A stretch of DNA of 64,000 nucleotides from Desulfobulbaceae bacterium UBA2273 (lineage in GTDB: Bacteria > Desulfobacterota > Desulfobulbia > Desulfobulbales > Desulfurivibrionaceae): the NCBI GenBank assembly GCA_002347095.1, contig DDWZ01000015.1, forward strand, positions 1 to 64,000, written 5' to 3'. Below the pieces are notes generated by a model. It was not told the origin of the DNA and searched no databases. It saw only the letters and a list, made by a program, of their open reading frames with translations. The translations under genes were made by a program, and so were the position numbers. Shown piece by piece: positions 1 through 64,000 of this stretch. The stretch's first letter is position 1, and each line of letters begins with the position of its first letter.

Positions 1-961
1 GCGGCGCGCTGGCATCTGTCTTGGGTTGAAAATTAGGGTTGCTGAGTTGCACGATGGTCAGAGGGAGATTCTTTTTGGCAGACTCAAACGGCATCCCGAG
101 GGCGTCGAGGATCGAGAAAAAATCCTTCAACGATGCGTCCCTGGCGTCGAAACCAAGACTCTGCTGCAAAACGCCTTCCTGCTTGTAGTACAGGGTGTAT
201 TCCTTGGGGGAGCCGACGCTCGCCGTACCTAAGACCTCGGTGGTTTTGACTTCCCCTTCCTTCTGGAGACGAAACATCCCGCCCTTCATCGTGGTGTTCT
301 GCAGCCCCAAAGGGTTGTTCCACGGCTTGATGATCGCGGCGTTGATGGTGTATTTTTTCTGGCCCTTTTCGTTCTTGCCCGTGGCAAAACCGGCGAACAT
401 CTCGCTGGGGAGCGCATAGGGGAAGCCCTCGATGCTGCTGGTCAGGGTGCCGAAGAAATTCAACCCCTTGGCTGCCACTATGTTGCTCGGCATGATGCTT
501 TTCAGGGACGGTTGCGTCCTGGCCGGCATGTCGGCGGTCAAAAGGTCGCAATCCTCCTTGGCATAACACACCACGGGATTCTTCAAACCAATGCCCGGTA
601 CGGAATCACCGAAAAGAGCCTTGCTCGTAAGATCCATGGGAACCATGACCGCAACTACAGACACCGCCACATTCGGGGCATTCTTCTTGTGTCCGTACAT
701 GAAGAAGATCGTGGTCTCTTTCCCGAACAGGTTCACTTTTTTCGTGTAGGCATTTCCGTCTTGCTCCACCCCAGCCTTATCGAGGAGAGCATTGGATATC
801 TGCTTGGCAGGATCGGTGCCAAAACCATTCAGCTCACTGTGGAGGTCCGTCAGGACGGAGGTGTCGAAATTGGGAGGAAGGGTTGCCGCCTGTGCCGGCA
901 TGGTGCTTACCCCGAGCACCACTGCCAGAAATACCGCCACTGCCTTGACTGAAATTCTCAT
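1..961 (-). CDS. Secreted protein of unknown function, 3' end outside the window
   Basis: An open frame reads leftwards from an ATG at 961 to the window edge without a stop, giving at least 320 residues. A GGAGGAG Shine-Dalgarno sequence sits immediately before the ATG. The first 25 or so residues form a classical signal peptide (MRISVKAVAVFLAVVLGVSTMP, with AQA before the likely cleavage site), so the protein is exported. The mature part begins with a proline-rich stretch and continues with mixed hydrophilic sequence. It has two cysteines (VVCYAKEDC) near residue 130 that could form a disulfide. I recognise no family. It lies just downstream of the secretin gene on the same strand, with an 18-base gap, so the two are probably cotranscribed. 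Confidence 0.8.
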   Translation of the reverse strand, partial: MRISVKAVAVFLAVVLGVSTMPAQAATLPPNFDTSVLTDLHSELNGFGTDPAKQISNALLDKAGVEQDGNAYTKKVNLFGKETTIFFMYGHKKNAPNVAVSVVAVMVPMDLTSKALFGDSVPGIGLKNPVVCYAKEDCDLLTADMPARTQPSLKSIMPSNIVAAKGLNFFGTLTSSIEGFPYALPSEMFAGFATGKNEKGQKKYTINAAIIKPWNNPLGLQNTTMKGGMFRLQKEGEVKTTEVLGTASVGSPKEYTLYYKQEGVLQQSLGFDARDASLKDFFSILDALGMPFESAKKNLPLTIVQLSNPNFQPKTDASAP

Positions 962-978
962 TACTCCTCCATCCCGAT

Positions 979-2034
979 TCAGAAATACATCATCTGTTTG
1001 ACGTCCTGGAGCACGCGCTCCAGCGAAGGGCGCGGAGCAAAGCGCCGGTACGAAAGATCGCCGGTGCGAAACTCATGCTGATAACGATTCAGCCGAAGCT
1101 TCGCCATGATGGCTTCCAGATGCGGACGCCTGGGACGCAGCGCGTCATTGGCTTCGGAAGCGGCCGTGTCGATGGGCTCCTTCTGGAACTCCGGCGAATA
1201 GGCATAGGCGTTGGCAGCGCGAAGGGTTTCCGAATATGTCGCCGGTTTTCGGGGAGTAAGCAGGATCAAAACGTGGTGCGCGTAGTCATATTCCGCATTG
1301 GCCGAGAAAAGGTATTGGACCACGGGCACGTCGCGCAGCAAGGGTACGCCATGCTTTCCATTGATGAATTCGCGCTCGCGGAGGCCGGAAAGAATAAGCG
1401 TTTCCCCGAAACGCATGATGACATTGGTGGAGACGATGTTATTGGCCGAGGTAAGCGCCTCTTCAAATCCATCGAATTGGGCCGGCTCAATAAAGGAGCG
1501 CGCGCCCTTCACCGCCAGGAGCAGACGGTCGTCGTCGATGAAGGTGGGCGTGACCGAGAGGCTTACACCGATGTTCTTGTCGGACAGGGAGCCGCCGTAT
1601 TCCCCCGCCAGCGCAACAGAAATCGTCGAGCCGGAAAAGAAGGTGGCGGGTGTCCGGTCAAGGGCCAACAGGCTCGGCCGGGCAATCACGTCCGCCACCG
1701 TATCTCCGGCGTTGAAGATATTGAGCGAATAACTGATCCCCGCTGCGGGGAGACCCAGACTGCGAGTAACGGTCGTACTGCGGGTATCGTCGCTTGGGTC
1801 ACTGTGGGACGTACTCTCCCTCACCCAACTGCCGTTAAGAACTATTTTCAGCCCGTCGAGCAGATTGACGCCATTGGTGTATCCGGTGGTTTCCTGCGTG
1901 CGGACAATGGTAACATCCACCACGGCCATGCGCGGCAAGGCTATGCCCTTGCAGGGCGAAGGCAGAGCAGTCAACTTCTCGGTCGCATCGCTGCTGGTGC
2001 TGCTCCCCCAGCTACTGCTGCTTCCCCCCCCCCC
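979..2034 (-). CDS. Secretin (type II/III secretion, pilus family), C-terminal half of a frameshifted gene
   Basis: This frame encodes a secretin channel domain: MAVVDVTIVRTQETTGY at its start, then the typical sequence of beta strands with VLNGSWVRESTS, SLSVTPTFIDDDRLLLAVKG, IMRFGETLILSGLRERE and GVPLLRDVPVVQYLFS, the last being the family's C-terminal signature. Secretins form outer-membrane rings for type II, type III or type IV pilus machines. No good start codon is present. The frame connects smoothly to the TPR lipoprotein encoded just upstream if one G is removed from (or two are added to) the G11 run at 2024-2034, so the two frames are best read as one gene. The join falls in a Ser/Gly-rich linker. 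No other secretion genes are in the window. Confidence 0.75.
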   Translation of the reverse strand, partial: GGGGSSSSWGSSTSSDATEKLTALPSPCKGIALPRMAVVDVTIVRTQETTGYTNGVNLLDGLKIVLNGSWVRESTSHSDPSDDTRSTTVTRSLGLPAAGISYSLNIFNAGDTVADVIARPSLLALDRTPATFFSGSTISVALAGEYGGSLSDKNIGVSLSVTPTFIDDDRLLLAVKGARSFIEPAQFDGFEEALTSANNIVSTNVIMRFGETLILSGLREREFINGKHGVPLLRDVPVVQYLFSANAEYDYAHHVLILLTPRKPATYSETLRAANAYAYSPEFQKEPIDTAASEANDALRPRRPHLEAIMAKLRLNRYQHEFRTGDLSYRRFAPRPSLERVLQDVKQMMYF

Positions 2035-2992
2035 AACTGCTGCTGCTGGAGGATTGGCTGGTCGACGACTGCACACAGTCGCTCCAAGAGGGCGCCAGCA
2101 CCCCCTGCCCCTGTTCGCCGATGATTTCGCCCGCGCTGCCGCCACCGCCAGCCCCACCCGGTGCCCCAGAGGGGGGGTACGCTTGCGTGGCTGGCGGGAG
2201 ATTCCCCGGGGTGGATTCCGCCGGCGGGACAGGCTCCGCAGCAGTGTCAGGGGCCGCCCCCCCAGGTTTCGGCTCCTTGGCTGGGACAGCGGCGTTGCCG
2301 GAAATATCGGCTTGCGCATGCATCCTTTTCCACGCCCGGATCCTGTCGTTAAGAATGTGCACATCCTCAGAGGGATTCGCCTGCTGGAAACGGTCCCTAA
2401 ACTCAAGGGCGCTGGACTCCATTCCGAGCGCAGCGCTGGAAAGGGATGCGATCCGCAGGGCCTCCGGATCGTTAGGACGCAAGGTCAGCGTGTTGTTGGC
2501 GGCCCAGAGGGCCACCGGAGCATCGCTTGCCTGATAGGCCGACCCGGCCAGGGCAAGCTGGATGTCGGGGTTGCGCGGCCGCAGCCGGGCTGCAATGGCA
2601 AACGATTTTCTGGCCGCATCGTATTGGCGTTGCTCGACCTGCAGCAAACCGAGATGCCAGGCAGCCAGCCAGTGATTCGAGTCGAATTCCAGGGCCAGCC
2701 GGTATCCTGTTTCGGCCAGCTCCGCAACGGCTTGGCCATTTGTCCGGGCCATCTCACGATACGCCAAGCCATTGAGAAAATGCAGATTGGCATCGGAGGG
2801 GGCAAGGGCCAAGGCCCGATTGAACTCCGCGTTTGCCTTCTTCGCCTTGCCGGCGGAGAGCAAGTCGATACCCTTTTCCGTGCCGGCCTGAATTGGCGAT
2901 TCCGCCTCGCTCCGCATTGAAGGCTGCATCCCCGCGCAACCAGCCAGAGCAAACACAATAGCCGCCGATAGACCAAAAGATGCCATACGCAT
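2012..2992 (-). CDS. TPR lipoprotein, N-terminal half of the frameshifted secretin gene
   Basis: The frame opens at ATG 2992 (MRMASFGLS), with GAGGGG about 11 bases upstream; a second ATG at 2986 is possible. A lipoprotein signal peptide ends in the lipobox LAGC, so the product should be anchored in a membrane by its N-terminus. Residues about 40 to 200 contain tetratricopeptide helices (AGKAKKANAEFNRALALAPSD, ARKSFAIAARLRPRNPD, ALWAANNTLTLRPNDPEAL). A Pro/Ala/Gly-rich linker follows, then a serine stretch, and the frame stops at 2012 just after the G11 run. TPR domains fused to secretins are known from pilus-assembly secretins. With one base fewer in the run, translation would continue into the secretin domain. 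Confidence 0.75.
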   Translation of the reverse strand: MRMASFGLSAAIVFALAGCAGMQPSMRSEAESPIQAGTEKGIDLLSAGKAKKANAEFNRALALAPSDANLHFLNGLAYREMARTNGQAVAELAETGYRLALEFDSNHWLAAWHLGLLQVEQRQYDAARKSFAIAARLRPRNPDIQLALAGSAYQASDAPVALWAANNTLTLRPNDPEALRIASLSSAALGMESSALEFRDRFQQANPSEDVHILNDRIRAWKRMHAQADISGNAAVPAKEPKPGGAAPDTAAEPVPPAESTPGNLPPATQAYPPSGAPGGAGGGGSAGEIIGEQGQGVLAPSWSDCVQSSTSQSSSSSSWGGGKQQ

Positions 2993-3031
2993 TGCTGTCA
3001 ATACCCCTCGGTAGAGAAAATTTTCATTCTG

Positions 3032-3049
3032 TTGTGCAACTTTGCACAA
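3032..3049. promoter_or_regulatory. Perfect 8+8 palindrome, candidate operator
   Basis: TTGTGCAA-CT-TTGCACAA is a perfect inverted repeat with a 2-base centre, 40 bases upstream of the TPR-secretin start at 2992. Its size and position suit a dimeric repressor or activator. No cognate regulator lies next to it, and I do not recognise the motif as a known operator. Confidence 0.35.
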
Positions 3050-3165
3050 ACAATTTAGCATGTTGCCTCTTTAAACGAGAAGATAATAATACGCACCAGA
3101 AGAACTCTTTCCGATACGCAAATTCGCAGCATGGGAAAAACAAGCACGATGCCGCGGGCAGGCTG

Positions 3166-3663
3166 TTATCTGCGCACCAGGGCGTCGGGCAGGGTTGCCT
3201 TGTTGAGCAACCAATTTTTTTCCTGTTTTTCCAAGGAAAACATCACCCGGTGAGTTTCCTCAAAAAAATCGGGCTGGTTGTAGTTTGCGGTGACATGGAC
3301 CAGAGCGCTGACCTCACCCCTCCCCTTGCTTGGGATCTTCACCAGGATTTCCTCCAGGGCCACATGCAGGTTGGCCTGGCGGGAGCGATAGGCAATGAGA
3401 TAGTGGGTGATCAGGCCGGGCTCCAAGATCTCGCGGTAGTTGCGCTCAGGCACTGTAACTTCGCAGGCCGGGGCAATGAAATCCTTCACCGGCTTCATCT
3501 TGAGGGCGATCATCACCGGGGTTTCCTCCCCATCCTTGGAAAGCGAGACCGCAAGGGCGGTGAATGTGCGCTTGATCACCTGTTGATCGCTCAAATAATA
3601 GAAAAGCCAACCGCCAACCCCCACCAGCAGCACAAGCACGGCGATGAAACCTTTTCGCTTCAT
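3166..3663 (-). CDS. Membrane-anchored protein of unknown function
   Basis: The start was placed at ATG 3663 (MKRKGFIAV) because AGGGAGGT lies just before it; an upstream extension of the frame has no such site. The 165-residue product has one N-terminal transmembrane helix (about residues 5-25, FIAVLVLLVGVGGWLFYYL) and a periplasmic domain. That domain carries basic and beta-strand-like segments such as EVTVPERNYREILEPGLITHYLIAYRS. No family is recognised. It shares its strand with the downstream secretin gene (gap about 170 bases, containing the palindrome) and with the upstream GNAT gene. Confidence 0.75.
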   Translation of the reverse strand: MKRKGFIAVLVLLVGVGGWLFYYLSDQQVIKRTFTALAVSLSKDGEETPVMIALKMKPVKDFIAPACEVTVPERNYREILEPGLITHYLIAYRSRQANLHVALEEILVKIPSKGRGEVSALVHVTANYNQPDFFEETHRVMFSLEKQEKNWLLNKATLPDALVRR

Positions 3664-3703
3664 GGGGCACCTCCCTGTCTTGGTTTTTTTTGCAACGGGA
3701 CGT

Positions 3704-4216
3704 TCAGCGCTTCTTTCCCGGGGCCTTGGGCTTGCCTGCCCCGAGGGCAAACTCCGGCTCGTAGCCCACCGTGAACTGGCTGACGGTGGGGTTGCGCAGA
3801 CTCAGGAAATGAGCGTTGTTCGTATCAAAGGGGCAGATCGGCATCACGCAGGGTGCAAAGCCGAATTTCCGATACAAGCGGGGGTCGCCCAAAACAAAGA
3901 TGGTGTCCGTCTTGACCACCTCCTGCCGCAGGGCAAAACGCAGCAGCTCCGAGCCGATTCCCTGCTTTTGAAACTCAGGCTTCACCGCCAGGGGCGCCAG
4001 ATGCAGGCCGCACAACGCCTTGCCGTTGTAAGCCCTGGTAAAGGCGATATAGGCGACAACCGCATTGACATGGATACACACCCATTCATGCATCGGCTTG
4101 CCATTTTGGTGAAGGTTTTCCACCAACTGCACCTCATAAGTGCTGCCAGAGAATGCCTGCCGCAACAGGGCGGAAACCTTGGGATAATTATCCGGAGTGA
4201 GTTGGCGTATCTTCAC
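3704..4216 (-). CDS. GNAT-family N-acetyltransferase (YhbS-like)
   Basis: A 170-residue single-domain acetyltransferase. The acetyl-CoA-binding motif A is clear (LAPLAVKPEFQKQGIGSELLRFAL, with the Q/R-x-x-G-x-G/A core as QKQGIG), and the later LGDPRLYRKFGFAP is typical of the YhbS-like subgroup. The substrate cannot be told from sequence: members of this group acetylate proteins or small amines. The C-terminal tail is rich in lysine, proline and glycine. The gene stands 40 bases upstream of the membrane protein at 3166-3663 and may be cotranscribed with it. Confidence 0.85.
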   Translation of the reverse strand: MKIRQLTPDNYPKVSALLRQAFSGSTYEVQLVENLHQNGKPMHEWVCIHVNAVVAYIAFTRAYNGKALCGLHLAPLAVKPEFQKQGIGSELLRFALRQEVVKTDTIFVLGDPRLYRKFGFAPCVMPICPFDTNNAHFLSLRNPTVSQFTVGYEPEFALGAGKPKAPGKKR

Positions 4217-4385
4217 AGTTTTTGCACTCGCAATGTATATTTCTCCTGGAGTTACTGGTTTCTATGCCGGGGAGCGGGCTCGGCCATGGCCCGGATGGCG
4301 GCAATGGCATATTGGGCAAAAGATAGCTGCGCATGCATCGCCCTCGTTCATGGACCTTGGCGTGCGCAAACCTCTGGAGCGGCAA

Positions 4386-4895
4386 TCACTCTTTGTGCAC
4401 TGCGGGCCAGAGTTTTTCCTGAAAGATAAAGCCTGCCCCGGCCAAGAGGAGAAAAATAAGGATATGCATGGTCTGGCTTACCTGTAATTCTCCGACAATT
4501 GCCCCTGCCCCGACCAGGCAAACGAGAATGGTTATGGCGGTATCCATGATCAGGGTGGCGATTATCGCGCCGATGATGCCCCCGCCAAGAGCAATGAAAA
4601 GCATGGTGTTGGCCTCGGTCAGGGCAAAAAAATGACCCACCCCGAGGGCCAGGTACATCCCGGCGAAAAAACCGCCGAGGGCAAAGGCAAGGCGCTGGGC
4701 AAGAATTGCCACAATCGCCCCGAGGCAGCCCATGCCCACGGCAATGGCGAATTGTATCCACCGGGGTGCATCGCCGAAGAACATCGGCGCTATTTTCATG
4801 CCGATCAGAAAGCCGGCAATCCCAAGAAAAAGCCAAAAAAGCTTGCGCCCGAAGAGAAGTAACATAACGCCGGCGATTATATTGTAGATGTGCAT
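4386..4895 (-). CDS. Multi-pass membrane protein of unknown function (TMEM198/DUF4203-like)
   Basis: The start is at ATG 4895 (MHIYNIIAGVMLLLFG), directly after GGAGGGCCC. The 169-residue product is almost all hydrophobic, with about six or seven transmembrane helices rich in glycine and alanine (LFLGIAGFLIGMKIAP, IAVGMGCLGAIVAILA, FIALGGGIIGAIIATLIM, ILIFLLLAGAGFIF). The glycine-patterned helices resemble small membrane proteins of the DUF4203/TMEM198 type, but this is a resemblance only. It seems to be a single-gene unit, and its function is unknown. Confidence 0.7.
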   Translation of the reverse strand: MHIYNIIAGVMLLLFGRKLFWLFLGIAGFLIGMKIAPMFFGDAPRWIQFAIAVGMGCLGAIVAILAQRLAFALGGFFAGMYLALGVGHFFALTEANTMLFIALGGGIIGAIIATLIMDTAITILVCLVGAGAIVGELQVSQTMHILIFLLLAGAGFIFQEKLWPAVHKE

Positions 4896-5142
4896 GGGCC
4901 CTCCGTTACAGGAATGAAGCAAGGCGGATCAGCACCGCATGGTTTTTGTTTGGGTCCATTGTAACATGCTCAGGGAAAGGGATTACACCCTTCGCTTCAT
5001 TTTTTTGCCGACCGGATCGAGGCGCTTCCCGGCTTGCGTCCTCGGATAATTCGGTTTAGGGTGCAACGCCGGGTGTGCAGCCAAGGGGGGCATGCAGCTC
5101 CTTTGTAACAGAAGAAAATAATGACCGCGAGAAAATCGTAGA

Positions 5143-7224
5143 ATGAAAGTTGTTATTGCCGAGAAGCCTTCCGTGGCCCGCGACATTGCCGAGGTCCTCG
5201 ATATCAAGAGCAAGAAGAAGGGATACATCGAGGGGCGCGGCTGCGCGATCACCTGGGCCTTCGGCCATCTCGTGACCCTGCAGGAGCCTGGGGAATATGA
5301 CCCCGCCCTCAAACGCTGGTCGCTGGAGAGCCTCCCTTTTGTACCGGAGAAGTTCAAGCTCACCCTGATTCAAAACCGCGGGGTGGACGAGCAGTTCAAG
5401 GTGATCGAGACCCTCTGCCAACAGGCCGACGAGATTATCTGCGCCACGGATGCCGGCCGGGAAGGGGAGCTGATCTTCCGCTACATCCTGGCCCTGTGCA
5501 ACTGCGAGGACAAGCCGATCCGCCGCCTTTGGCTCAACTCGCTCACCCCGGAGGCGATCCAGGAGGCGTTCAAGGATCTCAAGGACGGCCACGACTACGA
5601 CGCGCTCTATGCCGCAGCCCGCTGCCGCAGCGAGTCCGACTGGATTGTCGGCCTCAACGCCACCCGCTACTACACGGTGCGCCATGGGCGGATCGGCGGC
5701 TCCGGCGACCGGGTGCTCTGGAGCATCGGCAGGGTGCAAACCCCGGTCTTGGCCATGATCGTGGAGCGCGACGACGCCATCCTCCAGTTCCGGCCCCAGC
5801 TCTTTTGGGAGCTCACCAGCCGCTACCGCGAGGTGGTGTTCAAATACACGGGCAAGCGCTTTGAAAAGCCGGAAAAGGCCCAGGTGCTGCTGGACAAAAT
5901 CATGGGCCAGCCCTTTGAGATTACCGGGATCGTTGCCAAGGAGAAAAAGGAGCAGCCGCCCCAGCTCTTCGATCTCACCACCCTGCAGCGGGAAATCAAC
6001 AAGTTGCACGGGCTCTCGGCCGCCGACACCCTGGCCGCCACCCAGAATCTCTACGAGAAAAAGTTCGTCACCTATCCGCGTACCGACTCGCGCTACCTGA
6101 GCAAGGATCTGCAACCGCGCATTCCCCAGATCCTCTCTCAGCTCAAAACCTTGCGGCCGGAAGAGATCGCGGTCCTCAACCTGGCCAAGCTGCCCTTCAG
6201 CAAGCGGATCATCGACGACACCAAAGTGAGCGATCACCACGCCATCATCCCCACCGGCATTGCGCCGCGGGGCCTCAGCGCCCACGAACAACTCGTCTAC
6301 GAAGCGATCACCACCCAGTTCATCGCGGCTTTCTATCCCGTCTGCCTCAAGAATATCACCACGGTGAACGGGGTCAGCAATGGGGTACCGTTTGAGGCCA
6401 AGGGGACTCAGGTCGTCGAGCCGGGCTGGACCGCGCTTTTTGCCAACAAAAAACAGGCCCAGGACGCCGCCGAGGAGCAAACCCTGCCGGTGTTTGCTCA
6501 CGATGAAAACGGCCCGCATGAGCCCTCCCTGCGCGAAGGAAAAACCAGCCCGCCCAAGCATTTTACGGAAAATTCGCTGCTCGGGGCCATGGAGGCGGCG
6601 GGCAAACTGGTGGAGGACGACAGCTTACGCGAAGCGCTCAAGGAGCGCGGCATCGGCACCCCGGCCACCCGGGCGGCCATCATCGAAACCTTGCTCAGCC
6701 GCAACTATATCCAGCGCGACAAGAAACAGCTCCGCTGCACCGACATGGGCCGCTGCCTGATCGCCCTTATCCGGGACCCCTTGCTGAAATCCCCGGAGAT
6801 GACCGGGGAATGGGAGGAAAAACTGAAACAAATCGAGCGCAGCCAGCTCGATCCCGGCGAGTTCATGGGAGGGATCTCCGGCTACATCCGCACCCTGATT
6901 AAAAACGGCACTGCGGAGAGGCTGGACCCCGGACGCTGGGGCAGTTGCCCCCTCTGCGGCAAGGAGGTGGTCAAGGGGAAGCGAGCCTACGGCTGCTCGG
7001 GCTGGAAGGATGGCTGCGAATTCGTCCTCGAGCCGGAGTGCAAGGGAATAGCGCTTACGGCCAAGCAGATCCAGGTGCTGCTCCAGCAGCGCATTCTGCC
7101 CCAGCCGGTGCGGATCGAGGACGAGCCGCGCATGCTCATTCTCTCCACCCAGGGCATGGTCATGGACCTGGGGCTGCCCGCTGCCGAGCGGCAGAAAAAG
7201 GTGGAAAAAACAGATCGGCCTTGA
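5143..7224 (+). CDS. topB: DNA topoisomerase III
   Basis: A type IA topoisomerase of 693 residues, close to the usual TopB length. The Toprim domain opens with MKVVIAEKPSVARDIAEVL and contains the acidic CATDAGREGELIF motif. The catalytic tyrosine lies in FVTYPRTDSRYLSKDL (Tyr about 311). Further conserved blocks are SDHHAIIPTG and LKERGIGTPATRAAIIETL. A C-terminal zinc-ribbon-like segment (CPLCGKEVVKGKRAYGC) is present. The enzyme relaxes negative supercoils and decatenates replication or recombination intermediates in the cytoplasm. The start ATG follows GAGAAAATCGTAGA, a weak ribosome site. It is transcribed alone, and a hairpin overlaps its stop codon. Confidence 0.97.
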   Translation: MKVVIAEKPSVARDIAEVLDIKSKKKGYIEGRGCAITWAFGHLVTLQEPGEYDPALKRWSLESLPFVPEKFKLTLIQNRGVDEQFKVIETLCQQADEIICATDAGREGELIFRYILALCNCEDKPIRRLWLNSLTPEAIQEAFKDLKDGHDYDALYAAARCRSESDWIVGLNATRYYTVRHGRIGGSGDRVLWSIGRVQTPVLAMIVERDDAILQFRPQLFWELTSRYREVVFKYTGKRFEKPEKAQVLLDKIMGQPFEITGIVAKEKKEQPPQLFDLTTLQREINKLHGLSAADTLAATQNLYEKKFVTYPRTDSRYLSKDLQPRIPQILSQLKTLRPEEIAVLNLAKLPFSKRIIDDTKVSDHHAIIPTGIAPRGLSAHEQLVYEAITTQFIAAFYPVCLKNITTVNGVSNGVPFEAKGTQVVEPGWTALFANKKQAQDAAEEQTLPVFAHDENGPHEPSLREGKTSPPKHFTENSLLGAMEAAGKLVEDDSLREALKERGIGTPATRAAIIETLLSRNYIQRDKKQLRCTDMGRCLIALIRDPLLKSPEMTGEWEEKLKQIERSQLDPGEFMGGISGYIRTLIKNGTAERLDPGRWGSCPLCGKEVVKGKRAYGCSGWKDGCEFVLEPECKGIALTAKQIQVLLQQRILPQPVRIEDEPRMLILSTQGMVMDLGLPAAERQKKVEKTDRP

Positions 7225-7251
7225 GCAAGAAATTGCTGCGTAAGGCCGATC
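7213..7251 (+). terminator. Hairpin over the topB stop codon
   Basis: GATCGGCCTT (7213-7222) pairs perfectly with AAGGCCGATC (7242-7251), and the loop can form an inner stem (AGCAA/TTGCT). There is no run of T after it, so it may be a weak terminator or an mRNA 3'-end stabiliser. Confidence 0.4.
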
Positions 7252-7295
7252 CTGATTCTGGGAAACACCTATGAAAAATGGGCAAAAACGGGTTA

Positions 7296-8135
7296 CTAAT
7301 TGCGCCCCCGGCCCCGTTCCTTATCCCGCCTTTCCTGTTCCTCTTCCCTCTCCTGCTCTTTTGATCGTGGTCCCTTCTGCTCGCGCTGGACAGCATCCGG
7401 CTGCTGGGGCTGCTCCTGGATTACCGGGCCTCGCTGCTGGGGCTGCGAACGGACGCCATTCCGATCGTCCTGCTGCCTAGGGCTTGTCCGCCGAGGCTCT
7501 TCCTCTCTTTCCCGCTGCGCAGGGGCGGGCGCTCTTTGCTCTAACTGCTGAAAGTGTTCGCGCACCGCCTTTTCGCGCGGCTGGTAACGGTATTGCTTGC
7601 TGCGGATCTCGTGCTGCTCCTCCACCCGGGGATATTTTTCTCCCGAATACTGCCGCTGGTAGGTAGGCAGCGGCGCCCGCTTCGGCGCAGAGCTGCGTTG
7701 CCACTGGTCCCAGCCCCTTCGCTGCTGCTCCCATTCCGGGCCCCAGTGATGACCCCAGCGGGGCGGCGCATGCTGAGGCCAGCCGCGAAAGTACACCGGC
7801 GGCTGCCGGTAGTAGCGCACGGGGACACGCAAGACGAACAGCGGCACATAATACGGCTCCACAAACCCCCAGGGGCCGTTGTACCAGGAACTCGCGTACC
7901 AGTTATCGTCCTGATAGACCCAGTACATGCCATCGTAAAAGAAATAGTTGGCATTCAACCGGGGCGCATAGTAGACCGGGTAGCCCGGCACCGCGACGAG
8001 TTCCGGGTACATCGGCAGGTTGATCCCGATGCTTACGTGGGGAGCCCCTATAAAGACGCTCACCTCTGCCTCGGCGGAAGTCACCGAGCACAACAGCATC
8101 GTCAGCACAATGAATCCGTAGCGTATTCTTTTCAT
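7296..8135 (-). CDS. Secreted Tyr/Trp-rich, Gln/Arg-rich protein of unknown function
   Basis: A 279-residue protein with a signal peptide (MKRIRYGFIVLTMLLCSVTSAEA). The first half is rich in aromatic residues and proline (VPGYPVYYAPRLNANYFFYD, WYASSWYNGPWGFVEPYYVP), as in periplasmic YXWGXW-like proteins of proteobacteria. The second half is low-complexity and highly charged (Arg, Glu, Gln), and probably disordered. The function of such proteins is not established. It is transcribed divergently from the phospholipase D gene, with 218 bases between them that should hold both promoters. The C-terminal tail may be of variable length, because its composition is repetitive. Confidence 0.8.
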   Translation of the reverse strand: MKRIRYGFIVLTMLLCSVTSAEAEVSVFIGAPHVSIGINLPMYPELVAVPGYPVYYAPRLNANYFFYDGMYWVYQDDNWYASSWYNGPWGFVEPYYVPLFVLRVPVRYYRQPPVYFRGWPQHAPPRWGHHWGPEWEQQRRGWDQWQRSSAPKRAPLPTYQRQYSGEKYPRVEEQHEIRSKQYRYQPREKAVREHFQQLEQRAPAPAQREREEEPRRTSPRQQDDRNGVRSQPQQRGPVIQEQPQQPDAVQREQKGPRSKEQEREEEQERRDKERGRGRN

Positions 8136-8353
8136 TCTGTCCTCCTGTTGGATAAGCAGGTCGCGAGGTTTGCTTGTCGGCGGAAAATGACGTCGGCACG
8201 CTGGTTTCGTCCCGGAACCTATGGTTCATTATACTGAATTGTCCGGAGATAAGTAAAATACCTTCTGGATTTTCCTGCTTGCCAGACCACTGGGTTTTAC
8301 GGGAAAATATCAGGATTCAAGGGGAAATAATTTTTCTGTGATAAAATAATTTC

Positions 8354-9754
8354 ATGAAAACCATCAAGCCATTCCTTTTGTTTTTTTGGGTTGGAGCCTT
8401 CTTGAGCCTCGGCACCGGCTGCGCTACCTTGCCGAACGTCTCCGAGGTGATTGAGGATGCCCCGGCCACACAGCATCCGCGGCAAATCGTGGCGGCCAAG
8501 GGACGGGTGCTGTCTCCCCAGAAAAGCAAGGCCATCATGGCGCGGCTGAAACGATCGGTCGATGCGACCGACATTCTGGAACGCCACATCGCCGTGGTGG
8601 AATCGGTCACCGAAAGCCCGCTGACTAGGGGGAACAAGATCACCCTGCTCGCCGATGGTCAGACCGCCTATGCCGCAATGTTCAAGGCAATCCAGAAGGC
8701 CAAGGACCATGTCAACCTTGAAACCTATATTATTGAAGATGATGAGACAGGCCGCAAGTTTGCCGATCTGTTGCTGGAAAAACAGGCGGCAGGCGTCCAG
8801 GTAAATGTTATTTATGACAGCGTGGGCAGTATGAACACCCCCGCGGCTTTTTTCCAGCGCCTGGCCGAGGGCGGAATTCAGGTGGTTGAATTCAATCCGC
8901 TCAATCCCCTGAAAGCCCAGGTGAACTGGGGCTTGACCCTGACCCACCGGGATCACCGCAAGATTTTGATAGTCGACGGCAAGGTCGCCATTCTCGGGGG
9001 CATCAACATCAGCGAGGTGTATTCGAGTCGTCCTTTCAAGCGGAAACAAAACGAAAAAAGGCCAATTCATTGGCGTGACACAGACGTGCAAATTGAAGGC
9101 CCGGCCGTGGCTCAAATTCAGAAGCTCTTTCTGGACACCTGGCAGGGTCAGAATGGCGCGGAACTTTCCGGAGGGAACCATTTCCCTGCCCTGAAGGCAG
9201 AGGGCAATGCCCTGGTGCGCGTGATCGGCAGCACCCCGGGAGAAACCAATAGAATCCCTTTTATTGTGTATGTGTCGGCCATCACCTTTGCCGAGCATTC
9301 GATCCACATGACCAATTCCTATTTCATCCCTGACGAGCAGATAATACAGGGCCTTACCGATGCGGCTGCGCGCGGGGTTGACGTAAAGATCATTCTGCCG
9401 GGGATCAGCGATTCCCGGTTGGCCTTATATGCGCAGCGGTATCATTATACCGGGCTCTTGCAAGCGGGAGTAAAATTGTACGAGCACAATACTTCCCTGT
9501 TGCACGCGAAAACCGCGGTGATTGACAAGGTCTGGTCCACGGTCGGCTCGACCAACATGGATTTCTTGAGCTTATTAAACAACGACGAGGTAAATGCGGT
9601 TATCCTGAGTCAGGAGTTTGCCGGGGAAATGGAAAAGATGTTTGCCAGGGATCTGGCGGATTCCAAGCAGATTCACTGGGAGGAATGGAAAAAAAGACCG
9701 TTGTTGCCCAGGTTCAGGGAGTGGTTTGTCAATTTATTCGGCCGCTGGCTGTAG
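8354..9754 (+). CDS. Phospholipase D / cardiolipin synthase-family lipoprotein
   Basis: A 466-residue protein with a lipoprotein signal peptide ending in the lipobox GTGC (LSLGTGC, Cys about residue 24). It has two HKD catalytic motifs, HRKILIVD (about residue 200) and HAKTAVID (about residue 385), the hallmark of the phospholipase D superfamily. It resembles cardiolipin synthase C (ClsC) and related phosphatidyltransferases, but is lipid-anchored rather than carrying two N-terminal transmembrane helices. It probably remodels phospholipids at the envelope. It precedes a secreted protein (gap 33 bases) and a small helical protein on the same strand, which suggests an operon. Confidence 0.88.
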   Translation: MKTIKPFLLFFWVGAFLSLGTGCATLPNVSEVIEDAPATQHPRQIVAAKGRVLSPQKSKAIMARLKRSVDATDILERHIAVVESVTESPLTRGNKITLLADGQTAYAAMFKAIQKAKDHVNLETYIIEDDETGRKFADLLLEKQAAGVQVNVIYDSVGSMNTPAAFFQRLAEGGIQVVEFNPLNPLKAQVNWGLTLTHRDHRKILIVDGKVAILGGINISEVYSSRPFKRKQNEKRPIHWRDTDVQIEGPAVAQIQKLFLDTWQGQNGAELSGGNHFPALKAEGNALVRVIGSTPGETNRIPFIVYVSAITFAEHSIHMTNSYFIPDEQIIQGLTDAAARGVDVKIILPGISDSRLALYAQRYHYTGLLQAGVKLYEHNTSLLHAKTAVIDKVWSTVGSTNMDFLSLLNNDEVNAVILSQEFAGEMEKMFARDLADSKQIHWEEWKKRPLLPRFREWFVNLFGRWL

Positions 9755-9787
9755 CCGTTCGTTAAGGATGGGTGTATTCCCGCAAAA

Positions 9788-10735
9788 ATGGATCAGGTGA
9801 ATAAGGGGGAGACGATCAGAAACCAGGGGGGAGCATTCCTGTTCCTGCTCGCCGTTGCGCTGCTCTTTTCGGCCAACGGTGCTGCCGCTGCCGAAAAGCC
9901 TGGGCAGGGTGCCGAGATCCTGCGCGACACCTATGGCCGGAACATGGACCGCTTGGAGCAAAACAGCTTCGGCTTTCCGCTCCTTCTGGAGTCTTTTGCG
10001 CGAGACGACAGGGTGCAGGTGGATGTCTACGGGGTCTTTGCGTATCCCTTCAGCAGCGTGGCCAAGGTGCTCAAGGTCCCGGCCAACTGGTGCGATATCG
10101 TCTCCCTCCACCCCAATGTCAAGGCGTGCACCTACAGGGAACTGCCGGACGTCTGGCTGCTGACTTTTTACATCGGCCGCAAGGTCTATCAACCTCCGGA
10201 AGACACGCGGCAGGTCCTGTACCAGTACCGGGAAGTTGCTCAGCAGCAGGGATATCTGGATGTCACCCTCAGCGCCGAGGACGGCCCTTTCGGCACCAAT
10301 AACCACCGCATGCGGTTCGAGGCCCTGCCCCTTGAGGGGGGAAAAACTTTTGTCCACGTCAGTTATGCATACAGCGACAGTGTTGCGCTTCGCCTCGCGG
10401 AAAAGGTATATTTCGCGACCCTCGGCCGGAGCAAGGTGGGGTTCACCCAGACCGGCACCGGGAAAAACGGCACGCCCGTCTATATCGGCGGGCCCCGCGG
10501 CGCGATTGAGCGCAATGCTGTCCGGTACTATTTCGCGATCCAGTCTTTTATGAATACCGTGCGCTACCCCGAAGAACGGCGTTTCCGCATGCGAATCAAC
10601 GAGTGGTACGATCTTACGAACCGTTACCGGCGACAGCTCTTCGAACTGGAAAAGGAGGAGTACCTCGCCTTCAAGACGATGGAGCAGAAGAATCAGGTGA
10701 TGCTCCAGATCCGGCTTAAAACGGATTTTCAGTGA
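9788..10735 (+). CDS. Exported protein of unknown function downstream of the phospholipase D gene
   Basis: A 315-residue protein with an N-terminal signal sequence (about residues 14-36, GGAFLFLLAVALLFSANGAAAA). The mature part has a lipid-binding-like pattern of alternating beta strands and aromatic residues (QVDVYGVFAYPFSSVAKVL, WLLTFYIGRKVYQPPED, HVSYAYSDSVALRLAEKVYF) and ends in an Arg/Glu-rich helix. I recognise no family. The gap of 33 bases to the phospholipase gene and the shared strand suggest a joint envelope role. Other in-frame ATGs exist, but the first gives a full signal peptide. Confidence 0.75.
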   Translation: MDQVNKGETIRNQGGAFLFLLAVALLFSANGAAAAEKPGQGAEILRDTYGRNMDRLEQNSFGFPLLLESFARDDRVQVDVYGVFAYPFSSVAKVLKVPANWCDIVSLHPNVKACTYRELPDVWLLTFYIGRKVYQPPEDTRQVLYQYREVAQQQGYLDVTLSAEDGPFGTNNHRMRFEALPLEGGKTFVHVSYAYSDSVALRLAEKVYFATLGRSKVGFTQTGTGKNGTPVYIGGPRGAIERNAVRYYFAIQSFMNTVRYPEERRFRMRINEWYDLTNRYRRQLFELEKEEYLAFKTMEQKNQVMLQIRLKTDFQ

Positions 10736-10853
10736 GTGGCCGGCTGCCCCAACCCCATGTTGCTCAAGCGTGGAGGTTCATCCTCTCCACCCTGGGCCAA
10801 GCACCGGCAGCAGGGGAAGAAAACGGATATTTTCTCCCAAAGGATCTGAATAT

Positions 10854-11129
10854 ATGGCTGAAACAATCCCGCCCGATATCAAAAAAGACCTGGAAAAGGC
10901 CGCCAACCTGCACCAGCGCGCCTCTTCCGATTACGAAAAATGCGTGGAATTCAACAAGTTGATGTCCGACGTTCTAGGCAGGCTGGAAGATGCCCACTGC
11001 TATAAAACCGCCGACAAGGTGATGAGTATACTCATCGACTGCAACCCCAAACAGGGAGCCCAGTGCGAAAAGGCTGCCCGGATCGGGGACAAGATGAAGA
11101 AGTTTGAGCAGGACAAGGGAAGTAAATAG
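10854..11129 (+). CDS. Small helical protein of unknown function
   Basis: The start is at ATG 10854 (MAETIPPDIKKDLEKA), with AGGA eight bases upstream; the upstream extension of the frame has no plausible start. The 91-residue product is hydrophilic, predicted mostly alpha-helical, and has three cysteines (KCVEF, DCNPKQ, QCEKA). No signal peptide is visible, so it is probably cytoplasmic. It is the third gene of the unit that starts with the phospholipase D lipoprotein, 118 bases after its neighbour. A short hairpin (GTGGAGG/CCTCTCCAC) lies in that gap. Confidence 0.7.
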   Translation: MAETIPPDIKKDLEKAANLHQRASSDYEKCVEFNKLMSDVLGRLEDAHCYKTADKVMSILIDCNPKQGAQCEKAARIGDKMKKFEQDKGSK

Positions 11130-11205
11130 TTCTGCTCCGGGTTTCTCTGCTGCCCAGCCAGGTGCTTCGAGCCAGCACGTGGAGACTGCCCCTTGCCCGC
11201 CAATG

Positions 11206-12117
11206 CTACTTTTCAAGACCTGATTCCAGCTCGCCTGTTTTATCCCCGCTTTTTTTCCTGAAAACCCGGATCTCCACATCCACATCCATTTGCAACCGGT
11301 CCAGGGCCGCCACCTTCCCCTTGGTCTCCCGGTCGATGTTCCAGTAATAGGGGGTCATGGCCAGCAGGTCCATGATCGTCTGGTTGCTGGTCAGTTCGAG
11401 CGGATAGGTGATCCGCTGCACGGCGGCGGGGAAGAATAGCTCCTTGGCCTTTTCGGTGATCGCGGGCGCGTCATGCTCTCTGGTGACCGGATAGATGATT
11501 TTTCGCAACCCGTTAAGGTGTCTAGGCCCTGGGCTGACAAAGACGAGGCTGCCGCTCTCCTTGAGGATGCGAGCAAATTCCGGGATGTTCGCCGGGGAAA
11601 AGACACTGAGCACGAGATCCAGGGATTCATCCAAAAAGGGCAGATCGTTGATGCTGGCCACGAACCACCCCACGGTCCGGTCGCGCTGGGTGGCTTGGCG
11701 CACCGCAAACTTGGAGACATCGACCCCGTGGTACTCAATGGCCGAATGCGCTGCAAGATGCGGTGCGCTGTTGCCAGCCAGGGCCTCCTTGAGGCGCGCA
11801 AGATAAAAGCCTTCGCCGCAGCCGGCATCGAGCACGCTGCCGCCGCCGACGCTTGCCAATCGCGAAAGTACGGTGCGGATAGTCTCGTTGATCGCGTCTG
11901 AGATCGGGTTGTAATACCCCAAGTCCAGGAACCGTCTCCGGCTCAGGACCATGTCCGGGTCGTCCCCCGGTTCCTTGGAATGTTTTTTGTGGGCAAGCAC
12001 CAGATTGACATAGCCCTGGCGGGCGGCGTCGAAGCTGTGCTTTGCCGCGCATTGGTAGCCGGAAGGCGTTGCAAGCAGCGGTTGCCGGCAAACCGGGCAT
12101 TGGAGAATGGAACTCAT
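11206..12117 (-). CDS. rlmA: RlmA-type 23S rRNA (guanine-N1)-methyltransferase
   Basis: The start at ATG 12117 (MSSILQCPVCRQPLL) follows AAGGATG. The N-terminus binds zinc through CPVCRQPL...YQCAAKHSFD (three cysteines and a histidine), the signature that separates RlmA proteins from other small methyltransferases. The Rossmann SAM-binding motif is VLDAGCGEGFYLARL (about residue 100). Downstream blocks (DLVLSVFSPANIPEFARIL and the HLNGLRKIIYP region) match the family. The product is 303 residues, slightly longer than the E. coli enzyme (269). RlmA methylates G745 of 23S rRNA in Gram-negative bacteria; related enzymes act on G748. The gene is convergent with the small protein gene at 10854-11129. 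Confidence 0.88.
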   Translation of the reverse strand: MSSILQCPVCRQPLLATPSGYQCAAKHSFDAARQGYVNLVLAHKKHSKEPGDDPDMVLSRRRFLDLGYYNPISDAINETIRTVLSRLASVGGGSVLDAGCGEGFYLARLKEALAGNSAPHLAAHSAIEYHGVDVSKFAVRQATQRDRTVGWFVASINDLPFLDESLDLVLSVFSPANIPEFARILKESGSLVFVSPGPRHLNGLRKIIYPVTREHDAPAITEKAKELFFPAAVQRITYPLELTSNQTIMDLLAMTPYYWNIDRETKGKVAALDRLQMDVDVEIRVFRKKSGDKTGELESGLEK

Positions 12118-12316
12118 GTGCGCATCCTTACCATTGGGGTCCGATCTCATGTGCGCAGGTGAGCCGGGATTTCAGAGGGATTGACGGGGGGAGTCCGGTT
12201 ATACATCTCGACAGGCAAAGAATCTGCCACCTGTTCGACTTCGGCAGGCAGGTGCGGAGCAAGGATGTATTTGGTCCGCAGGCCACGAAAAAAGTTACCG
12301 TACAGGCGAGGAGAAG

Positions 12317-13900
12317 TCAAATCACTTGCCAGGCGCTGCCCGTATCAGGCAGCGCCTTTGCCGGGTTGCGGCTCTCCCCCGCGCTGGTCACCATGACCGC
12401 CGAGGCCCCGGGCAAGGGGCACTTGGTTTCGCATATCCCGCAGCCGACGCAGAGATCATCAATCAGGTACGGCTGTTTGACCGTCACCTTCTCGCCCCGG
12501 CTGTTTTCAACGGTAGCTTCCCGGAACTTGATCGCCTTGTCCGGGGTGGGGCAATGCTCTTCGCAGACGATGCAGGGGATACCCTTGGCATAGGGCAGGC
12601 AGCGGTTCTTGTCAAAAACAACATTGCCGATTTTCACCTTTTTCTTTTCCGGGACGGATAGCTTTGCGATCGCCCCGCTGGGGCAGACCTGGCCGCAGAG
12701 GGTGCAGTTGTATTCACAGTAGCCGGTGCGGGCTTTGAGGATCGGGGAAAACATCCCCTCCAGGCCGGCCTGGAGAAAAGCAGGCTGCAGACCATTGCCG
12801 ATGCAGACCTTCATGCACTCTCCGCAGCGGACGCAACGGCCGACAAACTCTTCTTCCGGCAAGGCCCCGGGCGGGCGGATCAGGAGTTCGTCGGACTGCC
12901 GGGCCAGGGTTCGGCTCTTGAGAAAAAAAGGCAGCAGCGCCCCCACAGCCAGGGAACCGACAAAAGTACGGCGGGAAAGCGCAAAAAACGGCTTTGTCCG
13001 AGATTGCCCGCCAAAGCGAAATGATATTTTGTTGCCCGGGCAATGATGGATACAATCCAAACAGAGATTGCAGTCCAGCATCGAGATAGTGCGGTCCTCG
13101 TCGATGGCCCCCATCCGGCAGACCTCCCGGCAGTTTCGGCATGTACCGCATGTGCTGCCCGCTTTCCCCCGCAGGAGGGAAAAGCGGGCGGTCACCGCAA
13201 ACAATGCGCCCAGCGGGCAGATATTGCGGCAGAAAAACCGGCGTTCCAGTTTTTCCAGAAAGAAAATCAGCAGAAGAATCCCCAGCGAAAGCAGTGCCAG
13301 GTCATAATATTTCTGATTAAAGGGCAGGACGGACGCCTTGAGAAAGGCGTACACCGGTTCGGTTACAGCGTTGACCCAAGCCGGGGCCTCTTGATAGGTG
13401 TAGGTGAAAAAGGTTGCGGACAGGGCGTTTAAGGCCGGGTCCACCGCCAGGGCCAAACCCCGGACCAAGATCGAGAAAGGATCGACATACCCGGCCATGG
13501 GCAGCCCGAACCAGGCTCCCACCAGCAGAAAACCCAGGAGATAGAACTTGAGCGGCCGGTATGTTCTTTTTTTCCCGGTCTGCGTGTTCGGCGTCACGTT
13601 GCGGCAACCGTCCAGCAGGGTTCCCATGGGGCAGATCCAGCCGCAGAAAAAGCGGCCCAGGATCAGGGTCAAAAGCACGGTGCCAACGGCCGGCAGCATC
13701 AGGAGAATAAAAAAACCCGCGGCCACGGAAGCGGACAGGGCCAGCAGGGGATCGATCCGGAAGAGAATGTTCACCGCGTACTCGATGGTATCGGAGCCCG
13801 AATAATCGGTCCTGATGAACAAAAAGAAAAAGAGCGCCAGACAGGCCAACTGGCTCAGGCGCCGCCAGTAATACAAGGGGATTTTGCGTGTGGTTTTCAT
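12317..13900 (-). CDS. Membrane-bound polyferredoxin (NapH/MauN-like 4Fe-4S protein)
   Basis: A 527-residue protein. About five transmembrane helices fill the first half, with FCGWICPMG and FCRNICPLGALF between helices, as in NapH, NosR and related quinol-linked redox proteins. The second half carries several ferredoxin motifs: CGTCRNCREVC, CNLCLDCIHHC, CVRCGECMKVC, CTLCGQVC, CIVCEEHC and CVGCGICETKC. An embedded twin-arginine-like ALSRRTFVGSLAVGA suggests export of the last ferredoxin block. It probably passes electrons between the quinone pool and a periplasmic acceptor. It lies downstream of the DUF362 gene on the same strand (gap 154 bases with a hairpin); the two families often occur together. 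Confidence 0.85.
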   Translation of the reverse strand: MKTTRKIPLYYWRRLSQLACLALFFFLFIRTDYSGSDTIEYAVNILFRIDPLLALSASVAAGFFILLMLPAVGTVLLTLILGRFFCGWICPMGTLLDGCRNVTPNTQTGKKRTYRPLKFYLLGFLLVGAWFGLPMAGYVDPFSILVRGLALAVDPALNALSATFFTYTYQEAPAWVNAVTEPVYAFLKASVLPFNQKYYDLALLSLGILLLIFFLEKLERRFFCRNICPLGALFAVTARFSLLRGKAGSTCGTCRNCREVCRMGAIDEDRTISMLDCNLCLDCIHHCPGNKISFRFGGQSRTKPFFALSRRTFVGSLAVGALLPFFLKSRTLARQSDELLIRPPGALPEEEFVGRCVRCGECMKVCIGNGLQPAFLQAGLEGMFSPILKARTGYCEYNCTLCGQVCPSGAIAKLSVPEKKKVKIGNVVFDKNRCLPYAKGIPCIVCEEHCPTPDKAIKFREATVENSRGEKVTVKQPYLIDDLCVGCGICETKCPLPGASAVMVTSAGESRNPAKALPDTGSAWQVI

Positions 13901-13975
13901 GGAAATTCATTGCCCCGGTGCGGGATCGGTTGAAGCGAGCCAAGCTGACCCGCGGGTTTTAGCAGGGTGTTGAAA

Positions 13976-14034
13976 AACTCGTTTTTCGATGCCCTGCGTG
14001 CGATTCAGGCATGAATCGCCAATTTCGACGAGTT
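13976..14034. repeat. Nested hairpin between the DUF362 and polyferredoxin genes
   Basis: An inner perfect stem GCGATTCA/TGAATCGC (14000-14019, loop GGCA) sits inside an outer stem AACTCGT/ACGAGTT (13976-13982 and 14028-14034). It may terminate or attenuate transcription after the DUF362 gene, or be a palindromic intergenic repeat. Confidence 0.4.
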
Positions 14035-14054
14035 CTCATTCGTTAAAAAAAAGA

Positions 14055-14966
14055 TCAGGCTGTAATCACCTTGATCTTTTTCAGGTCTATCTCTCCCAGC
14101 CCCAAGGCATGGGCGGCGACAGTGGATTCGATCTCCTCGGGCCTCAGGCCGAACAGGGTGGTGGCATAGGCATCGGCTGCCACCGGATCGACCGAGGCGA
14201 CAACCGTGTCCAGCACCTTGACGTCGTTGAGATTGCCGCCTTGCGGGCCATTGGCAAGAAGGATGCGGGTGGCGTCGATCACGGTGAGTTTCGGCCGGAT
14301 CACCGTGGCCAGGTCTGCCAGCTTCTGGCCAAGGTTGTGGTGCATCGCCCCCCGGGTGCCGCCCAGAACCCCCATGCTGTTCTTGAGGCCCAGGGTCAAC
14401 CGGCTGAGCCCGTGGTGCTTGGCCACCGGCACGTTGATGTAGCTGTCCGCCTCCAGGGCGTCGCGATAAATATCCAAACGCCTGACCGCCTTGCCCCGCG
14501 CAATATCAACCGGGACATATTTGCGCTCGTCCGGGTGGAAAAACTTCAACCGCTTGTCCTTGATCCCGGCCAGGACCTCCTGGATGCCGCTGTTGACATA
14601 GCACCGCCGCTCCTCATTACAGGTCCGGTCAAAGACCAGAACCTCCCCGGCCCCGGCATCCAGAGCCCGCTCAACCAAAACCCTGACCACCTGCGGATGG
14701 GTATTGGCAGCCTGGGCAGGATTGCGGTCCCAGCCGATATTCGGCTTGACCACCACCTTGTCGCTGGGGCGGACGAATTTTTCCATCCCGCCCAGGGGGG
14801 AAAGAACCCGGTCAACCAGATCCCGGTAATTCTTTCCGGTTGCATGGGCAAGCAGGGGCAGGCGATCATCCGCTGCCAGGGCCTCGCCTATCGTGAAATG
14901 GGGAACACCCACACTGAGCCCTGCCGACCACAGGGCCACCTGCCTGAGAAATTCTCTCCTGTCCAT
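14055..14966 (-). CDS. DUF362 domain-containing protein with a Tat-like signal
   Basis: A 303-residue protein. The N-terminus MDRREFLRQVALWSAGLSVG is a twin-arginine signal, so a folded protein is probably exported. The DUF362 core is seen in VVVKPNIGWDRNPAQAANTHP, SYINVPVAKHHGLSRLTLGL and KNSMGVLGGTRGAMHH. The reaction of DUF362 proteins is unknown. Many sit beside 4Fe-4S proteins, as here, which suggests a redox or maturation role. The cysteines typical of the ferredoxin-containing variants are absent, so this copy is the DUF362 domain alone. ATG 14966 was chosen because it gives the complete Tat signal. Confidence 0.85.
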   Translation of the reverse strand: MDRREFLRQVALWSAGLSVGVPHFTIGEALAADDRLPLLAHATGKNYRDLVDRVLSPLGGMEKFVRPSDKVVVKPNIGWDRNPAQAANTHPQVVRVLVERALDAGAGEVLVFDRTCNEERRCYVNSGIQEVLAGIKDKRLKFFHPDERKYVPVDIARGKAVRRLDIYRDALEADSYINVPVAKHHGLSRLTLGLKNSMGVLGGTRGAMHHNLGQKLADLATVIRPKLTVIDATRILLANGPQGGNLNDVKVLDTVVASVDPVAADAYATTLFGLRPEEIESTVAAHALGLGEIDLKKIKVITA

Positions 14967-15271
14967 GCCGACACCTCTCCCGTAATGGTTTGTCTCGGTT
15001 TTTCCACTCAGTCAATTATGGCTCCGCAACAGTGTTATGTCAAAGCAAACCCCAAGAAAGGGAGCAGCGGATGCCGGAATCTGCAACGGGGTAAATAGTT
15101 CCCGGTCATTTTTTTTTAGCCCGAGGCCCGGGTTTGCCATCTTTCTGTAAGAGGTTGAAACTCTGTAATTTGTTTTCCTAACTTTTTTTTGTTGCCAAGG
15201 GCAAGAGAAGTATGGCACGGTTAATTTATGCGACAAAATGCCGCACCTAAACACAGGAGGGGAAGATCGTT
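14967..15271. other. Intergenic region between the divergent DUF362 and cytochrome genes
   Basis: About 305 bases without a convincing gene. It should contain the promoters of both divergent units. A T8 tract lies near 15110 and another near 15183, and AGGAGG before 15272 is the ribosome site of the cytochrome gene. A TGGCAC near 15213 looks like half of a sigma-54 promoter, but the second half is wrongly spaced. Confidence 0.5.
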
Positions 15272-16417
15272 ATGATACGCAGACGAACGCATCAAGTGAA
15301 GAGATGTTGTGTCCGGACAGCGTTTGTCATTCCCCTTCTTGTGGCGGGTTCCGCCGGCGCGAAAATCACCGGCGAGTGCGACAATTGCCACACCATGCAC
15401 AACAGCCAGCAAGGCGCCAGCATGCAGTTCAACAATTCCGCCAAGGTGGAACGAAACCTGCTGCGGGGAGACTGCCTCGGCTGTCATGGTCAGGCCACTG
15501 CCCAGAAGATCGTCAACATAAACGGCAGCCTGATTCCCCAGGTCATGCATTCCGATCCCAGCGGGGATCTTGCCGCCGGCAATTTCGGGTATATTACCGG
15601 CATCAAGGGCACCGCCGCCAACAGCCATGGCCATAATGTCATTGCCCTGGGCGCGGAATTTAAAGAGACCTTAATAACCAACCTGCCCGGCGGAATCAGG
15701 CAATCCTTCCACGACGGCTATATCGTCAACGCCTCAAACCTGACCTGCGCCGGGCTCAACGGCTGCCATGGCTACAGATACGCCAGCGGCTCGCCCACCG
15801 ATATCGTCGCGCTCAAGGGCGCGCATCATAACAACGTGGACGGCCAATTGGCCGTGGCCGACACCGCCGCAAACAGCTATCGCTTTCTGGTTGGAGTTAA
15901 AGGCTATGAAAACCAGACCGACAAATGGCAGAATGCCAGCGCCACAAGCCACAACGAATATTACGGCGCCACCACGCCCATGACTTTGGGCTGCGGCGCC
16001 ACCAGTTGCCATGGCAGCAACGGCGTATCCCCGCCCAACCACACGATCAGCGGATTCTGCGGCACCTGCCACGGCAATTTCCATACCCTCTCGGCAGGCG
16101 CCAGCGACGGCATCGGCCCGGACATAACCTCGCCATTCATCCGGCACCCCAACGATATCGTGCTTCCGGCCTCCAAGGAATATCAGAATTATACAACCTA
16201 CAGTGTCCAGGCTCCCATCGGGCGCACCGCGGTACCGGCCTCCGCCAGCAGCGTTGTGGCCCCCGGCGCCGATGTCGTTACCTGCCTCTCCTGCCATATG
16301 GCCCATGCCAGCCCGTATCCGGACATGCTGCGCTGGGATTACAGCCAGATGAATGCGCACCAGAGCGGCGATGTCAATACGGGTTGCTTTACCTGCCACA
16401 CCACCAAGGATAATTGA
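15272..16417 (+). CDS. Periplasmic multiheme cytochrome c (five to seven hemes)
   Basis: A 381-residue protein with an N-terminal signal sequence (FVIPLLVAGSAGA) and standard heme-binding motifs CDNCH (about residue 36), CLGCH, CGTCH, CLSCH and CFTCH. Two irregular motifs are also present: CAGLNGCH (five spacer residues) and CGATSCH (four). Conserved distal histidines (TMHNSQ, NSHGHN, AHHNN, HMAHASPYPDM) can serve as second heme ligands. If the irregular motifs bind heme, the total is seven. The size and sparse heme packing recall extracellular or periplasmic electron-transfer cytochromes of metal- and sulfur-cycling bacteria. A good AGGAGG precedes the start. It has no cotranscribed partner. 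Confidence 0.88.
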   Translation: MIRRRTHQVKRCCVRTAFVIPLLVAGSAGAKITGECDNCHTMHNSQQGASMQFNNSAKVERNLLRGDCLGCHGQATAQKIVNINGSLIPQVMHSDPSGDLAAGNFGYITGIKGTAANSHGHNVIALGAEFKETLITNLPGGIRQSFHDGYIVNASNLTCAGLNGCHGYRYASGSPTDIVALKGAHHNNVDGQLAVADTAANSYRFLVGVKGYENQTDKWQNASATSHNEYYGATTPMTLGCGATSCHGSNGVSPPNHTISGFCGTCHGNFHTLSAGASDGIGPDITSPFIRHPNDIVLPASKEYQNYTTYSVQAPIGRTAVPASASSVVAPGADVVTCLSCHMAHASPYPDMLRWDYSQMNAHQSGDVNTGCFTCHTTKDN

Positions 16418-16525
16418 GCCACAACACGAGCGGTGTGACCTGCGCCGGAACCGCGGTGCCGTAATCTGCCCACACAGGGCTCGTCTGGCCGTCCGGTGGG
16501 GCAGATCGCGACTTTCGGCAGAGGG

Positions 16526-16870
16526 TCATTTCCCCTGCAGCCATTGTTTGTAGAAATCAGCATGAAAGCCGACCACACATTCATCGCCGACCCGCAAGGC
16601 GGGAGCGCGGAGGTTGCCGCTCGGCCCCATCACCTGCTTGAGTATCGCTTCCTTCCCGTCCTGCTTTGGTTTCAGGGAAGAGACCGTCTTGCCCTTGACA
16701 ACGGTGATTTTCGCCGCCTTGCCCAGCATCTCCCAGGCGGCCGCGCCATCCATCCGCACCGTGCGGGCGTCAACCACCTCGCGGATCACCGCCTTTTCCT
16801 GCGCAAGAACCTCCTGCGCATTCCGGCAGGAGGTTCACCCCTTACGCAGATAGGCCCAATCAATTTCCAT
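16526..16870 (-). CDS. ArsC-like thioredoxin-fold selenoprotein (UGA read as selenocysteine at codon 12)
   Basis: Starting at ATG 16870, after GGAGGAAGAGG, the frame reads MEIDWAYLRKG, then TGA (16835-16837), then TSCRNAQEVLAQEKAVIREV, and continues open to 16526. Treating TGA as selenocysteine gives a 114-residue protein with a U-T-S-C redox motif at the place where thioredoxin-fold ArsC-like proteins have their catalytic cysteine. The C-terminal PSGNLRAPALRVGDECVVGF, with the cis-proline region, fits that fold. A perfect 10-bp hairpin begins at the last base of the TGA, as expected of a bacterial SECIS element. ArsC-family selenoproteins are known in Desulfobacterota. A conventional gene call would start at 16789 and lose the active site. 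Confidence 0.85.
16808..16835 (-). promoter_or_regulatory. Candidate bacterial SECIS hairpin
   Basis: On the coding strand AACCTCCTGC (its first A is the last base of the UGA codon) pairs perfectly with GCAGGAGGTT around the 8-base loop CGGAATGC. Bacterial SECIS elements lie directly 3' of the UGA within the coding sequence and bind SelB. The loop lies about 10-17 bases after the UGA, slightly closer than in E. coli fdhF, but it contains the expected guanines. Confidence 0.65.
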
Positions 16871-17086
16871 CCTCTTCCTCCTTTTTTGGATGTGAATCAT
16901 CCCTGTCGCAGCAAGCTTCTTGCCTGAAGATCGCTTAAAACAGCACTTGATGGCAAGGCAATTTCGTCGCAGGGCAAAAAATATCGTTGCGGAACGTTGC
17001 AATTCCTGCCGGAGTCGGGTTTCATATGAGATAATCATTCCAGAACATCGCTCCCATCAAGAAAAACAACCTTTCGCGGCCGTCAC

Positions 17087-18658
17087 ATGGTACCCATGTC
17101 GAGCAAAAACATCCGCCCCCGCTTCCGGCAAAACGCAGTCACCCTCTTCCTTATCGCCCTGCTCCTTCTGCCTGCCGGGGGCGCGGCAAACGCGGCCCAG
17201 AACAACAGCCGCTACGACGTGCTCTATATCTGGGACCCCGACCTGCGCAACCTCCAGGATTATAAGGCGGAGCTGGAAACCCAGCTCGGCCCCGAGGTCG
17301 GCAAGGCATTGCACATTATTCAGCGCAACGACCAGTACGGGATCATTTACGACTGCAACACCACCGCCCTCTCCTCGGCAAAGCTGGCAATCCGCCACAG
17401 CGTTGTCCTCGGCAAGGCCGGGCTGGGCGACGCCCGGGCCATCAAGGATGAAGACTACCACGAACTCTACAATGTTTGCTACGGCCACGGCCCGAACCTC
17501 GCAGCCCTGACCGAGCAGTATCAAACGATCTACCGCCAGCTCGGCGCCGAGGTGGGCAAGGATCTTTTCATCGAAAAGAGCGGAGACGGCAAATACACCC
17601 TGGTTTACAGAAGACAGGCGGATAAGCAGTCGACCATGGGGGTGGCCCGTTACCACGGCAAACTGCTGACCAAATCCGGCATCTCCGCCTCCATCACCCG
17701 GGAGGAAAATAACGAGGTGGTTTTCGGCGAGTCCAGCCTGCTCGACCACGAAGAAAAGGATACGGACCCCGACCCTGCGCCCGTCCCCTTCCTGGCCGAC
17801 ACCAAAAAAACACCAGCCGAAGCGCTTCTCCTGCTCACCGGCAACAAGAAGAAAAGCGTCGCCGAAACCGTCGCCACCAACAACAACCTGGAAAAAGAGC
17901 TGGAGGAGTATATCAATCAGTTGCGGTGCAAGGGGCTTCTCGCCAAGGATGAGAAAACCGGCTGGCTGGTCATCGACCTGAACAAGGGGGAAACCATTGT
18001 CGACATCAACGTCGATAACCCCTACCAGGCAGCGAGCATGATCAAGCCGCTCGTCGCCCTGGCCTATTTCCACCGGCTCAAAGAGGGAAAGCTGACTTAC
18101 ACCCCCACGGCCCGGCGCAAAATGGAGGCGATGATTCAATACAGCAACAACAACGCCACCAATTGGGTTTTAAAACAGGTCGGCGGCCCCAAGACGGCGC
18201 AAAAGATCCTGCGCCAACATTACGGCCACCTGCTCTGTGAAACCAGCCTTGTCGAATACATCCCCAGCGGCGGAAGAACCTACCGGAACAAGGCCTCGGC
18301 CAAGGATTACGGCCGGTTCCTGGTCGCCCTCTGGCGCAAACAACTCCCCCACGCCCAGGAGATTCGCCGGTTGATGTCCCTGCCCGGTCGCGACCGGCTC
18401 TACTCCGGCACCCAGATCCCCCAGGGAACCCTGGTCTACAACAAGACCGGCACCACCGCCAGGCTCTGCGGGGATATGGGCATCCTGGCCCCCAAGGGGC
18501 AGAACGGCCGCCGCTATCCCTATGTGGTGGTGGGGATCATTGAAAAGCGGAGCAAGGCCGGCAACTACGGACACTGGGCAATGACCCGGGGCAACGTGAT
18601 CCGCCGGATTTCCTCCATGATCTATCAAAAGATGAAGACCAGCTACAACCTGCGCTGA
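17087..18658 (+). CDS. Serine hydrolase, class A beta-lactamase / penicillin-binding fold, with an N-terminal extra domain
   Basis: A 523-residue exported protein (signal peptide about residues 12-37). The C-terminal half has the serine beta-lactamase-like active site: SMIK (S-x-x-K, about residue 316), YSNNNA (the S-x-N-like box) and KTGT (about residue 450). The N-terminal half (about 40-250) contains two similar segments (LETQLGPEVGKALHIIQRND and YRQLGAEVGKDLFIEKSGDG), which look like an internal duplication of unknown function. A Glu166-like general base is not evident, so it could be a peptidase or carboxypeptidase acting on peptidoglycan rather than a resistance enzyme. The start is uncertain (ATG 17087 or 17096), because no clear ribosome site is present. 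Confidence 0.8.
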   Translation: MVPMSSKNIRPRFRQNAVTLFLIALLLLPAGGAANAAQNNSRYDVLYIWDPDLRNLQDYKAELETQLGPEVGKALHIIQRNDQYGIIYDCNTTALSSAKLAIRHSVVLGKAGLGDARAIKDEDYHELYNVCYGHGPNLAALTEQYQTIYRQLGAEVGKDLFIEKSGDGKYTLVYRRQADKQSTMGVARYHGKLLTKSGISASITREENNEVVFGESSLLDHEEKDTDPDPAPVPFLADTKKTPAEALLLLTGNKKKSVAETVATNNNLEKELEEYINQLRCKGLLAKDEKTGWLVIDLNKGETIVDINVDNPYQAASMIKPLVALAYFHRLKEGKLTYTPTARRKMEAMIQYSNNNATNWVLKQVGGPKTAQKILRQHYGHLLCETSLVEYIPSGGRTYRNKASAKDYGRFLVALWRKQLPHAQEIRRLMSLPGRDRLYSGTQIPQGTLVYNKTGTTARLCGDMGILAPKGQNGRRYPYVVVGIIEKRSKAGNYGHWAMTRGNVIRRISSMIYQKMKTSYNLR

Positions 18659-18669
18659 GAGATTCTTCG

Positions 18670-18694
18670 CAGCAAAAAAGCTGATTTTTTTTTT
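18670..18694 (+). terminator. Weak hairpin followed by T10
   Basis: CAGC-aaaaaa-GCTG is followed by A and ten T residues (18685-18694), 12 bases after the serine hydrolase stop codon. The stem is only 4 bp, but the T-tract is strong. Confidence 0.45.
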
Positions 18695-18753
18695 AAGGTC
18701 TGACCGACACTGTTGTTGAACACCCTGTACCGCCGCTCTTGCTGGATCACCCC

Positions 18754-18782
18754 TTGACATCCCCCTGTGGCCTGCCGATAGT
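18754..18782 (+). promoter_or_regulatory. Sigma-70-type promoter for the HesB/IscA gene
   Basis: A perfect -35 box TTGACA (18754-18759) and a -10 box GATAGT (18777-18782, four of six matches) are separated by 17 bases. The start codon of the HesB/IscA gene is 39 bases further on, with GAGGAGG before it. Confidence 0.55.
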
Positions 18783-18820
18783 AACACTATGATGAGTTAC
18801 CATGAGCTGAGGAGGCTTTT

Positions 18821-19177
18821 ATGAATATCACCATTAAAGAAAAAGCAGAAGCGATGCTGAACAGCAAGCTGACCCCGGGCCAGTTCCTGCGGGTCTTTGT
18901 CAAGGAAGGCGGCTGCGCCGGCCTGACCTACGGCGCGGAAATCGCCGGCGAGATGAAGGGCGGGGAGAGCGTGGTCCATACAGCGGGAGCGATCCGGATT
19001 GTGACGGATGAAGCGAGCGGGAAATTTCTCGACGGTCTGGTCGTGGACTACTCCGACGAGCTGATCAACGGCGGGTTGCAGTTCACCAATTCCAATACGA
19101 AAACCACCTGCGGTTGCGGCCAGAGCTTCAATCTGCAAGGTTTCCCGAAGATCGAAGGCGGCAAGTGCAAGACCTGA
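18821..19177 (+). CDS. HesB/IscA-family iron-sulfur assembly protein
   Basis: A 118-residue A-type carrier. All three conserved cysteine positions are present: GGCAGLTYG (about residue 31) and TTCGCGQSF (about residue 100), which together bind Fe or an Fe-S cluster for transfer to apoproteins. The length is typical. In some anaerobes the first cysteine of small HesB-like proteins is selenocysteine; here it is an ordinary TGC codon. It appears to be a single-gene transcript with its own promoter. The C-terminal tail (GFPKIEGGKCKT) adds another cysteine. Confidence 0.9.
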   Translation: MNITIKEKAEAMLNSKLTPGQFLRVFVKEGGCAGLTYGAEIAGEMKGGESVVHTAGAIRIVTDEASGKFLDGLVVDYSDELINGGLQFTNSNTKTTCGCGQSFNLQGFPKIEGGKCKT

Positions 19178-19246
19178 AGCAGCTTGTCCGATACCAGCGC
19201 ACCCGCACCGTCTGACCGGCGTGAAAATAGAGGGAATGCCTCTCTC

Positions 19247-20050
19247 TCACGTTTCCACGGGGCAAGTGCGATGCACGCGCCCTGCCGGATTCTGGCGATA
19301 GTAGGCACCGAGGACACCGTAGAGGTCTGGGGCGTGCTTCTGGAGGGCGAGAGGCCGGTCGAAGAATGCTTCCGTGGCTACGGCGAAGAACTCGGCCTCG
19401 TTCGTCGCCCCGTAGGCATTGAGGAAAGTTTTGTGGCCCTTTTCGGCCAGGCGGCGCAGCCGCAGGAATTCGTGGGAGCACACGGTCACCCATTGGGCCA
19501 ACTGGTCGCGGTCGACGAGGGGCGGGGTGCCGTTGGCGGAGCCGCTGAGCATGTCGAGTTTGTGGGCAAACTCGTGGTAGACGACGTTATGACCCTGCTC
19601 GGGGTGGCGCGCGTCGTGCAGAACGGTATCCCACACCAGGATCACCGGGCCCTGCTGGTTGAAGGCCTGACCCAAAAGAGGAACCGAGTCCTCCACCGGG
19701 CCATCCACGCGCTCGAAGAAACCGGGGTGATGCGCGGGGGGCACAACGGTGGAGGGGTAGACGAGAATCGACTCCACGTTGCGATAGTAGTCGTGGGGAA
19801 GTCCCAGTTGCAGGAGGCATGCCTGGGCCGCAATGGTGACACGAATCTCATCGGTGAGGTCAAGGCCGCCGCATCCTTCCCAGTCTTTCTCCTCCAGAAA
19901 TACCTGAATCATCGCGCGCAACTCAGCGCGCTCGGCGTCATCGAGCACGCAGTAGTGGGCCACGTTCGCACGCATAAAGGCTTCCCACGCAGGAGGGAAC
20001 AGGCGGTTTCGCGCCTCGGCACGGCGATGATCGCGGAGCCAGTGAAACAT
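19247..20050 (-). CDS. mtfA: MtfA-family zinc metallopeptidase (M90)
   Basis: A 267-residue protein with the zinc motif HEFAHKLD (HExxH) followed by MLSGSANGTPPL, the signature of the MtfA/YeeI family; the downstream ATNEAEFFAVATEAFF supplies the third-ligand glutamate region. In E. coli MtfA binds the glucose repressor Mlc and has aminopeptidase activity. ATG 20050 was preferred to an in-frame TTG six bases earlier, because AGGAGG lies nine bases before the ATG. The next gene on its strand is rhuM, 84 bases upstream. It is not an obvious part of the defence island. Confidence 0.9.
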   Translation of the reverse strand: MFHWLRDHRRAEARNRLFPPAWEAFMRANVAHYCVLDDAERAELRAMIQVFLEEKDWEGCGGLDLTDEIRVTIAAQACLLQLGLPHDYYRNVESILVYPSTVVPPAHHPGFFERVDGPVEDSVPLLGQAFNQQGPVILVWDTVLHDARHPEQGHNVVYHEFAHKLDMLSGSANGTPPLVDRDQLAQWVTVCSHEFLRLRRLAEKGHKTFLNAYGATNEAEFFAVATEAFFDRPLALQKHAPDLYGVLGAYYRQNPAGRVHRTCPVET

Positions 20051-20133
20051 GGGCAACGCCCTCCTTAATTAACGATGCTTTCCCCGGAATTTATACCTCG
20101 GGACGGCTTCAGCCTTTCCAGCGAAGACTGGCT

Positions 20134-21168
20134 TTAATCAGTCTTCCTCTTGGCCTGATGCGGCTTGAGCTGTTGAATGTCCTGTTCTAACTCCCTCAGA
20201 CTTTCTTCATGCTGCATCTGTTTCCACGCTTCCCGGTATTTATCATACTCCAGCGCCGATTTTTCCAGGGCCAGCTGGTGACTGATGTTTCCGGCGTGGG
20301 TCAACAATTCCCGGCCGTTGAGTCGAATGATCGCGTCAAGCCGCTCAAGCCAATCTCTCATGTACATGGGCGTCCGTTGCTGGGCCATGGTTTCGGCAAA
20401 GGCGAGATACTGTTCCACCAGCAGGCCGAGCAGCTTCATTTCATCCTCGGCAAGATAATTCTTGGCCACGCTGACATCGCTTTTGCGTATCGCTGCCGGG
20501 TTGCCCTTCTTGTCGTATGACTGCATACCCATCAGCGGCAGGGCGGCATCCGCCCGGCGGTACACCAGTTCCGCCGCCGTCTGCTGGCTGATGGCCCAGA
20601 GCAGCTTGTTCTGCACCACCCTGAAAAACTCGGTGGTCTTTTCGGCCTTGTGGTCGTAGTCAATGCTGGTGGCGTAAATGTCCTTGATCTTTTGGTAGAA
20701 AAAACGCTCGGAGAGCCGGATTTCCCGAATGCGCTCCTGCAATTCCGTGAAATAGTTCATGGAATTGCCGCTCTTGAACCGCTCGTCGTTCAGGGCGAAA
20801 CCCTTGACGATATACTCCTTGAGACGCTGGGTGGCCCAGATACGGAACTGGGTGCCCTGGTGGGATTTCACCCGGTAGCCGACGGAGATAATCACATCCA
20901 GGTTGTAGAACTGGACCTCTTTGGACTGGGTTTTTCCTTCTATGGCACCATGCCGAGTGGTTGTCCGGAATTTCCGGATAACCACATTTTCGTCCAGTTC
21001 GCCCTCCTTGAAGATGTTGCGGATATGCTCGGAAATGGTTTTCTTGCTCTTGCCGAAAAGCTGCGCCATATGCTCCTGCGTCAGCCAGACCGTTTCCTCC
21101 TCCAGGCGGACATCAATTTTGACCTTGCCATCGGAATCCTGATAGATGAGCAGTTCAGAGTTGTTCAT
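20134..21168 (-). CDS. rhuM: RhuM-family protein
   Basis: A 344-residue member of the RhuM (virulence-associated) family. The N-terminal segment LTQEHMAQLFGKSKKTISEHIRNIFKEG is a helix-turn-helix-like region. It is followed by the family block FYNLDVIISVGYRVKSHQGTQFRIWATQ and a helical C-terminal half ending in a coiled-coil-like, Glu/Gln-rich tail. RhuM genes are common beside type I restriction-modification genes, and here an hsdS remnant lies 10 bases upstream on the same strand. The molecular role is not established; a DNA-binding or toxin-like function is usually assumed. Confidence 0.88.
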   Translation of the reverse strand: MNNSELLIYQDSDGKVKIDVRLEEETVWLTQEHMAQLFGKSKKTISEHIRNIFKEGELDENVVIRKFRTTTRHGAIEGKTQSKEVQFYNLDVIISVGYRVKSHQGTQFRIWATQRLKEYIVKGFALNDERFKSGNSMNYFTELQERIREIRLSERFFYQKIKDIYATSIDYDHKAEKTTEFFRVVQNKLLWAISQQTAAELVYRRADAALPLMGMQSYDKKGNPAAIRKSDVSVAKNYLAEDEMKLLGLLVEQYLAFAETMAQQRTPMYMRDWLERLDAIIRLNGRELLTHAGNISHQLALEKSALEYDKYREAWKQMQHEESLRELEQDIQQLKPHQAKRKTD

Positions 21169-21178
21169 CGAATCCCTC

Positions 21179-21499
21179 TTACACCACCGTGACCTGGCCG
21201 TTCATCAGTATGGGCAGGAGCCAGTCGCGGAGTTGGGTGAGTTGTTGGTTTTCCTGCCCAAGAACATCCTGGCGCTTGAATATGGAATCGACCTTGTTTG
21301 TAAATTGTTCCACAACGTCAGACGCAGGCAGGCAGATTTTTACTGTCTTCAGCACCGTTCCGGAAACCTCCTTGAAGGTCGAGCCGGAAGCATCCTGAGT
21401 GATAGCCTTCAAAGAATTTTTTACAGTGTAGTAAATGAAGGACGAGGAGCGAAAATATTGGGTTCCGTCCCCATTTGTTCCGGAATTGCCGAGGCTCAT
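21179..21499 (-). pseudogene. hsdS: Type I restriction specificity subunit (HsdS), C-terminal remnant
   Basis: About 106 codons remain. KTVKICLPASDVVEQFTNKVD and the C-terminal coiled-coil end QENQQLTQLRDWLLPILMNG are characteristic of the last part of HsdS, which pairs with HsdM and recognises DNA. Full HsdS proteins have about 400 residues and two target-recognition domains, so most of the gene is missing. No hsdM or hsdR is in the window. The upstream edge of the fragment touches the DUF2290 gene (8 bases), so the lost part was probably replaced when the helicase-DUF2290 pair arrived. Confidence 0.75.
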
Positions 21500-21506
21500 C
21501 TTTCAT

Positions 21507-22172
21507 TCACACGCCACACACAACATGTGGAATCTTCCGTTCGTTTGCCGTAATTGTGTTGGGGAAGGCCAACGTAGTCATTGGAATTTTGTCGGAGTAT
21601 TTGCGAAAAGCTGTGTTGTAGAAGTTTCTCAAAATGAAACCTCCGAACGCGAGTGGCCCAATGGGAGAACAGACAGGTATGCGGCAATTCTCATACTGAC
21701 CTAGCGTTAGGTGGGAATATGGGTGATGAATATCTACGAATTTTTCCGGGTCATCGCTGAAGTCGAAACGGATGGGGAAAGGAACGATATTTCTATCAAT
21801 AACATCGGCATAAATCTCATCCTCAAGATAAATTTCTGGCTCATTCTGAAAATGCTCAAGGTCTGGGGACGGGAAATATGAAAGGGAATGTTCACAGATG
21901 ACTTTGTCCCTAAACCGGTAGCGGAGTGAAATCAAAGCACCATCCAGCATCTTAATGTTGAAGCACCTGGCTTTCTCCAACTCGCCATAGATGTCGCGGT
22001 AAGCAACATTCTTTAATGCCACGCTCATGCGTGCGGCGGTGCTCACAGTAATTTCGAACGCCGCATTGATTTTGCCGTGTGTGGCTGGAAAATTCTGCTC
22101 GTTCGAAAGGCTCAGGCCGACGAGTGCTTCCGTGAGTTTTTTTATCTGCTTGAGTGTTTGCTGTGGTGTCAT
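21507..22172 (-). CDS. DUF2290 domain-containing protein
   Basis: A 221-residue protein. The conserved blocks RYRFRDKVICEHSLSYFPSP, RFDFSDDPEKFVDIHHPYSH and LTLGQYENCRIPVCSPIGP match the DUF2290 family, whose function is unknown. Its ATG overlaps the stop codon of the UvrD-like helicase gene by four bases (ATGA), so the two are translationally coupled. DUF2290 proteins are often found next to such helicases, and with the surrounding restriction and toxin-antitoxin remnants a role in anti-phage defence is a reasonable inference. The C-terminus (IPHVVCGV) lies 8 bases before the hsdS remnant. Confidence 0.8.
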   Translation of the reverse strand: MTPQQTLKQIKKLTEALVGLSLSNEQNFPATHGKINAAFEITVSTAARMSVALKNVAYRDIYGELEKARCFNIKMLDGALISLRYRFRDKVICEHSLSYFPSPDLEHFQNEPEIYLEDEIYADVIDRNIVPFPIRFDFSDDPEKFVDIHHPYSHLTLGQYENCRIPVCSPIGPLAFGGFILRNFYNTAFRKYSDKIPMTTLAFPNTITANERKIPHVVCGV

Positions 22173-23188
22173 TTCTGCCGCCGTTTGGGTTTCTTCGCGT
22201 GGGCCAGGAGCTTTTTTACGAGGCTGGCGGGATAGTCTTCGATGAAACTATCACCCGAGTCGAGTGACGCAATAATGTCGGCGAAGTTGTTTCTTCGTTT
22301 GGCACTCCGATCTTGCTCCGCTTTCGACATATCACGATTTACGGTCGTCATTGTCTTTCGCTCATTTTCGGTCGGATAGCGAAAGTGAAGCGCGAAATTT
22401 TCTGTCTTGACCTTTTCAAATTCTGCTTTAAGGGCAGACATAGATTTTCCAACTCCGAGGACCCGAACCCATGCTTTTGAGCGCGTGATTGCGGTAAAAA
22501 GACGGTTACGGACGCGTGCGACATGCCGTGGCGATAAAGCCCCAAAACAGTCCTGTGCATTGATCACATAGACCATGGCTGCCTCATTGCCTTTTGCGCG
22601 GAAGATACCAGTAAAGGTCACAGTTCCAGGCTCGGTGAATACATCGGCGATTGTCGTCACGCCAGCAAGATTTGAGTTGATTCCCATCTGCATCAGCGTC
22701 CGTCTGGCCTCACCGACTGCATCCTTCGTCTTCAATGGATCTGGGTTTATGACAACGATGTCGTCTGGTATCAGCTCATCTTCGGTCAGATTTCGTTTAA
22801 TCTCAGCAACCAGCCACGCAGTTTGTGCTTCGGGCGTGTCGAAAACTTCGAACTGAATCAAGTCTTCCACTGGCGAGTGCTTCTCCAGGAATTCCGGGCT
22901 GGATTTTGGTGTGCGAGTGAGCGTGACGATTTCGCCGTCCTCGATTTCCCCATTGTCCTCTTGATAACCGATGTCGAACCAGAGGTTCTTGTTCTCAAAG
23001 ATTTGAACAAGGCCTTCGGCGCGATAAACCCCAAACCCAAGGGCATGAGCCGTGGACAAGACAGGACGGGAGTTGCGATAGCAAGTGTCGAGAATGATGT
23101 CTTGCTTGGGTTTTCCTGGCTCAGGGGGGTGAATAACGACACGGGCTGTTCCATCTGTGTTCTTCCCAAAGATTTCTTCAACGGGGGG
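22169..23188 (-). CDS. UvrD/Rep-like helicase, C-terminal part after a frameshift
   Basis: This frame continues the helicase gene from the G6 run at 23183-23188 (coding-strand C6) to 22169. With one extra base there, the two frames join as ...GNRSLPP-VEEIFGKNTDG... The part encodes the helicase 2A-like domain: the TTIADVFTEPGTVTFTGIFRAKG block and RNRLFTAITRSKAWVRVLG, the motif VI equivalent, in which the arginine contacts ATP. The Lys/Arg-rich tail may bind nucleic acid. Whether the break is a sequencing error or a genuine inactivating mutation cannot be decided here. The downstream DUF2290 start codon overlaps its stop. Confidence 0.75.
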   Translation of the reverse strand, partial: PPVEEIFGKNTDGTARVVIHPPEPGKPKQDIILDTCYRNSRPVLSTAHALGFGVYRAEGLVQIFENKNLWFDIGYQEDNGEIEDGEIVTLTRTPKSSPEFLEKHSPVEDLIQFEVFDTPEAQTAWLVAEIKRNLTEDELIPDDIVVINPDPLKTKDAVGEARRTLMQMGINSNLAGVTTIADVFTEPGTVTFTGIFRAKGNEAAMVYVINAQDCFGALSPRHVARVRNRLFTAITRSKAWVRVLGVGKSMSALKAEFEKVKTENFALHFRYPTENERKTMTTVNRDMSKAEQDRSAKRRNNFADIIASLDSGDSFIEDYPASLVKKLLAHAKKPKRRQK

Positions 23189-24309
23189 AGTGATCTGTTC
23201 CCGAGGTTCTGCAACTCGTCGTATGCGTAGACTAGGCGCTTTGGGTCCTTGAGGTATTCGTAACAGAGCAATAAAAAATTTGGTGCAAAATCCTGTGCCT
23301 CATCAACCAGGACCGCATCGTATTTAGGTACGAATTGTTTTGCGCCTTGAAGGGCAATATCACATGCCTCCTCAAATGCCTTGTCGGAGCCAAAGCGATT
23401 TTTGGCCGTTCCAAAATCCAAATATTCGACACCATGGTCACGGCAGAACTCGTAGTAGATGCCTGTGCGGTTTGACCCTCCGGGAGCACCCCAAGCATTC
23501 AAGATTCTGATTTTGTCCCAGTCTGGCTCTTCGTTTGCTTGTTCCAGTACAAAAGTGGTGATGAGGTTCTCGAACTGCTTCTTAAGTGACCGGGTGTTGA
23601 ACGTGACCGCGATGAACCAGTCAGGATGACGTGCGTGCAAATAGGCAACCTTCAAAGCCAGAACGATAGTCTTGCCACATCCGGCAAGTCCGCGAATGCG
23701 CTGAACGCCTTCATAGGTTTCAACAACAGCAGCGCTCTGCTGGCTGTCGAGATTGGCAATCGAATCCTCCAGCGTTTTGATCTTGGTGCCTCGCGAATTC
23801 TGGTCACGGAGGTCGCGCTTCTTACGGCCCCTACGCAGAGTGGAAATCGCCTGAATAACCGAAACCAGCGATGGGAAAACCGCTGGGTCGAAATCCTCCA
23901 ATTCTTCGATAGCCGACACCAAGTTGTCGGCATTGCAGAGGAGGTACTCCTCATCGGCATCAAGTTTTGCGATGGCAGGCGCAAACGTGACCGTGTGAAT
24001 GCCGACAAGAAGCTTTCGTTTGCGAATTAAGGTCTGATGCTGGAGCAGTTTTGCCTGCATCTTATTGAACCCCTCGTCTTGCGCCTCGGCGTAGTCTGGG
24101 AGGGTTCTTCCTTCAACAACACTAAACAAGACCAAGCCTTTGGTCGGCGACACAAGTAACGCATCTATCGGAAAAGAGCCTTCTGGCGTGCCGATGATTG
24201 GGTAACCAATATAGAGGGTGCCTTCAAGGTCGGGTTCCTCGCTGAGAAGTTCGGCGAGCCGCGTGCTCGAAACAGGCTTGTCTGTGCTGCCCCATACGGT
24301 GTTAATCAT
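22858..24309 (-). CDS. UvrD/Rep-like helicase with a NERD-like N-terminus, N-terminal part
   Basis: The start is ATG 24309 (MINTVWGSTDKPV). Residues about 25-90 (LEGTLYIGYPIIGT and IDALLVSPTKGLVLFSVVEG) resemble a nuclease-related NERD or restriction-endonuclease-like domain. Walker A is RIRGLAGCGKTIVLALK (about residue 205) and Walker B is YDAVLVDEAQDFAP (about residue 330), followed by the LVYAYDELQNL motif III region. Real homology ends near 23188, and the last 110 codons of this frame are out-of-frame sequence after a one-base loss in a G6 run. A superfamily 1 helicase with a nuclease-like domain beside DUF2290 suggests a two-gene defence module. Confidence 0.78.
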   Translation of the reverse strand: MINTVWGSTDKPVSSTRLAELLSEEPDLEGTLYIGYPIIGTPEGSFPIDALLVSPTKGLVLFSVVEGRTLPDYAEAQDEGFNKMQAKLLQHQTLIRKRKLLVGIHTVTFAPAIAKLDADEEYLLCNADNLVSAIEELEDFDPAVFPSLVSVIQAISTLRRGRKKRDLRDQNSRGTKIKTLEDSIANLDSQQSAAVVETYEGVQRIRGLAGCGKTIVLALKVAYLHARHPDWFIAVTFNTRSLKKQFENLITTFVLEQANEEPDWDKIRILNAWGAPGGSNRTGIYYEFCRDHGVEYLDFGTAKNRFGSDKAFEEACDIALQGAKQFVPKYDAVLVDEAQDFAPNFLLLCYEYLKDPKRLVYAYDELQNLGNRSLPPLKKSLGRTQMEQPVSLFTPLSQENPSKTSFSTLAIATPVLSCPRLMPLGLGFIAPKALFKSLRTRTSGSTSVIKRTMGKSRTAKSSRSLAHQNPARNSWRSTRQWKT

Positions 24310-24516
24310 GGCGTAGTCCGGTTTGATTGTTGATTTGAGAGTGTCACTCAGAAGTTGCGGGAAATTCAGGGGACACCTTACTTAATTACTGTCAGCCAGA
24401 CCAAAATGTCCCTGAATTTATGAGCTAAACCAATCTAGTCGAGAAAAATCTTTTTAGCCAACGGGAAATCAGGGGGAAACAGAAACATCTCCCCATATTT
24501 TTGTTTTTGAATTTGC

Positions 24517-24948
24517 TCAAATAAAAACCGCAGGGGAAACCCCGAAGCGTGCCGCCAAGGCCTTGGCCTGTCTGGCGTTGATTTCGCGTTTGCCCGTCAG
24601 TATCTCGCTTACCACGGATTGCCCGCCGATCTCCTCGGACAGATCGGTCTGCTTGAGCCCGTGCTGCTCCATGAGGAACCGGAGAACGGCTCGTGGTTCC
24701 GCCTCCGGAACGGGATGATGTTGTGTCTCGTAATCCTCGACCAGTTGTCCGACCAGATCGAGAAAATCAGCCAGCTCATGGTCTTCGTCGTCGCCGACTG
24801 CATCGATGAGGCTGTGCAGCAATGCAACCACCTCTTCAAATTGTGCCTCGGTGCGGATGGGCGTAAGGCGGACCGGCAGCGCTTCTTGCAACGAGCGCCA
24901 CGCCGGAGCGATTACAGCCGGATCAATGGCATGGCCTGCGGGGATCAT
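24517..24948 (-). CDS. higA: HigA-type antitoxin (XRE helix-turn-helix)
   Basis: A 143-residue protein. The C-terminal XRE DNA-binding domain is clear: LRFLMEQHGLKQTDLSEEIG, then SEILTGKREINARQAKALAARFGVSP. The acidic N-terminal part (FEEVVALLHSLIDAVGDDED) is typical of HigA antitoxins that pair with RelE-fold HigB toxins encoded just upstream. Its ATG overlaps by four bases the stop of the preceding frame, which carries only the last 30 codons of a higB toxin. The antitoxin is therefore an orphan here. It may still bind its operator, but that operator would have been upstream of the lost higB start. Confidence 0.85.
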   Translation of the reverse strand: MIPAGHAIDPAVIAPAWRSLQEALPVRLTPIRTEAQFEEVVALLHSLIDAVGDDEDHELADFLDLVGQLVEDYETQHHPVPEAEPRAVLRFLMEQHGLKQTDLSEEIGGQSVVSEILTGKREINARQAKALAARFGVSPAVFI

Positions 24949-25037
24949 TTTCCTTTACTCCTGTTCTGTTTGCACCAGCGGTCATACTCGGGATGGGTGA
25001 ACAACAAGAATTCCGGGGATATATACTTAATTCCTGC
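24945..25037 (-). pseudogene. higB: HigB toxin, 30-codon C-terminal remnant
   Basis: The frame AGIKYISPEFLLFTH-PEYDRWC-KQNRSKGK ends in TGA overlapping the higA ATG. YISPEFLLFTHPEYDRWC is the recognisable C-terminus of HigB-family mRNA interferases. The frame begins directly after the stop codon of the Abi gene and has no start of its own. The toxin therefore lost its first two thirds or so, and the Abi gene sits exactly at the breakpoint, in the same frame. Confidence 0.7.
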
Positions 25038-25922
25038 CTACCTCCAAATCGGTCGCGCTTGCCAATCATTCGGAAAGCCCATGGCCTGTGCCCGCACTTG
25101 CGGATGCTTGACAAAAAGGTTGGCCAATCGTTGTTTCCAGGTGTTTTGGTTGATGCTGTCCATGAGATATGCCAGCATCACCAGGGTATTGTAAAGATGT
25201 TTCCCATCCATTTGGTTGAAATTTGCCTGTAGATCAGCAGGCCTTTTCCGGGGCAGTTTCCAGGCAAAGGGGAATAATCGATTCCAGAGCCGGGCATGAT
25301 GGGCGCAATGGTTCCGCACGATACTGAGATGATGGAGAAAGGAGGTGAGATTCACCTCGTCTAAATCATAGGCATGGGCAATGGCATTGCGGTCGCTGCC
25401 ATGTCTTAGGTTGGCGTACCACTTTGAGAGTTGCCCCAGGGTCATGACTTCGCAGACAACCCAGAGGGGCGGGAGTTCTTCATCGTATTTGCTGAAGTGC
25501 CTGATGAAAATCTCAGAACTTCTCCCTACCGTTTCCTTGAGAGCGTTGATATTTTCAGGGTGGTTCCAGTTTTCCTTGAATAGATTTTCTTGCAGGTGGG
25601 CGTGCGGCCCATAGGCATGGGCGAGGTGATAGGCCCAACGGGTGCGCAGGGAAACTTCAACTCGTTCGAGGGCATCCATGATCAATAGCCGCAATTCACG
25701 GTCAAATATATAGTGCTCCAAGATCAGATTGAAGTCTGTGCCGGGCTTAAACTGATGGGTGGGATGGTCCTGCTCGAAGGGGAGCCAGTAAGCAGCCAGG
25801 CGATAGTAATTGAGGTGGCCGAGATAGCGTTTGGCCCGGTCGCGGTCTGTGATGGCCATGCCGCGTTCGATGAGCAGGTCGATCTGTTCATCAAAAGATT
25901 TAGGGGGCTTGGTAAATTGCAT
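25038..25922 (-). CDS. Abi-family (AbiD/AbiF-like) abortive infection protein
   Basis: A 294-residue, apparently intact protein. The family motif appears in the first third as RYLGHLNYYRLAAYWLPFEQ with IFDRELRLLIMDALERVEVSLRTRWAY. The C-terminal half has the HEPN-like RNase motif RNHCAHHARLWNR (R-x4-6-H with flanking arginine), and LRHGSDRNAIAHAYDLDEVN precedes it. Proteins of this family (Abi_2) abort phage infection in lactococci, probably by RNA cleavage. It stands at the broken end of higB, as a later arrival in the island. No antitoxin partner is evident, unless HigA has been adopted. Confidence 0.85.
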   Translation of the reverse strand: MQFTKPPKSFDEQIDLLIERGMAITDRDRAKRYLGHLNYYRLAAYWLPFEQDHPTHQFKPGTDFNLILEHYIFDRELRLLIMDALERVEVSLRTRWAYHLAHAYGPHAHLQENLFKENWNHPENINALKETVGRSSEIFIRHFSKYDEELPPLWVVCEVMTLGQLSKWYANLRHGSDRNAIAHAYDLDEVNLTSFLHHLSIVRNHCAHHARLWNRLFPFAWKLPRKRPADLQANFNQMDGKHLYNTLVMLAYLMDSINQNTWKQRLANLFVKHPQVRAQAMGFPNDWQARPIWR

Positions 25923-26266
25923 TACCAGCCCCCATAAAAAGAAACCCCCAATGGTGCGCAGATCTTACGAGATGCGTTGGGGGTGTTGTTCAAAATTAAG
26001 TAATAATTGAGCATAAAGTATCTGATCCGGGCAAAGGGCGCAAGCTTTTTTCTTTGTATCACTGGCCAATAGCTCCATGAAAGTCGCCGGTGGCTGCATG
26101 GAGGGACACCAAGCGGATGGCGGCAGAAAGCCTAACTGAATATTGCCTGAGTATTTGACCATATTCACCATCGAATTCATAGTGATATTGCATCGTTGCC
26201 TTGGGGAAAATTAGGGAAAGTAGGGGCACTCCCCCCAGTTTCTTTGCAGAGGGCAAAGCGCGCCTG
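25923..26266. other. Intergenic region between the Abi and amidohydrolase genes
   Basis: About 340 bases with no gene I can support; a 71-codon frame here lacks a ribosome site and any recognisable motif. It contains the first copy of an imperfect 38-base repeat (26151-26188) whose second copy is at 28262-28299. Confidence 0.5.
26151..26188 (+). repeat. Imperfect 38-base direct repeat, copy 1
   Basis: GTATTTGACCATATTC followed by a variable 14 bases and AGTGATAT. The same arrangement recurs at 28262-28299, in the same orientation and with about 80 percent identity. It could be a shared operator or a decayed mobile fragment. Confidence 0.45.
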
Positions 26267-27466
26267 TCACGCCGTCTTGACAGGATTTTTGCGATAGGTG
26301 ATGCTGGGTGCGCCATCAATATAGATGCCTTCCAGGTAGGAGAGTTTTCTTGCCAACTGCTGCACCGTGCCCCTGGCAATGAGGAAGGTTGCTTTTCGCC
26401 CGACCGTCAGCCTTCCCAGCTTCTCCATGCCGAAGAATTCGGCGCCGTTTTCCGATCCGCACCGGATGGTCTCCTCAAGTCTATAGCCGGCCTTGAGGAA
26501 CAATTTCATCTCTTCGGCCATGGACTCGCCATGGAGGATGCCGACACTGCCGGCCCCGGTTCCCACCGCCGTTTTCACGCCCAATTTTTTGGCCAAACGC
26601 AGTTGCGCGAGTTGTTCGGCGAGCGTCTTCTGCCAAAAAGCCTCCGCACCCGGGATCGGCTTTCCCGGTGCCACATAACGAATGGAGAAACGGCACGCCA
26701 CCTCGCCGCCGGAGCTTGCCCCGTCCAACCCATTCTTGGCCCGCAGCACGCTGGGAATCCACAGCACATCCTGCTCCGCCATCTTCCGGAGATTGTCCTC
26801 GCCCATGCCGTATCCCTGTTCGATGGCATCGCACCCCGCCGCCAGCGCCTCGGCTACCTGTTGCACGCCATTGGCCACCACCACCGCCTTTCTGCCGCCT
26901 CGGTGCTGGAGAATCCGGCCCAGCTCTTCCTGGGTAAGCCGGGGAGAGGGGGCTTCCTGGTCTTCGATATTGGGGGAATAGCCTATCTTGAGAAAATCGG
27001 TGGATACCGGGTTGGTGGCTGCGCAATTCTGGCTGCTTCGGCAGAGAGGGCCGGAGGTGCGGATGTCGATGCTGCTCCCCGGCGCCGTCCTCTCTCGATA
27101 CTGGGCCACCAGGCCGCTGAGATCGTCGCTGTCGGCCACGCCCAGCACTCCGTAGGCATGGCAGTAGCGGATATGCCGCTCCAGCATGGCACTCTTTTCC
27201 GTAAGACCCGCCTCCTCGGCGGCTAGCCGCACCCTGCTGTCCACGGAGGGCGAGCGCGACAGGGAAACGCTGCAATCAACCAGCGGGGGCACAATGATAC
27301 AGTGCGAAAAGTCGTCGATTGCCTCCCCGTCATGGCGGGGAAGGTCTGCGGCGGAGCCGATGGCGGTAATAATGGTGTCCGTGATTTGCAGAAAGACATC
27401 CCTGCGCACCGCACCGCCGCTGCCGTCGATAAAGCTTCCCGCCACGATGTATCGAGTTGCGCCCAT
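26267..27466 (-). CDS. Amidohydrolase-family protein
   Basis: A 399-residue metal-dependent hydrolase-like protein. The N-terminal beta-sandwich strand DGSGGAVRRDVFLQITDTIITAIG and the C-terminal AEFFGMEKLGRLTVGRKATFLIARG are typical of imidazolonepropionase- and dihydroorotase-type amidohydrolases. The canonical HxH metal motif is not evident: the corresponding place reads PLVDCSVSLSRSP, with Asp and Ser instead of histidines. Catalytic activity on the usual substrates is therefore doubtful. It may use a different metal site or serve another role. It is transcribed away from the nearby tRNA gene. Confidence 0.75.
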   Translation of the reverse strand: MGATRYIVAGSFIDGSGGAVRRDVFLQITDTIITAIGSAADLPRHDGEAIDDFSHCIIVPPLVDCSVSLSRSPSVDSRVRLAAEEAGLTEKSAMLERHIRYCHAYGVLGVADSDDLSGLVAQYRERTAPGSSIDIRTSGPLCRSSQNCAATNPVSTDFLKIGYSPNIEDQEAPSPRLTQEELGRILQHRGGRKAVVVANGVQQVAEALAAGCDAIEQGYGMGEDNLRKMAEQDVLWIPSVLRAKNGLDGASSGGEVACRFSIRYVAPGKPIPGAEAFWQKTLAEQLAQLRLAKKLGVKTAVGTGAGSVGILHGESMAEEMKLFLKAGYRLEETIRCGSENGAEFFGMEKLGRLTVGRKATFLIARGTVQQLARKLSYLEGIYIDGAPSITYRKNPVKTA

Positions 27467-27585
27467 GCTGTGTGTTTCCTTATCTCTGCGGTCGCAGAAT
27501 TCCGGGGCCGCTCCCCACTTTTTTTGCCGCAGTAAAGTTCGGTTGTTGACGGCAACGGAATGTTCTATTATTCAATAAACCATCA

Positions 27586-27660
27586 GGGCGATTAGCTCAG
27601 CGGGAGAGCACTGCCTTCACACGGCAGGGGTCACTGGTTCGATCCCAGTATCGCCCACCA
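27586..27660 (+). tRNA. tRNA-Val (anticodon CAC)
   Basis: A cloverleaf is easily drawn. The acceptor stem GGGCGAT pairs with ATCGCCC. The D-arm begins GCTC, the anticodon stem is CTGCC/GGCAG with loop TTCACAC (anticodon CAC), and the T-arm is ACTGG-TTCGATC-CCAGT. CCA is encoded at the 3' end. The gene reads GTG valine codons. Confidence 0.97.
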
Positions 27661-27696
27661 TTGCACACAACGGGAGCATTCGCTCGCGGTTTCCTC

Positions 27697-28164
27697 TTAT
27701 GCCTTTTTATGAAAGACCACCACCGCCTCCTGGTCGCGGCTCGCTATCTGGTGGGCAACCTTGGCCGGGACCACCTCGTAGTTGGCGCCGAGCTTGACGA
27801 TGGCCAACTGGCCGCGGCTGAGCTGGTCGGTCACCTCTTCGGAGACAAAGATCCGCTTGATCTTGTTCTGTTCGACAAAGTTGTACGGCTCGCCCCGGTC
27901 ATCCTTGGGCAACCGGTTGGTCTCGATGAGCTGTTTCACCTGGGCCTTCTGCTCCCGCAGCCGGGTCTCCTCGGCGCGCTCCCGGTTGAGCTCCCGGTTG
28001 CGCTGCTCCTTGGCCGCCTGCTCCTCCCGCGCCTTGTTGGCAACATCGGGGCTTTTGCCGTCGTTTTGCTTGCGGCTGATCCGTTTTTCGTGCTCGGCCT
28101 TTTTGGCCTGTTTTTTACTGGCCAGCCCGGCCTTGAGAAGCTGTTCCTGCAACGGGTTTCCCAT
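27697..28164 (-). CDS. DUF2058 (YaiL-type) protein
   Basis: The start is ATG 28164 (MGNPLQEQLLKAGLASKKQAKKAEHEKR), with AAGGAAAAG just upstream; a longer frame exists but lacks a start signal. The 155-residue product has a highly charged coiled-coil N-terminal half (Lys, Arg, Glu and Gln rich). Its conserved C-terminal domain, PYNFVEQNKIKRIFVSEEV followed by QLSRGQLAIVKLGANYEVVP, is diagnostic of DUF2058. The function is unknown; E. coli YaiL is a nucleoprotein-like factor. It lies convergent with the tRNA gene, 36 bases away. Confidence 0.88.
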   Translation of the reverse strand: MGNPLQEQLLKAGLASKKQAKKAEHEKRISRKQNDGKSPDVANKAREEQAAKEQRNRELNRERAEETRLREQKAQVKQLIETNRLPKDDRGEPYNFVEQNKIKRIFVSEEVTDQLSRGQLAIVKLGANYEVVPAKVAHQIASRDQEAVVVFHKKA

Positions 28165-28261
28165 GCGCTTTTCCTTGCGATATGATTCAGCGGCGCCGGC
28201 GTCCGGCCTTATCCGCGTTGCCGCTCTTTTCTCGGCTTCCCAAAAAGTGAATCGCTGCACG

Positions 28262-28299
28262 GTATTTGACCATATTCGGCATGGGATGCAAAGTGATAT
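28262..28299 (+). repeat. Imperfect 38-base direct repeat, copy 2
   Basis: GTATTTGACCATATTC, 14 variable bases, then AGTGATAT; matches the copy at 26151-26188. It is about 100 bases upstream of the DUF2058 start. Confidence 0.45.
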
Positions 28300-28422
28300 G
28301 ATGGGCACGGCGCAACTCGAAATTGTTGCATAACAGGTGCTTCTACAGGGCTCAGCACAAACGGAAATTCGATTCGGAAAATGCGGGCTGAGCAACGTAA
28401 TTTCAACATGTTAAAGAATAAT

Positions 28423-28447
28423 CCGTTCACCCTGAGCCTGTCGAAGG
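28423..28447. repeat. REP-like element
   Basis: CCGTTCACCCTGAGCCTGTC followed by GAAGG. Close variants of this sequence lie as an inverted pair at 34860-34933, which marks it as an interspersed palindromic repeat. Confidence 0.6.
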
Positions 28448-28564
28448 GGCCTTTTGCGAGATCGTCAATTCAGGGTACCGCAAAAAACAATTGGCGCTAC
28501 GGCTAAAATATGAATACAAAAGCAACCATGCGCCCACACCTGCAACGCATCCAGACGGTACGAG

Positions 28565-29806
28565 ATGATGAGTGAAACGAAACCAGCGCCGCACGATCCG
28601 GCAAACCCCAGCGGGCTTTTCTTCAGCCTGCTGGAGGATTGCCTGGCCCGCAACACCTTTATCAACCTCGTGTTGGGAAAATACCATGGTCCGGAACCGG
28701 GGCTGGGCCGCGTCTTTGTCCGGCGGCTTACCCTGAAGGAGGGAGAAAGCCTCTCTTTTCTCTATCGCTACCAGACCAGGGACGTGACCAAGAACCTGCC
28801 CATTGCGGCGGGGATTGCTTCCCTCCGCGATATGTTTGCCACCTCGTTCAACAATCTGCACCTGCAGACCCTGACCGAGGATATCCAGCTCTCGATCAAC
28901 AAAAAGGGGAAATACACGCTGCAACGGGGCAAGGCAGCAGGCCGGAGCGTCTCCCCCCAGGAGCATGACCGCGAAAAAGAGCGCTTTCTCGATCTTGCCG
29001 CGCCCTTTCTCAAGGAGCTGGGGGTCACCAACGCGCAGCAGCAGCTCATCCCCGCCATGTCGCGCAAGTGGAAGCAGATCAACAAGTTCATCGAGGTGCT
29101 GGACCATGCCATTGGCGCCTCGAAGCTGAAAGAGAAAGAGCGGGTGCGGGTGGTTGATTTCGGCTCGGGCAAGGGATACCTGACCTTTGCCATGGAGGAA
29201 TACCTGCGCGGCGGCCTGGGTCTCAAACCCCAGGTAACCGGGGTGGAATTGCGGGAGGATCTGGTCAACCTCTGCAGCAAGGCGGCCCGCAAGCTGAACC
29301 TTGACGGGCTCTCTTTCATGCAGGGCGATATCCGCAGCTTCCCGCCGGAGAGTATCGATATCATGATCGCCCTGCACGCCTGCGACATGGCAACGGACTA
29401 CGCCATCCACCTGGGCATCCGCTCGGGCGCCGCGATCATCATGTGCGCGCCCTGCTGCCACAAGCAAATCAGGCCCCAGATGCAAATCCCCACGCTGCTG
29501 CACCCCATGCTCAAGCACGGCATCCATCTGGGCCAGGAGGCGGAGATGGTCACCGACTCCCTGCGCGGGCTACTCCTTGAGGCTTCCGGCTACGAGACCC
29601 AGATCTTTGAATTCGTCTCCCTGGAACACACGAGCAAAAACAAGATGATCCTTGGGGTGAAGGGGAACGGCTCCGGCAAACAGGCGGAACTGCTGGCCCA
29701 GATCCGGGAGATCAAGGAGTTTTACAAAATCCGGGAGCATTGCCTTGAATCCTTGCTGCAGGCGGACGGCATGGGACAAAACGAACAAGTGAAGGACACA
29801 CCATGA
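28565..29806 (+). CDS. SAM-dependent methyltransferase (Methyltransf_32-like)
   Basis: A 413-residue protein. The SAM-binding motif is [20 protein letters not shown] (about residue 195), the acidic motif II follows in [18 protein letters not shown], and [20 protein letters not shown] with [16 protein letters not shown] forms the post-motif region seen in the GSTCD/Methyltransf_32 family. The N-terminal 160 residues are an extra domain. The substrate is unknown; tRNA or another RNA is usually suspected. Its stop overlaps the start of the VF530-family gene by four bases, so the two are coupled. Confidence 0.85.
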
Positions 29807-30036
29807 GCACAAGCCAGGAAAGCAACCCGCTGCACGGCATCACCCTGGAGCTGATCCTCACCCGCCTGGTGGAGCATTACGGCTGGGAAAAACTGGGGGA
29901 GAAGATCGCGATCAACTGCTTTACCAAGGACCCCAGCATCAAGTCGAGCCTCAAATTCCTGCGCAAAACCCCATGGGCCAGAGCGAAGCTGGAAAGCCTC
30001 TATCTGCATACCCGGCTCCGCAAGGAGATTCTCTAG
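29803..30036 (+). CDS. VF530-family (DUF2132) small protein
   Basis: A 77-residue protein that matches the VF530 family along its length: [20 protein letters not shown], then [20 protein letters not shown], then [21 protein letters not shown] member from Vibrio fischeri has been solved structurally and is considered DNA-binding. The ATG overlaps the upstream methyltransferase stop by four bases. The length is exactly that of the family, so the call is complete. Confidence 0.93.
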
Positions 30037-30312
30037 CCGAGACAGCATGCGGGGGAAAACACATGGGGACATGTGTACGATATTGTATTGGTATTGACTT
30101 TTGTGGGGCATTTGATAGATAGTTGAGCGTACTATTTTGTTCCCTGATTGGATCTTCTGGCCAATATCAAGAAATAGTGACCATGAAGATTTCAACCCGC
30201 TCGACCTGTTCGGTTTGCGGTCATCAATGAGCTTAACAGCAGCCTAACCAGGCTTTTTGCCCAATTTTCCAATGGACGGCTCCGCGCTGTCTGCCAGGGG
30301 GGGGGAAGACGT

Positions 30313-30933
30313 ATGATCACATATCAATCTGTGTGGAAAAGAATTCCTGTTGGCAAACATGCCGCCTTCTTGTTGTTATTCTTCCTGGTATTGTGCACTT
30401 TTCCCCATACCGATTCCGCCGAAGCAGCCGTCTTTGACACCTCGCAAGACAGTTGGGGCGTTTTGGGCGGTTATGGCCAAAGCATTCCCGGCTGGGGAGA
30501 TACCACCCAACGGGTCGAAACCATTGACCTTGTCTTGCGCTACAATCACCGCATCTTTGACAACCTCGGTTCGGGATGGTATCGCGGCTATCACTCCATT
30601 CTTCTGGAACTGCCCGTGCATTTTGTCGTCAGTCCCGATGTCTCCAGCATGGTTGGGATGAATTTTCTGGCCTGTTACACCTTTACCGCCAACCAGGATA
30701 TCCGGCCCTACCTGTTCGGCGGCGGCGGCCCTGTTTACAGTTTTGCCGATGTTCCCGGAATGGGCTCGGAGTTGAACGGCAATTATCAGTTCGGCTTGGG
30801 TCTCAGTTACGGGATAAACCCGGACCACGATTTTCTGTTTGAATTGCGCTACCATCATATCTCCAATGGCGGCAGCGAGGAGCCCAATGAGCCTCTGAAC
30901 TCCGTCAAAGCGCTTTTCGGCCTCACTTTTTAG
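30313..30933 (+). CDS. Acyloxyacyl hydrolase (lipid A 3-O-deacylase, PagL-like)
   Basis: A 206-residue outer-membrane beta-barrel protein with a signal peptide (residues about 15-39). The C-terminal strands carry the PagL active-site pattern RYHHISNGGSEEPNEPLNSVK, with His and Ser two residues apart and a downstream Glu, ending in an aromatic residue (LFGLTF) as barrel proteins do. PagL removes the 3-hydroxyacyl chain at position 3 of lipid A. GGGGGAAG precedes the ATG. It is followed after 8 bases by the next gene of the lipid cluster, so it probably begins that operon and may make room for, or act on, the cluster's product in the outer membrane. Confidence 0.85.
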   Translation: MITYQSVWKRIPVGKHAAFLLLFFLVLCTFPHTDSAEAAVFDTSQDSWGVLGGYGQSIPGWGDTTQRVETIDLVLRYNHRIFDNLGSGWYRGYHSILLELPVHFVVSPDVSSMVGMNFLACYTFTANQDIRPYLFGGGGPVYSFADVPGMGSELNGNYQFGLGLSYGINPDHDFLFELRYHHISNGGSEEPNEPLNSVKALFGLTF

Positions 30934-30941
30934 CAGACGCC

Positions 30942-31361
30942 ATGGAGCTGCCCGATCATTCTTCCGAGGAAGATATAACCGACGGCCTGAAAATCGTGAG
31001 CTATGCCGTGAACAGCAAGGGTGAATATGAGCTGATCCCGGATTTTGTCTGGCAGCCGGTGAATGTCGTCAATCATCAGGCCTGGCAGGAAATTGAAAAA
31101 AATATTGCCGCCTCCAAAGATAAAATTGCCGCCGGCCGGGTAAGCTGCCTCCACTACTACATGATTGCCAACCAAATGGACACCTCCCTGCTGGCCCAGT
31201 ATACCGGTCAGCCGCGCTGGAAGGTGTGCCTGCATCTGCTCCCCTGTATCTTTAACCGGCTGTCTGCAAAAACCCTGCAAAAGTACGCCGAGTTGTATAA
31301 AATTTCCCCGGATGATCTGACCCAAGGCAGACTCCAGCCGCTTATCCACAATCACCAATAG
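30942..31361 (+). CDS. Conserved protein with an XRE-like region, unknown function
   Basis: A 139-residue hydrophilic protein without a signal peptide. The C-terminal half (MDTSLLAQYTGQPRWKVCLHL, then LSAKTLQKYAELYKISPDDL) has the helix pattern of an XRE-type helix-turn-helix domain, so a regulatory role is possible. The N-terminal half (GLKIVSYAVNSKGEYELIPD) looks like a short beta domain. It starts 8 bases after the acyloxyacyl hydrolase gene and is followed within 15 bases by the BtrH-like gene, placing it in the cluster operon. No named family is recognised with certainty. Confidence 0.75.
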   Translation: MELPDHSSEEDITDGLKIVSYAVNSKGEYELIPDFVWQPVNVVNHQAWQEIEKNIAASKDKIAAGRVSCLHYYMIANQMDTSLLAQYTGQPRWKVCLHLLPCIFNRLSAKTLQKYAELYKISPDDLTQGRLQPLIHNHQ

Positions 31362-31376
31362 CCTGGAGCGCATCTT

Positions 31377-32384
31377 TTGCCTGATTTCCCCCACACCCAG
31401 TCCGCCCACTGTGAAAGCGGCGTGGCCGCCAACCTGCTGACCCATCATGGCCTCAAGATTTCCGAGGCCATGGCCTTTGGCCTGGGAGGAGGGCTTTTTT
31501 TCGGCTATCTCCCCTTTATCCGAATCAATGGGCTCCCCCTTGTCACCTACCGGGCCGCAGCCGGAAATATTCTCCGGCAGATTGCCGCTATTCCGGGCGT
31601 CCGCATGGTGGAAAAGAAATTCCGGAACCGGGATGAGGCCATGGCGGAGCTGGACCAAGCCCTGGCCGCCTCCATCCCGGTGGGGCTGCAGACCGGGGTT
31701 TTCTGGCTCCCCTATTTCCCCAAGGCGCTGCGCTTTCACTTCAACGCCCACAACCTGGTCGTCTATGGGAAGGAGGGGAACGAGTATCTGATCAGCGACC
31801 CGGTTTTCCCCGCTCCGGTTCGCTGCCCGGCCGAAGATCTGGCCCGGGCCAGGTTTGCCGCCGGCGCCCTTGCTCCCAAGGGAAAAATGTATTACCTGAC
31901 CCAGGCACCGGCAGAGCTGGAACTTAAGCCCCATATCGTCCGGGGGATTCGCTCCGTATGCAAGATGATGCTGACCAGCCCCTTTCCCCTGATCGGGGTC
32001 AAGGGCATCCGCTTTCTGACAAAACGGCTCAGCAAATGGCCGCAACGGTTGGGCCAGGAAAACGCGGATCTGCATCTGGGCCACGTTGTCCGCATGCAGG
32101 AGGAAATCGGCACCGGCGGGGGCGGCTTCCGTTTCATGTACGCCGCCTTTCTCCAGGAAAGCGCGGCAGCCATGCAGGAACCCCGGTTGCAGGAGTGCGC
32201 CGCCGCCCTGACCGCGGCAGGCGACACCTGGCGCGAGTTTGCCGCCATGGCCGCCCGCCTCTGCAAGAAGCGCGGCCGACCGGAAGACAGCTATCCCGCC
32301 ATGGTGGAATGCCTCAACCGCTGTGGGGCCATGGAAGAAAAGGTTTTCACGGAACTGAGCCAATGGGCCAAACAGCAGCCATGA
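31377..32384 (+). CDS. BtrH N-terminal-domain protein (cysteine-dependent acyltransferase-like)
   Basis: A 335-residue protein. HCESGVAANLLTHHGLKISEAMAFGLGGGLFFGY is the conserved opening of BtrH-type proteins, with the presumed nucleophilic cysteine in AHCESG. The middle HFNAHNLVVYGKEGNEYLISDP supplies the expected histidine. BtrH transfers an acyl group from an acyl carrier protein to an aminoglycoside in butirosin biosynthesis; here the substrate would be a cluster ACP product. The start is TTG at 31377, with GGAG eight bases upstream, and no ATG fits. Its stop overlaps the ABC ATPase start (ATGA). Confidence 0.82.
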   Translation: MPDFPHTQSAHCESGVAANLLTHHGLKISEAMAFGLGGGLFFGYLPFIRINGLPLVTYRAAAGNILRQIAAIPGVRMVEKKFRNRDEAMAELDQALAASIPVGLQTGVFWLPYFPKALRFHFNAHNLVVYGKEGNEYLISDPVFPAPVRCPAEDLARARFAAGALAPKGKMYYLTQAPAELELKPHIVRGIRSVCKMMLTSPFPLIGVKGIRFLTKRLSKWPQRLGQENADLHLGHVVRMQEEIGTGGGGFRFMYAAFLQESAAAMQEPRLQECAAALTAAGDTWREFAAMAARLCKKRGRPEDSYPAMVECLNRCGAMEEKVFTELSQWAKQQP

Positions 32385-33163
32385 GACCCGGCGACCCATG
32401 TTTGCCCGAGCCGGGGCCGGATTGCGTGGTTTCCGCCCGATCGCTAATCAAGCAATACAAAAACAGCGACCGCCCGGCGCTGAATGATTTCAGCCTGGAG
32501 GTGCGGGAGGGGGAATTCTTCGGCCTGCTGGGCCCCAATGGGGCTGGAAAAACCACGGCCATCTCCATTCTTACCGGCCTGTTTCCCGCGGATAGCGGCA
32601 GTATCCGGATCAAGGGGATGTCTTTTCAAGACCACGAGCACGAAATCAAGCGGATTCTGGGCCTGGTGCCCCAGGATATCGGCCTGTATGACACACTCAC
32701 CGCCCGGGAAAACCTGAGCTTTTTCGGCAAACTCTGCGGCCTCAGCGGCCAAAAACTTGCGGAGCGGATCCAACAGGGTCTTGAGTTTGCCCGGCTTACC
32801 GAGCATGCGCGCCATCAAGTGGCCACCTTTTCGACCGGGATGAAACGGCGGCTGAACCTGGCCGTGGGTCTGTTAAACAAGCCGCAGTTGCTGGTCCTTG
32901 ATGAGCCCTGCGTGGGGATTGACGCCCAGTCCCGGCACCTGATCCATAACCAACTGCAAGAGATCAACCGGCAAGGGACCACCATCCTCTACACCACCCA
33001 CTACATTGAAGAGGCCCAGGAACTCTGCAGCCGGATCGGGATCATCGACAACGGCCGCCTGGAGGAACAGGGCAGCCCCACCGCCTTGCTCCAGCAAAGC
33101 GGGATACGCAACCTAGAAGAGCTCTTTCTCCATCTAACCGGCAAGGAACTCCGCGATACCTGA
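32381..33163 (+). CDS. ABC transporter ATP-binding protein
   Basis: A 260-residue ATPase starting at ATG 32381, which overlaps the stop of the BtrH-like gene. Walker A is GPNGAGKTTAIS (about residue 50), the signature is FSTGMKRRLNLAVGL, Walker B is LLVLDEPCVGID, and the switch histidine is in TTHYIEEA. The sequence groups with exporters of the ABC-2/DrrA type. Its permease follows 40 bases downstream. The pair probably exports a lipid or lipid-linked product of this cluster across the inner membrane. Confidence 0.92.
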   Translation: MRPGDPCLPEPGPDCVVSARSLIKQYKNSDRPALNDFSLEVREGEFFGLLGPNGAGKTTAISILTGLFPADSGSIRIKGMSFQDHEHEIKRILGLVPQDIGLYDTLTARENLSFFGKLCGLSGQKLAERIQQGLEFARLTEHARHQVATFSTGMKRRLNLAVGLLNKPQLLVLDEPCVGIDAQSRHLIHNQLQEINRQGTTILYTTHYIEEAQELCSRIGIIDNGRLEEQGSPTALLQQSGIRNLEELFLHLTGKELRDT

Positions 33164-33203
33164 TGAAGATCACTCAACCATCTTTTCCCCCATACGGGCT
33201 CCC

Positions 33204-34496
33204 ATGCTGAAGATCTTTGCCGCCACGGCCAAGGAACTCCTGCTTCTGCGGCGGGACCGGACAGGCCTGCTTGTCCTCTTTCTCATGCCCGCGATCCTGG
33301 TGGTGTTGATCACCCTGGTGCAAGAAAATGTCATGGAGCTCACCGGCCAGAAAAAGACCCAGGTGCTGTTTCTCGACCTGGACCAGGGGGATCTCGGCAG
33401 ATCCCTGCAAAAGCAGTTGTCAACAACCACTCTCGATCTTGTGCTCTGGGATGAAAAGCAGAAAGATATCGCTGACATTCAGGCCGCCGTGACAGGCGGC
33501 GGGTATCAGGTCGGAGTGGTGATTCCCAAGGGCGCCTCCGCCCGGTTTACTGAGGAGACCGCCCGTCTTTTTCAGCAAGGCACAGGCAGCGGAAAGCCAC
33601 GGGAGATGGCCGCCACTACCGTGCAGCTCTTTGTTGATCCCGGCATCATGGCCGGATTGCGCTCGGGGGTTATTGCCCAGCTTGAGATGGCCTTAACCAC
33701 CATTGCCCTGGAAGCAAAGCTGGCCCAGCTCGGCGGGGTGCTTGCGCAAACCATGGCCAGGGCCGGGATGGAGCCGGAACAGAGCCCCCTGGCCGGCGAC
33801 AAACTCCCGGCCCTGTTCCGGCAACCCCTTCTCGACCTGCAGGAACACCAGGGCGACTCCGGGGCAATCGGCGCCTCCCAGTATAAGCCGGTGCAGCAAA
33901 ACGTGCCAGCCTGGGCTCTGTTTGGGATGTTTTTCACCGCCATCCCCATTGCCGGCTCAATCCTGCAGGAACGGAACTCCGGCATCTGGATCCGATTGAC
34001 CGCCCTTCCCGTCTCCCCGCTGGTGCTTTTTACCGGCAAGGCCCTGGCCTATATGGGCGTCTGCCTCTGCCAGTTCCTGCTCATCGCCCTGATCGGGGCC
34101 TTTCTCTTTCCCTTTCTCGGGCTGCCTGCCTTTACCGTTTCCATGCATCCGACCGCGATCCTGCTCACCGTGGTGCTCTCAAGCCTCGCGGCCTGCGGCT
34201 ATGGCATCTTTTTGGGCTTGACCTGCAACTCCTACGAGCAGGCGTCCACCCTGGGCTCCACCACCGTGGTGGCAGCCGCGGCCCTCGGGGGGGTAATGGT
34301 GCCGGTCTATGCCATGCCCCAGGTAATGCAGCAACTCAGCATCATCTCGCCGCTCAACTGGGGTCTGACCGCCTTCCAGGACCTGCTGTTACGCGGCTAC
34401 TCCCTGTCGGCCATCCTCGATGACCTGGGCCGCCTGCTGCTCTTTTTCGCGGTAACCGTTTTTGTATCCTGGAAGCTTGCCGGGATCCGGAAATAG
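33204..34496 (+). CDS. ABC-2-type transporter permease
   Basis: A 430-residue inner-membrane protein. One N-terminal transmembrane helix (LVLFLMPAILVVLITLV) is followed by a large periplasmic domain (about residues 45-230). Five or more C-terminal helices come after it (WALFGMFFTAIPIAGSILQE, YMGVCLCQFLLIALIGAFLF, LLTVVLSSLAACGYGIFLGL, AAAALGGVMVPVYAMPQVM, LLFFAVTVFVSWKLAG), as in the YhiH/ABC2_membrane_3 group. NSGIWIRLTALPVSPLVLFTGK is the conserved cytoplasmic segment. It works with the ATPase just upstream. An acyl carrier protein gene follows 43 bases later, so the operon continues into lipid assembly. Confidence 0.9.
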   Translation: MLKIFAATAKELLLLRRDRTGLLVLFLMPAILVVLITLVQENVMELTGQKKTQVLFLDLDQGDLGRSLQKQLSTTTLDLVLWDEKQKDIADIQAAVTGGGYQVGVVIPKGASARFTEETARLFQQGTGSGKPREMAATTVQLFVDPGIMAGLRSGVIAQLEMALTTIALEAKLAQLGGVLAQTMARAGMEPEQSPLAGDKLPALFRQPLLDLQEHQGDSGAIGASQYKPVQQNVPAWALFGMFFTAIPIAGSILQERNSGIWIRLTALPVSPLVLFTGKALAYMGVCLCQFLLIALIGAFLFPFLGLPAFTVSMHPTAILLTVVLSSLAACGYGIFLGLTCNSYEQASTLGSTTVVAAAALGGVMVPVYAMPQVMQQLSIISPLNWGLTAFQDLLLRGYSLSAILDDLGRLLLFFAVTVFVSWKLAGIRK

Positions 34497-34539
34497 CCCT
34501 CTCCCTTTCAACCAATGCCAGAGATTCTCCTTAACGACC

Positions 34540-34797
34540 ATGGACCAACTACAGCACGAGCTCCTCGAACTGATCTGCACCACCTGCAACCTCCACGATG
34601 TGGACCTGGCCAGCATTGGCCCTGATGATCCCTTGATCGGTCCGGATTCCCCCCTGGGCACCGACTCCCTGGATGCCCTGGAGATTGCAGTGACCGTGCA
34701 GAAGGAATACGGGGTGAGAATGGACTCGGAAAACACCAGCCGGGTTGTTTTGCAGTCGGTGACCCACCTTGCCGACTATATCAGAGCGAACAGATAG
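34540..34797 (+). CDS. Acyl carrier protein (first of four)
   Basis: An 85-residue acyl carrier protein starting at ATG 34540 (MDQLQHELLELICTTCNLHD). The phosphopantetheine attachment serine is in LGTDSLDALEIAVTVQKEYG (DSL motif, about residue 45), and LADYIRANR closes the domain. It carries growing acyl chains as thioesters. Its position after the transporter and before the desaturase suggests that it hands chains to the nearby tailoring enzymes. The ACP at 44242-44499 belongs to the minus-strand operon, and those at 56338 and 60631 to the right-hand operon. Confidence 0.9.
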   Translation: MDQLQHELLELICTTCNLHDVDLASIGPDDPLIGPDSPLGTDSLDALEIAVTVQKEYGVRMDSENTSRVVLQSVTHLADYIRANR

Positions 34798-34859
34798 GGG
34801 GATTTTTCCGCCGCTTTTTTTAACAAACAAACCGGTATGGATACACGCGTAACAGCTCT

Positions 34860-34933
34860 CCTTCGACAGGGCTCAGGATGAACGGATGTTATCTTAATGT
34901 ATTGATATTCCGTTCGTGCTGAGCCCGTCGAAG
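34860..34933. repeat. REP-like inverted pair
   Basis: CCTTCGACAGGGCTCAGGAT-GAACGG (34860-34885) faces CCGTTCGTGCTGAGCCCGTC-GAAG (34910-34933), so a long imperfect hairpin can form. The same unit occurs once at 28423-28447. Confidence 0.65.
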
Positions 34934-35049
34934 CACCGGTTTGGAAAAAATTAAATAAACCACGCGAGGCGACGGCACTCTTCACCTCTCCCTGTAACAA
35001 AGGGGGAGACGATGAATTCCCCCTTAATTTTTCAACCAAGGCAAGGCAC

Positions 35050-35221
35050 AAGTACCTTGCAACTTTTTAATCGACATCACATTACTTCCCTCCCCTTCCG
35101 GGGGAGGGTTAGGGAGAGGGGGAAGTTGCCATTTTCTCAGCAGGTTGGAACTACCCCCACCCCCAACCCCTCCCGCATGGGGAGGGGCGTTTTCCAAAAA
35201 TAGTAAGAGTTACAAGGTACT
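35050..35221. repeat. MITE-like element with G-rich palindromes
   Basis: The ends are inverted: AGTACCTTGCAACT near 35050 matches the reverse complement of AGTTACAAGGTACT at 35208-35221, with one mismatch. Inside are two G/C-run palindromes, one at 35086-35124 and one at 35154-35187 (CCCCTCCC-gcat-GGGGAGGGG). The layout resembles the element at 56030-56245. Confidence 0.5.
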
Positions 35222-35229
35222 AGACAGAC

Positions 35230-36696
35230 ATGGCAAAGGTCGTTATCATCGGCTCCGGAATCGGCGGATTGAGCACCGGCATCATTTTAGCCAGGCTCGG
35301 TTTTGAGGTCACGGTGGTCGAAAAAAACAGGCAGCCCGGCGGGATGATGCGCAGCTATGTGCGCCAGGGGGTGCATTGCAATGTCGGCCTGCATTATCTG
35401 GGCGCCCTGGATGCAGGGCAGGTGCTGCGCCGCTGCTTCGATCATCTGGGCATCACCGCTGATTTGCCCCTCATGCGGATGGGAACGGACGGCCCCATTG
35501 ACCGCTACCTCTTTAGCGACGCGCGCCTGGGGATCGAATCGTTTGATGTCCCTGCGGGATTTGCGGCCTATGAGAGTAATTTGCGGGCAGCTTTTCCCAC
35601 GCAACAGCCGCAGATCGATGCCCTGATGGCGATGCTGCGCCGCAGTGGTTCTCAGTTCGAGCAACTGGATTTTCTCTACTCGGAAAGGCCACCCCTCTCC
35701 TGGTTTGAACAAATGGAGCCCCTGGGGGCGGTTTTTGAGCGGCTCGGCTGCAGTCCCGGGTTGCGGGCGGTCTTTGGCCTGCCCTCGGTCCTGATCGGGG
35801 TTCCCCCGGCAGTGTGCCCGCAATTTTATCACACCATGGCCCTGGCCAGCTATCTCTTCTCCGCCTGGCGCCTGACCAGCAACGGGGCGCACATGGCCGA
35901 TGTCTGCGCCCAGCGCCTGGCCTCCCTCGGCGGCCGGGTGCGCACCGGCGACGGCGTCGTCCGAATCCGCACTGCGGACGGCTGTGTGCAGGGGGTCACC
36001 CTGGCCTCCGGGGAAACCCTTGACACCGATCTGGTCATCTCCACCCTCCACCCCAAGGAAACACTGGGGCTGCTGCCGCCCGAGAGCGTCAAGCCCTCGT
36101 ATCGCAGGCGTATTGAGGGTTTGCAGGATACCCACGGGATGACCGCGGTCCATGCCCTGGTGCCGGCCGCCCGACATCCGGCTTTCGCCCACAACCTCTT
36201 TGCCATCCAGACCGACGCCTCCGGCGATGCCAGCGATCTGATCTATGTGCAACTGCGCCCCAGCGAACGGCCGGACCAGAATCTGCTCTCCCTGATCACC
36301 TCCGGCCATGAAGCCCTGTGGGATCGCTGGCAGCATACCGTCAGCGGCAAGCGGGGGAAGGAATATCTCCAGAGCAAAACGGACTTTGCCCACCGGCTGC
36401 TCGGCCAAGCGGAAAAGATCACCGGCCCGCTCAGCGGCGTCCAGTTGCTCGATGTCTCCACCCCCCTGACCATCCGGGATTGGGTCAACAGCCCCAACGG
36501 CTCGGCCTATGGGGTCATGCGTTCGACCGAGCAACTGCTTTCCGGCGCCCTGCTGAACCGCACCTCGCTGCAGGGTTTGTTCCTGGCCGGGCAGAGTGTC
36601 ATGGCCCCGGGTATCCTGGGCACGATTATCGGCTCGCTGGCCACGGTACAGTTTATCATCGGCCCAGAGCGCTTTCGACGGGAGGTACGAATTTAG
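35230..36696 (+). CDS. Phytoene-desaturase-like FAD-dependent oxidoreductase
   Basis: A 488-residue flavoprotein of the CrtI/CrtISO type. The dinucleotide-binding start is VVIIGSGIGGLSTGIILARLGFEVTVVEKN, followed by PGGMMRSYVRQG, and the C-terminal FAD-contacting segment is GLFLAGQSVMAPGILGTIIG. Relatives desaturate or isomerise polyene chains. In a cluster without phytoene synthase, the likely substrate is an acyl chain on a carrier protein rather than a carotenoid. Genes of this type are among the candidates named for ladderane biosynthesis in anammox bacteria (from memory). The start ATG has no strong ribosome site. Confidence 0.88.
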   Translation: MAKVVIIGSGIGGLSTGIILARLGFEVTVVEKNRQPGGMMRSYVRQGVHCNVGLHYLGALDAGQVLRRCFDHLGITADLPLMRMGTDGPIDRYLFSDARLGIESFDVPAGFAAYESNLRAAFPTQQPQIDALMAMLRRSGSQFEQLDFLYSERPPLSWFEQMEPLGAVFERLGCSPGLRAVFGLPSVLIGVPPAVCPQFYHTMALASYLFSAWRLTSNGAHMADVCAQRLASLGGRVRTGDGVVRIRTADGCVQGVTLASGETLDTDLVISTLHPKETLGLLPPESVKPSYRRRIEGLQDTHGMTAVHALVPAARHPAFAHNLFAIQTDASGDASDLIYVQLRPSERPDQNLLSLITSGHEALWDRWQHTVSGKRGKEYLQSKTDFAHRLLGQAEKITGPLSGVQLLDVSTPLTIRDWVNSPNGSAYGVMRSTEQLLSGALLNRTSLQGLFLAGQSVMAPGILGTIIGSLATVQFIIGPERFRREVRI

Positions 36697-37045
36697 GGAA
36701 CCATCCAGCAGTACCACCTCTTGCAACGATCGGTTCGGCTCACGTACCTGATGTACGCTTCGCCGTCCCGCTTGCCGCAATCTGCGGCAGCAGCGAAGCG
36801 GCGCTGCTGAACAGTTGCCGGTTCGGTGGTTTAGGTTATTCCCGGCATTGAGACGGATGGTTTTACGAATTGAGAAATTTGCCTGAATTGCCGGGCGTCC
36901 GGACAGTTTTCCGCAATCGTTCCGGCAAACCGTTTTTTTAATCGCCAAGGGCTGTTCCGGTTGGTATGTTTTGCCGGTCGATTTTTCGCGCTGATTCGCG
37001 GTCTCCAGGGCGAAGAGAGGGCTGGCGCCCCAAAAAATTCCAGCT
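36697..37045. other. Intergenic region with a palindromic repeat
   Basis: About 350 bases with no supported gene. The core CGTAC-ctgat-GTACG at 36743-36757 is flanked by GC-rich complementary arms, similar to the long palindrome at 38362-38461. Confidence 0.5.
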
Positions 37046-38350
37046 ATGGTCATAATGCATATACTCCTTATTAATCCCCCGAATTGCGGGCGAAGCATTC
37101 CCGAAGAGCGCTATGGGATAACTTCGCTCAAGCAGATTTTTCGCGGCGAACCCCTGGCTCTCGAAGAGCTGGCCGGAAATCTTTTGGAACATACGGTGCG
37201 GATCCTCGACCTGAAGGCTGATCCCGATGGCCTGGACAGGGAGCTGAGCGAATTTCAACCGGATGTGGTCGGCATTACCGGGGTGACCTGCGAGGCGAAT
37301 ACCATGCTGCGGCTTGCCGCCAGGGTCAAGGAATCCTGCCCGGCAACCGTTGTGGTGGGCGGGATTCATGCCAGCAATGATCCGGGGTTCTTCAATCAGG
37401 CAACAGTGGATTATATCGTGGTCGGGATCGGCAAGAAGGTCTTTGCCGAGCTTGTCTGCGCCCTGGAGAGCGATACGAACCGCACCGATCTGCCCGGGGT
37501 GATTCGAACCACGCCGGGCCGGGAGGTCACATGGCCGGCAGTGCGGAACTGTCTTGCCGATCTGGTCATGGAGCGCCCCCCTGCTTATGCTTTGGTACAA
37601 CGCTACCGCTCCCATTACATTCTCGAAAAACTGGGCATCACCATGGGCTTTGTCGCCTCGGCCTTCGGCTGCCCGCACCACTGCCTGTTCTGCTCCATTC
37701 AAGGCCAGACCGGCGGCGGCTATCTGACAAAATCCATTGAAACAGTGATCCGGGATATCTCCCTGCTGCCCGAAATCCCGATCATCCGGCTCGTGGATGC
37801 CAACACCTTCGGCGATGTCAAACGGGCCACCGCCCTTGGCCACGCCCTGCTCGCCTCGGGTCTCAATAAACAATACCTGGCCGATATCCGCTCCGATACG
37901 GTTGTCCGCCACCCGGAAATGCTGCAACAATGGAAGGAGGCCGGCCTACGGGCAGTGATCATCGGCTTTGAAGGGATTGACGATGCCAGCCTCTCGGCCA
38001 TGAACAAGGCCAACCAGGCAGCCATGAATGCCGAGGCCATTTCCATCCTCAACGATCTGGGAATTACCATTGTGGGTGATTTCATCATCTCCCCCGACTA
38101 CGGGGAGGACGACTTTGACCGGCTCGATACCTATCTCGGATCAAGGCAGATCGATCTGCCCATGATCACGGTCATGACCCCCCTGCCGGGCACTGCCCTG
38201 TACAAGCAAGAGCAGCACCGGATCAGCAACCATAATCTGGATTATTACACCCTGACCAATGCCGTCACCCCGACCAAACTTGAGGAACAACGGTTTTACA
38301 GCCGTTATGCGGAGCTCCTTGTCAACAGTCACCACAACGCGCGGTTGTAA
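37046..38350 (+). CDS. B12-binding-domain radical SAM protein (1)
   Basis: A 434-residue enzyme. The N-terminal part (about 1-150) has the cobalamin-binding Rossmann-like fold seen in HILLINPPNCG and DVVGITGVTCEANTMLRLAA. The radical SAM cluster motif is CPHHCLFC (C-x3-C-x2-C, about residue 208), with downstream IRLVDANTFGDVKRA and GFEGIDDASLSAMNKA as in the TIM barrel of the family. Such enzymes methylate or rearrange unactivated carbon. It follows the desaturase gene and precedes the KAS III-like gene, so its substrate is probably an acyl chain. An internal ATG at 37055 is an alternative start. Confidence 0.88.
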   Translation: MVIMHILLINPPNCGRSIPEERYGITSLKQIFRGEPLALEELAGNLLEHTVRILDLKADPDGLDRELSEFQPDVVGITGVTCEANTMLRLAARVKESCPATVVVGGIHASNDPGFFNQATVDYIVVGIGKKVFAELVCALESDTNRTDLPGVIRTTPGREVTWPAVRNCLADLVMERPPAYALVQRYRSHYILEKLGITMGFVASAFGCPHHCLFCSIQGQTGGGYLTKSIETVIRDISLLPEIPIIRLVDANTFGDVKRATALGHALLASGLNKQYLADIRSDTVVRHPEMLQQWKEAGLRAVIIGFEGIDDASLSAMNKANQAAMNAEAISILNDLGITIVGDFIISPDYGEDDFDRLDTYLGSRQIDLPMITVMTPLPGTALYKQEQHRISNHNLDYYTLTNAVTPTKLEEQRFYSRYAELLVNSHHNARL

Positions 38351-38361
38351 TGTCGTCGCGC

Positions 38362-38461
38362 AAAGGCCCAAATACTTCGTTGCGCCGGATCCTTCGTCAC
38401 TGCGGCGTACTCAGGTACGCCTCATTCCTCAGGATTCAGCGCGCCTCGTCTTTGGACCTTT
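38362..38461. repeat. Long imperfect palindrome
   Basis: AAAGGcCCAAA at the left pairs with TTTGGaCCTTT at the right, with further pairing inside and a core GCGTAC-tcag-GTACGC (38405-38420). It fills the gap between the radical SAM and KAS III-like genes and may act as a terminator or be an interspersed repeat. Confidence 0.55.
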
Positions 38462-38507
38462 TCGCCTAGACATCTCTATCGACAAAACGCAACTAGGTTA
38501 ACCTACC

Positions 38508-39647
38508 ATGAATGCTTTTATCACAGCGGTTTCCGCCTTTCTTCCCGGTCAACCGGTAAGCAATGACGATCTGGAGAGGTATCTGGGAAAGGTGGACAGG
38601 CTCGCGGCCAGGACCAGGCAGATCATTCTTGCCGGCAACGGCATCGAGACCAGGCACTATGCCATAGATCCGGAAACCGGCGCCACAACGCACAGCAACG
38701 CTCTGCTGGCGGCCGAGGCCGTACGCCGTTTGGCAGACAGCCCCGCCATCGAATGCCTCTGCTGCGGCACCTCCGCCCCCGATCAGCTCATGCCTGGGCA
38801 TGCCTCCATGGTGCATGGGGAGTTGGGAGGCGACCGCTGTGAGGTTATCAGTACCGCCGGGGTCTGTCTTACCGGCATCACCGCTTTAAAATACGGCGCC
38901 ATGTCGGTGGCCCAAGGGTTGAGCACGAACGCGGTTGCAACCGGCTCTGAACTGGCTTCCACCTTTATGCGTACCTCTTTTTTCCAGGCCATGCAGGGTA
39001 CGGCTGACCAGCCGGGAAAGAAAGAGGATCATCCTGCCTTTTCCTTTGAGGCGGAATTCTTGCGTTGGATGCTTTCCGATGGCGCCGGGGCGGTATTGAT
39101 CGAAAACAAACCGGCAACAGATGGTCTCTCCCTCAGGATTGACTGGATAGAGATCATCTCCCATGCCCATTGTCTGGAAACCTGCATGTATGCCGGCGCC
39201 GTGAAGCAAGAAGACGGAAGCCTCAAAGGCTGGCGGGAATATGCGGTGGAGGGGGAGACCGCCCGACAGGGTGTTTTTACGGTCAAGCAGGATGCCCGGT
39301 TGCTCAATAGGGAAGTGATCCGGACTCTGGTCGGAGAAAGCCTGCCGGACGTTGCGAAAAAACATGGCCTGAACCCCGAGGACATTGCCTGGTTCCTGCC
39401 GCATTACTCCTCGCAATATTTCCGGGAACCGCTCCTCCAGCAACTGCGGGATATACACTTTGTAATCCCCGAGAACCGCTGGTTTACCAACTTGACCAGC
39501 AAGGGCAACACCGGTTCCGCCTCCTTCTATATCATGCTGGAAGAGCTATTTTCTTCCGACAAGCTGCAAAAAGGAGAGCGGATTTTGGGCTTTATCCCTG
39601 AAAGCGGCAGGTTCTCGGTGGGTTGGGTGTTGCTGACGGTTGTCTGA
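38508..39647 (+). CDS. 3-oxoacyl-ACP synthase III-like protein
   Basis: A 379-residue thiolase-fold enzyme of the FabH type. The nucleophilic cysteine is in STAGVCLTGITALKYG (about residue 121), the histidine in WFLPHYSSQYF (about residue 304) and the asparagine in LTSKGNTGSASFYIMLEEL (about residue 333), the complete Cys-His-Asn triad. It is longer than housekeeping FabH (about 320 residues), with an insertion around 160-190. It would start chains by condensing an acyl-CoA or acyl-ACP with malonyl-ACP. It is convergent with the SPASM-like radical SAM gene, 25 bases away. Confidence 0.9.
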   Translation: MNAFITAVSAFLPGQPVSNDDLERYLGKVDRLAARTRQIILAGNGIETRHYAIDPETGATTHSNALLAAEAVRRLADSPAIECLCCGTSAPDQLMPGHASMVHGELGGDRCEVISTAGVCLTGITALKYGAMSVAQGLSTNAVATGSELASTFMRTSFFQAMQGTADQPGKKEDHPAFSFEAEFLRWMLSDGAGAVLIENKPATDGLSLRIDWIEIISHAHCLETCMYAGAVKQEDGSLKGWREYAVEGETARQGVFTVKQDARLLNREVIRTLVGESLPDVAKKHGLNPEDIAWFLPHYSSQYFREPLLQQLRDIHFVIPENRWFTNLTSKGNTGSASFYIMLEELFSSDKLQKGERILGFIPESGRFSVGWVLLTVV

Positions 39648-39672
39648 CCAGCGCGGATCAGAGGGCTCCGCG

Positions 39673-40713
39673 TCACTCCTTGACCCCATCCCCATTATTG
39701 CGCCAGCAGGTAGGGTCCGAGGCAAGGTAATCACCGGTCATCTGATAGGCTGCCCCGCGACAGCCGTAGCATTCTTCCGCCTTTTCGCAGGTGCGGCAAG
39801 CCCCCTTGATCATGTTCCGATAGTTTTTCAGGTTGTTGACCACCTCGCTGTGTTTCAGGATATGGCCAAGCTTGTTGTCGCGGATATTATCGAGGGCAAT
39901 GGTGACCCCGACACAGGGCATGACATCGCCGGTGGCGGTGACCACGCAGGAAACCTGGTGGCGCATGCACTTGTTCCCCACCAGCGGCGGCTGGGGCTCC
40001 CAGTCGCGGCCGAACAGTTCCCGATCAATGGCGGAAAGACCGACAAACAACTCCTTCAAGGCGCTGGAATCCACGCCAAGCCACATATTATCCAGGGCAT
40101 TGGCCTGGGGGGTGATGACCTCGAAATAGGGCTCTATCTTCTCCTCCCGCAGCCACTGCCACATTGCCGGCAATTCCTTGATATTCTGCTGGCAGATCAC
40201 GGTGCTGATCGCCAGAAATTGATCCGCTGACGGGTATCCTGCCTGTTGCAAGGTGGCCAAGGCCCGGTTGATGATCTGGAATGCCCCTTTTTTCCCGGCC
40301 AACCGGTCCTGGATCGCCTCGTCCCGGGAATTCAGTTTCAGGACCACCCGGACTTTTTCTTCGGCCAGAACAGCGGCAAGATCTGGATCAATGCCGGAAC
40401 CGTTGGTGAACATCTCGATCTCAAGCCCTTCTTGGCCGAGAAACCGGAGCATCTCCACCAGATGCGGATAGATGCTCGGTTCGCCGCCCAAAATGATGAT
40501 CTTCCGCGCGCCAAGCTCCTTGGCCTGGAGGATGACATCTTTTATCTCTTCCCTGGAGAGCTCGTTTTTGCATTCGCTCCTGTCCGGAACATAACAGTAC
40601 GAGCAGCGGAAATTACAGATGCGGCTGAATTCGATCTCCATGGAAAGCAGCTTGCCCGCGGCCACCGCCTCACGGATTTCCTGTTCGCTAAATTCAAGAT
40701 TATATATCTGCAT
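39673..40713 (-). CDS. Radical SAM protein with C-terminal cysteine cluster (SPASM-like) (2)
   Basis: A 346-residue enzyme. The radical SAM motif is CNFRCSYC (about residue 33), and the SAM-binding GGEPS follows in IIILGGEPSIYPHLVEML. The C-terminal part contains further cysteines (KCMRHQVSCVV, MPCVG, CRTCEKAEECYGCRG), consistent with an auxiliary iron-sulfur SPASM or twitch domain. Such domains usually act on peptides, but some modify small molecules. There is no B12 domain. It is last in a tight minus-strand operon (ACP, KS, acyltransferase, radical SAM, this gene), 6 bases after its neighbour. Confidence 0.88.
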   Translation of the reverse strand: MQIYNLEFSEQEIREAVAAGKLLSMEIEFSRICNFRCSYCYVPDRSECKNELSREEIKDVILQAKELGARKIIILGGEPSIYPHLVEMLRFLGQEGLEIEMFTNGSGIDPDLAAVLAEEKVRVVLKLNSRDEAIQDRLAGKKGAFQIINRALATLQQAGYPSADQFLAISTVICQQNIKELPAMWQWLREEKIEPYFEVITPQANALDNMWLGVDSSALKELFVGLSAIDRELFGRDWEPQPPLVGNKCMRHQVSCVVTATGDVMPCVGVTIALDNIRDNKLGHILKHSEVVNNLKNYRNMIKGACRTCEKAEECYGCRGAAYQMTGDYLASDPTCWRNNGDGVKE

Positions 40714-40719
40714 GGCGTC

Positions 40720-42210
40720 TCAGTATGGTTCGAGGTCTGTAAAGCGGTTCATTTGTTCCCAGCGGGCCACTTCTTTTTCGTAGCGCCCTCTCCACCCGTG
40801 CTTTCGCATGATTAACCGGTAGCGCAGCTTCAAAAAGGGCTTAAAAAGAAAGCGCCAGATAGAGGTCCAGCCCACGCCGTGCTTTCTTGCCGAGGCGGGA
40901 GGATTCCACCAGCCCAACACCACCTGGCGCTGGTACCAGAACTGATACTGGAGCTCTTCCGCATCAAGGTGCTTGGTCCGCACATTGGCCCACAACCCGG
41001 TGTATTTTTTATAATCGGTGGCATTGGTCAACAACCCTTGCTCGATAATCTGCTGGCGCATGGCCGTTTTGGGATAGGGGGTCAGGATCTGGCAGTAGGC
41101 GGCATCCGCGCCGATCTCCCTAAAAAATTCGTAATTTTCCCTGATCGATGCCGCGTCGTCATCCGCAAAACCGAAAATCAACCCGCCGATAACCATCATT
41201 CCGTATTTATGGCAGTTTTCAATGGCCTTCTTGGAATAGGCCGGGATATCGCCTTTGCCGGCGCTGCTCATGTTCTTGACCGAGCCGTTCTCAATGCCCA
41301 AAAACACCGATCGAAACCCTGCCGCGGCCATTTTGGCGACCATCGGTTCGTGGGTTGCCATGGAGACGCAATCGGCCTGCACCACAAAGTTGAGCCCCTT
41401 ATAGTTCCTGGCAATGATCGCGTCGCAGAGCTCCACGACCCGGGAAGGATTCAGGACCATATTGTCGTCGGTGATGAAGATCCACCTGGTCTTGCGCTTG
41501 TAGTAAATATCATCGATATCGGCTAGGACGCGGCTGATGGGATAGGTCCGGAAGGTGCGGCCGTACATGTGCCGCATGGAACAGAAGTTACACGACCGCG
41601 TACAGCCCCTGGAGGTCTCCACCAGTTCGATCTTGGAGTACATGATGTGATAGCCCCAGGTCAGCCTCCGCTTATCCCGGATCGGGAGCTTGAGGGTACT
41701 CAGATCAAGGTTTTCACCCCGGGGATTATGGACGAACAGACCGTCTTTTTTATAGGAAAGCGATGGAATCGCCGCCAGATCATCACGGCCGTCCAGGGCA
41801 TTCACCAGACGGCGGCATGCCTCTTCCCCTTCCCCCCGGACCATGAAGTCGATCCACTTCGCCTCCCCGGAAGCCGCGATCTCTTCATGCATCAAGGTGG
41901 CATGGTAGCCGCCGATCACGATTTTGACTTCGGGGCGAAGCTCCTTGATCAGGTGGGCGATCTTGACACAGGTGTCGTACTGCCAGGCCATGGCCGAAAG
42001 GCCGATCAGGTCGGGCTTGATCGTGCCGATCACCTTGGTCAGGTATTTCTTGATGGAGCGACGCTTGCGGACAAGGTCGATCAGGTAGACTTCGTGCTCT
42101 TTATCGATATTGCCGCCAACCGAGGCAATGCCGTGATTCGGCATATGGAGCGCCATCTCATGGACGATGATCGGGGTTACGTCTGGCATGGATATTAAAA
42201 TAACTTTCAT
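40720..42210 (-). CDS. B12-binding-domain radical SAM protein (3), BchE-like
   Basis: A 496-residue enzyme. The N-terminal cobalamin domain (KVILISMPDVTPIIVHEMAL, PDLIGLSAMAWQYDTCVKIA, VKIVIGGYHATLMHEE) is followed by the radical SAM motif CTRSCNFC (about residue 207) and IFITDDNMVLNPSRVVELCD. The overall order matches the BchE/cyclase-type class B methyltransferase subfamily. The C-terminal 60 residues are rich in Trp, Arg and Lys and may touch the membrane. Its start overlaps the stop of the PlsC-like gene by four bases. It is one of four such enzymes in the cluster. Confidence 0.9.
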   Translation of the reverse strand: MKVILISMPDVTPIIVHEMALHMPNHGIASVGGNIDKEHEVYLIDLVRKRRSIKKYLTKVIGTIKPDLIGLSAMAWQYDTCVKIAHLIKELRPEVKIVIGGYHATLMHEEIAASGEAKWIDFMVRGEGEEACRRLVNALDGRDDLAAIPSLSYKKDGLFVHNPRGENLDLSTLKLPIRDKRRLTWGYHIMYSKIELVETSRGCTRSCNFCSMRHMYGRTFRTYPISRVLADIDDIYYKRKTRWIFITDDNMVLNPSRVVELCDAIIARNYKGLNFVVQADCVSMATHEPMVAKMAAAGFRSVFLGIENGSVKNMSSAGKGDIPAYSKKAIENCHKYGMMVIGGLIFGFADDDAASIRENYEFFREIGADAAYCQILTPYPKTAMRQQIIEQGLLTNATDYKKYTGLWANVRTKHLDAEELQYQFWYQRQVVLGWWNPPASARKHGVGWTSIWRFLFKPFLKLRYRLIMRKHGWRGRYEKEVARWEQMNRFTDLEPY

Positions 42211-42959
42211 GGCACTCGCACGCTAAACGCGTCCCTCAATCGTTGTTCCAGCATGGCTGTAGACGGCGTATCTTCTTGATAATCAGGTTCGATACGATCA
42301 ATGATCTTCAGAGTGATACTATTTTTTAGCCTGGATTGAAAAAGAAATCTGCCAGGGGGAAACAGCTTATCCGTCTGCGCCAATTGCAGCACATAGATCG
42401 GCGCCTTGCACAGCCTGGCAATCTTCAAGGCCCCTTTGTGCAGATCGCCGACCCGGCCATCACGGCTCCGGGCGCCTTCCGGGAAGACAAAGAGATTGCC
42501 GCCGTCTTGGAAAAAACTCTCCATGGTCTGCATCTGCGCGAGCATCATTTTGGTAAAGCGCCCCTCGCCGCTGGCTGGGAAATAGCCCGATTTGCGGATA
42601 ATCCAGCCAAAAACCGGCATCGAGAAAAACCGCGTTTTGACAATGGTGCGGTGCCGTGCAAACAGGGCGATGAGCAGCAAGGGATCCAGGTAGGAGAGGT
42701 GATTGCAGACGATCACCGCCGACCGGATTGCCGCCACCTCCTGGTCAATCTCCCACTTGTGCCTGAGAGCGGTGACGCGGAGCAGGTAAAAGAACACCCG
42801 GTAAAAGCGGCTGTTCAACCGCTGGAAGCTGGCTTCCTTGTTTTTGGCAAACAGGGCAACGCCAAGATACAACCAGGAAAAGAACAGAAAGAAACCAAGA
42901 ATGAACCAGGCCCAGCAGAGGATGGTGACCAAAAAATCGAGGAACCGATCAACTTTCAT
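42207..42959 (-). CDS. PlsC-like 1-acylglycerol-3-phosphate acyltransferase
   Basis: A 250-residue membrane protein with an N-terminal transmembrane helix (LVTILCWAWFILGFFLFFSWL). The catalytic H-x4-D motif is in VCNHLSYLDPLLLIA (about residue 90), and the substrate motif is FPEGARSRDG (about residue 160). PlsC-type enzymes move acyl chains from acyl-ACP to a glycerophosphate acceptor. In this cluster it may place the special chain into a phospholipid. It lies between the FabF-like gene (gap 12) and the B12 radical SAM gene (overlap 4). Confidence 0.92.
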   Translation of the reverse strand: MKVDRFLDFLVTILCWAWFILGFFLFFSWLYLGVALFAKNKEASFQRLNSRFYRVFFYLLRVTALRHKWEIDQEVAAIRSAVIVCNHLSYLDPLLLIALFARHRTIVKTRFFSMPVFGWIIRKSGYFPASGEGRFTKMMLAQMQTMESFFQDGGNLFVFPEGARSRDGRVGDLHKGALKIARLCKAPIYVLQLAQTDKLFPPGRFLFQSRLKNSITLKIIDRIEPDYQEDTPSTAMLEQRLRDAFSVRVP

Positions 42960-42971
42960 GCGGCAAAGGGA

Positions 42972-44222
42972 CTAGTTGCCCATGGCTGTGCTGTTCTTGA
43001 CGAGCAGACAGGTATTGACCCCGCCGAAGGCAAAGTTCTGGATGGCGCCGATTCCTATGGTTGCCGGGGTTATCTCCTGGACATGGCGCAGCATGCTGCA
43101 GCGTTCGTCGATGTTTTCAAGGTTCAGGGTGGGGGCGACAAATCCTTGCTCCATCATGTAGAGGGTCAGGATCGTCTCAATCACCCCGCAGGTGCCCATG
43201 GTATGGCCCATGTAGCTCTTCAGGCCGCTGACAAAGGGGCCGTTGTCCCCGTAAACAGCGGCAATGGCCTGGGATTCGATCACATCGCCCATCTTGGTCG
43301 CCGTGGCGTGGGCACTGACAAAGTCCACCTCTCCGGGGGTGATCCCCGCATCGGCCAGGGCCAGGCGCAGGGTGGTGGTGATGCCGTCAAGGTTGGGCAG
43401 GATGAGGTCGCCGCCGTTGTTGTTGCAGGCAAAACCAATGACCTCACCTAAAATCGTTGCCCCGCGCCGCTTTGCCGATTCGTATTCCTCCAGAAGCACC
43501 GCGCCGCCGCCCTCGCCCACGACCAGGCCGTCGCGGCCGCTGTCAAAGGGCCTCGGCGTGCAGTGCGGCGTCTCGTTGTAGGCGGTGGAGCAGGCCAGCA
43601 GGTTGTCGAAAACCGCCACGGTGGTGGTGTCGTACTCGTCGGCGCCGCCGCAGAGCATGGCGTCCTGCATGCCGTACTTGACCATTTCATAGCCGAAACC
43701 GATGGCCTGGCTGCTGGTGGTGCAGGCGGTTGACGAGGCAATGACCCGGCCGGTGATGCCGAACATGCGGGTGATATTCACCGCCGTGGTGTGCACCATG
43801 GAACGGAGGTAATCCACCGCCCCGATGGAGGCAAATTTCGTCTCCAGCTCCTGGAAAAATGTTTTGTAAATCTCGCGTTGGACCGTGGGGCTGCCGTGGG
43901 TGGAGCCGAAGGCCACGCCCAGACGGCCGGAGGTGATGAATTCCTGCTCCAGGCCGGAGCGCTCCAGCACATCCTTGGCCACCTGGCAGGCATAATAGGC
44001 CACCGGCCCCATGGTCTTGCGGTGCGTCCGTTTAAAGCCGTAATCTATTTCATAATCCACGGTGCCGAAGACCCGGGAGTGGATATGCCGGTTCAGCAGC
44101 CCGTCGTCCCGCAGGGGCTTGACCCCGGATCTGCCCTGCCGGAGACTGGCGACGATATCGTCTTTCCCATAACCGATGGGGGTGATGGCCGAGCAGGCGG
44201 TGATGACGACGCGTCGCTTCAT
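42972..44222 (-). CDS. 3-oxoacyl-ACP synthase II (FabF-like)
   Basis: A 416-residue ketosynthase with the full Cys-His-His set: ASSTACTTSSQAIGFGYEM (Cys about residue 167), SAHATATKMGDVIE and SYMGHTMGTCGVIE. The last block normally reads GHxLGAAG and here has GTCG in place of GAAG, a mild deviation near the active site. It elongates acyl-ACP with malonyl-ACP. The acyl carrier protein gene is 19 bases upstream, and the PlsC-like gene is 12 bases downstream. Confidence 0.93.
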   Translation of the reverse strand: MKRRVVITACSAITPIGYGKDDIVASLRQGRSGVKPLRDDGLLNRHIHSRVFGTVDYEIDYGFKRTHRKTMGPVAYYACQVAKDVLERSGLEQEFITSGRLGVAFGSTHGSPTVQREIYKTFFQELETKFASIGAVDYLRSMVHTTAVNITRMFGITGRVIASSTACTTSSQAIGFGYEMVKYGMQDAMLCGGADEYDTTTVAVFDNLLACSTAYNETPHCTPRPFDSGRDGLVVGEGGGAVLLEEYESAKRRGATILGEVIGFACNNNGGDLILPNLDGITTTLRLALADAGITPGEVDFVSAHATATKMGDVIESQAIAAVYGDNGPFVSGLKSYMGHTMGTCGVIETILTLYMMEQGFVAPTLNLENIDERCSMLRHVQEITPATIGIGAIQNFAFGGVNTCLLVKNSTAMGN

Positions 44223-44241
44223 GGGTTTTGGCCGGAGGGCA

Positions 44242-44499
44242 TTAGGGTTTACGGGATGCGGCGATGACTTCGATGTAGTCGAGGATATCGTTGATGGTCC
44301 TGATCCCCATGGCCTTTTCCTTTTCCTCCCAGGTGAGGGAAAAACCGAGGATCAGCTCGATTTTCCCCAGCAGCTCGATGGCGTCGATACTGTCAAAGCC
44401 ATGATCGTCTCGGAGGTTGTCGTTGAGACCCGGCTGTTCAAACTCAAAATCCTCGGTCAGGATGGTCAGGATTTTCTTTTGTAAAACATCTCTGTTCAT
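44242..44499 (-). CDS. Acyl carrier protein (second of four)
   Basis: An 85-residue acyl carrier protein with the phosphopantetheine serine in GFDSIDAIELLGKIELILG (DSI, about residue 37). The N-terminus is unusually acidic (LTEDFEFEQPGLNDNLRDDH). It starts the minus-strand operon ACP, KS, PlsC-like, radical SAM, radical SAM. IS30 and a split repeat lie just upstream, so the operon may once have continued from the acyltransferase gene at 45889-46758. Confidence 0.92.
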   Translation of the reverse strand: MNRDVLQKKILTILTEDFEFEQPGLNDNLRDDHGFDSIDAIELLGKIELILGFSLTWEEKEKAMGIRTINDILDYIEVIAASRKP

Positions 44500-44677
44500 G
44501 ACAGGTGTCCAGGCAAGGGCTTAAAAAGACAAAAAATAATCGGATCGATGAAACTTGGATACTCTATTTTTCGTTTAAATTCAAATATGATTACCACTAA
44601 TCTTCAGCCAGTTCTTTAACGTCATTCCCGCGCAGGCGGGAATCCAGTCGATCTGGCTAATTTTCTGGATTCCCTAA

Positions 44678-45701
44678 ATTCACAAACGAAGTGCAACACT
44701 TTGGTAAGGTGTTGCCATGGAACAAAAATATGCCCATATCACCATTGAAGAGCGTTGCGAAATTGCCAGATTACAAGCCGCTGGGCTCTCCATGCGGCAA
44801 ATCTCGACAGCTTTGGATCGCGCGCCATCGACAATTGCTCGAGAGATGAAGCGAAATTCCAATCATAATGGTCAGTACCAACCTAGCTACGCGGAGCAAC
44901 AGAGCCGCGCTCGTCGTTGGACCGGGTCAAAGTTGGACCGCAACAGCGATTTACGCGAAACAGTGCTTTTCCGATTGGCTCAAGGCTGGTCTCCGGAACA
45001 AGTTGCCGGAAGGCTTGCCAAAGATTCAGGGACATGCGTGATTTCCCATGAAACCATCTACCGATTCATCCACGCACAGATCGCCCGCACAAAGGACTAT
45101 GCTTGGCGTCATTATCTGCCACGTGGCAAATCCAAGCGTGGCTGGCGCGGGCGTAAGGGTGGAAGCCCTGCTTCGTTTATTGCCCATCGGCGATCTCTGC
45201 GAGAACGCCCTGAAGAGGTCAATAGCCGCCAAACACCAGGGCACTGGGAGGCCGATCTGATGTTGTTTAGAACTTACGGGCAGGCCGTTCTCGCCTTGCA
45301 CGAACGTCACTCACGCTTACTCATTGCTACCAGGCAACCAAGCAAAGCCGCGCAGCCAGTCGCCAAAGCCATGAGGGAAATTCTGGCACCGTTGCCGCCC
45401 GCTTGGCGCCAGACAGTCACCTTTGACAATGGCACCGAGTTCGCTCACCATTATGACCTTCATGACCTCGACATCCAGACTTTTTTTTGTGACACATATA
45501 AACCTTGGCAAAAGGGCGGCATTGAAAACGCCATCGGCCGCATGCGACGCACACTCCCAAGAAAAATTGATCTGACAACTATTTCTGAAGACCGTTTTGT
45601 CGAATTAATCAGAGCATACAACAATACGCCACGAAAATGTCTGGACTACCAAACCCCAGCAGAATTATTTTGGAGTAAGATGTTGCACTTCAAATGTGAA
45701 T
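44678..45701 (+). mobile_element. IS30-family insertion sequence
   Basis: Imperfect inverted ends bound the element: ATTCACAAACGAAGTGCAAC at 44678-44697 and the reverse complement of a matching segment at 45681-45701 (ATTCACATTTGAAGTGCAAC). The total is about 1.02 kb with one transposase gene. It is inserted in the palindrome of a MITE-like repeat, a target type typical of IS30 relatives. Confidence 0.8.
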
Positions 45702-45727
45702 CCACCTTCCCGCCTGCGCGGGAATGA
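44717..45727 (+). CDS. IS30-family transposase
   Basis: A 336-residue transposase. The N-terminal helix-turn-helix ITIEERCEIARLQAAGLSMRQISTALDRAPSTIAREMKRN is typical of IS30. The DDE catalytic core is GHWEADLMLFRT (first Asp), TFDNGTEFAHHYDL (second Asp) and KGGIENAIGRMRR (Glu). The reading frame runs past the right inverted repeat and ends in the flanking palindrome (CESTFPPARE), so the last residues depend on the insertion site. All three acidic residues are present, so the enzyme looks intact and could be active. Confidence 0.95.
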   Translation: MEQKYAHITIEERCEIARLQAAGLSMRQISTALDRAPSTIAREMKRNSNHNGQYQPSYAEQQSRARRWTGSKLDRNSDLRETVLFRLAQGWSPEQVAGRLAKDSGTCVISHETIYRFIHAQIARTKDYAWRHYLPRGKSKRGWRGRKGGSPASFIAHRRSLRERPEEVNSRQTPGHWEADLMLFRTYGQAVLALHERHSRLLIATRQPSKAAQPVAKAMREILAPLPPAWRQTVTFDNGTEFAHHYDLHDLDIQTFFCDTYKPWQKGGIENAIGRMRRTLPRKIDLTTISEDRFVELIRAYNNTPRKCLDYQTPAELFWSKMLHFKCESTFPPARE

Positions 45728-45888
45728 CGGCGGTTATGTTAGACGAAGAATCCAAAAACCGTGTTTTGTCAACCAGTTGCCATGTCAGTCTTGAATGTTG
45801 GCTGAAGTTGGACGGTAATCGGAAATTCAAAAGGAACTTTTCCCGAACCCGGCAAGGGCCCAGGGATGGTCTCTGTCCGCAATGACGC

Positions 45889-46758
45889 TCACTGGAGAAA
45901 CCGCTCGAAATGATACCATTCAAAAGGATGTTCCCGTAGCATCTTTTCCAGCAGATCCGCATACTGCTGGGCCGCTTCGCCAATGGCCCGAGCCCGCTCT
46001 GCCCGCGCGTGCGGCCTGATGGCAATGGGGTCCGACAGGGTAAAGCGGTAGCTGTTTTTCCCGATCCGGAAGGCAAAAAAGACAAACAGCGGCGCCCCGG
46101 AGACCAAGGCAAAGATATAGGGCGCCTCGGGAAGATAGGCGTCATGGCCGAGGAAGCGGACCCGGACCTTGCGCTGATCGCCGCGCCAGACAATATCCCC
46201 GGTCATGGAAACTATTCCGCCTGATTGCAGAAAACGGATGCCCTCCACCGCGGCAAAGGGCGAGCCCCCTTCCTGATCGACCCCGATAATCGTCACCCCG
46301 GCCCGGCGCAGATCCTCTTTCTGCATCCGTTCCACCCCCTCTTTTTCCTTCACGCCCATATAGAGCAGGAGCTGCAGGTCCTCTTTCTGCTTCCGCAGCA
46401 GCCTGGCCGCCATCTCCCAGTTGCCCAAGTGGGACATGAGCAGAATCCCCCCCTGCTTGCCGATGACAGCCTCCAGTTTCCCCCAACCTTCGGGAGTGAA
46501 GCTGGTGGTGTCGCTTCTGTCTGCGAGGAAGCGATCAAGATGAATGGTGGTGAAATTCTGATATTGTTTGAAGGCGCACCACAGGTGATAGAGGCTACCG
46601 CGCTCCGGGAAGAGCGCCCCATAGAATCGACGGCTTTCCGGAACCCGCCCGGAACAGAAAAAATACCCTGCGGCGATGATCCGCGCGGTCACGGCCAGCA
46701 GCCAGGGGCCGCAGAGCCTGGTCATCCGGAGAAGAAATTTGTACCAAAATCCGTTCAT
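45889..46758 (-). CDS. LpxL-like lysophospholipid/lipid A acyltransferase
   Basis: A 289-residue membrane-associated acyltransferase of the LpxL/HtrB superfamily, with the catalytic motif HLGNWE in LMSHLGNWEMAARLL (about residue 110). It has an N-terminal hydrophobic segment (GPWLLAVTARIIAAGYFFC) and the C-terminal HPFEWYHFERFL that is common in aryl-polyene-type acyltransferases. Its start overlaps the stop of the GT2 gene by four bases. In aryl polyene clusters, a glycosyltransferase and an acyltransferase of these types (sometimes fused) attach the product to a lipid; the pair here is split but coupled. Confidence 0.9.
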   Translation of the reverse strand: MNGFWYKFLLRMTRLCGPWLLAVTARIIAAGYFFCSGRVPESRRFYGALFPERGSLYHLWCAFKQYQNFTTIHLDRFLADRSDTTSFTPEGWGKLEAVIGKQGGILLMSHLGNWEMAARLLRKQKEDLQLLLYMGVKEKEGVERMQKEDLRRAGVTIIGVDQEGGSPFAAVEGIRFLQSGGIVSMTGDIVWRGDQRKVRVRFLGHDAYLPEAPYIFALVSGAPLFVFFAFRIGKNSYRFTLSDPIAIRPHARAERARAIGEAAQQYADLLEKMLREHPFEWYHFERFLQ

Positions 46759-47456
46759 GAGCGGGAGGCTCCAAAGATTCGTTGCCAGATCAATCTGCTG
46801 AACGTTTTGGAGTTACGCCAAAAATCAAGCCACGGCTGAAAATGGCTGACCCGCTCTCCCTTGGCCTGATAGACAACCCGGACCGGCGCTTCCACGGTCT
46901 CGATGCCCCTCTGTTTTGCTCTGACCAGCACCTCCACCTCGAACTGGTAGCGGGTCGCCTTGACCCCAAGATGCAAAACCTCTGGCAGGGGGTAGAGCCG
47001 GAAGCCGGATTGGGAATCGGTGATGCGCGGCCCCCCGGCCGCCCAGACCCAGAAGTTGGAAAAGCCGCGGCCGAACCTGCTGGTCCAGGGCACATTTTTC
47101 CCCACCATTCCCTCCCGCCTGCCCACCACGATAATCCGTCTGTCGTCAGTCACCGCCCGCAGCAGGGACGTGGCATCTTCCGGGAAATGCTGGCCGTCGC
47201 CGTCGATGGTGATTGCCCAATCGCAGCCCTGTTCCGCTGCCGCGGCAAAACCGGTGCACAGGGCCGCGCCTTTCCCCAGATTGACCGGATGGCGGATAAC
47301 GGAAATCCCCGGGATGTCGCTGATAATTTTGGGGGTGGTGTCGGTGGAGCCGTCGTCGATCACAAAGAGGGGCAGGCCCAGTTTCAGGGCCTGGCGGATC
47401 ACCTCAGCGATGCGTTGTTCGTGATTGTAAACCGGGATAATGATTGCAACGTTCAT
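46755..47456 (-). CDS. GT2-family glycosyltransferase
   Basis: A 233-residue glycosyltransferase starting at ATG 47456 (MNVAIIIPVYNHEQRIAEV), which overlaps the stop of the DAK2-DegV gene. The nucleotide-sugar site includes FVIDDGSTDTTPKI, and the metal-binding DxD is in ITIDGDGQHFPED. The C-terminal region (RYQFEVEVLVRAKQRGIETV) matches dolichyl-phosphate-mannose-synthase-like GT2 enzymes. No transmembrane helices are present. It probably glycosylates a lipid carrier or the product head group. Confidence 0.92.
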   Translation of the reverse strand: MNVAIIIPVYNHEQRIAEVIRQALKLGLPLFVIDDGSTDTTPKIISDIPGISVIRHPVNLGKGAALCTGFAAAAEQGCDWAITIDGDGQHFPEDATSLLRAVTDDRRIIVVGRREGMVGKNVPWTSRFGRGFSNFWVWAAGGPRITDSQSGFRLYPLPEVLHLGVKATRYQFEVEVLVRAKQRGIETVEAPVRVVYQAKGERVSHFQPWLDFWRNSKTFSRLIWQRIFGASRS

Positions 47457-49156
47457 CGCTGCCCCCCTGCCAGGGCCAGGGACCAGGTGCCCGGACCCAT
47501 GTGGACCCCGGAGGTAAGCGACAGGGGCACCAGCAGGATCTCCGCTTCCGGCAGCAGCTTTTGCACCTGGGGCTGCACCGTTTGTTCCAGCCATTCTTCA
47601 TTGTCGGTGTACTGCAGCATGATCACCGAAGCACCACCCTGCCTTACCCGCAGCCTCTCCAGGACAAAAGCGATTTGCCCTTGCCTGCTGCGGACAACCC
47701 CCACCTTGCGCACCCCCTCGCTGGTCGGGCTGATCACGGGCTTCATCTGGAGCAGATCAGCAAAAAATCCCCCAGTCCGGGAGATTCTTCCGCCGGCCAC
47801 AAGGTAGCGCAGCTCATCTATAAAGACATACTCTTCGCAGTCGAGCAGGGCTTTTTGCACAAAACGGATAACCGCTTCTGGCTCCGTGGCTTGTTCAGCG
47901 CAGCGGGCGGCGAGCAGGGCAACGAGGCCGAGCCTGCCCGAGGCGGCGCCGCTGTCCACGACCTCCAGCAGGTTGTCCGGATCGTTTTCTTCTTTCCAGC
48001 GCCGGGCAGTGTCATGGTTGCCCGTGAATGCGGAACCGACGCAGAGGTAGAGGGTGCGGCCGAACTGCTGGCAGACGCTCTGATAGTGCTGATGCCGCTC
48101 GAAGATAGAGGCTTGGGCGGTGGTGACCTTCACCCCCTCCCGCATCAGTCCATAGAGATGCGTCGGGACATGCAGGCTTTCCGGCCTGCTTTGGCCCTGG
48201 GCCAGGATGTAGCTGTCCAGCAGGGTGATGCCGTGGCGTTGCGCCATCTCCCTGGTCAGGGAGCCGGCCCCATCGGTCATGATGTGGATGGCCTGCCTTT
48301 TCTCCGGGCCGGAAAAACCGGCAAAGCTGCCTGCGTCCATGGCCTCATCGGACCAGTCGACGATCTCGCCCAGCGCGGAAAGCTGGGCGCGCAGCAGATG
48401 CCGGTCCGCGGTATGGATGTGCACCTTGAAACCGGATTCCGCCGGGAGCACGACCACGCTTTGCCCCAATTCTGCCAGTACTTCCCCTCCGGCCGCTTGC
48501 TTGTCGCTGGTGTGGATGAGGGCATTCACGCAAAAACAATCCGTGGGGCTGGCCTGAAAATCATTGCTGATCGTAAGCCTGCCGGAAAAAATCTCCGTGA
48601 GCGGGGATGACAGGGTGGCCTGTCCGGCAAGTTGCCTGAAAAATCCCTCAAAAAAGACATACATGCCGAGCGCACCGGCATCGACGACGCCTGCCTGCCT
48701 GAGATCAGGCAGCAACTGGGAGGTGGCAAGAACCGTCTCTTGCAGCTCCTTGCAGAGCGTGGGATAGAGCAAAACAGGGTCCGTTTTACCGGCCAGGCTT
48801 GCGGCCAGGCAGTCAAAGACATTGAGCATGGTGCCGGACTGGGGCCTGGCCAGGGATTGCCAGGCCTTGGCCCGGCCCAGCGCCGCTTTTTCGGCCAGCT
48901 CGGCAAAGCTCTCCGCCTGGCAAAATTCCTGAAAAAAAGCGGCGGCGATATTGCCGGAGTTGCCCGTGGCGCAACGGGCCAGGAGATTGCCAATCTCGGC
49001 AATCTCTGCCTCGCGGTTCAGCAAGGGCGCCAGACTGATGCGCAGGTTGGCCCCGGTGTCGCCGTCGGCCACGGGAAAGACATTGATCCGGTCCAGGAGG
49101 TCGGCCCAGGCCGACAGGTTTTCGTAGCCGCTGGCAAAGGCGCTGCGCATGCTCAT
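47453..49156 (-). CDS. Fused DAK2-DegV protein (FakA-FakB-like fatty acid kinase)
   Basis: A 567-residue fusion. Residues 1 to about 190 form a DAK2/DhaL kinase domain with the nucleotide-metal motif VFPVADGDTGANLRISL and the downstream CATGNSGNIAAAFFQEF and QSGTMLNVFD. A middle region (about 190-290) corresponds to the FakA C-terminal domain. Residues about 295-567 are DegV/FakB-like, with IHIMTDGAGSLTREMAQRHG, SIFERHQHYQSVCQQFG and GRISRTGGFFADLLQMKPV. In Firmicutes FakA phosphorylates a fatty acid bound to FakB to give acyl phosphate. Here both roles are on one chain inside a lipid operon. Its ATG overlaps the stop of the AMP-ligase gene. Confidence 0.9.
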   Translation of the reverse strand: MSMRSAFASGYENLSAWADLLDRINVFPVADGDTGANLRISLAPLLNREAEIAEIGNLLARCATGNSGNIAAAFFQEFCQAESFAELAEKAALGRAKAWQSLARPQSGTMLNVFDCLAASLAGKTDPVLLYPTLCKELQETVLATSQLLPDLRQAGVVDAGALGMYVFFEGFFRQLAGQATLSSPLTEIFSGRLTISNDFQASPTDCFCVNALIHTSDKQAAGGEVLAELGQSVVVLPAESGFKVHIHTADRHLLRAQLSALGEIVDWSDEAMDAGSFAGFSGPEKRQAIHIMTDGAGSLTREMAQRHGITLLDSYILAQGQSRPESLHVPTHLYGLMREGVKVTTAQASIFERHQHYQSVCQQFGRTLYLCVGSAFTGNHDTARRWKEENDPDNLLEVVDSGAASGRLGLVALLAARCAEQATEPEAVIRFVQKALLDCEEYVFIDELRYLVAGGRISRTGGFFADLLQMKPVISPTSEGVRKVGVVRSRQGQIAFVLERLRVRQGGASVIMLQYTDNEEWLEQTVQPQVQKLLPEAEILLVPLSLTSGVHMGPGTWSLALAGGQR

Positions 49157-50508
49157 GTCTCTAGGAATTGGATAATGGCATCCCGGTCGTACTTGCCGTT
49201 TTCTTGCAGCGGAATCCGGTTGATCGTCTTGAGCACTCGCGGCAGGGCGTAAAATTCCAGGGAATCGGCCAGGGTTTGCCTGAGCAGTTTCATGTCCACT
49301 TCTGCCCCCTGGACCAGGGCCACAATCCGGTGTTCCCTCCCCCCGGAGTCGGGAAGGGCCATGACCACGCAGTCGCTGACCTTGGGCACTTTCTTGATAA
49401 CGGCGCGAACCTCTTCAAGATCCACCCGTTTGCCCCCCACCTTGGTCACCCCGTCCACCCGGCCCTTCAGGATAAATTGGCTTGTCCCGCTTCGTTCCAC
49501 CCGGTCGCCGGTGGTGAAAAAGCCATCGTCGGCCACGGGCAGCTCGGGGGAGAGAAAGGGGGAGCGCACACAGAGGCGCTCTTCTTTGATCTGCCAGGAG
49601 ACATCCGGGAAGGCGGTGAAAGATGTCTCGCCCAGGTGCCTGTTTCTGGTGGCGATGCCGCCCGTTTCGGTGGAGCCGTACACCTCGGCAATGCCCACTT
49701 TGTTAAGCTGGGAGAAGGCCACGTTGTCTTCCGCGTCCAGCATCCCGGCGGAGGAAAAGGCCAGTCTGAGGGAGGACGCCGCTATCGTTTTCCCCCGCAG
49801 GGCCCGGTAATGGGGAGGAATGCCGGCAAGAAGCGTGGCCCCCTGTTCCCGGATCACCTCAGCGATCTCGCCGGGGAACGAGGGGGTGGCCATGACGACC
49901 GAGGCCCCGGAAACCAGGGGCAGGATAACGGAGAACAGCAGGCCGTAGATATGATAGGGGGGCACGGTGGCGACCAGGCAGTCTTTTTCCGTTACGGCAA
50001 AGTGACGGGCCAGGGAAAATCCCTCGCCGAAAAGATTGCCCCCTGTTTTTGACCAGATCTGCGGCGTGCCGGTGGAGCCGCCGGTGAAGATCCTGAGCAG
50101 TTCCGTTTGCGGCGATACCTGGGCGCAGGGTGCATGAGCAGCCGAGGTTCTTGCTGGCGGACGGATGATGGCGGTGCCTGGGGGCAGCGCCCGGTCGGTA
50201 TCGGCAATGGCCGAGGTAAAGCCGGTGAGCTGCTGCATCCGGGCCAGGGCCTGGGCGGAAAAGGCGTAGGGCAGAAGCAGGGTCGGGCCGCCGGCCAGGG
50301 CGGCGAGAAGAACAGCGGCCATGACCGCCCTGTCGTCCACGGCAAGACAGAGGGAGACCCCCTCGTATTCCGGGCCGGAAAAGGCAACACGAAATCCGGC
50401 CGCCATGGCATAGACCTCGCCGAAGGTGGCGCCGGAGCGGATAAACTCCCGGCCCGGAAATTTTGGCCCCGCCAGGAGGGCTTGGATGTCTTGGGAATTA
50501 TTCAGCAT
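49153..50508 (-). CDS. AMP-dependent acyl synthetase/ligase
   Basis: A 451-residue adenylating enzyme, shorter than usual acyl-CoA ligases (about 520). Motifs include FTGGSTGTPQIWSKTG (P-loop-like), EVYGSTETGGIATRN, TTGDRVERSGTSQFILKGRVDG and the late lysine region IPLQENGKYDRD. It resembles the ligases of aryl polyene clusters (ApeH-like), which load a starter acid onto an ACP. No carrier domain is fused. It is followed within a 4-base overlap by the DAK2-DegV gene. A remnant region with a MITE lies upstream. Confidence 0.9.
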   Translation of the reverse strand: MLNNSQDIQALLAGPKFPGREFIRSGATFGEVYAMAAGFRVAFSGPEYEGVSLCLAVDDRAVMAAVLLAALAGGPTLLLPYAFSAQALARMQQLTGFTSAIADTDRALPPGTAIIRPPARTSAAHAPCAQVSPQTELLRIFTGGSTGTPQIWSKTGGNLFGEGFSLARHFAVTEKDCLVATVPPYHIYGLLFSVILPLVSGASVVMATPSFPGEIAEVIREQGATLLAGIPPHYRALRGKTIAASSLRLAFSSAGMLDAEDNVAFSQLNKVGIAEVYGSTETGGIATRNRHLGETSFTAFPDVSWQIKEERLCVRSPFLSPELPVADDGFFTTGDRVERSGTSQFILKGRVDGVTKVGGKRVDLEEVRAVIKKVPKVSDCVVMALPDSGGREHRIVALVQGAEVDMKLLRQTLADSLEFYALPRVLKTINRIPLQENGKYDRDAIIQFLET

Positions 50509-50645
50509 GGATAGTTTTTTATGACATTTTACTCTGCGATTTCGCTCGAGAACAATCCTTCATTTCAACGCTCAAGCTCATAGGCAGGCGCTTGCGCCGG
50601 TCATGTGCAGCACCTAGTTAGGCAAATAATTAATAAATACAAAAG

Positions 50646-51008
50646 TCATACCCCTGCCTTCCACCTCTCGAAACGCCTTGCAATTAAAGATGTCAAAGTA
50701 CATAAACCAAGAGAAAACATATAAAACGCCATCCCTGCATCACCAGCCTGTGTCTGCCTATAAATACCCACCTGCATAAATATTAATGCGGCGTGAATTG
50801 CAAAAAAACCAGAATATAGAACAGTATCAGAGTAATTTTTAATATTAACTCTGGCTATCCAGATCATGTACGGAAGTAGAAAAAACAAATAGTTTATAAT
50901 GTCAAATTTCACATCAAATTCTCTTGGCTCATATTTTCCATATATGCCAGTTGCTTGAGATATGAAGAATACAAATATTGGAAAAAATAAATGGAGATAT
51001 TTTTTCAT
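50646..51008 (-). CDS. Small membrane protein of unknown function
   Basis: A 120-residue protein starting at ATG 51008 (MKKYLHLFFPIFVFFISQAT); an upstream in-frame start at 51083 lies in a MITE end and is unlikely. Four or so transmembrane helices follow (IINYLFFLLPYMIWIARV, LYSGFFAIHAALIFMQVG, MAFYMFSLGLCTLTSLIA). The gene is AT-rich compared with its neighbours. It interrupts the lipid operon together with the uracil-DNA-glycosylase-like gene and the 212-base repeat, which suggests late arrival. No family is recognised. Confidence 0.55.
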   Translation of the reverse strand: MKKYLHLFFPIFVFFISQATGIYGKYEPREFDVKFDIINYLFFLLPYMIWIARVNIKNYSDTVLYSGFFAIHAALIFMQVGIYRQTQAGDAGMAFYMFSLGLCTLTSLIARRFERWKAGV

Positions 51009-51026
51009 CTTATAACCCAACAGTTG

Positions 51027-51238
51027 GTAGGTCGGGTAGAGCAAAGCGAAACCCGACAGTATCGTAAATCGTAATCGGAACACTTGATACTCGCCTCATC
51101 ACACAAAAATCTTCGCTACCCGTGGCTTGTGACGGCAAAAAAAAGTTGCGCCTTTCACCTGTGACCGGCGGTATCGTATGAGTTGCTTTCCGCGCTCAAT
51201 GTATCGTGTCGGGTTTCGCTTTGCTCTACCCGACCTAC
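51027..51238. repeat. MITE with perfect 32-base inverted ends
   Basis: GTAGGTCGGGTAGAGCAAAG-CGAAACCCGACA (51027-51058) is repeated as an exact reverse complement at 51207-51238. The 148 bases between contain no gene. Such elements move with the help of a transposase encoded elsewhere. Confidence 0.8.
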
Positions 51239-51249
51239 GACTGATCTTG

Positions 51250-51783
51250 CTACGTAGTAGCTTTGAGGAAACGGAACAGTTCAACATTCTCTTCTGGAGC
51301 CAGCGGATTGCTGTTAACGACCCGTATCGATGGGTGATGACAACTCACAATGCGCGCTGTCGTTAGCCGAGAAAGAAACATGTGCGCCCTTCGAGCCGCC
51401 CCGCCAACCAAGATGATGCACTTAAGGTTCGGCATGGAAGCCAGCAGAAGCGAGAGGTACTTAATTCCTTCTCTCACATCTTCCCCATCTGCTGCTCGTA
51501 TCGCCGTTCCATCGCTATTTCCAATGTACCAAGGAACTATGTTCCAAATCGCTATTTCACTTCTGCTGATGCCAGCGGTGGCCAGTTGCTTTCCAAACTC
51601 CCTAGCCGACGGATCAGGGTTTTCAAACGAAATCCGACCACTCTCAACTGCTTTAGGGCCTGGCGCTTCCAACAGGAACAGGTACTTCGCCTTTTCGTTT
51701 CCATTGCAAGGATCAAAGCCCGGGACTTCTTTCCCTAAGCGCCTGTCCGTTTTGATGAGATCAACAATTGTCGCGAACGTCAT
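51250..51783 (-). CDS. Uracil-DNA glycosylase-family protein
   Basis: A 177-residue protein. YLFLLEAPGPKAVESG fits the motif 1 region and CHHPSIRVVNSN the motif 3 region of the uracil-DNA glycosylase superfamily; IAIWNIVPWYIGN and CIILVGGAARRAH lie between. Members remove damaged bases or act in defence. It is embedded in the lipid cluster next to a MITE, with no link to lipid metabolism, so it probably came with the inserted segment. Confidence 0.8.
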   Translation of the reverse strand: MTFATIVDLIKTDRRLGKEVPGFDPCNGNEKAKYLFLLEAPGPKAVESGRISFENPDPSAREFGKQLATAGISRSEIAIWNIVPWYIGNSDGTAIRAADGEDVREGIKYLSLLLASMPNLKCIILVGGAARRAHMFLSRLTTARIVSCHHPSIRVVNSNPLAPEENVELFRFLKATT

Positions 51784-51871
51784 TGTTTCTTGAGGCTAAC
51801 AGTTGAAGATACAGAATAGCGATATGCCCCATCCTTCATCTCCATGACTTGTAATCAATCGCAATCACATC

Positions 51872-53137
51872 CTACCTTCCCGCATCCCGGCCAAAGGAGT
51901 GCCCGGCAAGGCTTCTGTCCCTGGGCTTGAAGGTGTCGTCCGCCATCTCCTTTTTCACCACCTGCTGGAACAGCTTCACCATCTTGAACTTTTGCGATTC
52001 ATCCTGATAAAAGGTGTTCCAGGCATAATCGAGCAACCCCTGCAACCGGTCCGGGCTCATCTGTTTGGGCTGAAACACCACCTTGTCCGCCGAATAGTCG
52101 TTCCAGTCGCGGGAGAGGATGCGGTTCTGCCGGTTCAACTCCTCCCAGGCCTTGGTGTGGGGGAAAGGGGTCAGGACCGTGAATTCGGCCAGATCGAGCT
52201 CGATCTCCAGCAGAAAGTCGATCAGCCGTTTGATGAAATCTTCATCGTGATTGTCGAGCCCCAGGAGGATCGTGCCTTCCACCCCGATGCCGTGGTCATG
52301 GTAGCGCTTGATCCGCTCCTTGATGTAATCCGAGGTGTCGAAAACCGCCTGATACACGTACCAGGCCCCGGCCTGGGCCGCGAGATCCAGGACCTCGGGC
52401 TTGTCTTCGATGGGGTGGGAGCACCATTTCTTTTTGAGCGGGATCATTTCCCGGAACAGGTCCATCTCCCACTGGGTATTCTGGGCCAGGGAGTTGTCCA
52501 CGATGAAGAGCCGGTTGTTGTCGATGCCGGCCATCTCGGCCACGGCCTTGTCGATGGGCCGGGGCCGGAAGACCCGGCCGCCCAGGTAGGAGACGGCGCA
52601 GGGGTAGCAGTTGAAGCGGCAGCCGCGCGAGGCGTGGACCAGATCAACCATCTGCACGCCCTTGTAGTTGTAGAGCTTGCGGTTGAGGATATCCCTGCGC
52701 GCCGGACCCACCAGGCCAATATCGGGCCGATCCTTGATGAAGTCGTAGCAGGGCTGCAGCTTGTTGTTGCGGAAATCGGCAAAGACCTGTTCCATCCGCC
52801 CCTCGGCTTCGCCCAGGAAAACGGCATCGGCGTGTTCCATGGTCTCTTCGGCATGGAGCATGGTGGCAATGCCGCCGAACATGACCTTGATCCCTTTTTT
52901 GCGGTAGATGTCGGCAATCTCCCAGCCCCGCTTGACCTGCACGGTCAACATCATGGAGATGCCGACGAAATCCACCGCCTCGTCAAAATCGATGGTTTCC
53001 AGATTCTCGTCGATAAAATCAACATCAACATAAGCGGGCAGCGCGGCGGCAAAGACCACCGGGCCGTGGGGCGGCAGGTGAAACTCCGTCTGCCGGTCCA
53101 GCTTGGCCCATTTGGGATAGATCAGTTTAAATTTCAT
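51872..53137 (-). CDS. B12-binding-domain radical SAM protein (4)
   Basis: A 421-residue enzyme. The N-terminal B12-type domain is seen in VVFAAALPAYVDVDFIDENL, VDFVGISMMLTVQVKRGWEI and KVMFGGIATMLHAEE. The radical SAM motif is CRFNCYPC (about residue 172), with HASRGC before it and LFIVDNSLAQNTQWEMDLF after. The C-terminal helical region is rich in Lys and Gln. It is one of four B12-type enzymes in the cluster, followed downstream by the inserted uracil-DNA-glycosylase-like gene and preceded by a MITE. Confidence 0.9.
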   Translation of the reverse strand: MKFKLIYPKWAKLDRQTEFHLPPHGPVVFAAALPAYVDVDFIDENLETIDFDEAVDFVGISMMLTVQVKRGWEIADIYRKKGIKVMFGGIATMLHAEETMEHADAVFLGEAEGRMEQVFADFRNNKLQPCYDFIKDRPDIGLVGPARRDILNRKLYNYKGVQMVDLVHASRGCRFNCYPCAVSYLGGRVFRPRPIDKAVAEMAGIDNNRLFIVDNSLAQNTQWEMDLFREMIPLKKKWCSHPIEDKPEVLDLAAQAGAWYVYQAVFDTSDYIKERIKRYHDHGIGVEGTILLGLDNHDEDFIKRLIDFLLEIELDLAEFTVLTPFPHTKAWEELNRQNRILSRDWNDYSADKVVFQPKQMSPDRLQGLLDYAWNTFYQDESQKFKMVKLFQQVVKKEMADDTFKPRDRSLAGHSFGRDAGR

Positions 53138-53163
53138 GGCAGTGCTTTCCCGTTCAAGTTTTT

Positions 53164-53310
53164 CTGATTACCACTCTTCAGCCAGTTTTTTGACGTCATT
53201 CCCGCGCAGGCGGGAATGACTTGGCTATGCCAGATGAACAGCCAAAATCGTTATTCATCAACATGTTGCCCGCCAATCTTGAATACTGGCTGAAGTTCGA
53301 TGGTAATCAG
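53164..53310. repeat. MITE-like repeat, copy 1 (intact)
   Basis: A 147-base element. CTGATTACCACTCTTCAGCC at the left matches the reverse complement of GGCTGAAGTTCGATGGTAAT with CAG at the right, apart from a 3-base indel. The palindrome ATTCCCGC-gcag-GCGGGAAT lies inside. The right end overlaps the stop codon of the lipoprotein gene. Confidence 0.75.
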
Positions 53311-53969
53311 ATAATATTTTCAACATGGATCAGGGTCATTTTCAGGGTGTAGTTTGTGGGGTCGAAGCCCTTGAGTTCGAGATATTCGGGGATAAGGCTT
53401 TCTCCCTCTTTGCGACAGGATCGCCCCGTGACGGAGCGGCTCAAGGCCTGATCCGCGCCATAGGTTCGTATCTGCCAGCAGCCATCCATGGCCGGGAGGA
53501 TATCGGTTATCCGGCCCTCGGCTCCGGTGTATCGGCACGTCGGGATATTTCCGGCAACGCGCCCGTATTGCACCGTGGCGAAAGAAGGGGCGCGAAAGAT
53601 CGTCCGCACATCGTCCATCAAGCCTGCCGCAAAGGCAGGCTTGTCAAAGGGGGGAACCGCCCGCCGGACTTCAAGGCCGCCCTTCTCCCGGTACACCGCC
53701 TCAAACAGGGTGAACCCTTCGACGGTCATCAGGGCACAGGCAATCTCCTCTCCGGCAAGGCTGGTAACCCCGAGCACCGTGGCGCCGGAGCCATCCGCCA
53801 TGGAGAACTCAATGGTATGGACAAACTCCCAGCGCCCTTGGGGAAAAACCGACGCACACCCCCGCTCCTCTCCCGCCTCCGCAATCAGCTCCGGCAGGGA
53901 GGGCTGTTGCGCCGCGCAGCCGGGAAGGCCAAGCAGGAGGATGAGCAGAAGAAAGGCCGGGGGCTTCAT
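53307..53969 (-). CDS. Lipoprotein of the lipid cluster (DUF3261-like)
   Basis: A 220-residue lipoprotein: MKPPAFLLLILLLGLPGC ends in a lipobox with the cysteine at residue 18. The rest is beta-rich (QGRWEFVHTIEFSMADGSGA, EEIACALMTVEGFTLFEAVY), as in the DUF3261 lipoproteins of aryl polyene clusters, though the match is only by pattern. With LolA-like and glycosyl/acyltransferase genes in the same operon, a role in moving or anchoring the product at the outer membrane is likely. Its start overlaps the LolA-like stop by four bases. Confidence 0.8.
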   Translation of the reverse strand: MKPPAFLLLILLLGLPGCAAQQPSLPELIAEAGEERGCASVFPQGRWEFVHTIEFSMADGSGATVLGVTSLAGEEIACALMTVEGFTLFEAVYREKGGLEVRRAVPPFDKPAFAAGLMDDVRTIFRAPSFATVQYGRVAGNIPTCRYTGAEGRITDILPAMDGCWQIRTYGADQALSRSVTGRSCRKEGESLIPEYLELKGFDPTNYTLKMTLIHVENII

Positions 53970-54580
53970 TTGTTAGTGAACACGGCAGCAGGGATCTCCT
54001 TATTGATGATCCTGTTGCTGAAGGTGAGACTGGTGGAAGCGTCCGGCCCCTCGAAGATAATCACCTTGTCGAGAAGCCCTGCCTGCTCGCCGAGTTTGAG
54101 TTCAATGCTGCTGATCAAGGCGGCAAGTCCCGGTTCCTTTGGGGTGAGCAGGATGGTTTGTTTCTTGGGGAATGAGACCGTGAACATGGCGTTGTCGGTG
54201 AAACGGCCATCGAGCCAGTTGGAGATCTCGGCCAGCACGACCTGCATGGCGTCGAGCCGCATGCCCTTGTCTTCCGCGAGCACGCCATCCCGTTCCACGA
54301 ACTTCCGCACCTTGCCGCCATGCATGAGCAGGATGGAGCGGATGGGCGTCCGGTATTCCCAGCGCAGGGACTGGGGGGCCTGAAAGGTGAAGGAGCCGGT
54401 GGAGATAATGGGGCGGGCAAGGATCTTCAGATGTTTTTCCTGGAGGAAATCGGCCTGGACCGAGCGCAATTGCACCGGTTGGGCCTGGGGCCCAGGCACG
54501 CCCTTGCTTTCGACTCCGGCCCGGGCGGCCGGGATGGCAACAAAAAAAGAGAAGACGGCAAGGAGCAGCAATTGTTTCAT
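53966..54580 (-). CDS. LolA-like outer-membrane lipid carrier
   Basis: A 204-residue periplasmic protein starting at ATG 54580 (MKQLLLLAVFSFFVAIPAARA signal peptide). The LolA-type half-barrel is seen in VQADFLQEKHLKILARPIIS, GSFTFQAPQSLRWEYRTPIR and SILLMHGGKVRKFVERDGV. LolA-like proteins of aryl polyene and related clusters ferry hydrophobic lipids across the periplasm. The start codon overlaps the ketoreductase stop (TGATG), and the lipoprotein gene follows with a 4-base overlap. Confidence 0.9.
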   Translation of the reverse strand: MKQLLLLAVFSFFVAIPAARAGVESKGVPGPQAQPVQLRSVQADFLQEKHLKILARPIISTGSFTFQAPQSLRWEYRTPIRSILLMHGGKVRKFVERDGVLAEDKGMRLDAMQVVLAEISNWLDGRFTDNAMFTVSFPKKQTILLTPKEPGLAALISSIELKLGEQAGLLDKVIIFEGPDASTSLTFSNRIINKEIPAAVFTNK

Positions 54581-55317
54581 CAAAACATCCCGCCGTTGAC
54601 CGAGATGACCTGGCCGGTGACATAGGAGGCTGCGTCGGAACAGAGGAAGCCCACCACCTTGGCCACCTCGTCCGGCCTGCCGATGCGGTTCATGGGAATC
54701 ATGGTCTTGATCTGCTCCTTGGGGGCGTTCTGGATCATGTCCGTCTCGATCAGGCCGGGAGCCACCACATTGACCCGAATCCCCATGCGGGCGACCTCGG
54801 CGGCGACGACCCGGCTGGCCGCGTTCAATCCGGCCTTGGCCGCGGAATAGTTGGCCTGCCCCCGACTGATCATCAGGGAGCTGACCGAGGAAACGGAGAC
54901 GATGGACCCCTTGCGGTGGCGCACCATCAACTCCAGCACCGGCCGGGTCAGGTTGTAAAAACCGTTGAGACTGGTATCGATGACCGACTGCCACTTTTCA
55001 GGCGGCATCATCATGAACAGCCCATCGGCAACGATGCCGGCGTTGTTGACCAGGATGTCGATCCTTCCCAGCCTGGCGCCGATCTCCGCTACAATCTTTT
55101 CCACCGCCTGTCCGTCCCGGACATCAAATTGGCAGATCTCGCCCCGGCCGCCCTCCCCTTCGACCATGGCCAGGGTCTGCCGCGCGCCCTCCTGGTCGCC
55201 ATGGTAGTTGATGACGAGATAATACCCGGACCGCGCCAACTCCACGCAGATTGCCCGGCCGATCCCCTTGCTGCCGCCGGTGACGAGGGCTACATTCTTT
55301 TCATTTTCTGTGGTCAT
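54580..55317 (-). CDS. 3-oxoacyl-ACP reductase (FabG-like)
   Basis: A 245-residue short-chain dehydrogenase. The NADP motif is ALVTGGSKGIGRAICVELA (TGxxxGIG), NAG appears in ILVNNAGIVADGLFM, the catalytic serine is in SIVSVSSVSSLM and the Tyr-x3-Lys in QANYSAAKAGLNAA. It reduces 3-oxoacyl-ACP made by the ketosynthases. The stop overlaps the LolA-like gene start, and its own start overlaps the dehydratase stop by four bases. Confidence 0.95.
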   Translation of the reverse strand: MTTENEKNVALVTGGSKGIGRAICVELARSGYYLVINYHGDQEGARQTLAMVEGEGGRGEICQFDVRDGQAVEKIVAEIGARLGRIDILVNNAGIVADGLFMMMPPEKWQSVIDTSLNGFYNLTRPVLELMVRHRKGSIVSVSSVSSLMISRGQANYSAAKAGLNAASRVVAAEVARMGIRVNVVAPGLIETDMIQNAPKEQIKTMIPMNRIGRPDEVAKVVGFLCSDAASYVTGQVISVNGGMF

Positions 55318-55757
55318 TGCTGATTTGCCTGAAAAAGTTGCAGGGTGGCCCTGCCGATGAGCTGCGTATCCATGTGCAGCTCGCAGGCAACCTCCCGGAG
55401 ATTTTCAAAACTATAGGTGTTTTCCGCCCTGGCCGTGATGCTGGCGCCAAAGGGCAGGGAGTCGATAAAGAAATCCGCCTTTTTTATACCCACCAGCCAG
55501 CCCATCTGATTGGAGTCCCGGCCCTGGGCCTGGACCCTGCTCCAGCCGTTGCACACCCCGGCGGTCTGCGCGGCGAGTTCCACTAAAATCAGGGGATCCA
55601 CCCCTTGTGCATCGGCCATGGGCCACGTTTTTTCCACCAAAAAAATAGCGCGGGCGCTCTCGCTGTCCACCTCCATAATCTCCTTAACCAACAGCATGTT
55701 GCCGCGATGGGGAAGAAGATCCTCCAGGGTGAGATCGGAGAGTGTGAGTGTGTCCAT
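55314..55757 (-). CDS. Hot-dog-fold 3-hydroxyacyl-ACP dehydratase (FabZ/ApeP-like)
   Basis: The start at ATG 55757 (MDTLTLSDLTLEDLLPHRGN) is preceded by GGAAAAGG. The 147-residue product has the catalytic histidine in LLPHRGNMLLVKEIME and the glutamate in LILVELAAQTAGVCNG, the two residues needed for dehydration. The arrangement resembles the dehydratases of aryl polyene clusters. It heads the minus-strand operon dehydratase, ketoreductase, LolA-like, lipoprotein. The upstream extension of its frame is repeat sequence. Confidence 0.88.
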   Translation of the reverse strand: MDTLTLSDLTLEDLLPHRGNMLLVKEIMEVDSESARAIFLVEKTWPMADAQGVDPLILVELAAQTAGVCNGWSRVQAQGRDSNQMGWLVGIKKADFFIDSLPFGASITARAENTYSFENLREVACELHMDTQLIGRATLQLFQANQQ

Positions 55758-55783
55758 ACAACTGTACCTTTTCCTAAATCCCC

Positions 55784-55863
55784 TCGCCCTTGAGGGAGAG
55801 GGTGCAAAGCCGCAACTTACCCCCTCTCCCCGACCCTCTCCCCCACTAAGCGGGGGAGAGGGA
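55784..55863. repeat. G-rich palindromes
   Basis: Two short palindromes of C-runs and G-runs (CCCTCGCCCTTGAGGGAGAG and CTCTCCCCCACTAAGCGGGG) lie near 55784-55863. They resemble the modules inside the elements at 35050-35221 and 56030-56245. Confidence 0.5.
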
Positions 55864-56029
55864 GAATTTGATTCGCGCTCATCAGGCACCTTTTGGGACC
55901 TGGTCAGCGGAGCCGAAACGATACCCTTTTTTCCAGTGAACAGCCACTGTTGATGTGGAATTATTCTTGGCATTATCTTTTTTTAGGCAGTATATAAATA
56001 CACTTAAACGATATCCAGTACAAATTTTC

Positions 56030-56245
56030 AGTGTTGTCCGGTTAGGAGCTTGCATGAAGCTCCCCTCCCTCGACGGGAGGGGTTGGGGGTGGGTGAAGTG
56101 GCAAACTGCCGAGGAACGACTACCTTCCCCCCCACCCTAACCCTCCCCCGCGAGGGGGGAGGGGACTCAGTTCAGTCCTCGCTGGTGTTGGACGGGGAAT
56201 AATTGGGGCATATATCACACTGCAATTTTCTAACCGGACAACACT
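56030..56245. repeat. MITE-like element with perfect 16-base inverted ends
   Basis: AGTGTTGTCCGGTTAG (56030-56045) is repeated as an exact reverse complement, CTAACCGGACAACACT (56230-56245). The interior holds two G/C-run palindromes, around 56060-56085 and 56130-56165. Confidence 0.7.
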
Positions 56246-56337
56246 AACAATTTTTCGAAAACCAGACCGGCTTCATTGCCACCGTGCAGCCGATATTTTC
56301 TCATGACTCAACGATACTCAAACAGCGACCGCATCCT

Positions 56338-56604
56338 ATGAATACATTAACAGCAGAACTCAAGGTCAAGATCATCGACATCCTGAATCTTTCAGACCTG
56401 AGCCCGGAAAATTTCGACGAAAACGACCGGCTGGTCGGCGGCAGCCTGGGCATTGACTCCATCGATGTTCTGGAAATGGTGGTCATGGTGGAAAAAGACT
56501 ACGGCGTCGTGATCAACAGCCAGGAAGTCGGCGAAAAAATCTTTTCCTCCCTGGCCTCCCTGGCCGAATACATCAAGGAAAACACCCCCGGTTCACCGTC
56601 CTGA
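56338..56604 (+). CDS. Acyl carrier protein (third of four)
   Basis: An 88-residue acyl carrier protein starting at ATG 56338 (MNTLTAELKVKIIDILNLSD). The phosphopantetheine serine is in LGIDSIDVLEMVVMVEKDYG (DSI, about residue 41). Its stop overlaps the start of the fused ketosynthase gene (TGATG), so ACP and synthase are made together. It is the first gene of the plus-strand right-hand operon. Confidence 0.93.
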   Translation: MNTLTAELKVKIIDILNLSDLSPENFDENDRLVGGSLGIDSIDVLEMVVMVEKDYGVVINSQEVGEKIFSSLASLAEYIKENTPGSPS

Positions 56605-58778
56605 TGGGAAAACGGGTTTACATCGCCGACCTGGGGATCATCAGCCCGCTCGGCGAGGGAGTCGCCGCCACGGAAGAGGCGCTGCGCGGCAATTGTTCGG
56701 CAATCGCGCCGCTGGATCTCTTTCCCCTCTTGCATGGCGAGCCTTTGCCCACGGGGCAGATCCGGGGACTAGCCGAGCAGTCGGACCTGCCCCGCACCCA
56801 CCGCCTGGCCCACAACGCCGCCCTCCAGGCCATGGCCTCCGGTAACACCCCGCCAGATGTGCTCGACGCGATCATTCTCGGCAACACCACCGGCGGCATC
56901 CTGACCACGGAAACATTGCTCCGAAACAAGGCGAGCAACAAGGCGCTGTATCGCTACCACGGGTTACACAGTGTCGCCGAGTACCTTGCCCAAGAGCTCG
57001 GTTGCCACGGCATGGCCCTGACCGTTTCCACCGCCTGTTCCTCAGGGGCCGTGGCCATTGCCATGGCCCTGGCAATGCTGCGCAGCGGGAAAGCGAAAAC
57101 GGTTCTGGCCGGGGGGGTGGATTCGCTCTGCCGGTTGACCTATTTCGGTTTTCATTCCCTGCAGCTCGTGGATAGACAGGGCTGCAGGCCCCTTGACGCG
57201 GATCGGCATGGCATGGCGGTGGCCGAAGGCGCGGCCATGCTGCTGCTGACCACGGAAAAACCCGATCGCCCCCTGGCCGAGCTCCTCGGCGCCGGGCTTT
57301 CCTGCGATGCCTATCACCCGGCCGCGCCCCACCCGGAGGGGAGGGGCGCGCTCATGGCCATGCAGGCGGCGCTTGCCGATGCCGGCCTTACTCCCACGGA
57401 CATCGGCTACATCAGTCTCCACGGCACCGGCACCCCGGAAAACGATCTGGCCGAGGCCAAGGCCGTCAACACCCTCTTTGCCGCGCCGCCGCCCCTTTCC
57501 TCCATCAAAGGGGCAACCGGCCACAGCCTGGCCGCCTCAGGGGCCATCGAGGCGGTGGTGTCGGCACTCGCGGTGGCCAAAGACTTCCTGCCCGCCAACA
57601 CCGGTTGCCAAAATCCCGATCCCGCCCTTGGCCTGATCCCGTTGAACCGACCGACCACCCAGCCCACCCGCGCCGTGCTCAGTAACTCCTTTGGCTTTGG
57701 CGGCAACAACGGCTGCCTGGTGATTGCCAAACCGGACAATTTTTCACCCCCCCCGCCAGGACGCACCAAAACAGGACTGGCCATTCACGGCTTTTCCTGC
57801 CTCACCGGCGCCGGGGATACCGCAGCCACCATGGCCCTGCTTGCCCAGGGTCTGCCGGTGGCCGGCACACCGGACCTTGCCGCCATCTCGGCAAACCTGC
57901 CGCCCAACCTGGTGCGCCGCCTGAAACGGCTGCCGCGCCTGACGCTGTCCTTGGCCCTGAGCGCCCACCAGGATTCCGGATTCGAGGCAAAGCCCGGTGC
58001 CGTGTTCATGGGAACCGGCTGGGGCGCGCTTTCGGAGACCCATGATTTCCTGGCCCGCCTGACCGATTCGGGCGAACAGTTTCCCAGCCCCACCGACTTT
58101 GTCGGCTCGGTGCATAACGGGCCGGCCGGGCAAACCGCCATCCTCTTCGGGGCAGCAGGAGCCAATATCACCGCCAGCGGCGGCGATTACTCCTTTGAGC
58201 AGGCGCTGCTGGCCGCGGACCTCATGCTGGAAGAGGGGCCGAATACCGCTCTCGTCCTTGGCGCGGATGAAGGGCACTCGGTTCTCTCTCCCCTGCTCGA
58301 TCCTTCCATCGCCCCGGAAGCCCTGTTGGCCGACGGCGGCGGCGCTTTTTGTCTGGGCAGAAAAACAGAGAATGCGCACTGTCTGGTCCGGGTTCCTTTC
58401 TATCAGAGCGGCACAGCCGAGGGGAGCATCACCGCGCTGATCGATGCCCTGGGTAGGGTTCAGACCCTGAATAGCAAGTATGCCCTCCTGCTGGTCGGCA
58501 TCCCCGCAGCGGTACAGAAAGAAGGCGAAGAACAACTGACTCGTTTCCTGGAACAATCCGGCATACAGGCCCCGATCATCCGCTACCGCGAATTCACCGG
58601 GGAGTTCGCCTCGGCCTCGGCCGTGGCCGCGGTCATGGCCGCCTCCTTTCTCACCTCGGGCAAGGTGCCCGGGCCGTTGGTGTCCGGCAATGATCTTGCG
58701 CTGGCGGCGAACAACCCTGCCATTCTGGTGCTTGGTCTGGGGAGATATCTTTCCGCCATGGAGTTCTCCCGCCCATGA
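56604..58778 (+). CDS. Fused ketosynthase and chain-length-factor-like protein
   Basis: A 724-residue double protein. Residues 1 to about 385 form an active FabF-type ketosynthase: VSTACSSGAVAIAMALAML (Cys about residue 143), LHGTGTPENDLAEA (His) and IKGATGHSLAASGAIEA (His). The second half (about 395-724) has a ketosynthase-like fold but no catalytic cysteine: the region reads SVHNGPAGQTAILFGAAGAN and ASGGDYSFEQALLAADLML, as in the chain-length-factor-like partner of aryl polyene synthases (ApeC-type, Ketoacyl-synt_2). In those systems two separate proteins form a heterodimer; here they share one chain. It probably sets the chain length of the cluster product. Confidence 0.9.
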   Translation: MGKRVYIADLGIISPLGEGVAATEEALRGNCSAIAPLDLFPLLHGEPLPTGQIRGLAEQSDLPRTHRLAHNAALQAMASGNTPPDVLDAIILGNTTGGILTTETLLRNKASNKALYRYHGLHSVAEYLAQELGCHGMALTVSTACSSGAVAIAMALAMLRSGKAKTVLAGGVDSLCRLTYFGFHSLQLVDRQGCRPLDADRHGMAVAEGAAMLLLTTEKPDRPLAELLGAGLSCDAYHPAAPHPEGRGALMAMQAALADAGLTPTDIGYISLHGTGTPENDLAEAKAVNTLFAAPPPLSSIKGATGHSLAASGAIEAVVSALAVAKDFLPANTGCQNPDPALGLIPLNRPTTQPTRAVLSNSFGFGGNNGCLVIAKPDNFSPPPPGRTKTGLAIHGFSCLTGAGDTAATMALLAQGLPVAGTPDLAAISANLPPNLVRRLKRLPRLTLSLALSAHQDSGFEAKPGAVFMGTGWGALSETHDFLARLTDSGEQFPSPTDFVGSVHNGPAGQTAILFGAAGANITASGGDYSFEQALLAADLMLEEGPNTALVLGADEGHSVLSPLLDPSIAPEALLADGGGAFCLGRKTENAHCLVRVPFYQSGTAEGSITALIDALGRVQTLNSKYALLLVGIPAAVQKEGEEQLTRFLEQSGIQAPIIRYREFTGEFASASAVAAVMAASFLTSGKVPGPLVSGNDLALAANNPAILVLGLGRYLSAMEFSRP

Positions 58779-60121
58779 AGATCCTGCTCATCTCGCCCAA
58801 CACCCTAACCGTTCCCTATCCGGTCTATCCCATCGGCCTGGATTATGTGGCGGGGTGTATTCCGGCAGAGCATCAGGTCAGGATCGCGGATCTGAATGTC
58901 CTCTCCCTGGAAGCTCTGGAAGAGCTTGTGCATGACTTTTCTCCGCAAATCATCGGCCTCTCCTGCCGCAATATCGACAACACCGAGGCAGGCGACCCCC
59001 TCTTTTTCATCGATGCCTACGGCAAACTGGCTGCCTGGCTGCGCGAGCGCTCGCAGGCGGTGCTGGTCTGCGGCGGCAGCGGCTTCACCATCATGGCGGA
59101 CCGGGTTTTTGCCGCCCTGGGAGTGGATTACGGGATCATCGGCGAAGGGGAGAGATTCGGCCTCCTGGTGGAGGCCCTGCACCAGGGTCTGGACCCCACG
59201 CAAATTCCCGGGGTGATCTCCCCTGCTTCCTCGCCCGCAACGCCCGAGCCTTGGACCGGCACACAGGTGCGCGCCTTCCAGCCCCAAGCCACGCACGTGG
59301 ACTTTTACCTCAAAAAAGGGGGCATGCTGAATCTACAGACCAAACGGGGGTGCTCTTTCAACTGCATCTATTGCCCGTACCCCCATCTTGAAGGAAAAAG
59401 GCACCGCTTGGCCCCCCCTGCCGAGGTGGCCAGGACCGCCATGGATCTGCAGGAGGCCGGGGCACGATATCTTTTTATCACCGACTCGGCCTTTAATTCG
59501 GATGTGGCCCACAGCCTGGAGGTGGCCAAGGCTTTTAAAGCCGCTGGTATTTCCATCCCCTGGGGCGGTTTTTTTGCCCCGCTCAAATTGCCGACTGATT
59601 ATTTTTCCCGCATGGCCGACGCAGGGTGCAAACATGTGGAATTCGGCACCGAGTCGCTTTCCTCTTCCATGCTGGCCACCTATCGGAAACCCTTCGGGGT
59701 TGACGATGTCTTTGTTGCCCACCAACAAGCCCTTGAGGCCGGGCTGCATGTGGCCCATTACTTCCTCCTGGGTGGCCCCGGGGAATCTTCCGCCACGGTC
59801 GCGGAATCCCTTGATCACATTGAACGGCTCAACAAGACGGTCCTGTTTTTTTTCATCGGAATCCGCATCTATCCCCATACCGCCCTCTACGACATTGCCC
59901 TTAAGGAAGGAAAGATCCGCCCGGAAACAAATCTGCTGCAGCCCCTTTTTTACCAGGCCGAGGCAATCGACCGCGACACCATTGCCGCGCAGGTTACGGC
60001 AAGGGCAGACAAACGAAACAACTGGATCATCGGCTCCGGTGGCGCAAAAAGCGCGGCCACGCTCAAGAAAATGTATTCCCGGGGGCATACCGGGCCGCTT
60101 TGGGAATTTCTTGCCGGATAA
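58775..60121 (+). CDS. B12-binding-domain radical SAM protein (5), lipid biosynthesis type
   Basis: A 448-residue enzyme. The N-terminal B12-type domain (KILLISPNTLTVPYPVYPIG, IIGLSCRNIDNTEAGDPLFF, VLVCGGSGFTIMADRVFAAL) is followed by the radical SAM motif CSFNCIYC (about residue 192) with LQTKRG before it, and FITDSAFNSDVAHSLEVAKA in the barrel. Proteins of this kind are annotated as lipid biosynthesis B12-binding radical SAM enzymes in ladderane- or hopanoid-like clusters (from memory). It overlaps the fused ketosynthase gene by four bases. The substrate is likely an ACP-bound or free lipid. Confidence 0.92.
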   Translation: MKILLISPNTLTVPYPVYPIGLDYVAGCIPAEHQVRIADLNVLSLEALEELVHDFSPQIIGLSCRNIDNTEAGDPLFFIDAYGKLAAWLRERSQAVLVCGGSGFTIMADRVFAALGVDYGIIGEGERFGLLVEALHQGLDPTQIPGVISPASSPATPEPWTGTQVRAFQPQATHVDFYLKKGGMLNLQTKRGCSFNCIYCPYPHLEGKRHRLAPPAEVARTAMDLQEAGARYLFITDSAFNSDVAHSLEVAKAFKAAGISIPWGGFFAPLKLPTDYFSRMADAGCKHVEFGTESLSSSMLATYRKPFGVDDVFVAHQQALEAGLHVAHYFLLGGPGESSATVAESLDHIERLNKTVLFFFIGIRIYPHTALYDIALKEGKIRPETNLLQPLFYQAEAIDRDTIAAQVTARADKRNNWIIGSGGAKSAATLKKMYSRGHTGPLWEFLAG

Positions 60122-60262
60122 CATCTCCTTACAGCAAGGCCTGTATTGCGTATTTTTACCCCCGGTGGTATAGGCTATTCCGTGATCATGCAGAAGAGGA
60201 ATCGCCGGATCGGCGCCACGCATGCCGCGGATCAATTGTTTTCCCAGGACTGAGGCGATACT

Positions 60263-60622
60263 GTGGGCCATTTGTTTCTCGAAAGCGAAACGAGACAATT
60301 GCAAAAAGACGAAATAGCCGGCCGGGTGACAACGGATAGGCAATCGTCTTGGTTTTCCGGCCACTTTCCCGACAACCCCATCCTGCCCGGAATCGCCCAA
60401 TTAAAAATGGTGGCCGACCTTATTGCCGCCTCCAGGGACGACGGCAGGCACATGACCGGATTGAGCCGGGTCAAGTTCAGAAAGATCGTGAAACCCGGGG
60501 AAATACTTGACATTTTCGCCACATTCGTCCAAATAAAAGAGCAATATGTGTTCCGGATAACCAGCGGCACTGACGAGGTTTGTTCCGGGGTGATACTTTT
60601 TGCCAAGAAAAATACACTATAG
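60263..60622 (+). CDS. Hot-dog-fold dehydratase-like protein lacking the usual glutamate
   Basis: A 119-residue hot-dog protein with a GTG start at 60263 preceded by GAGGCG. The catalytic histidine is in SWFSGHFPDNPILPGIAQLKM (about residue 33), but the glutamate that FabZ carries after the PG turn is replaced by lysine (PGIAQLKMVADL). It may act as an isomerase, thioesterase or partner subunit, or use another acid. It is followed 8 bases later by an ACP gene in the same operon. Confidence 0.82.
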   Translation: MGHLFLESETRQLQKDEIAGRVTTDRQSSWFSGHFPDNPILPGIAQLKMVADLIAASRDDGRHMTGLSRVKFRKIVKPGEILDIFATFVQIKEQYVFRITSGTDEVCSGVILFAKKNTL

Positions 60623-60630
60623 AGACTTCC

Positions 60631-60897
60631 ATGACCAACGACCCTACCCAGACCATTACCCGGATCGCCGAAATTATCATCAATGCCTTGCAACTGGAAG
60701 ATGTTACCCCCCAGACCTTTGATCCGGACCTGGATCTGGTGGACGAGGTGGGCATTGATTCCATGGATCTGGCGACCATTGCCCTGGTCCTCCGGGACGA
60801 ATACGGCATCCGGATCGATGAAGACGATTATCCCAAGCTGACCACGGTCCGGATCATCGCCGAATACATCAACACCAAATTGACCAGTGGCGAATAA
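60631..60897 (+). CDS. Acyl carrier protein (fourth of four)
   Basis: An 88-residue acyl carrier protein starting at ATG 60631 (MTNDPTQTITRIAEIIINAL). The phosphopantetheine serine is in VGIDSMDLATIALVLRDEYG (DSM, about residue 44). It is placed between the dehydratase-like gene (gap 8) and a radical SAM gene whose GTG start directly follows its stop codon. Its length and motif suit a normal discrete ACP. Confidence 0.93.
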   Translation: MTNDPTQTITRIAEIIINALQLEDVTPQTFDPDLDLVDEVGIDSMDLATIALVLRDEYGIRIDEDDYPKLTTVRIIAEYINTKLTSGE

Positions 60898-61953
60898 GTG
60901 ATCGTACCGGCCAGGGAGTATAAATTCTCCGAGATCATAGCGGACCCGGTTATCAGGGAACGATGGGATAAAGTTCGGAGGTATTTCTTTCTCCGCGAAT
61001 CCACGTACGACATGAGCAACCGCTGCAATATCCGCTGCGAAGGCTGCTATTACTTTGCCGGCGAAAAACAGTTTGCCGAGGAAAACCGCGATCCCGCAGC
61101 CTGGCGCCAGCTCCTGGAAGCGGAAAAGGCCCGGGGCATCACCTTTGTCGTGCTCGCCGGGGCGGAACCATCATTGGTCCCGGAGCTGTGCGAGGTCTGT
61201 TACGGGGTGATCCCCCTGGGCGCCATTGCCAGCAACGGCCTGCACAGCCTCCCGCAGGGGATAGATTATCGAATCCACATCTCGGTCTGGGGCAATGACC
61301 GGACCAGCCTTGCCATCAGAAAGGCCCCGGACATGCTGGTCCGGCAGATGGCAAATTATCAAAACGACCCAAGAGCCGTCTGGGTCTATACCTTTACCCC
61401 GGTCAACATCGACGAGGCCAGGGAGGTTACGCAAATCCTGGCCAAAGGCGGCCTGCGGATCACCTTCAATATGTTCTCCGCTCCGGTCGGCTACAAAGGG
61501 CCGCTTCGCCATACCCCGGAAACCCTGGCCAGAACGGAGCGGGTCATGACCGAGCTGCTTGCCGAGCTCCCGGAAACCGTGCTGTTTTCCCCCTACAATA
61601 TCCTTGCCCACACCCGGCCCCAGGGCCTGCACGAACTTTTTTCCTGTTCCTATCCCCGCATGAACCAGGCAACGGATATCGGCCTTGGCAGAACATTTCG
61701 CCAATACCGCACCAACCTGCAGTGGGATCGCGACGCGGCCTGCTGCGTGCCGGATACCGATTGCGACGACTGCCGTCATTACGCCGCGGGCAGCGCCGTG
61801 GTCACGGCCCGAATGTACCGCCACGCCACGGATCCGTTGACCTTTTCCGCTTGGCTTGACTATGTTGACACCTACCTGGCTGTCTGGGTTAAAGGGTATG
61901 AAAAAGGCCCCAACCTCTGCGACGCGCCGGTTATTCCCCCTCCAAACCAATGA
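60898..61953 (+). CDS. Radical SAM protein without B12 domain (6)
   Basis: A 351-residue enzyme with a GTG start at 60898, immediately after the ACP stop. The radical SAM motif is CNIRCEGC (about residue 43), with DMSNR before it. Cysteines near the C-terminus (CCVPDTDCDDCRHYAAGSAV) may bind a second cluster. The neighbour at 61973-62971 has the same layout and similar sequence (CNLRCKGC and CCTSETRDCATCKDGAAH), so the two are likely tandem paralogues. No B12 domain is present. It may act on the ACP-bound chain. Confidence 0.88.
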   Translation: MIVPAREYKFSEIIADPVIRERWDKVRRYFFLRESTYDMSNRCNIRCEGCYYFAGEKQFAEENRDPAAWRQLLEAEKARGITFVVLAGAEPSLVPELCEVCYGVIPLGAIASNGLHSLPQGIDYRIHISVWGNDRTSLAIRKAPDMLVRQMANYQNDPRAVWVYTFTPVNIDEAREVTQILAKGGLRITFNMFSAPVGYKGPLRHTPETLARTERVMTELLAELPETVLFSPYNILAHTRPQGLHELFSCSYPRMNQATDIGLGRTFRQYRTNLQWDRDAACCVPDTDCDDCRHYAAGSAVVTARMYRHATDPLTFSAWLDYVDTYLAVWVKGYEKGPNLCDAPVIPPPNQ

Positions 61954-61972
61954 GTTGCCTCCGGTATACACC

Positions 61973-62971
61973 ATGAAAACCGTCAGTTCACTGCTCGATG
62001 CGCACTGGTATGAGCGCTATAAAAACATTGCCAAGCTCAATATCCGCAGTTCCATCTATGACGTCACCGACCGCTGCAACCTGCGTTGCAAGGGGTGTTT
62101 CTTCTTTTCCTCCGGCGAGCATGAGGCGGCTGCCGAGGAAAAGGACGTCAGTAAATGGCACGCTTTTGTGGAAAAGGAGATGGCGCGCGGGGTGAACCTG
62201 GCCATCCTCATCGGCGGGGAGCCCACCCTCTGCCTGGACCGGATCGAGGCCTTTTATAAGCGGCTGCCAACATTTTGCGCCACCAATGGGCTGATCAAGG
62301 TGCCGAGAGAGAGATTCCCCGACATGATGGTCGGCATTTCCTTGTGGGGCGAGGCAGAGGATGAAATAACCCTGCGCGGCAAGGATACCTTCAAGATCTC
62401 CAGCGCCAACTACGCCGGTGATCCCCACGCCTATTATCTCTACACCATCACCCCCAAACAGCTCGGCAAGACCGAGAAGATCATCAAGAAAATCGAAGGG
62501 GTCGGGCTGAAGGTGCACATGCAGCTCTTGTCCAATGACGAGGCGGTGGACGGCTTTTCCTGGACCCCGGAGGAACTGGTCGCGGTGCGGGCGGAGATGG
62601 ATGCGATGCTGGAGGCCTACCCGCGCACGGTGATTTCCTCCAAGTATTACCATAAGGTCATCACCACCGGACAAATGCTGGGCAGGCCGTTCGGCTGGAT
62701 GGAATGCCCCTCGGTTACGGATACCATCGACAAGCGAGTTCCCCAGCCCAAGCGGCTGACCAATTTCATCCGCTGGGCCTCGGACCTTCAGACCGTCCAC
62801 CGCTGCTGCACCTCGGAAACCCGTGACTGCGCCACCTGCAAGGACGGCGCTGCCCACATGAGCTGGGTTATGGTCAACAAACGGGCGCACATGCAGAGTG
62901 CCGAGGAGCTGCAGAACTGGATCGAGGTGTACGAAATGTTTGCCAAGCTCTATCAGTTTATTCCCTGGTAA
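61973..62971 (+). CDS. Radical SAM protein without B12 domain (7), paralogue of its neighbour
   Basis: A 332-residue enzyme starting at ATG 61973 (MKTVSSLLDAHWYERYKN). The radical SAM motif is CNLRCKGC (about residue 37), followed by FFFSSGEHEAAAEEKDVSKW and ILIGGEPTLCLDRIEAFY. A C-terminal cysteine group (RCCTSETRDCATCKDGAAHM) matches the upstream paralogue in position, which suggests a shared auxiliary cluster. It starts 19 bases after the upstream radical SAM stop and precedes a ketosynthase gene, so both lie in the cluster operon. Confidence 0.88.
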   Translation: MKTVSSLLDAHWYERYKNIAKLNIRSSIYDVTDRCNLRCKGCFFFSSGEHEAAAEEKDVSKWHAFVEKEMARGVNLAILIGGEPTLCLDRIEAFYKRLPTFCATNGLIKVPRERFPDMMVGISLWGEAEDEITLRGKDTFKISSANYAGDPHAYYLYTITPKQLGKTEKIIKKIEGVGLKVHMQLLSNDEAVDGFSWTPEELVAVRAEMDAMLEAYPRTVISSKYYHKVITTGQMLGRPFGWMECPSVTDTIDKRVPQPKRLTNFIRWASDLQTVHRCCTSETRDCATCKDGAAHMSWVMVNKRAHMQSAEELQNWIEVYEMFAKLYQFIPW

Positions 62972-62985
62972 TCAGAGCCGGGCTG

Positions 62986-64000
62986 ATGGGATTAAAAGAC
63001 GCGGTCATTATCGGCTACGATGCCATTTCTCCCCTGGGTCATGACCTTGAAAGCCAATGGCAGCAGGCCCTTGCCGGAAAAAGCGGCATCACCCCTCTGA
63101 CCCGTTTTCCCCTCAGCGATGATTTCCCGGTCAGAATCGCCGGCCAGGTTCCCGCCATCGACCAGGCGGACTACCCCTTTCTCTCCGCCAGGCATCAAGC
63201 GGCCTGGAGCTCTCCGGTCTTCAAGTATTCCCAGCTCACGGTGGCCAGGGCGTTGGAGCGTAGCGGCATCGAAATCACCCCGGATCTTGCCTCCCGGGTG
63301 GCGGTGACCTACAGCTCCGCCATCGGCGGTCTGGATGCGGTACTGACCGCCGACCGAAGGATGCAAAGCCAAGGCAAACTGCCCCACCCTTACGCCAACC
63401 CCAATGCCTGCATCAACATGATCGGCGGCAAGATCGCCATCCAGACCGGGGCCAGGGGGCCGATCACCTCCACCATCTCCGCCTGCGCCACCGGGCTCAC
63501 CTCGATGATCATCGGCGCCATGTTTCTCGCCCAGAACCGGGCCGATGTCGCCATCTGCGGGGCGGTTGATTTCGCCCTGGTCGAACCGATCGTGGCCGGT
63601 TTTTACACCATGAACGGCGTTTACATCCCCAAGGATGAGCGGGAACATGATTTTCCGGAGGCGGCCAGCCGGCCTTTTTCCGCCAACCGGCGGGGCTTTG
63701 TCCTCTCCGAGGGCGCAGGAGCGGTGATTCTCGCCACCCGGGAATTCGCCGAGGCGCACGGTCTGGTGTATCATTGCGAACTTGCCGGCTGGGGAATGAC
63801 CTCGGATGCCCACCATTTTGTCGCGCCGTATCTGGAAATGGTTACGCAGTGCATGCTCGACGCCATAACCGATGCCGACCTCGCCCCCCAAGATATCGAT
63901 GCGGTCAACGGTCATGCCGCCTCCACCAAGGTCGGCGACCAGGTGGAATACGATGCCTTGCAGGCGGTTTTTCACCATAATCCGCCGCCGGTCTGCGCCA
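62986..64000 (+). CDS. 3-oxoacyl-ACP synthase (FabF-like), 3' end outside the window
   Basis: The frame opens at ATG 62986 (MGLKDAVIIGYDAISPLGHD) and stays open to the window edge, giving at least 338 residues. A ketosynthase fold with the nucleophile in STISACATGLTSMIIGAMF (Cys about residue 168) and the first histidine in VNGHAASTKVGDQVEYDAL is evident; the second histidine block would be beyond the edge. An acidic insertion follows NGVYIPKDEREHDFPEAASR. It is the second FabF-like enzyme of the cluster and the last gene seen in the right-hand operon, which continues out of view. Confidence 0.9.
   Translation, partial: MGLKDAVIIGYDAISPLGHDLESQWQQALAGKSGITPLTRFPLSDDFPVRIAGQVPAIDQADYPFLSARHQAAWSSPVFKYSQLTVARALERSGIEITPDLASRVAVTYSSAIGGLDAVLTADRRMQSQGKLPHPYANPNACINMIGGKIAIQTGARGPITSTISACATGLTSMIIGAMFLAQNRADVAICGAVDFALVEPIVAGFYTMNGVYIPKDEREHDFPEAASRPFSANRRGFVLSEGAGAVILATREFAEAHGLVYHCELAGWGMTSDAHHFVAPYLEMVTQCMLDAITDADLAPQDIDAVNGHAASTKVGDQVEYDALQAVFHHNPPPVCA

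Follow-up and report, generated by a model that had tools for sequence, protein, structure and literature searches.

A polyene-type gene cluster of an uncultured Desulfobulbales bacterium carries a dar-type module whose darA position holds a B12 radical SAM gene

Polyene assembly genes are accompanied by a dialkylresorcinol (DAR) module in Azoarcus sp. BH72, with its dar and arcuflavin genes (PMC3949708), and in the flexirubin (flx and dar) systems of Chitinophaga pinensis and Flavobacterium johnsoniae (PMC3992019). Escherichia coli CFT073 holds an aryl polyene (ape) cluster (PMC8253772), and 'ladderane' clusters are described from Kuenenia and Desulfotalea (PMC2649909). The antiSMASH label 'ladderane' has also been given to clusters in Desulfobacterota MAGs, with no ladderane reported to be tied to them (PMC9902471). 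Here, we analyzed a 64,000-nucleotide stretch (the window) of contig DDWZ01000015.1 (assembly GCA_002347095.1) from Desulfobulbaceae bacterium UBA2273, an uncultured sulfur-cycling anaerobe. A preliminary description had read its gene cluster (Table 1) as aryl-polyene-type assembly and outer-membrane export combined with ladderane-type tailoring. Profile searches and motif inspection recovered each gene class named in that description; the assembly and export parts of its interpretation were supported, but the idea that ladderane-type tailoring forms its second main theme was not.

With Azoarcus, the window shares DarB, DarD, a BtrH-like protein, an ABC ATPase, an ABC permease and an ACP, the five-gene run at 30942-34797 following the order D-E-F-I-C collinearly with the Azoarcus dar cluster, as well as a polyene cluster with LolA, glycosyltransferase, acyltransferase and exporter. 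In contrast to Azoarcus, a B12 radical SAM gene occupies the place of darA, seven radical SAM genes are present (four with a B12 domain), all genes lie in one locus, and no chorismatase or halogenase gene was seen in the window cluster (PMC3949708). Flexirubin clusters likewise share the polyene assembly, DAR module, LolA, glycosyltransferase, acyltransferase and exporter, whereas the window belongs to anaerobes of another phylum, contains radical SAM enzymes and comes from a genome without an ammonia lyase (PMC3992019). Counterparts to ape C, D/J, E/F, H, I, K, L, M, N, O, P, Q and R and to the acyltransferases, mapped by role rather than by one-to-one sequence tests, bear out the proposed aryl-polyene-type assembly (table in PMC8253772). 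Unlike the E. coli cluster, that of the window has a fused KS-CLF, extra ketosynthases and ACPs, a PS-DH dehydratase, the DAR module and radical SAM enzymes, and no 4-hydroxybenzoate source was found for it (PMC8253772): in the window's genome, neither the ammonia lyase profile PF00221 (found in 4 of 22 genomes) nor the chorismate lyase profile PF04345 (0 of 22) revealed an aryl-starter source. Compared by description, the Kuenenia and Desulfotalea clusters share radical SAM enzymes, a phytoene-desaturase-like flavoprotein, FabF paralogues, a ligase and a glycosyltransferase, but the window differs from them in its DarB module and in a TIGR04072 gene barely over the model cut-off (PMC2649909).

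Table 1. Features of the cluster, in window coordinates (contig numbering beyond 64000)
Feature	Position	Strand	Evidence or remark
PagL-like lipid A 3-O-deacylase	30313..30933	+	PF09411 56.2 bits
DarD-like small protein, 139 aa	30942..31361	+	position as darD of Azoarcus and in relatives
DarH/BtrH-type acyltransferase (darE of Azoarcus)	31377..32384	+	NF053550 474.9 bits, cut-off 300; PF14399, PF16169
ABC transporter ATPase, darF-like	32420..33163	+	PF00005 105.9 bits; start codon uncertain
ABC-2 permease, darI-like	33204..34496	+	PF12698 108.6 bits
ACP1, darC-like	34540..34797	+	PF00550 27.7 bits; DS serine
FAD oxidoreductase, phytoene-desaturase-like	35230..36696	+	PF01593 79 bits
B12-binding radical SAM enzyme in DarA position	37046..38350	+	PF02310, PF04055
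DarB/StlD-type ketosynthase (cyclohexanedione/dialkylresorcinol former)	38508..39647	+	NF005293 547.2 bits, cut-off 450
Radical SAM/SPASM enzyme	39673..40713	-	PF04055 94.2, PF13186 28.2 bits
B12-binding radical SAM, BchE/HpnJ-like	40720..42210	-	PF02310, PF04055; BchE model 151.4 bits, below cut-off 481
PlsC-like acyltransferase	42207..42959	-	PF01553 77.2 bits
FabF-like ketosynthase 1	42972..44222	-	PF00109/PF02801; Cys, His, His motifs
ACP2	44242..44499	-	PF00550 30.3 bits
IS30-like element	44717-45727		inside cluster
LpxL-like acyltransferase	45889..46758	-	PF03279 45.1 bits
GT2 glycosyltransferase	46755..47456	-	PF00535 89.3 bits; start codon by eye
FakA-FakB-like fusion (DAK2 + DegV), fatty acid kinase-like	47453..49156	-	PF02734, PF21645, PF02645
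AMP-forming acyl ligase, ApeH-like role	49153..50508	-	PF00501 82 bits
UDG gene and 145-aa ORF	50646-51783		inside cluster
B12-binding radical SAM	51872..53137	-	PF02310 37.3 bits
LolB-like lipoprotein, ApeN role	53307..53969	-	Foldseek matches to LolA/LolB chains
LolA-like carrier, ApeL role	53966..54580	-	PF03548 41.8 bits; LolA2_flexi 89.8 bits, below cut-off 125
Ketoreductase, ApeQ/FlxB role	54580..55317	-	PF13561 217.8 bits; FlxB 297 bits, below cut-off 340
ApeP-like dehydratase	55314..55760	-	PF22817 28.1 bits, cut-off 27; start codon by eye
ACP3	56338..56604	+	PF00550 32.5 bits
Fused ketosynthase + chain-length-factor-like protein, ApeO/ApeC role	56604..58778	+	PF00109, PF02801, PF13723
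TIGR04072 'ladder' B12 radical SAM	58775..60121	+	368.3 bits, cut-off 360
ApeI/FabZ-like (FabA/ApeI-like) dehydratase	60263..60622	+	PF07977 29.8 bits; PDB 6qsr 35.9 bits
ACP4	60631..60897	+	PF00550 37.7 bits
Radical SAM protein	60898..61953	+	PF04055 25.5 bits, below cut-off 29.5
Radical SAM protein, pairs with 60898..61953	61973..62971	+	PF04055 23.4 bits, below cut-off
FabF-like ketosynthase 2	62986..64236 (to 64000 in window)	+	
FabF-like ketosynthase 3	64264-65529		past 64000
4HBT thioesterase, PS-DH dehydratase, GT25-like, MMPL-methyltransferase fusion	past 64000, to ~71890		

By its sequence matches, the protein previously called KAS III-like is a DarB/StlD-type DAR synthase: it aligned with StlD (PDB 5gk0) at 401 bits, with the Cys-His-Asn residues in place, and the StlD/DarB match rules out a plain KAS III identity. 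Its score with the DarB exception model NF053539 was 448.1 bits, below the cut-off of 550, as was that of a darA-type DarB from a relative (G030; 500 bits). A BtrH-like DarH acyltransferase, the ABC pair and an ACP accompany it in dar order, as in DAR and flexirubin clusters; a DarA beside DarB was missing, and searching the window's genome with the darA-like gene of G030 gave no hit at E<=1e-10. The DarD-like protein had no Pfam match above cut-off, and neither the BtrH-like protein (E<=0.01) nor the FAD oxidoreductase (E<=1e-5) had a PDB sequence match. The gene for the PagL-like protein travels with the cluster: in G021, G030, G038, G055 and G056 its homologues lie close to block 2 or to the DAR block, and in G018, G019 and G024 they lie within the cluster. 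In plasmid records of Prevotella, Bacteroides and Pseudoalteromonas, no dar cluster was seen around the DarB-like genes; on one Streptomyces plasmid, an ACP, a ketosynthase and a darA-like gene adjoin each other.

Among 100 darB loci surveyed in 257 genomes of the order Desulfobulbales, the position directly upstream of darB was taken by a darA-like gene (named from position and a weak flavodoxin match) in 34 and by a B12 radical SAM gene in 62, while none had both and four had neither or were unresolved. The B12 enzyme also stood beside darB in nine more genomes outside this sample. The darA-like gene and the B12 radical SAM gene are mutually exclusive beside darB, a finding that is new here. 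On a DarB tree of 108 rows, which omitted the fragmentary order loci of G053, G088, G146 and G150 and was rooted with three remote plasmid homologues on long branches (support 75), the switch appeared as one change (SH-aLRT 83 and 94), ruling out several independent swaps; evolutionarily, the exclusivity therefore counts as one observation. Block 3 of the window's class occurred with both types, darA-like (G030, G037) and B12 (G000, the window's genome, G014, G055, G056). The FAD oxidoreductase, present in 58 of the 257 genomes, was likewise found with both (26 of 34 darA-like and 25 of 61 B12 cases), so its presence is not tied to darA having been lost, and it was rejected as a DarA substitute.

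Ketosynthase and chain-length factor, ketoreductase, two dehydratases, ligase and ACPs together make up, by role, the assembly set of an aryl polyene cluster. All four ACPs carry the attachment serine in a DS(L/I/M)D motif. The fused protein matched PDB 7f28 (202.9 bits), 9s5h (196.1) and 6qsp (189.6), and the Cys, His, His motifs occur in its first half, with none in the second; the dehydratase at 60263..60622 scored 25.8 bits with the ApeI model, below the cut-off of 28.5. The LolB-like lipoprotein had a predicted model (pLDDT 85.5) that matched LolA/LolB chains in Foldseek at ranks 1-5 and 8 (E 2.4e-6 to 7.4e-5, TM 0.42-0.55), while its DUF3261 match was not significant and NF053540 (LolB2_flexi) had no match in the genome. 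Along with LolA and an RND/MMPL exporter it completes the export set of aryl polyene clusters, in agreement with the outer-membrane export claimed earlier. The preliminary description had also suggested extending the contig for an exporter or thioesterase, and both appeared past 64000 (MMPL; 4HBT), which removes the idea of a missing exporter; the cluster does not stop at 64000 but extends to ~71890 (contig numbering, ~71.9 kb), as far as the MMPL exporter. The IS30-like element, the UDG gene and the 145-aa ORF were not found in the nine stretches of relatives compared.

From the gene content, conservation, linkage and darA-like/B12 exclusivity beside darB, all observed directly, we infer a product, its chemistry and a step order: the locus probably makes a polyene-DAR hybrid lipid of the flexirubin/arcuflavin type under anaerobic conditions. 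The acyl ligase would load a putative starter, and the KS/CLF fusion, FabF-like ketosynthases, ketoreductase and dehydratases would build a polyene acid on ACP3/ACP4 by aryl-polyene logic. DarB and ACP1 would condense two acyl chains to a dialkyl-cyclohexane-1,3-dione, whose ring the DarB-coupled B12 radical SAM enzyme may modify in DarA's stead, by aromatization or C-methylation. The DarH/BtrH acyltransferase could then join ring and polyene; LolA, the LolB-like lipoprotein, the MMPL protein and the ABC pair would carry the product to the outer membrane, and the LpxL, PlsC, GT2, FakAB-like and PagL-like enzymes may anchor it or remodel lipid.

A serious alternative, to which we give a little less than an even chance, is that the B12 enzyme next to DarB merely C-methylates ring or chain, as an ordinary methyltransferase would, the ring being finished by another enzyme, such as the FAD oxidoreductase, or staying a cyclohexanedione. 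The methylase HpnR was the best family model (171.9 bits against a cut-off of 650), TokK scored highest among PDB sequences (35.6 bits), and 53 of the 58 genomes with the FAD enzyme also have DarB. However, the B12 enzyme excludes a darA-like gene at the same position, and the FAD enzyme is distributed over both darB types. The predicted structure (pLDDT 75.8, four stretches below 50) matches TsrM, MgmA, OxsB and TokK, of which TsrM, MgmA and TokK would fit a methyltransferase, but its top fold match was AprD4, a dehydratase; these matches favor neither methylation nor ring oxidation over the other.

The grouping is more than chance: when 40 proteins of the window and contig served as queries, a single contig of G056 (family f12) had 34 of them, as did a single contig of G055 (family f11), there with 25 in one run and nine ~80 kb away. 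Gene order is retained in other families; homologues of the DAR block and of blocks 2 and 3 share a run of ~33 kb in G019 and also one run in Desulfurivibrio sp. AMeS2. The earlier proviso that the genes might split into unrelated operons was contradicted in several families, where the blocks stay together, but not in all genomes. G036 has block 3 without DarB, and the 27 kb following the TIGR04072 gene of G021 yielded no second half of block 3. Across the 257 genomes, 76 had both darB and TIGR04072, 23 darB alone, 41 TIGR04072 alone and 117 neither. The two lay on different contigs in 47 of the 76; among the 29 same-contig genomes, <=30 kb separates them in 24, and distances of 82 kb to 1.6 Mb were seen for the other five (G055, G122, G123, G127, G158). 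These five, G036 and the presence of two export systems would suit two separate neighboring pathways with an exporter apiece, one leading to a DAR lipid for signaling or for the membrane and the other to an aryl-polyene-like pigment. We regard this as unlikely given the short distances elsewhere, down to 31 bases in G109 and 1.6-3 kb in G069, G175, G176, G188 and G189, and the arc and dar genes of Azoarcus, which lie at separate sites although their product is joined (PMC3949708).

As for the remaining radical SAM genes, those at 51872, 60898 and 61973 score 23.4-25.5 bits against the curated Pfam Radical_SAM cut-off of 29.5, and the pair 60898..61953 and 61973..62971 is kept in relatives. A canonical TIGR04072 class, with a copy of 555-629 bits, occurs in 39 of the 117 genomes having a TIGR04072 match; at 368 bits, the window copy belongs to another class. 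The radical SAM protein at 51872..53137 is found in both cluster classes, 57-63% identical in canonical-class clusters. A ladderane-like or polyunsaturated-hydrocarbon pathway, in which DarB is incidental and the desaturase-like flavoprotein and radical SAM enzymes instead convert an elongating fatty chain to a cyclized or polyunsaturated lipid, is quite improbable: it accords with a TIGR04072 match above cut-off, with TIGR04072 lacking DarB in 41 genomes and also in Desulfosediminicola flagellatus and two Desulforhopalus species, and with Desulfotalea-Kuenenia cluster synteny and the C31:8/C31:9 hydrocarbons of D. psychrophila (PMC2649909), but the window copy falls outside the canonical class, DarB is also present in 76 of the 117 TIGR04072 genomes and Ape-type export genes stand at the locus. 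The Desulfotalea/Kuenenia cluster named in the preliminary description does exist, yet the same paper detected no ladderanes in D. psychrophila (PMC2649909). The ladderane-type tailoring of that description was not supported, with a DarB/StlD ketosynthase and the dar-type run at 30942-34797 present and the TIGR04072 cut-off passed by just 8 bits.

Returning to the polyene-DAR lipid, we tentatively suggest, at clearly less than even confidence, that a B12 radical SAM enzyme supplanted the flavodoxin-like DarA in DAR ring-finishing. This would open an O2-independent route to a polyene-resorcinol lipid of the outer membrane, resembling flexirubin and widespread in sulfur-cycling and metal-reducing anaerobes, where many 'ladderane'-labelled clusters may make such a lipid. 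Cultured carriers exist (Desulfurivibrio), so this reading is directly testable; the main text of two Desulfurivibrio papers makes no mention of 'pigment'. If such clusters make polyene-resorcinol lipids, an orphan class would gain a chemical prediction, radical SAM chemistry a ring-acting member partnered with a known ketosynthase, and anaerobes a flexirubin-like envelope lipid.

The cluster is real, conserved and large, spanning about 30.3-71.9 kb of a 135,561-base contig in a 3.195-Mb genome (completeness 97.8%), with its genes arranged in three blocks (table below); the window covers bases 1-64000 of that contig. DarB, the ketosynthase that forms dialkylresorcinols (DAR), scored 547.2 against the StlD/DarB subfamily model (cut-off 450) and 448 against a stricter DarB 'exception' model, which is under the cut-off of 550. 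Its PDB relatives at E<=1e-15 were StlD entries only (401 and 397 bits). The residues that we take to be catalytic (Cys120, His299 and the Asn of NLTSKGNTG) align with identical residues of StlD. The acyltransferase DarH was recognized by its equivalog model (474.9, cut-off 300). The run of DarD, BtrH-like protein, ABC ATPase, permease and ACP follows the order of darD, E, F, I and C in the Azoarcus dar cluster, although Azoarcus carries two small genes between its F and I.

Layout of the cluster and features within and around it
Feature	Position	Strand	Content
Left flank	20134-25922		RhuM-like, UvrD-like, Abi_2 genes; GC lower (51%)
Block 1 (DAR), first part		plus	PagL-like, DarD-like, DarH/BtrH-like, ABC ATPase, ABC permease, ACP1
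Block 1 (DAR), remainder		plus	FAD oxidoreductase, B12 radical SAM, DarB
Block 2		minus	ACP2, FabF 1, PlsC-like, B12 radical SAM, SPASM radical SAM
Block 3, minus part, first genes		minus	ApeP-like, ketoreductase, LolA, LolB-like, B12 radical SAM
Block 3, minus part, remaining genes		minus	AMP ligase, FakA-FakB fusion, GT2, LpxL-like
Block 3, plus part, start		plus	ACP3, KS-CLF fusion, TIGR04072 radical SAM, ApeI-like, ACP4
Block 3, plus part, middle		plus	two radical SAM genes, FabF 2, FabF 3
Block 3, plus part, end		plus	4HBT thioesterase, PS-DH, GT25-like gene, MMPL-methyltransferase fusion
PagL-like deacylase	30313-30933	plus	accompanies the cluster in several relatives
DarH/BtrH-like	31377-32384	plus	
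DarB	38508-39647	plus	
REP-like palindrome copies	44620-44642 and 45707-45729		23 bases, perfectly inverted, flanking the IS30-like element
IS30-like inverted ends	44678-44698/45681-45701		imperfect
IS30-like transposase	44717-45727		
FakA-FakB fusion	47453-49156	minus	DAK2 and DegV domains in a single protein; relatives keep the fusion (45-87% identity)
LolB-like lipoprotein	53307	minus	
Right flank	72943-74184 (contig)		tyrosine-recombinase-like ORF, judged by eye

The ACP2 and LpxL genes beside the IS30-like element match those of relatives at full length. Given the left flank of lower GC, the recombinase-like ORF just right of the cluster and the presence of DarB in 4 of the 17 genomes of the window's own genus, the cluster may be an island.

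Synteny was compared over nine contig stretches of relatives, plus G019 and G024 (Desulfurivibrio). All three blocks share a single contig in G056, in G014 (within the stretch covered, with block 1 visible from DarB to ACP1) and in G030, where block 1 is of the darA type described below and block 3 is interrupted by the contig edge. Blocks 2 and 3 form a single run in G037 and G055, with the DAR block on a different contig and about 80 kb off, respectively. G021 looks as if a single locus had been broken across two contigs: LpxL opens block 3 right at one end of contig 25, and ACP2 opens blocks 2 and 1 right at one end of contig 10. The 27 kb past its TIGR04072 gene did not, however, yield the second half of block 3. 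Cluster genes are spread across contigs in G016, G036 holds block 3 only and no DarB, and G050, a divergent type, lacks DarB. In G019 and G024, the former from the same family as the window's genome, a run of ~33 kb carries homologues of every one of the three blocks (25-65% identity). The KS-CLF fusion was recovered as one full-length match in seven of nine stretches, the exceptions being G050 and G030 (cut by the contig edge). On contig 53 of another relative, G041, at least nine radical SAM matches lie at about 70-110 kb.

A survey of 257 genomes from the order found DarB (E<=1e-60) in 99 and TIGR04072, the 'ladderane' B12 radical SAM model (E<=1e-80), in 117. Both occurred in 76 genomes, DarB only in 23, TIGR04072 only in 41 and neither in 117 (Fisher odds ratio 9.4, p 8.7e-16, kinship ignored). 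The two share a contig in 29 of the 76, less than 30 kb apart in 24 (closest, 31 bases) and 82 kb to 1.6 Mb apart in the other five. An extra search covering 32 of 80 loci from named organisms returned DarB in 12; three of these also belong to the order sample and show DarB at the same places, leaving nine new carriers that include Geothermobacter hydrogeniphilus HR-1 and Geobacter, Desulfuromonas and Desulfuromusa MAGs. That search did not find DarB in Desulfosediminicola flagellatus and two Desulforhopalus species, though the ladder gene is present there.

The gene directly upstream of darB falls into one of two types. In G030 and G037, a 304-308-aa flavodoxin-like gene occupies the position of darA, which encodes the usual ring-finishing aromatase; it gave weak Flavodoxin_4 matches and, in the PDB, a WrbA-like hit at 21 bits, and its close relatives in the 257 genomes (36 genomes, >=261.8 bits) are set off from the remainder (<=76.2). 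Among 100 DarB loci from 99 genomes, this darA-like gene lies directly upstream in 34 (gap 18-268 bases) and a B12 radical SAM gene, as in the window, in 62 (gap 4-429, median 10), always on the strand of darB and never together. Of the four unassigned loci, G209 and G146 carry the B12 gene and the darA-like gene, respectively, on a separate contig, and G088 and G150 are truncated DarB matches without either. No genome combines a darA-like gene with a DarB-adjacent B12 gene; the darA-type G210 encodes, at another place, a B12 radical SAM protein of 35% identity, there are 13 matches to the B12 enzyme away from DarB in total, and G224 carries the darA-like gene but gave no DarB match. The 12 DarB-positive named loci are all of the B12 type, and TIGR04072 is present in 22/34 darA-type versus 53/61 B12-type genomes. 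In a 108-row DarB tree, a branch separates one type from the other, a single change, so the pairing is old and stable, yet represents one evolutionary event. Candidatus Electrothrix cable bacteria hold close relatives of both the DarB-linked B12 enzyme (69-70%) and the TIGR04072 protein (66-68%; P0220, P0240, P0092, P0079).

Two functions of the B12 enzyme, both with the ring as substrate, stand at about even odds: gene placement suggests that it has taken over DarA's step, and family resemblance points to methyl transfer. Its best family model is the methylase HpnR, far under cut-off, and by sequence its closest PDB entry is TokK (35.6 bits). Its structure model (pLDDT 75.8) matched the fold of AprD4 best, then those of TsrM, MgmA, OxsB and TokK. 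The FAD oxidoreductase is linked to DarB (53 of 58 carrier genomes hold DarB), and its occurrence with both darA types (26/34) and B12 types (25/61) rules it out as the DarA replacement.

The polyene starter probably comes from neither of the two known routes tested, as the window's genome has no ammonia lyase (PF00221; present in 4 of the 22 genomes searched) and no chorismate lyase (PF04345; 0/22, with a match in E. coli among 14 control genomes).

The preliminary description had placed a mix of aryl-polyene-type assembly and ladderane-type tailoring at 30313..64000. Its aryl-polyene part holds: the lipoprotein, with a predicted fold resembling LolA/LolB chains (TM 0.42-0.55), completes the ApeL/M/N transport set named in PMC8253772. 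Its ladderane-type tailoring is not supported as the other main element. Rattray 2009 (PMC2649909) describes Kuenenia-Desulfotalea cluster synteny and reports C31:8/C31:9 hydrocarbons but no ladderanes in D. psychrophila; PMC9902471 presents Desulfobacterota 'ladderane' clusters without a tie to ladderane lipids. Among the papers listed by searches of open-licence PMC (the top 20 and the top 10 in two of them), none described a DAR/flexirubin module that is combined with radical SAM enzymes or that occurs in sulfate reducers. Together, the cluster is best filed as a new DAR-polyene variant built on aryl-polyene machinery rather than as a ladderane cluster.
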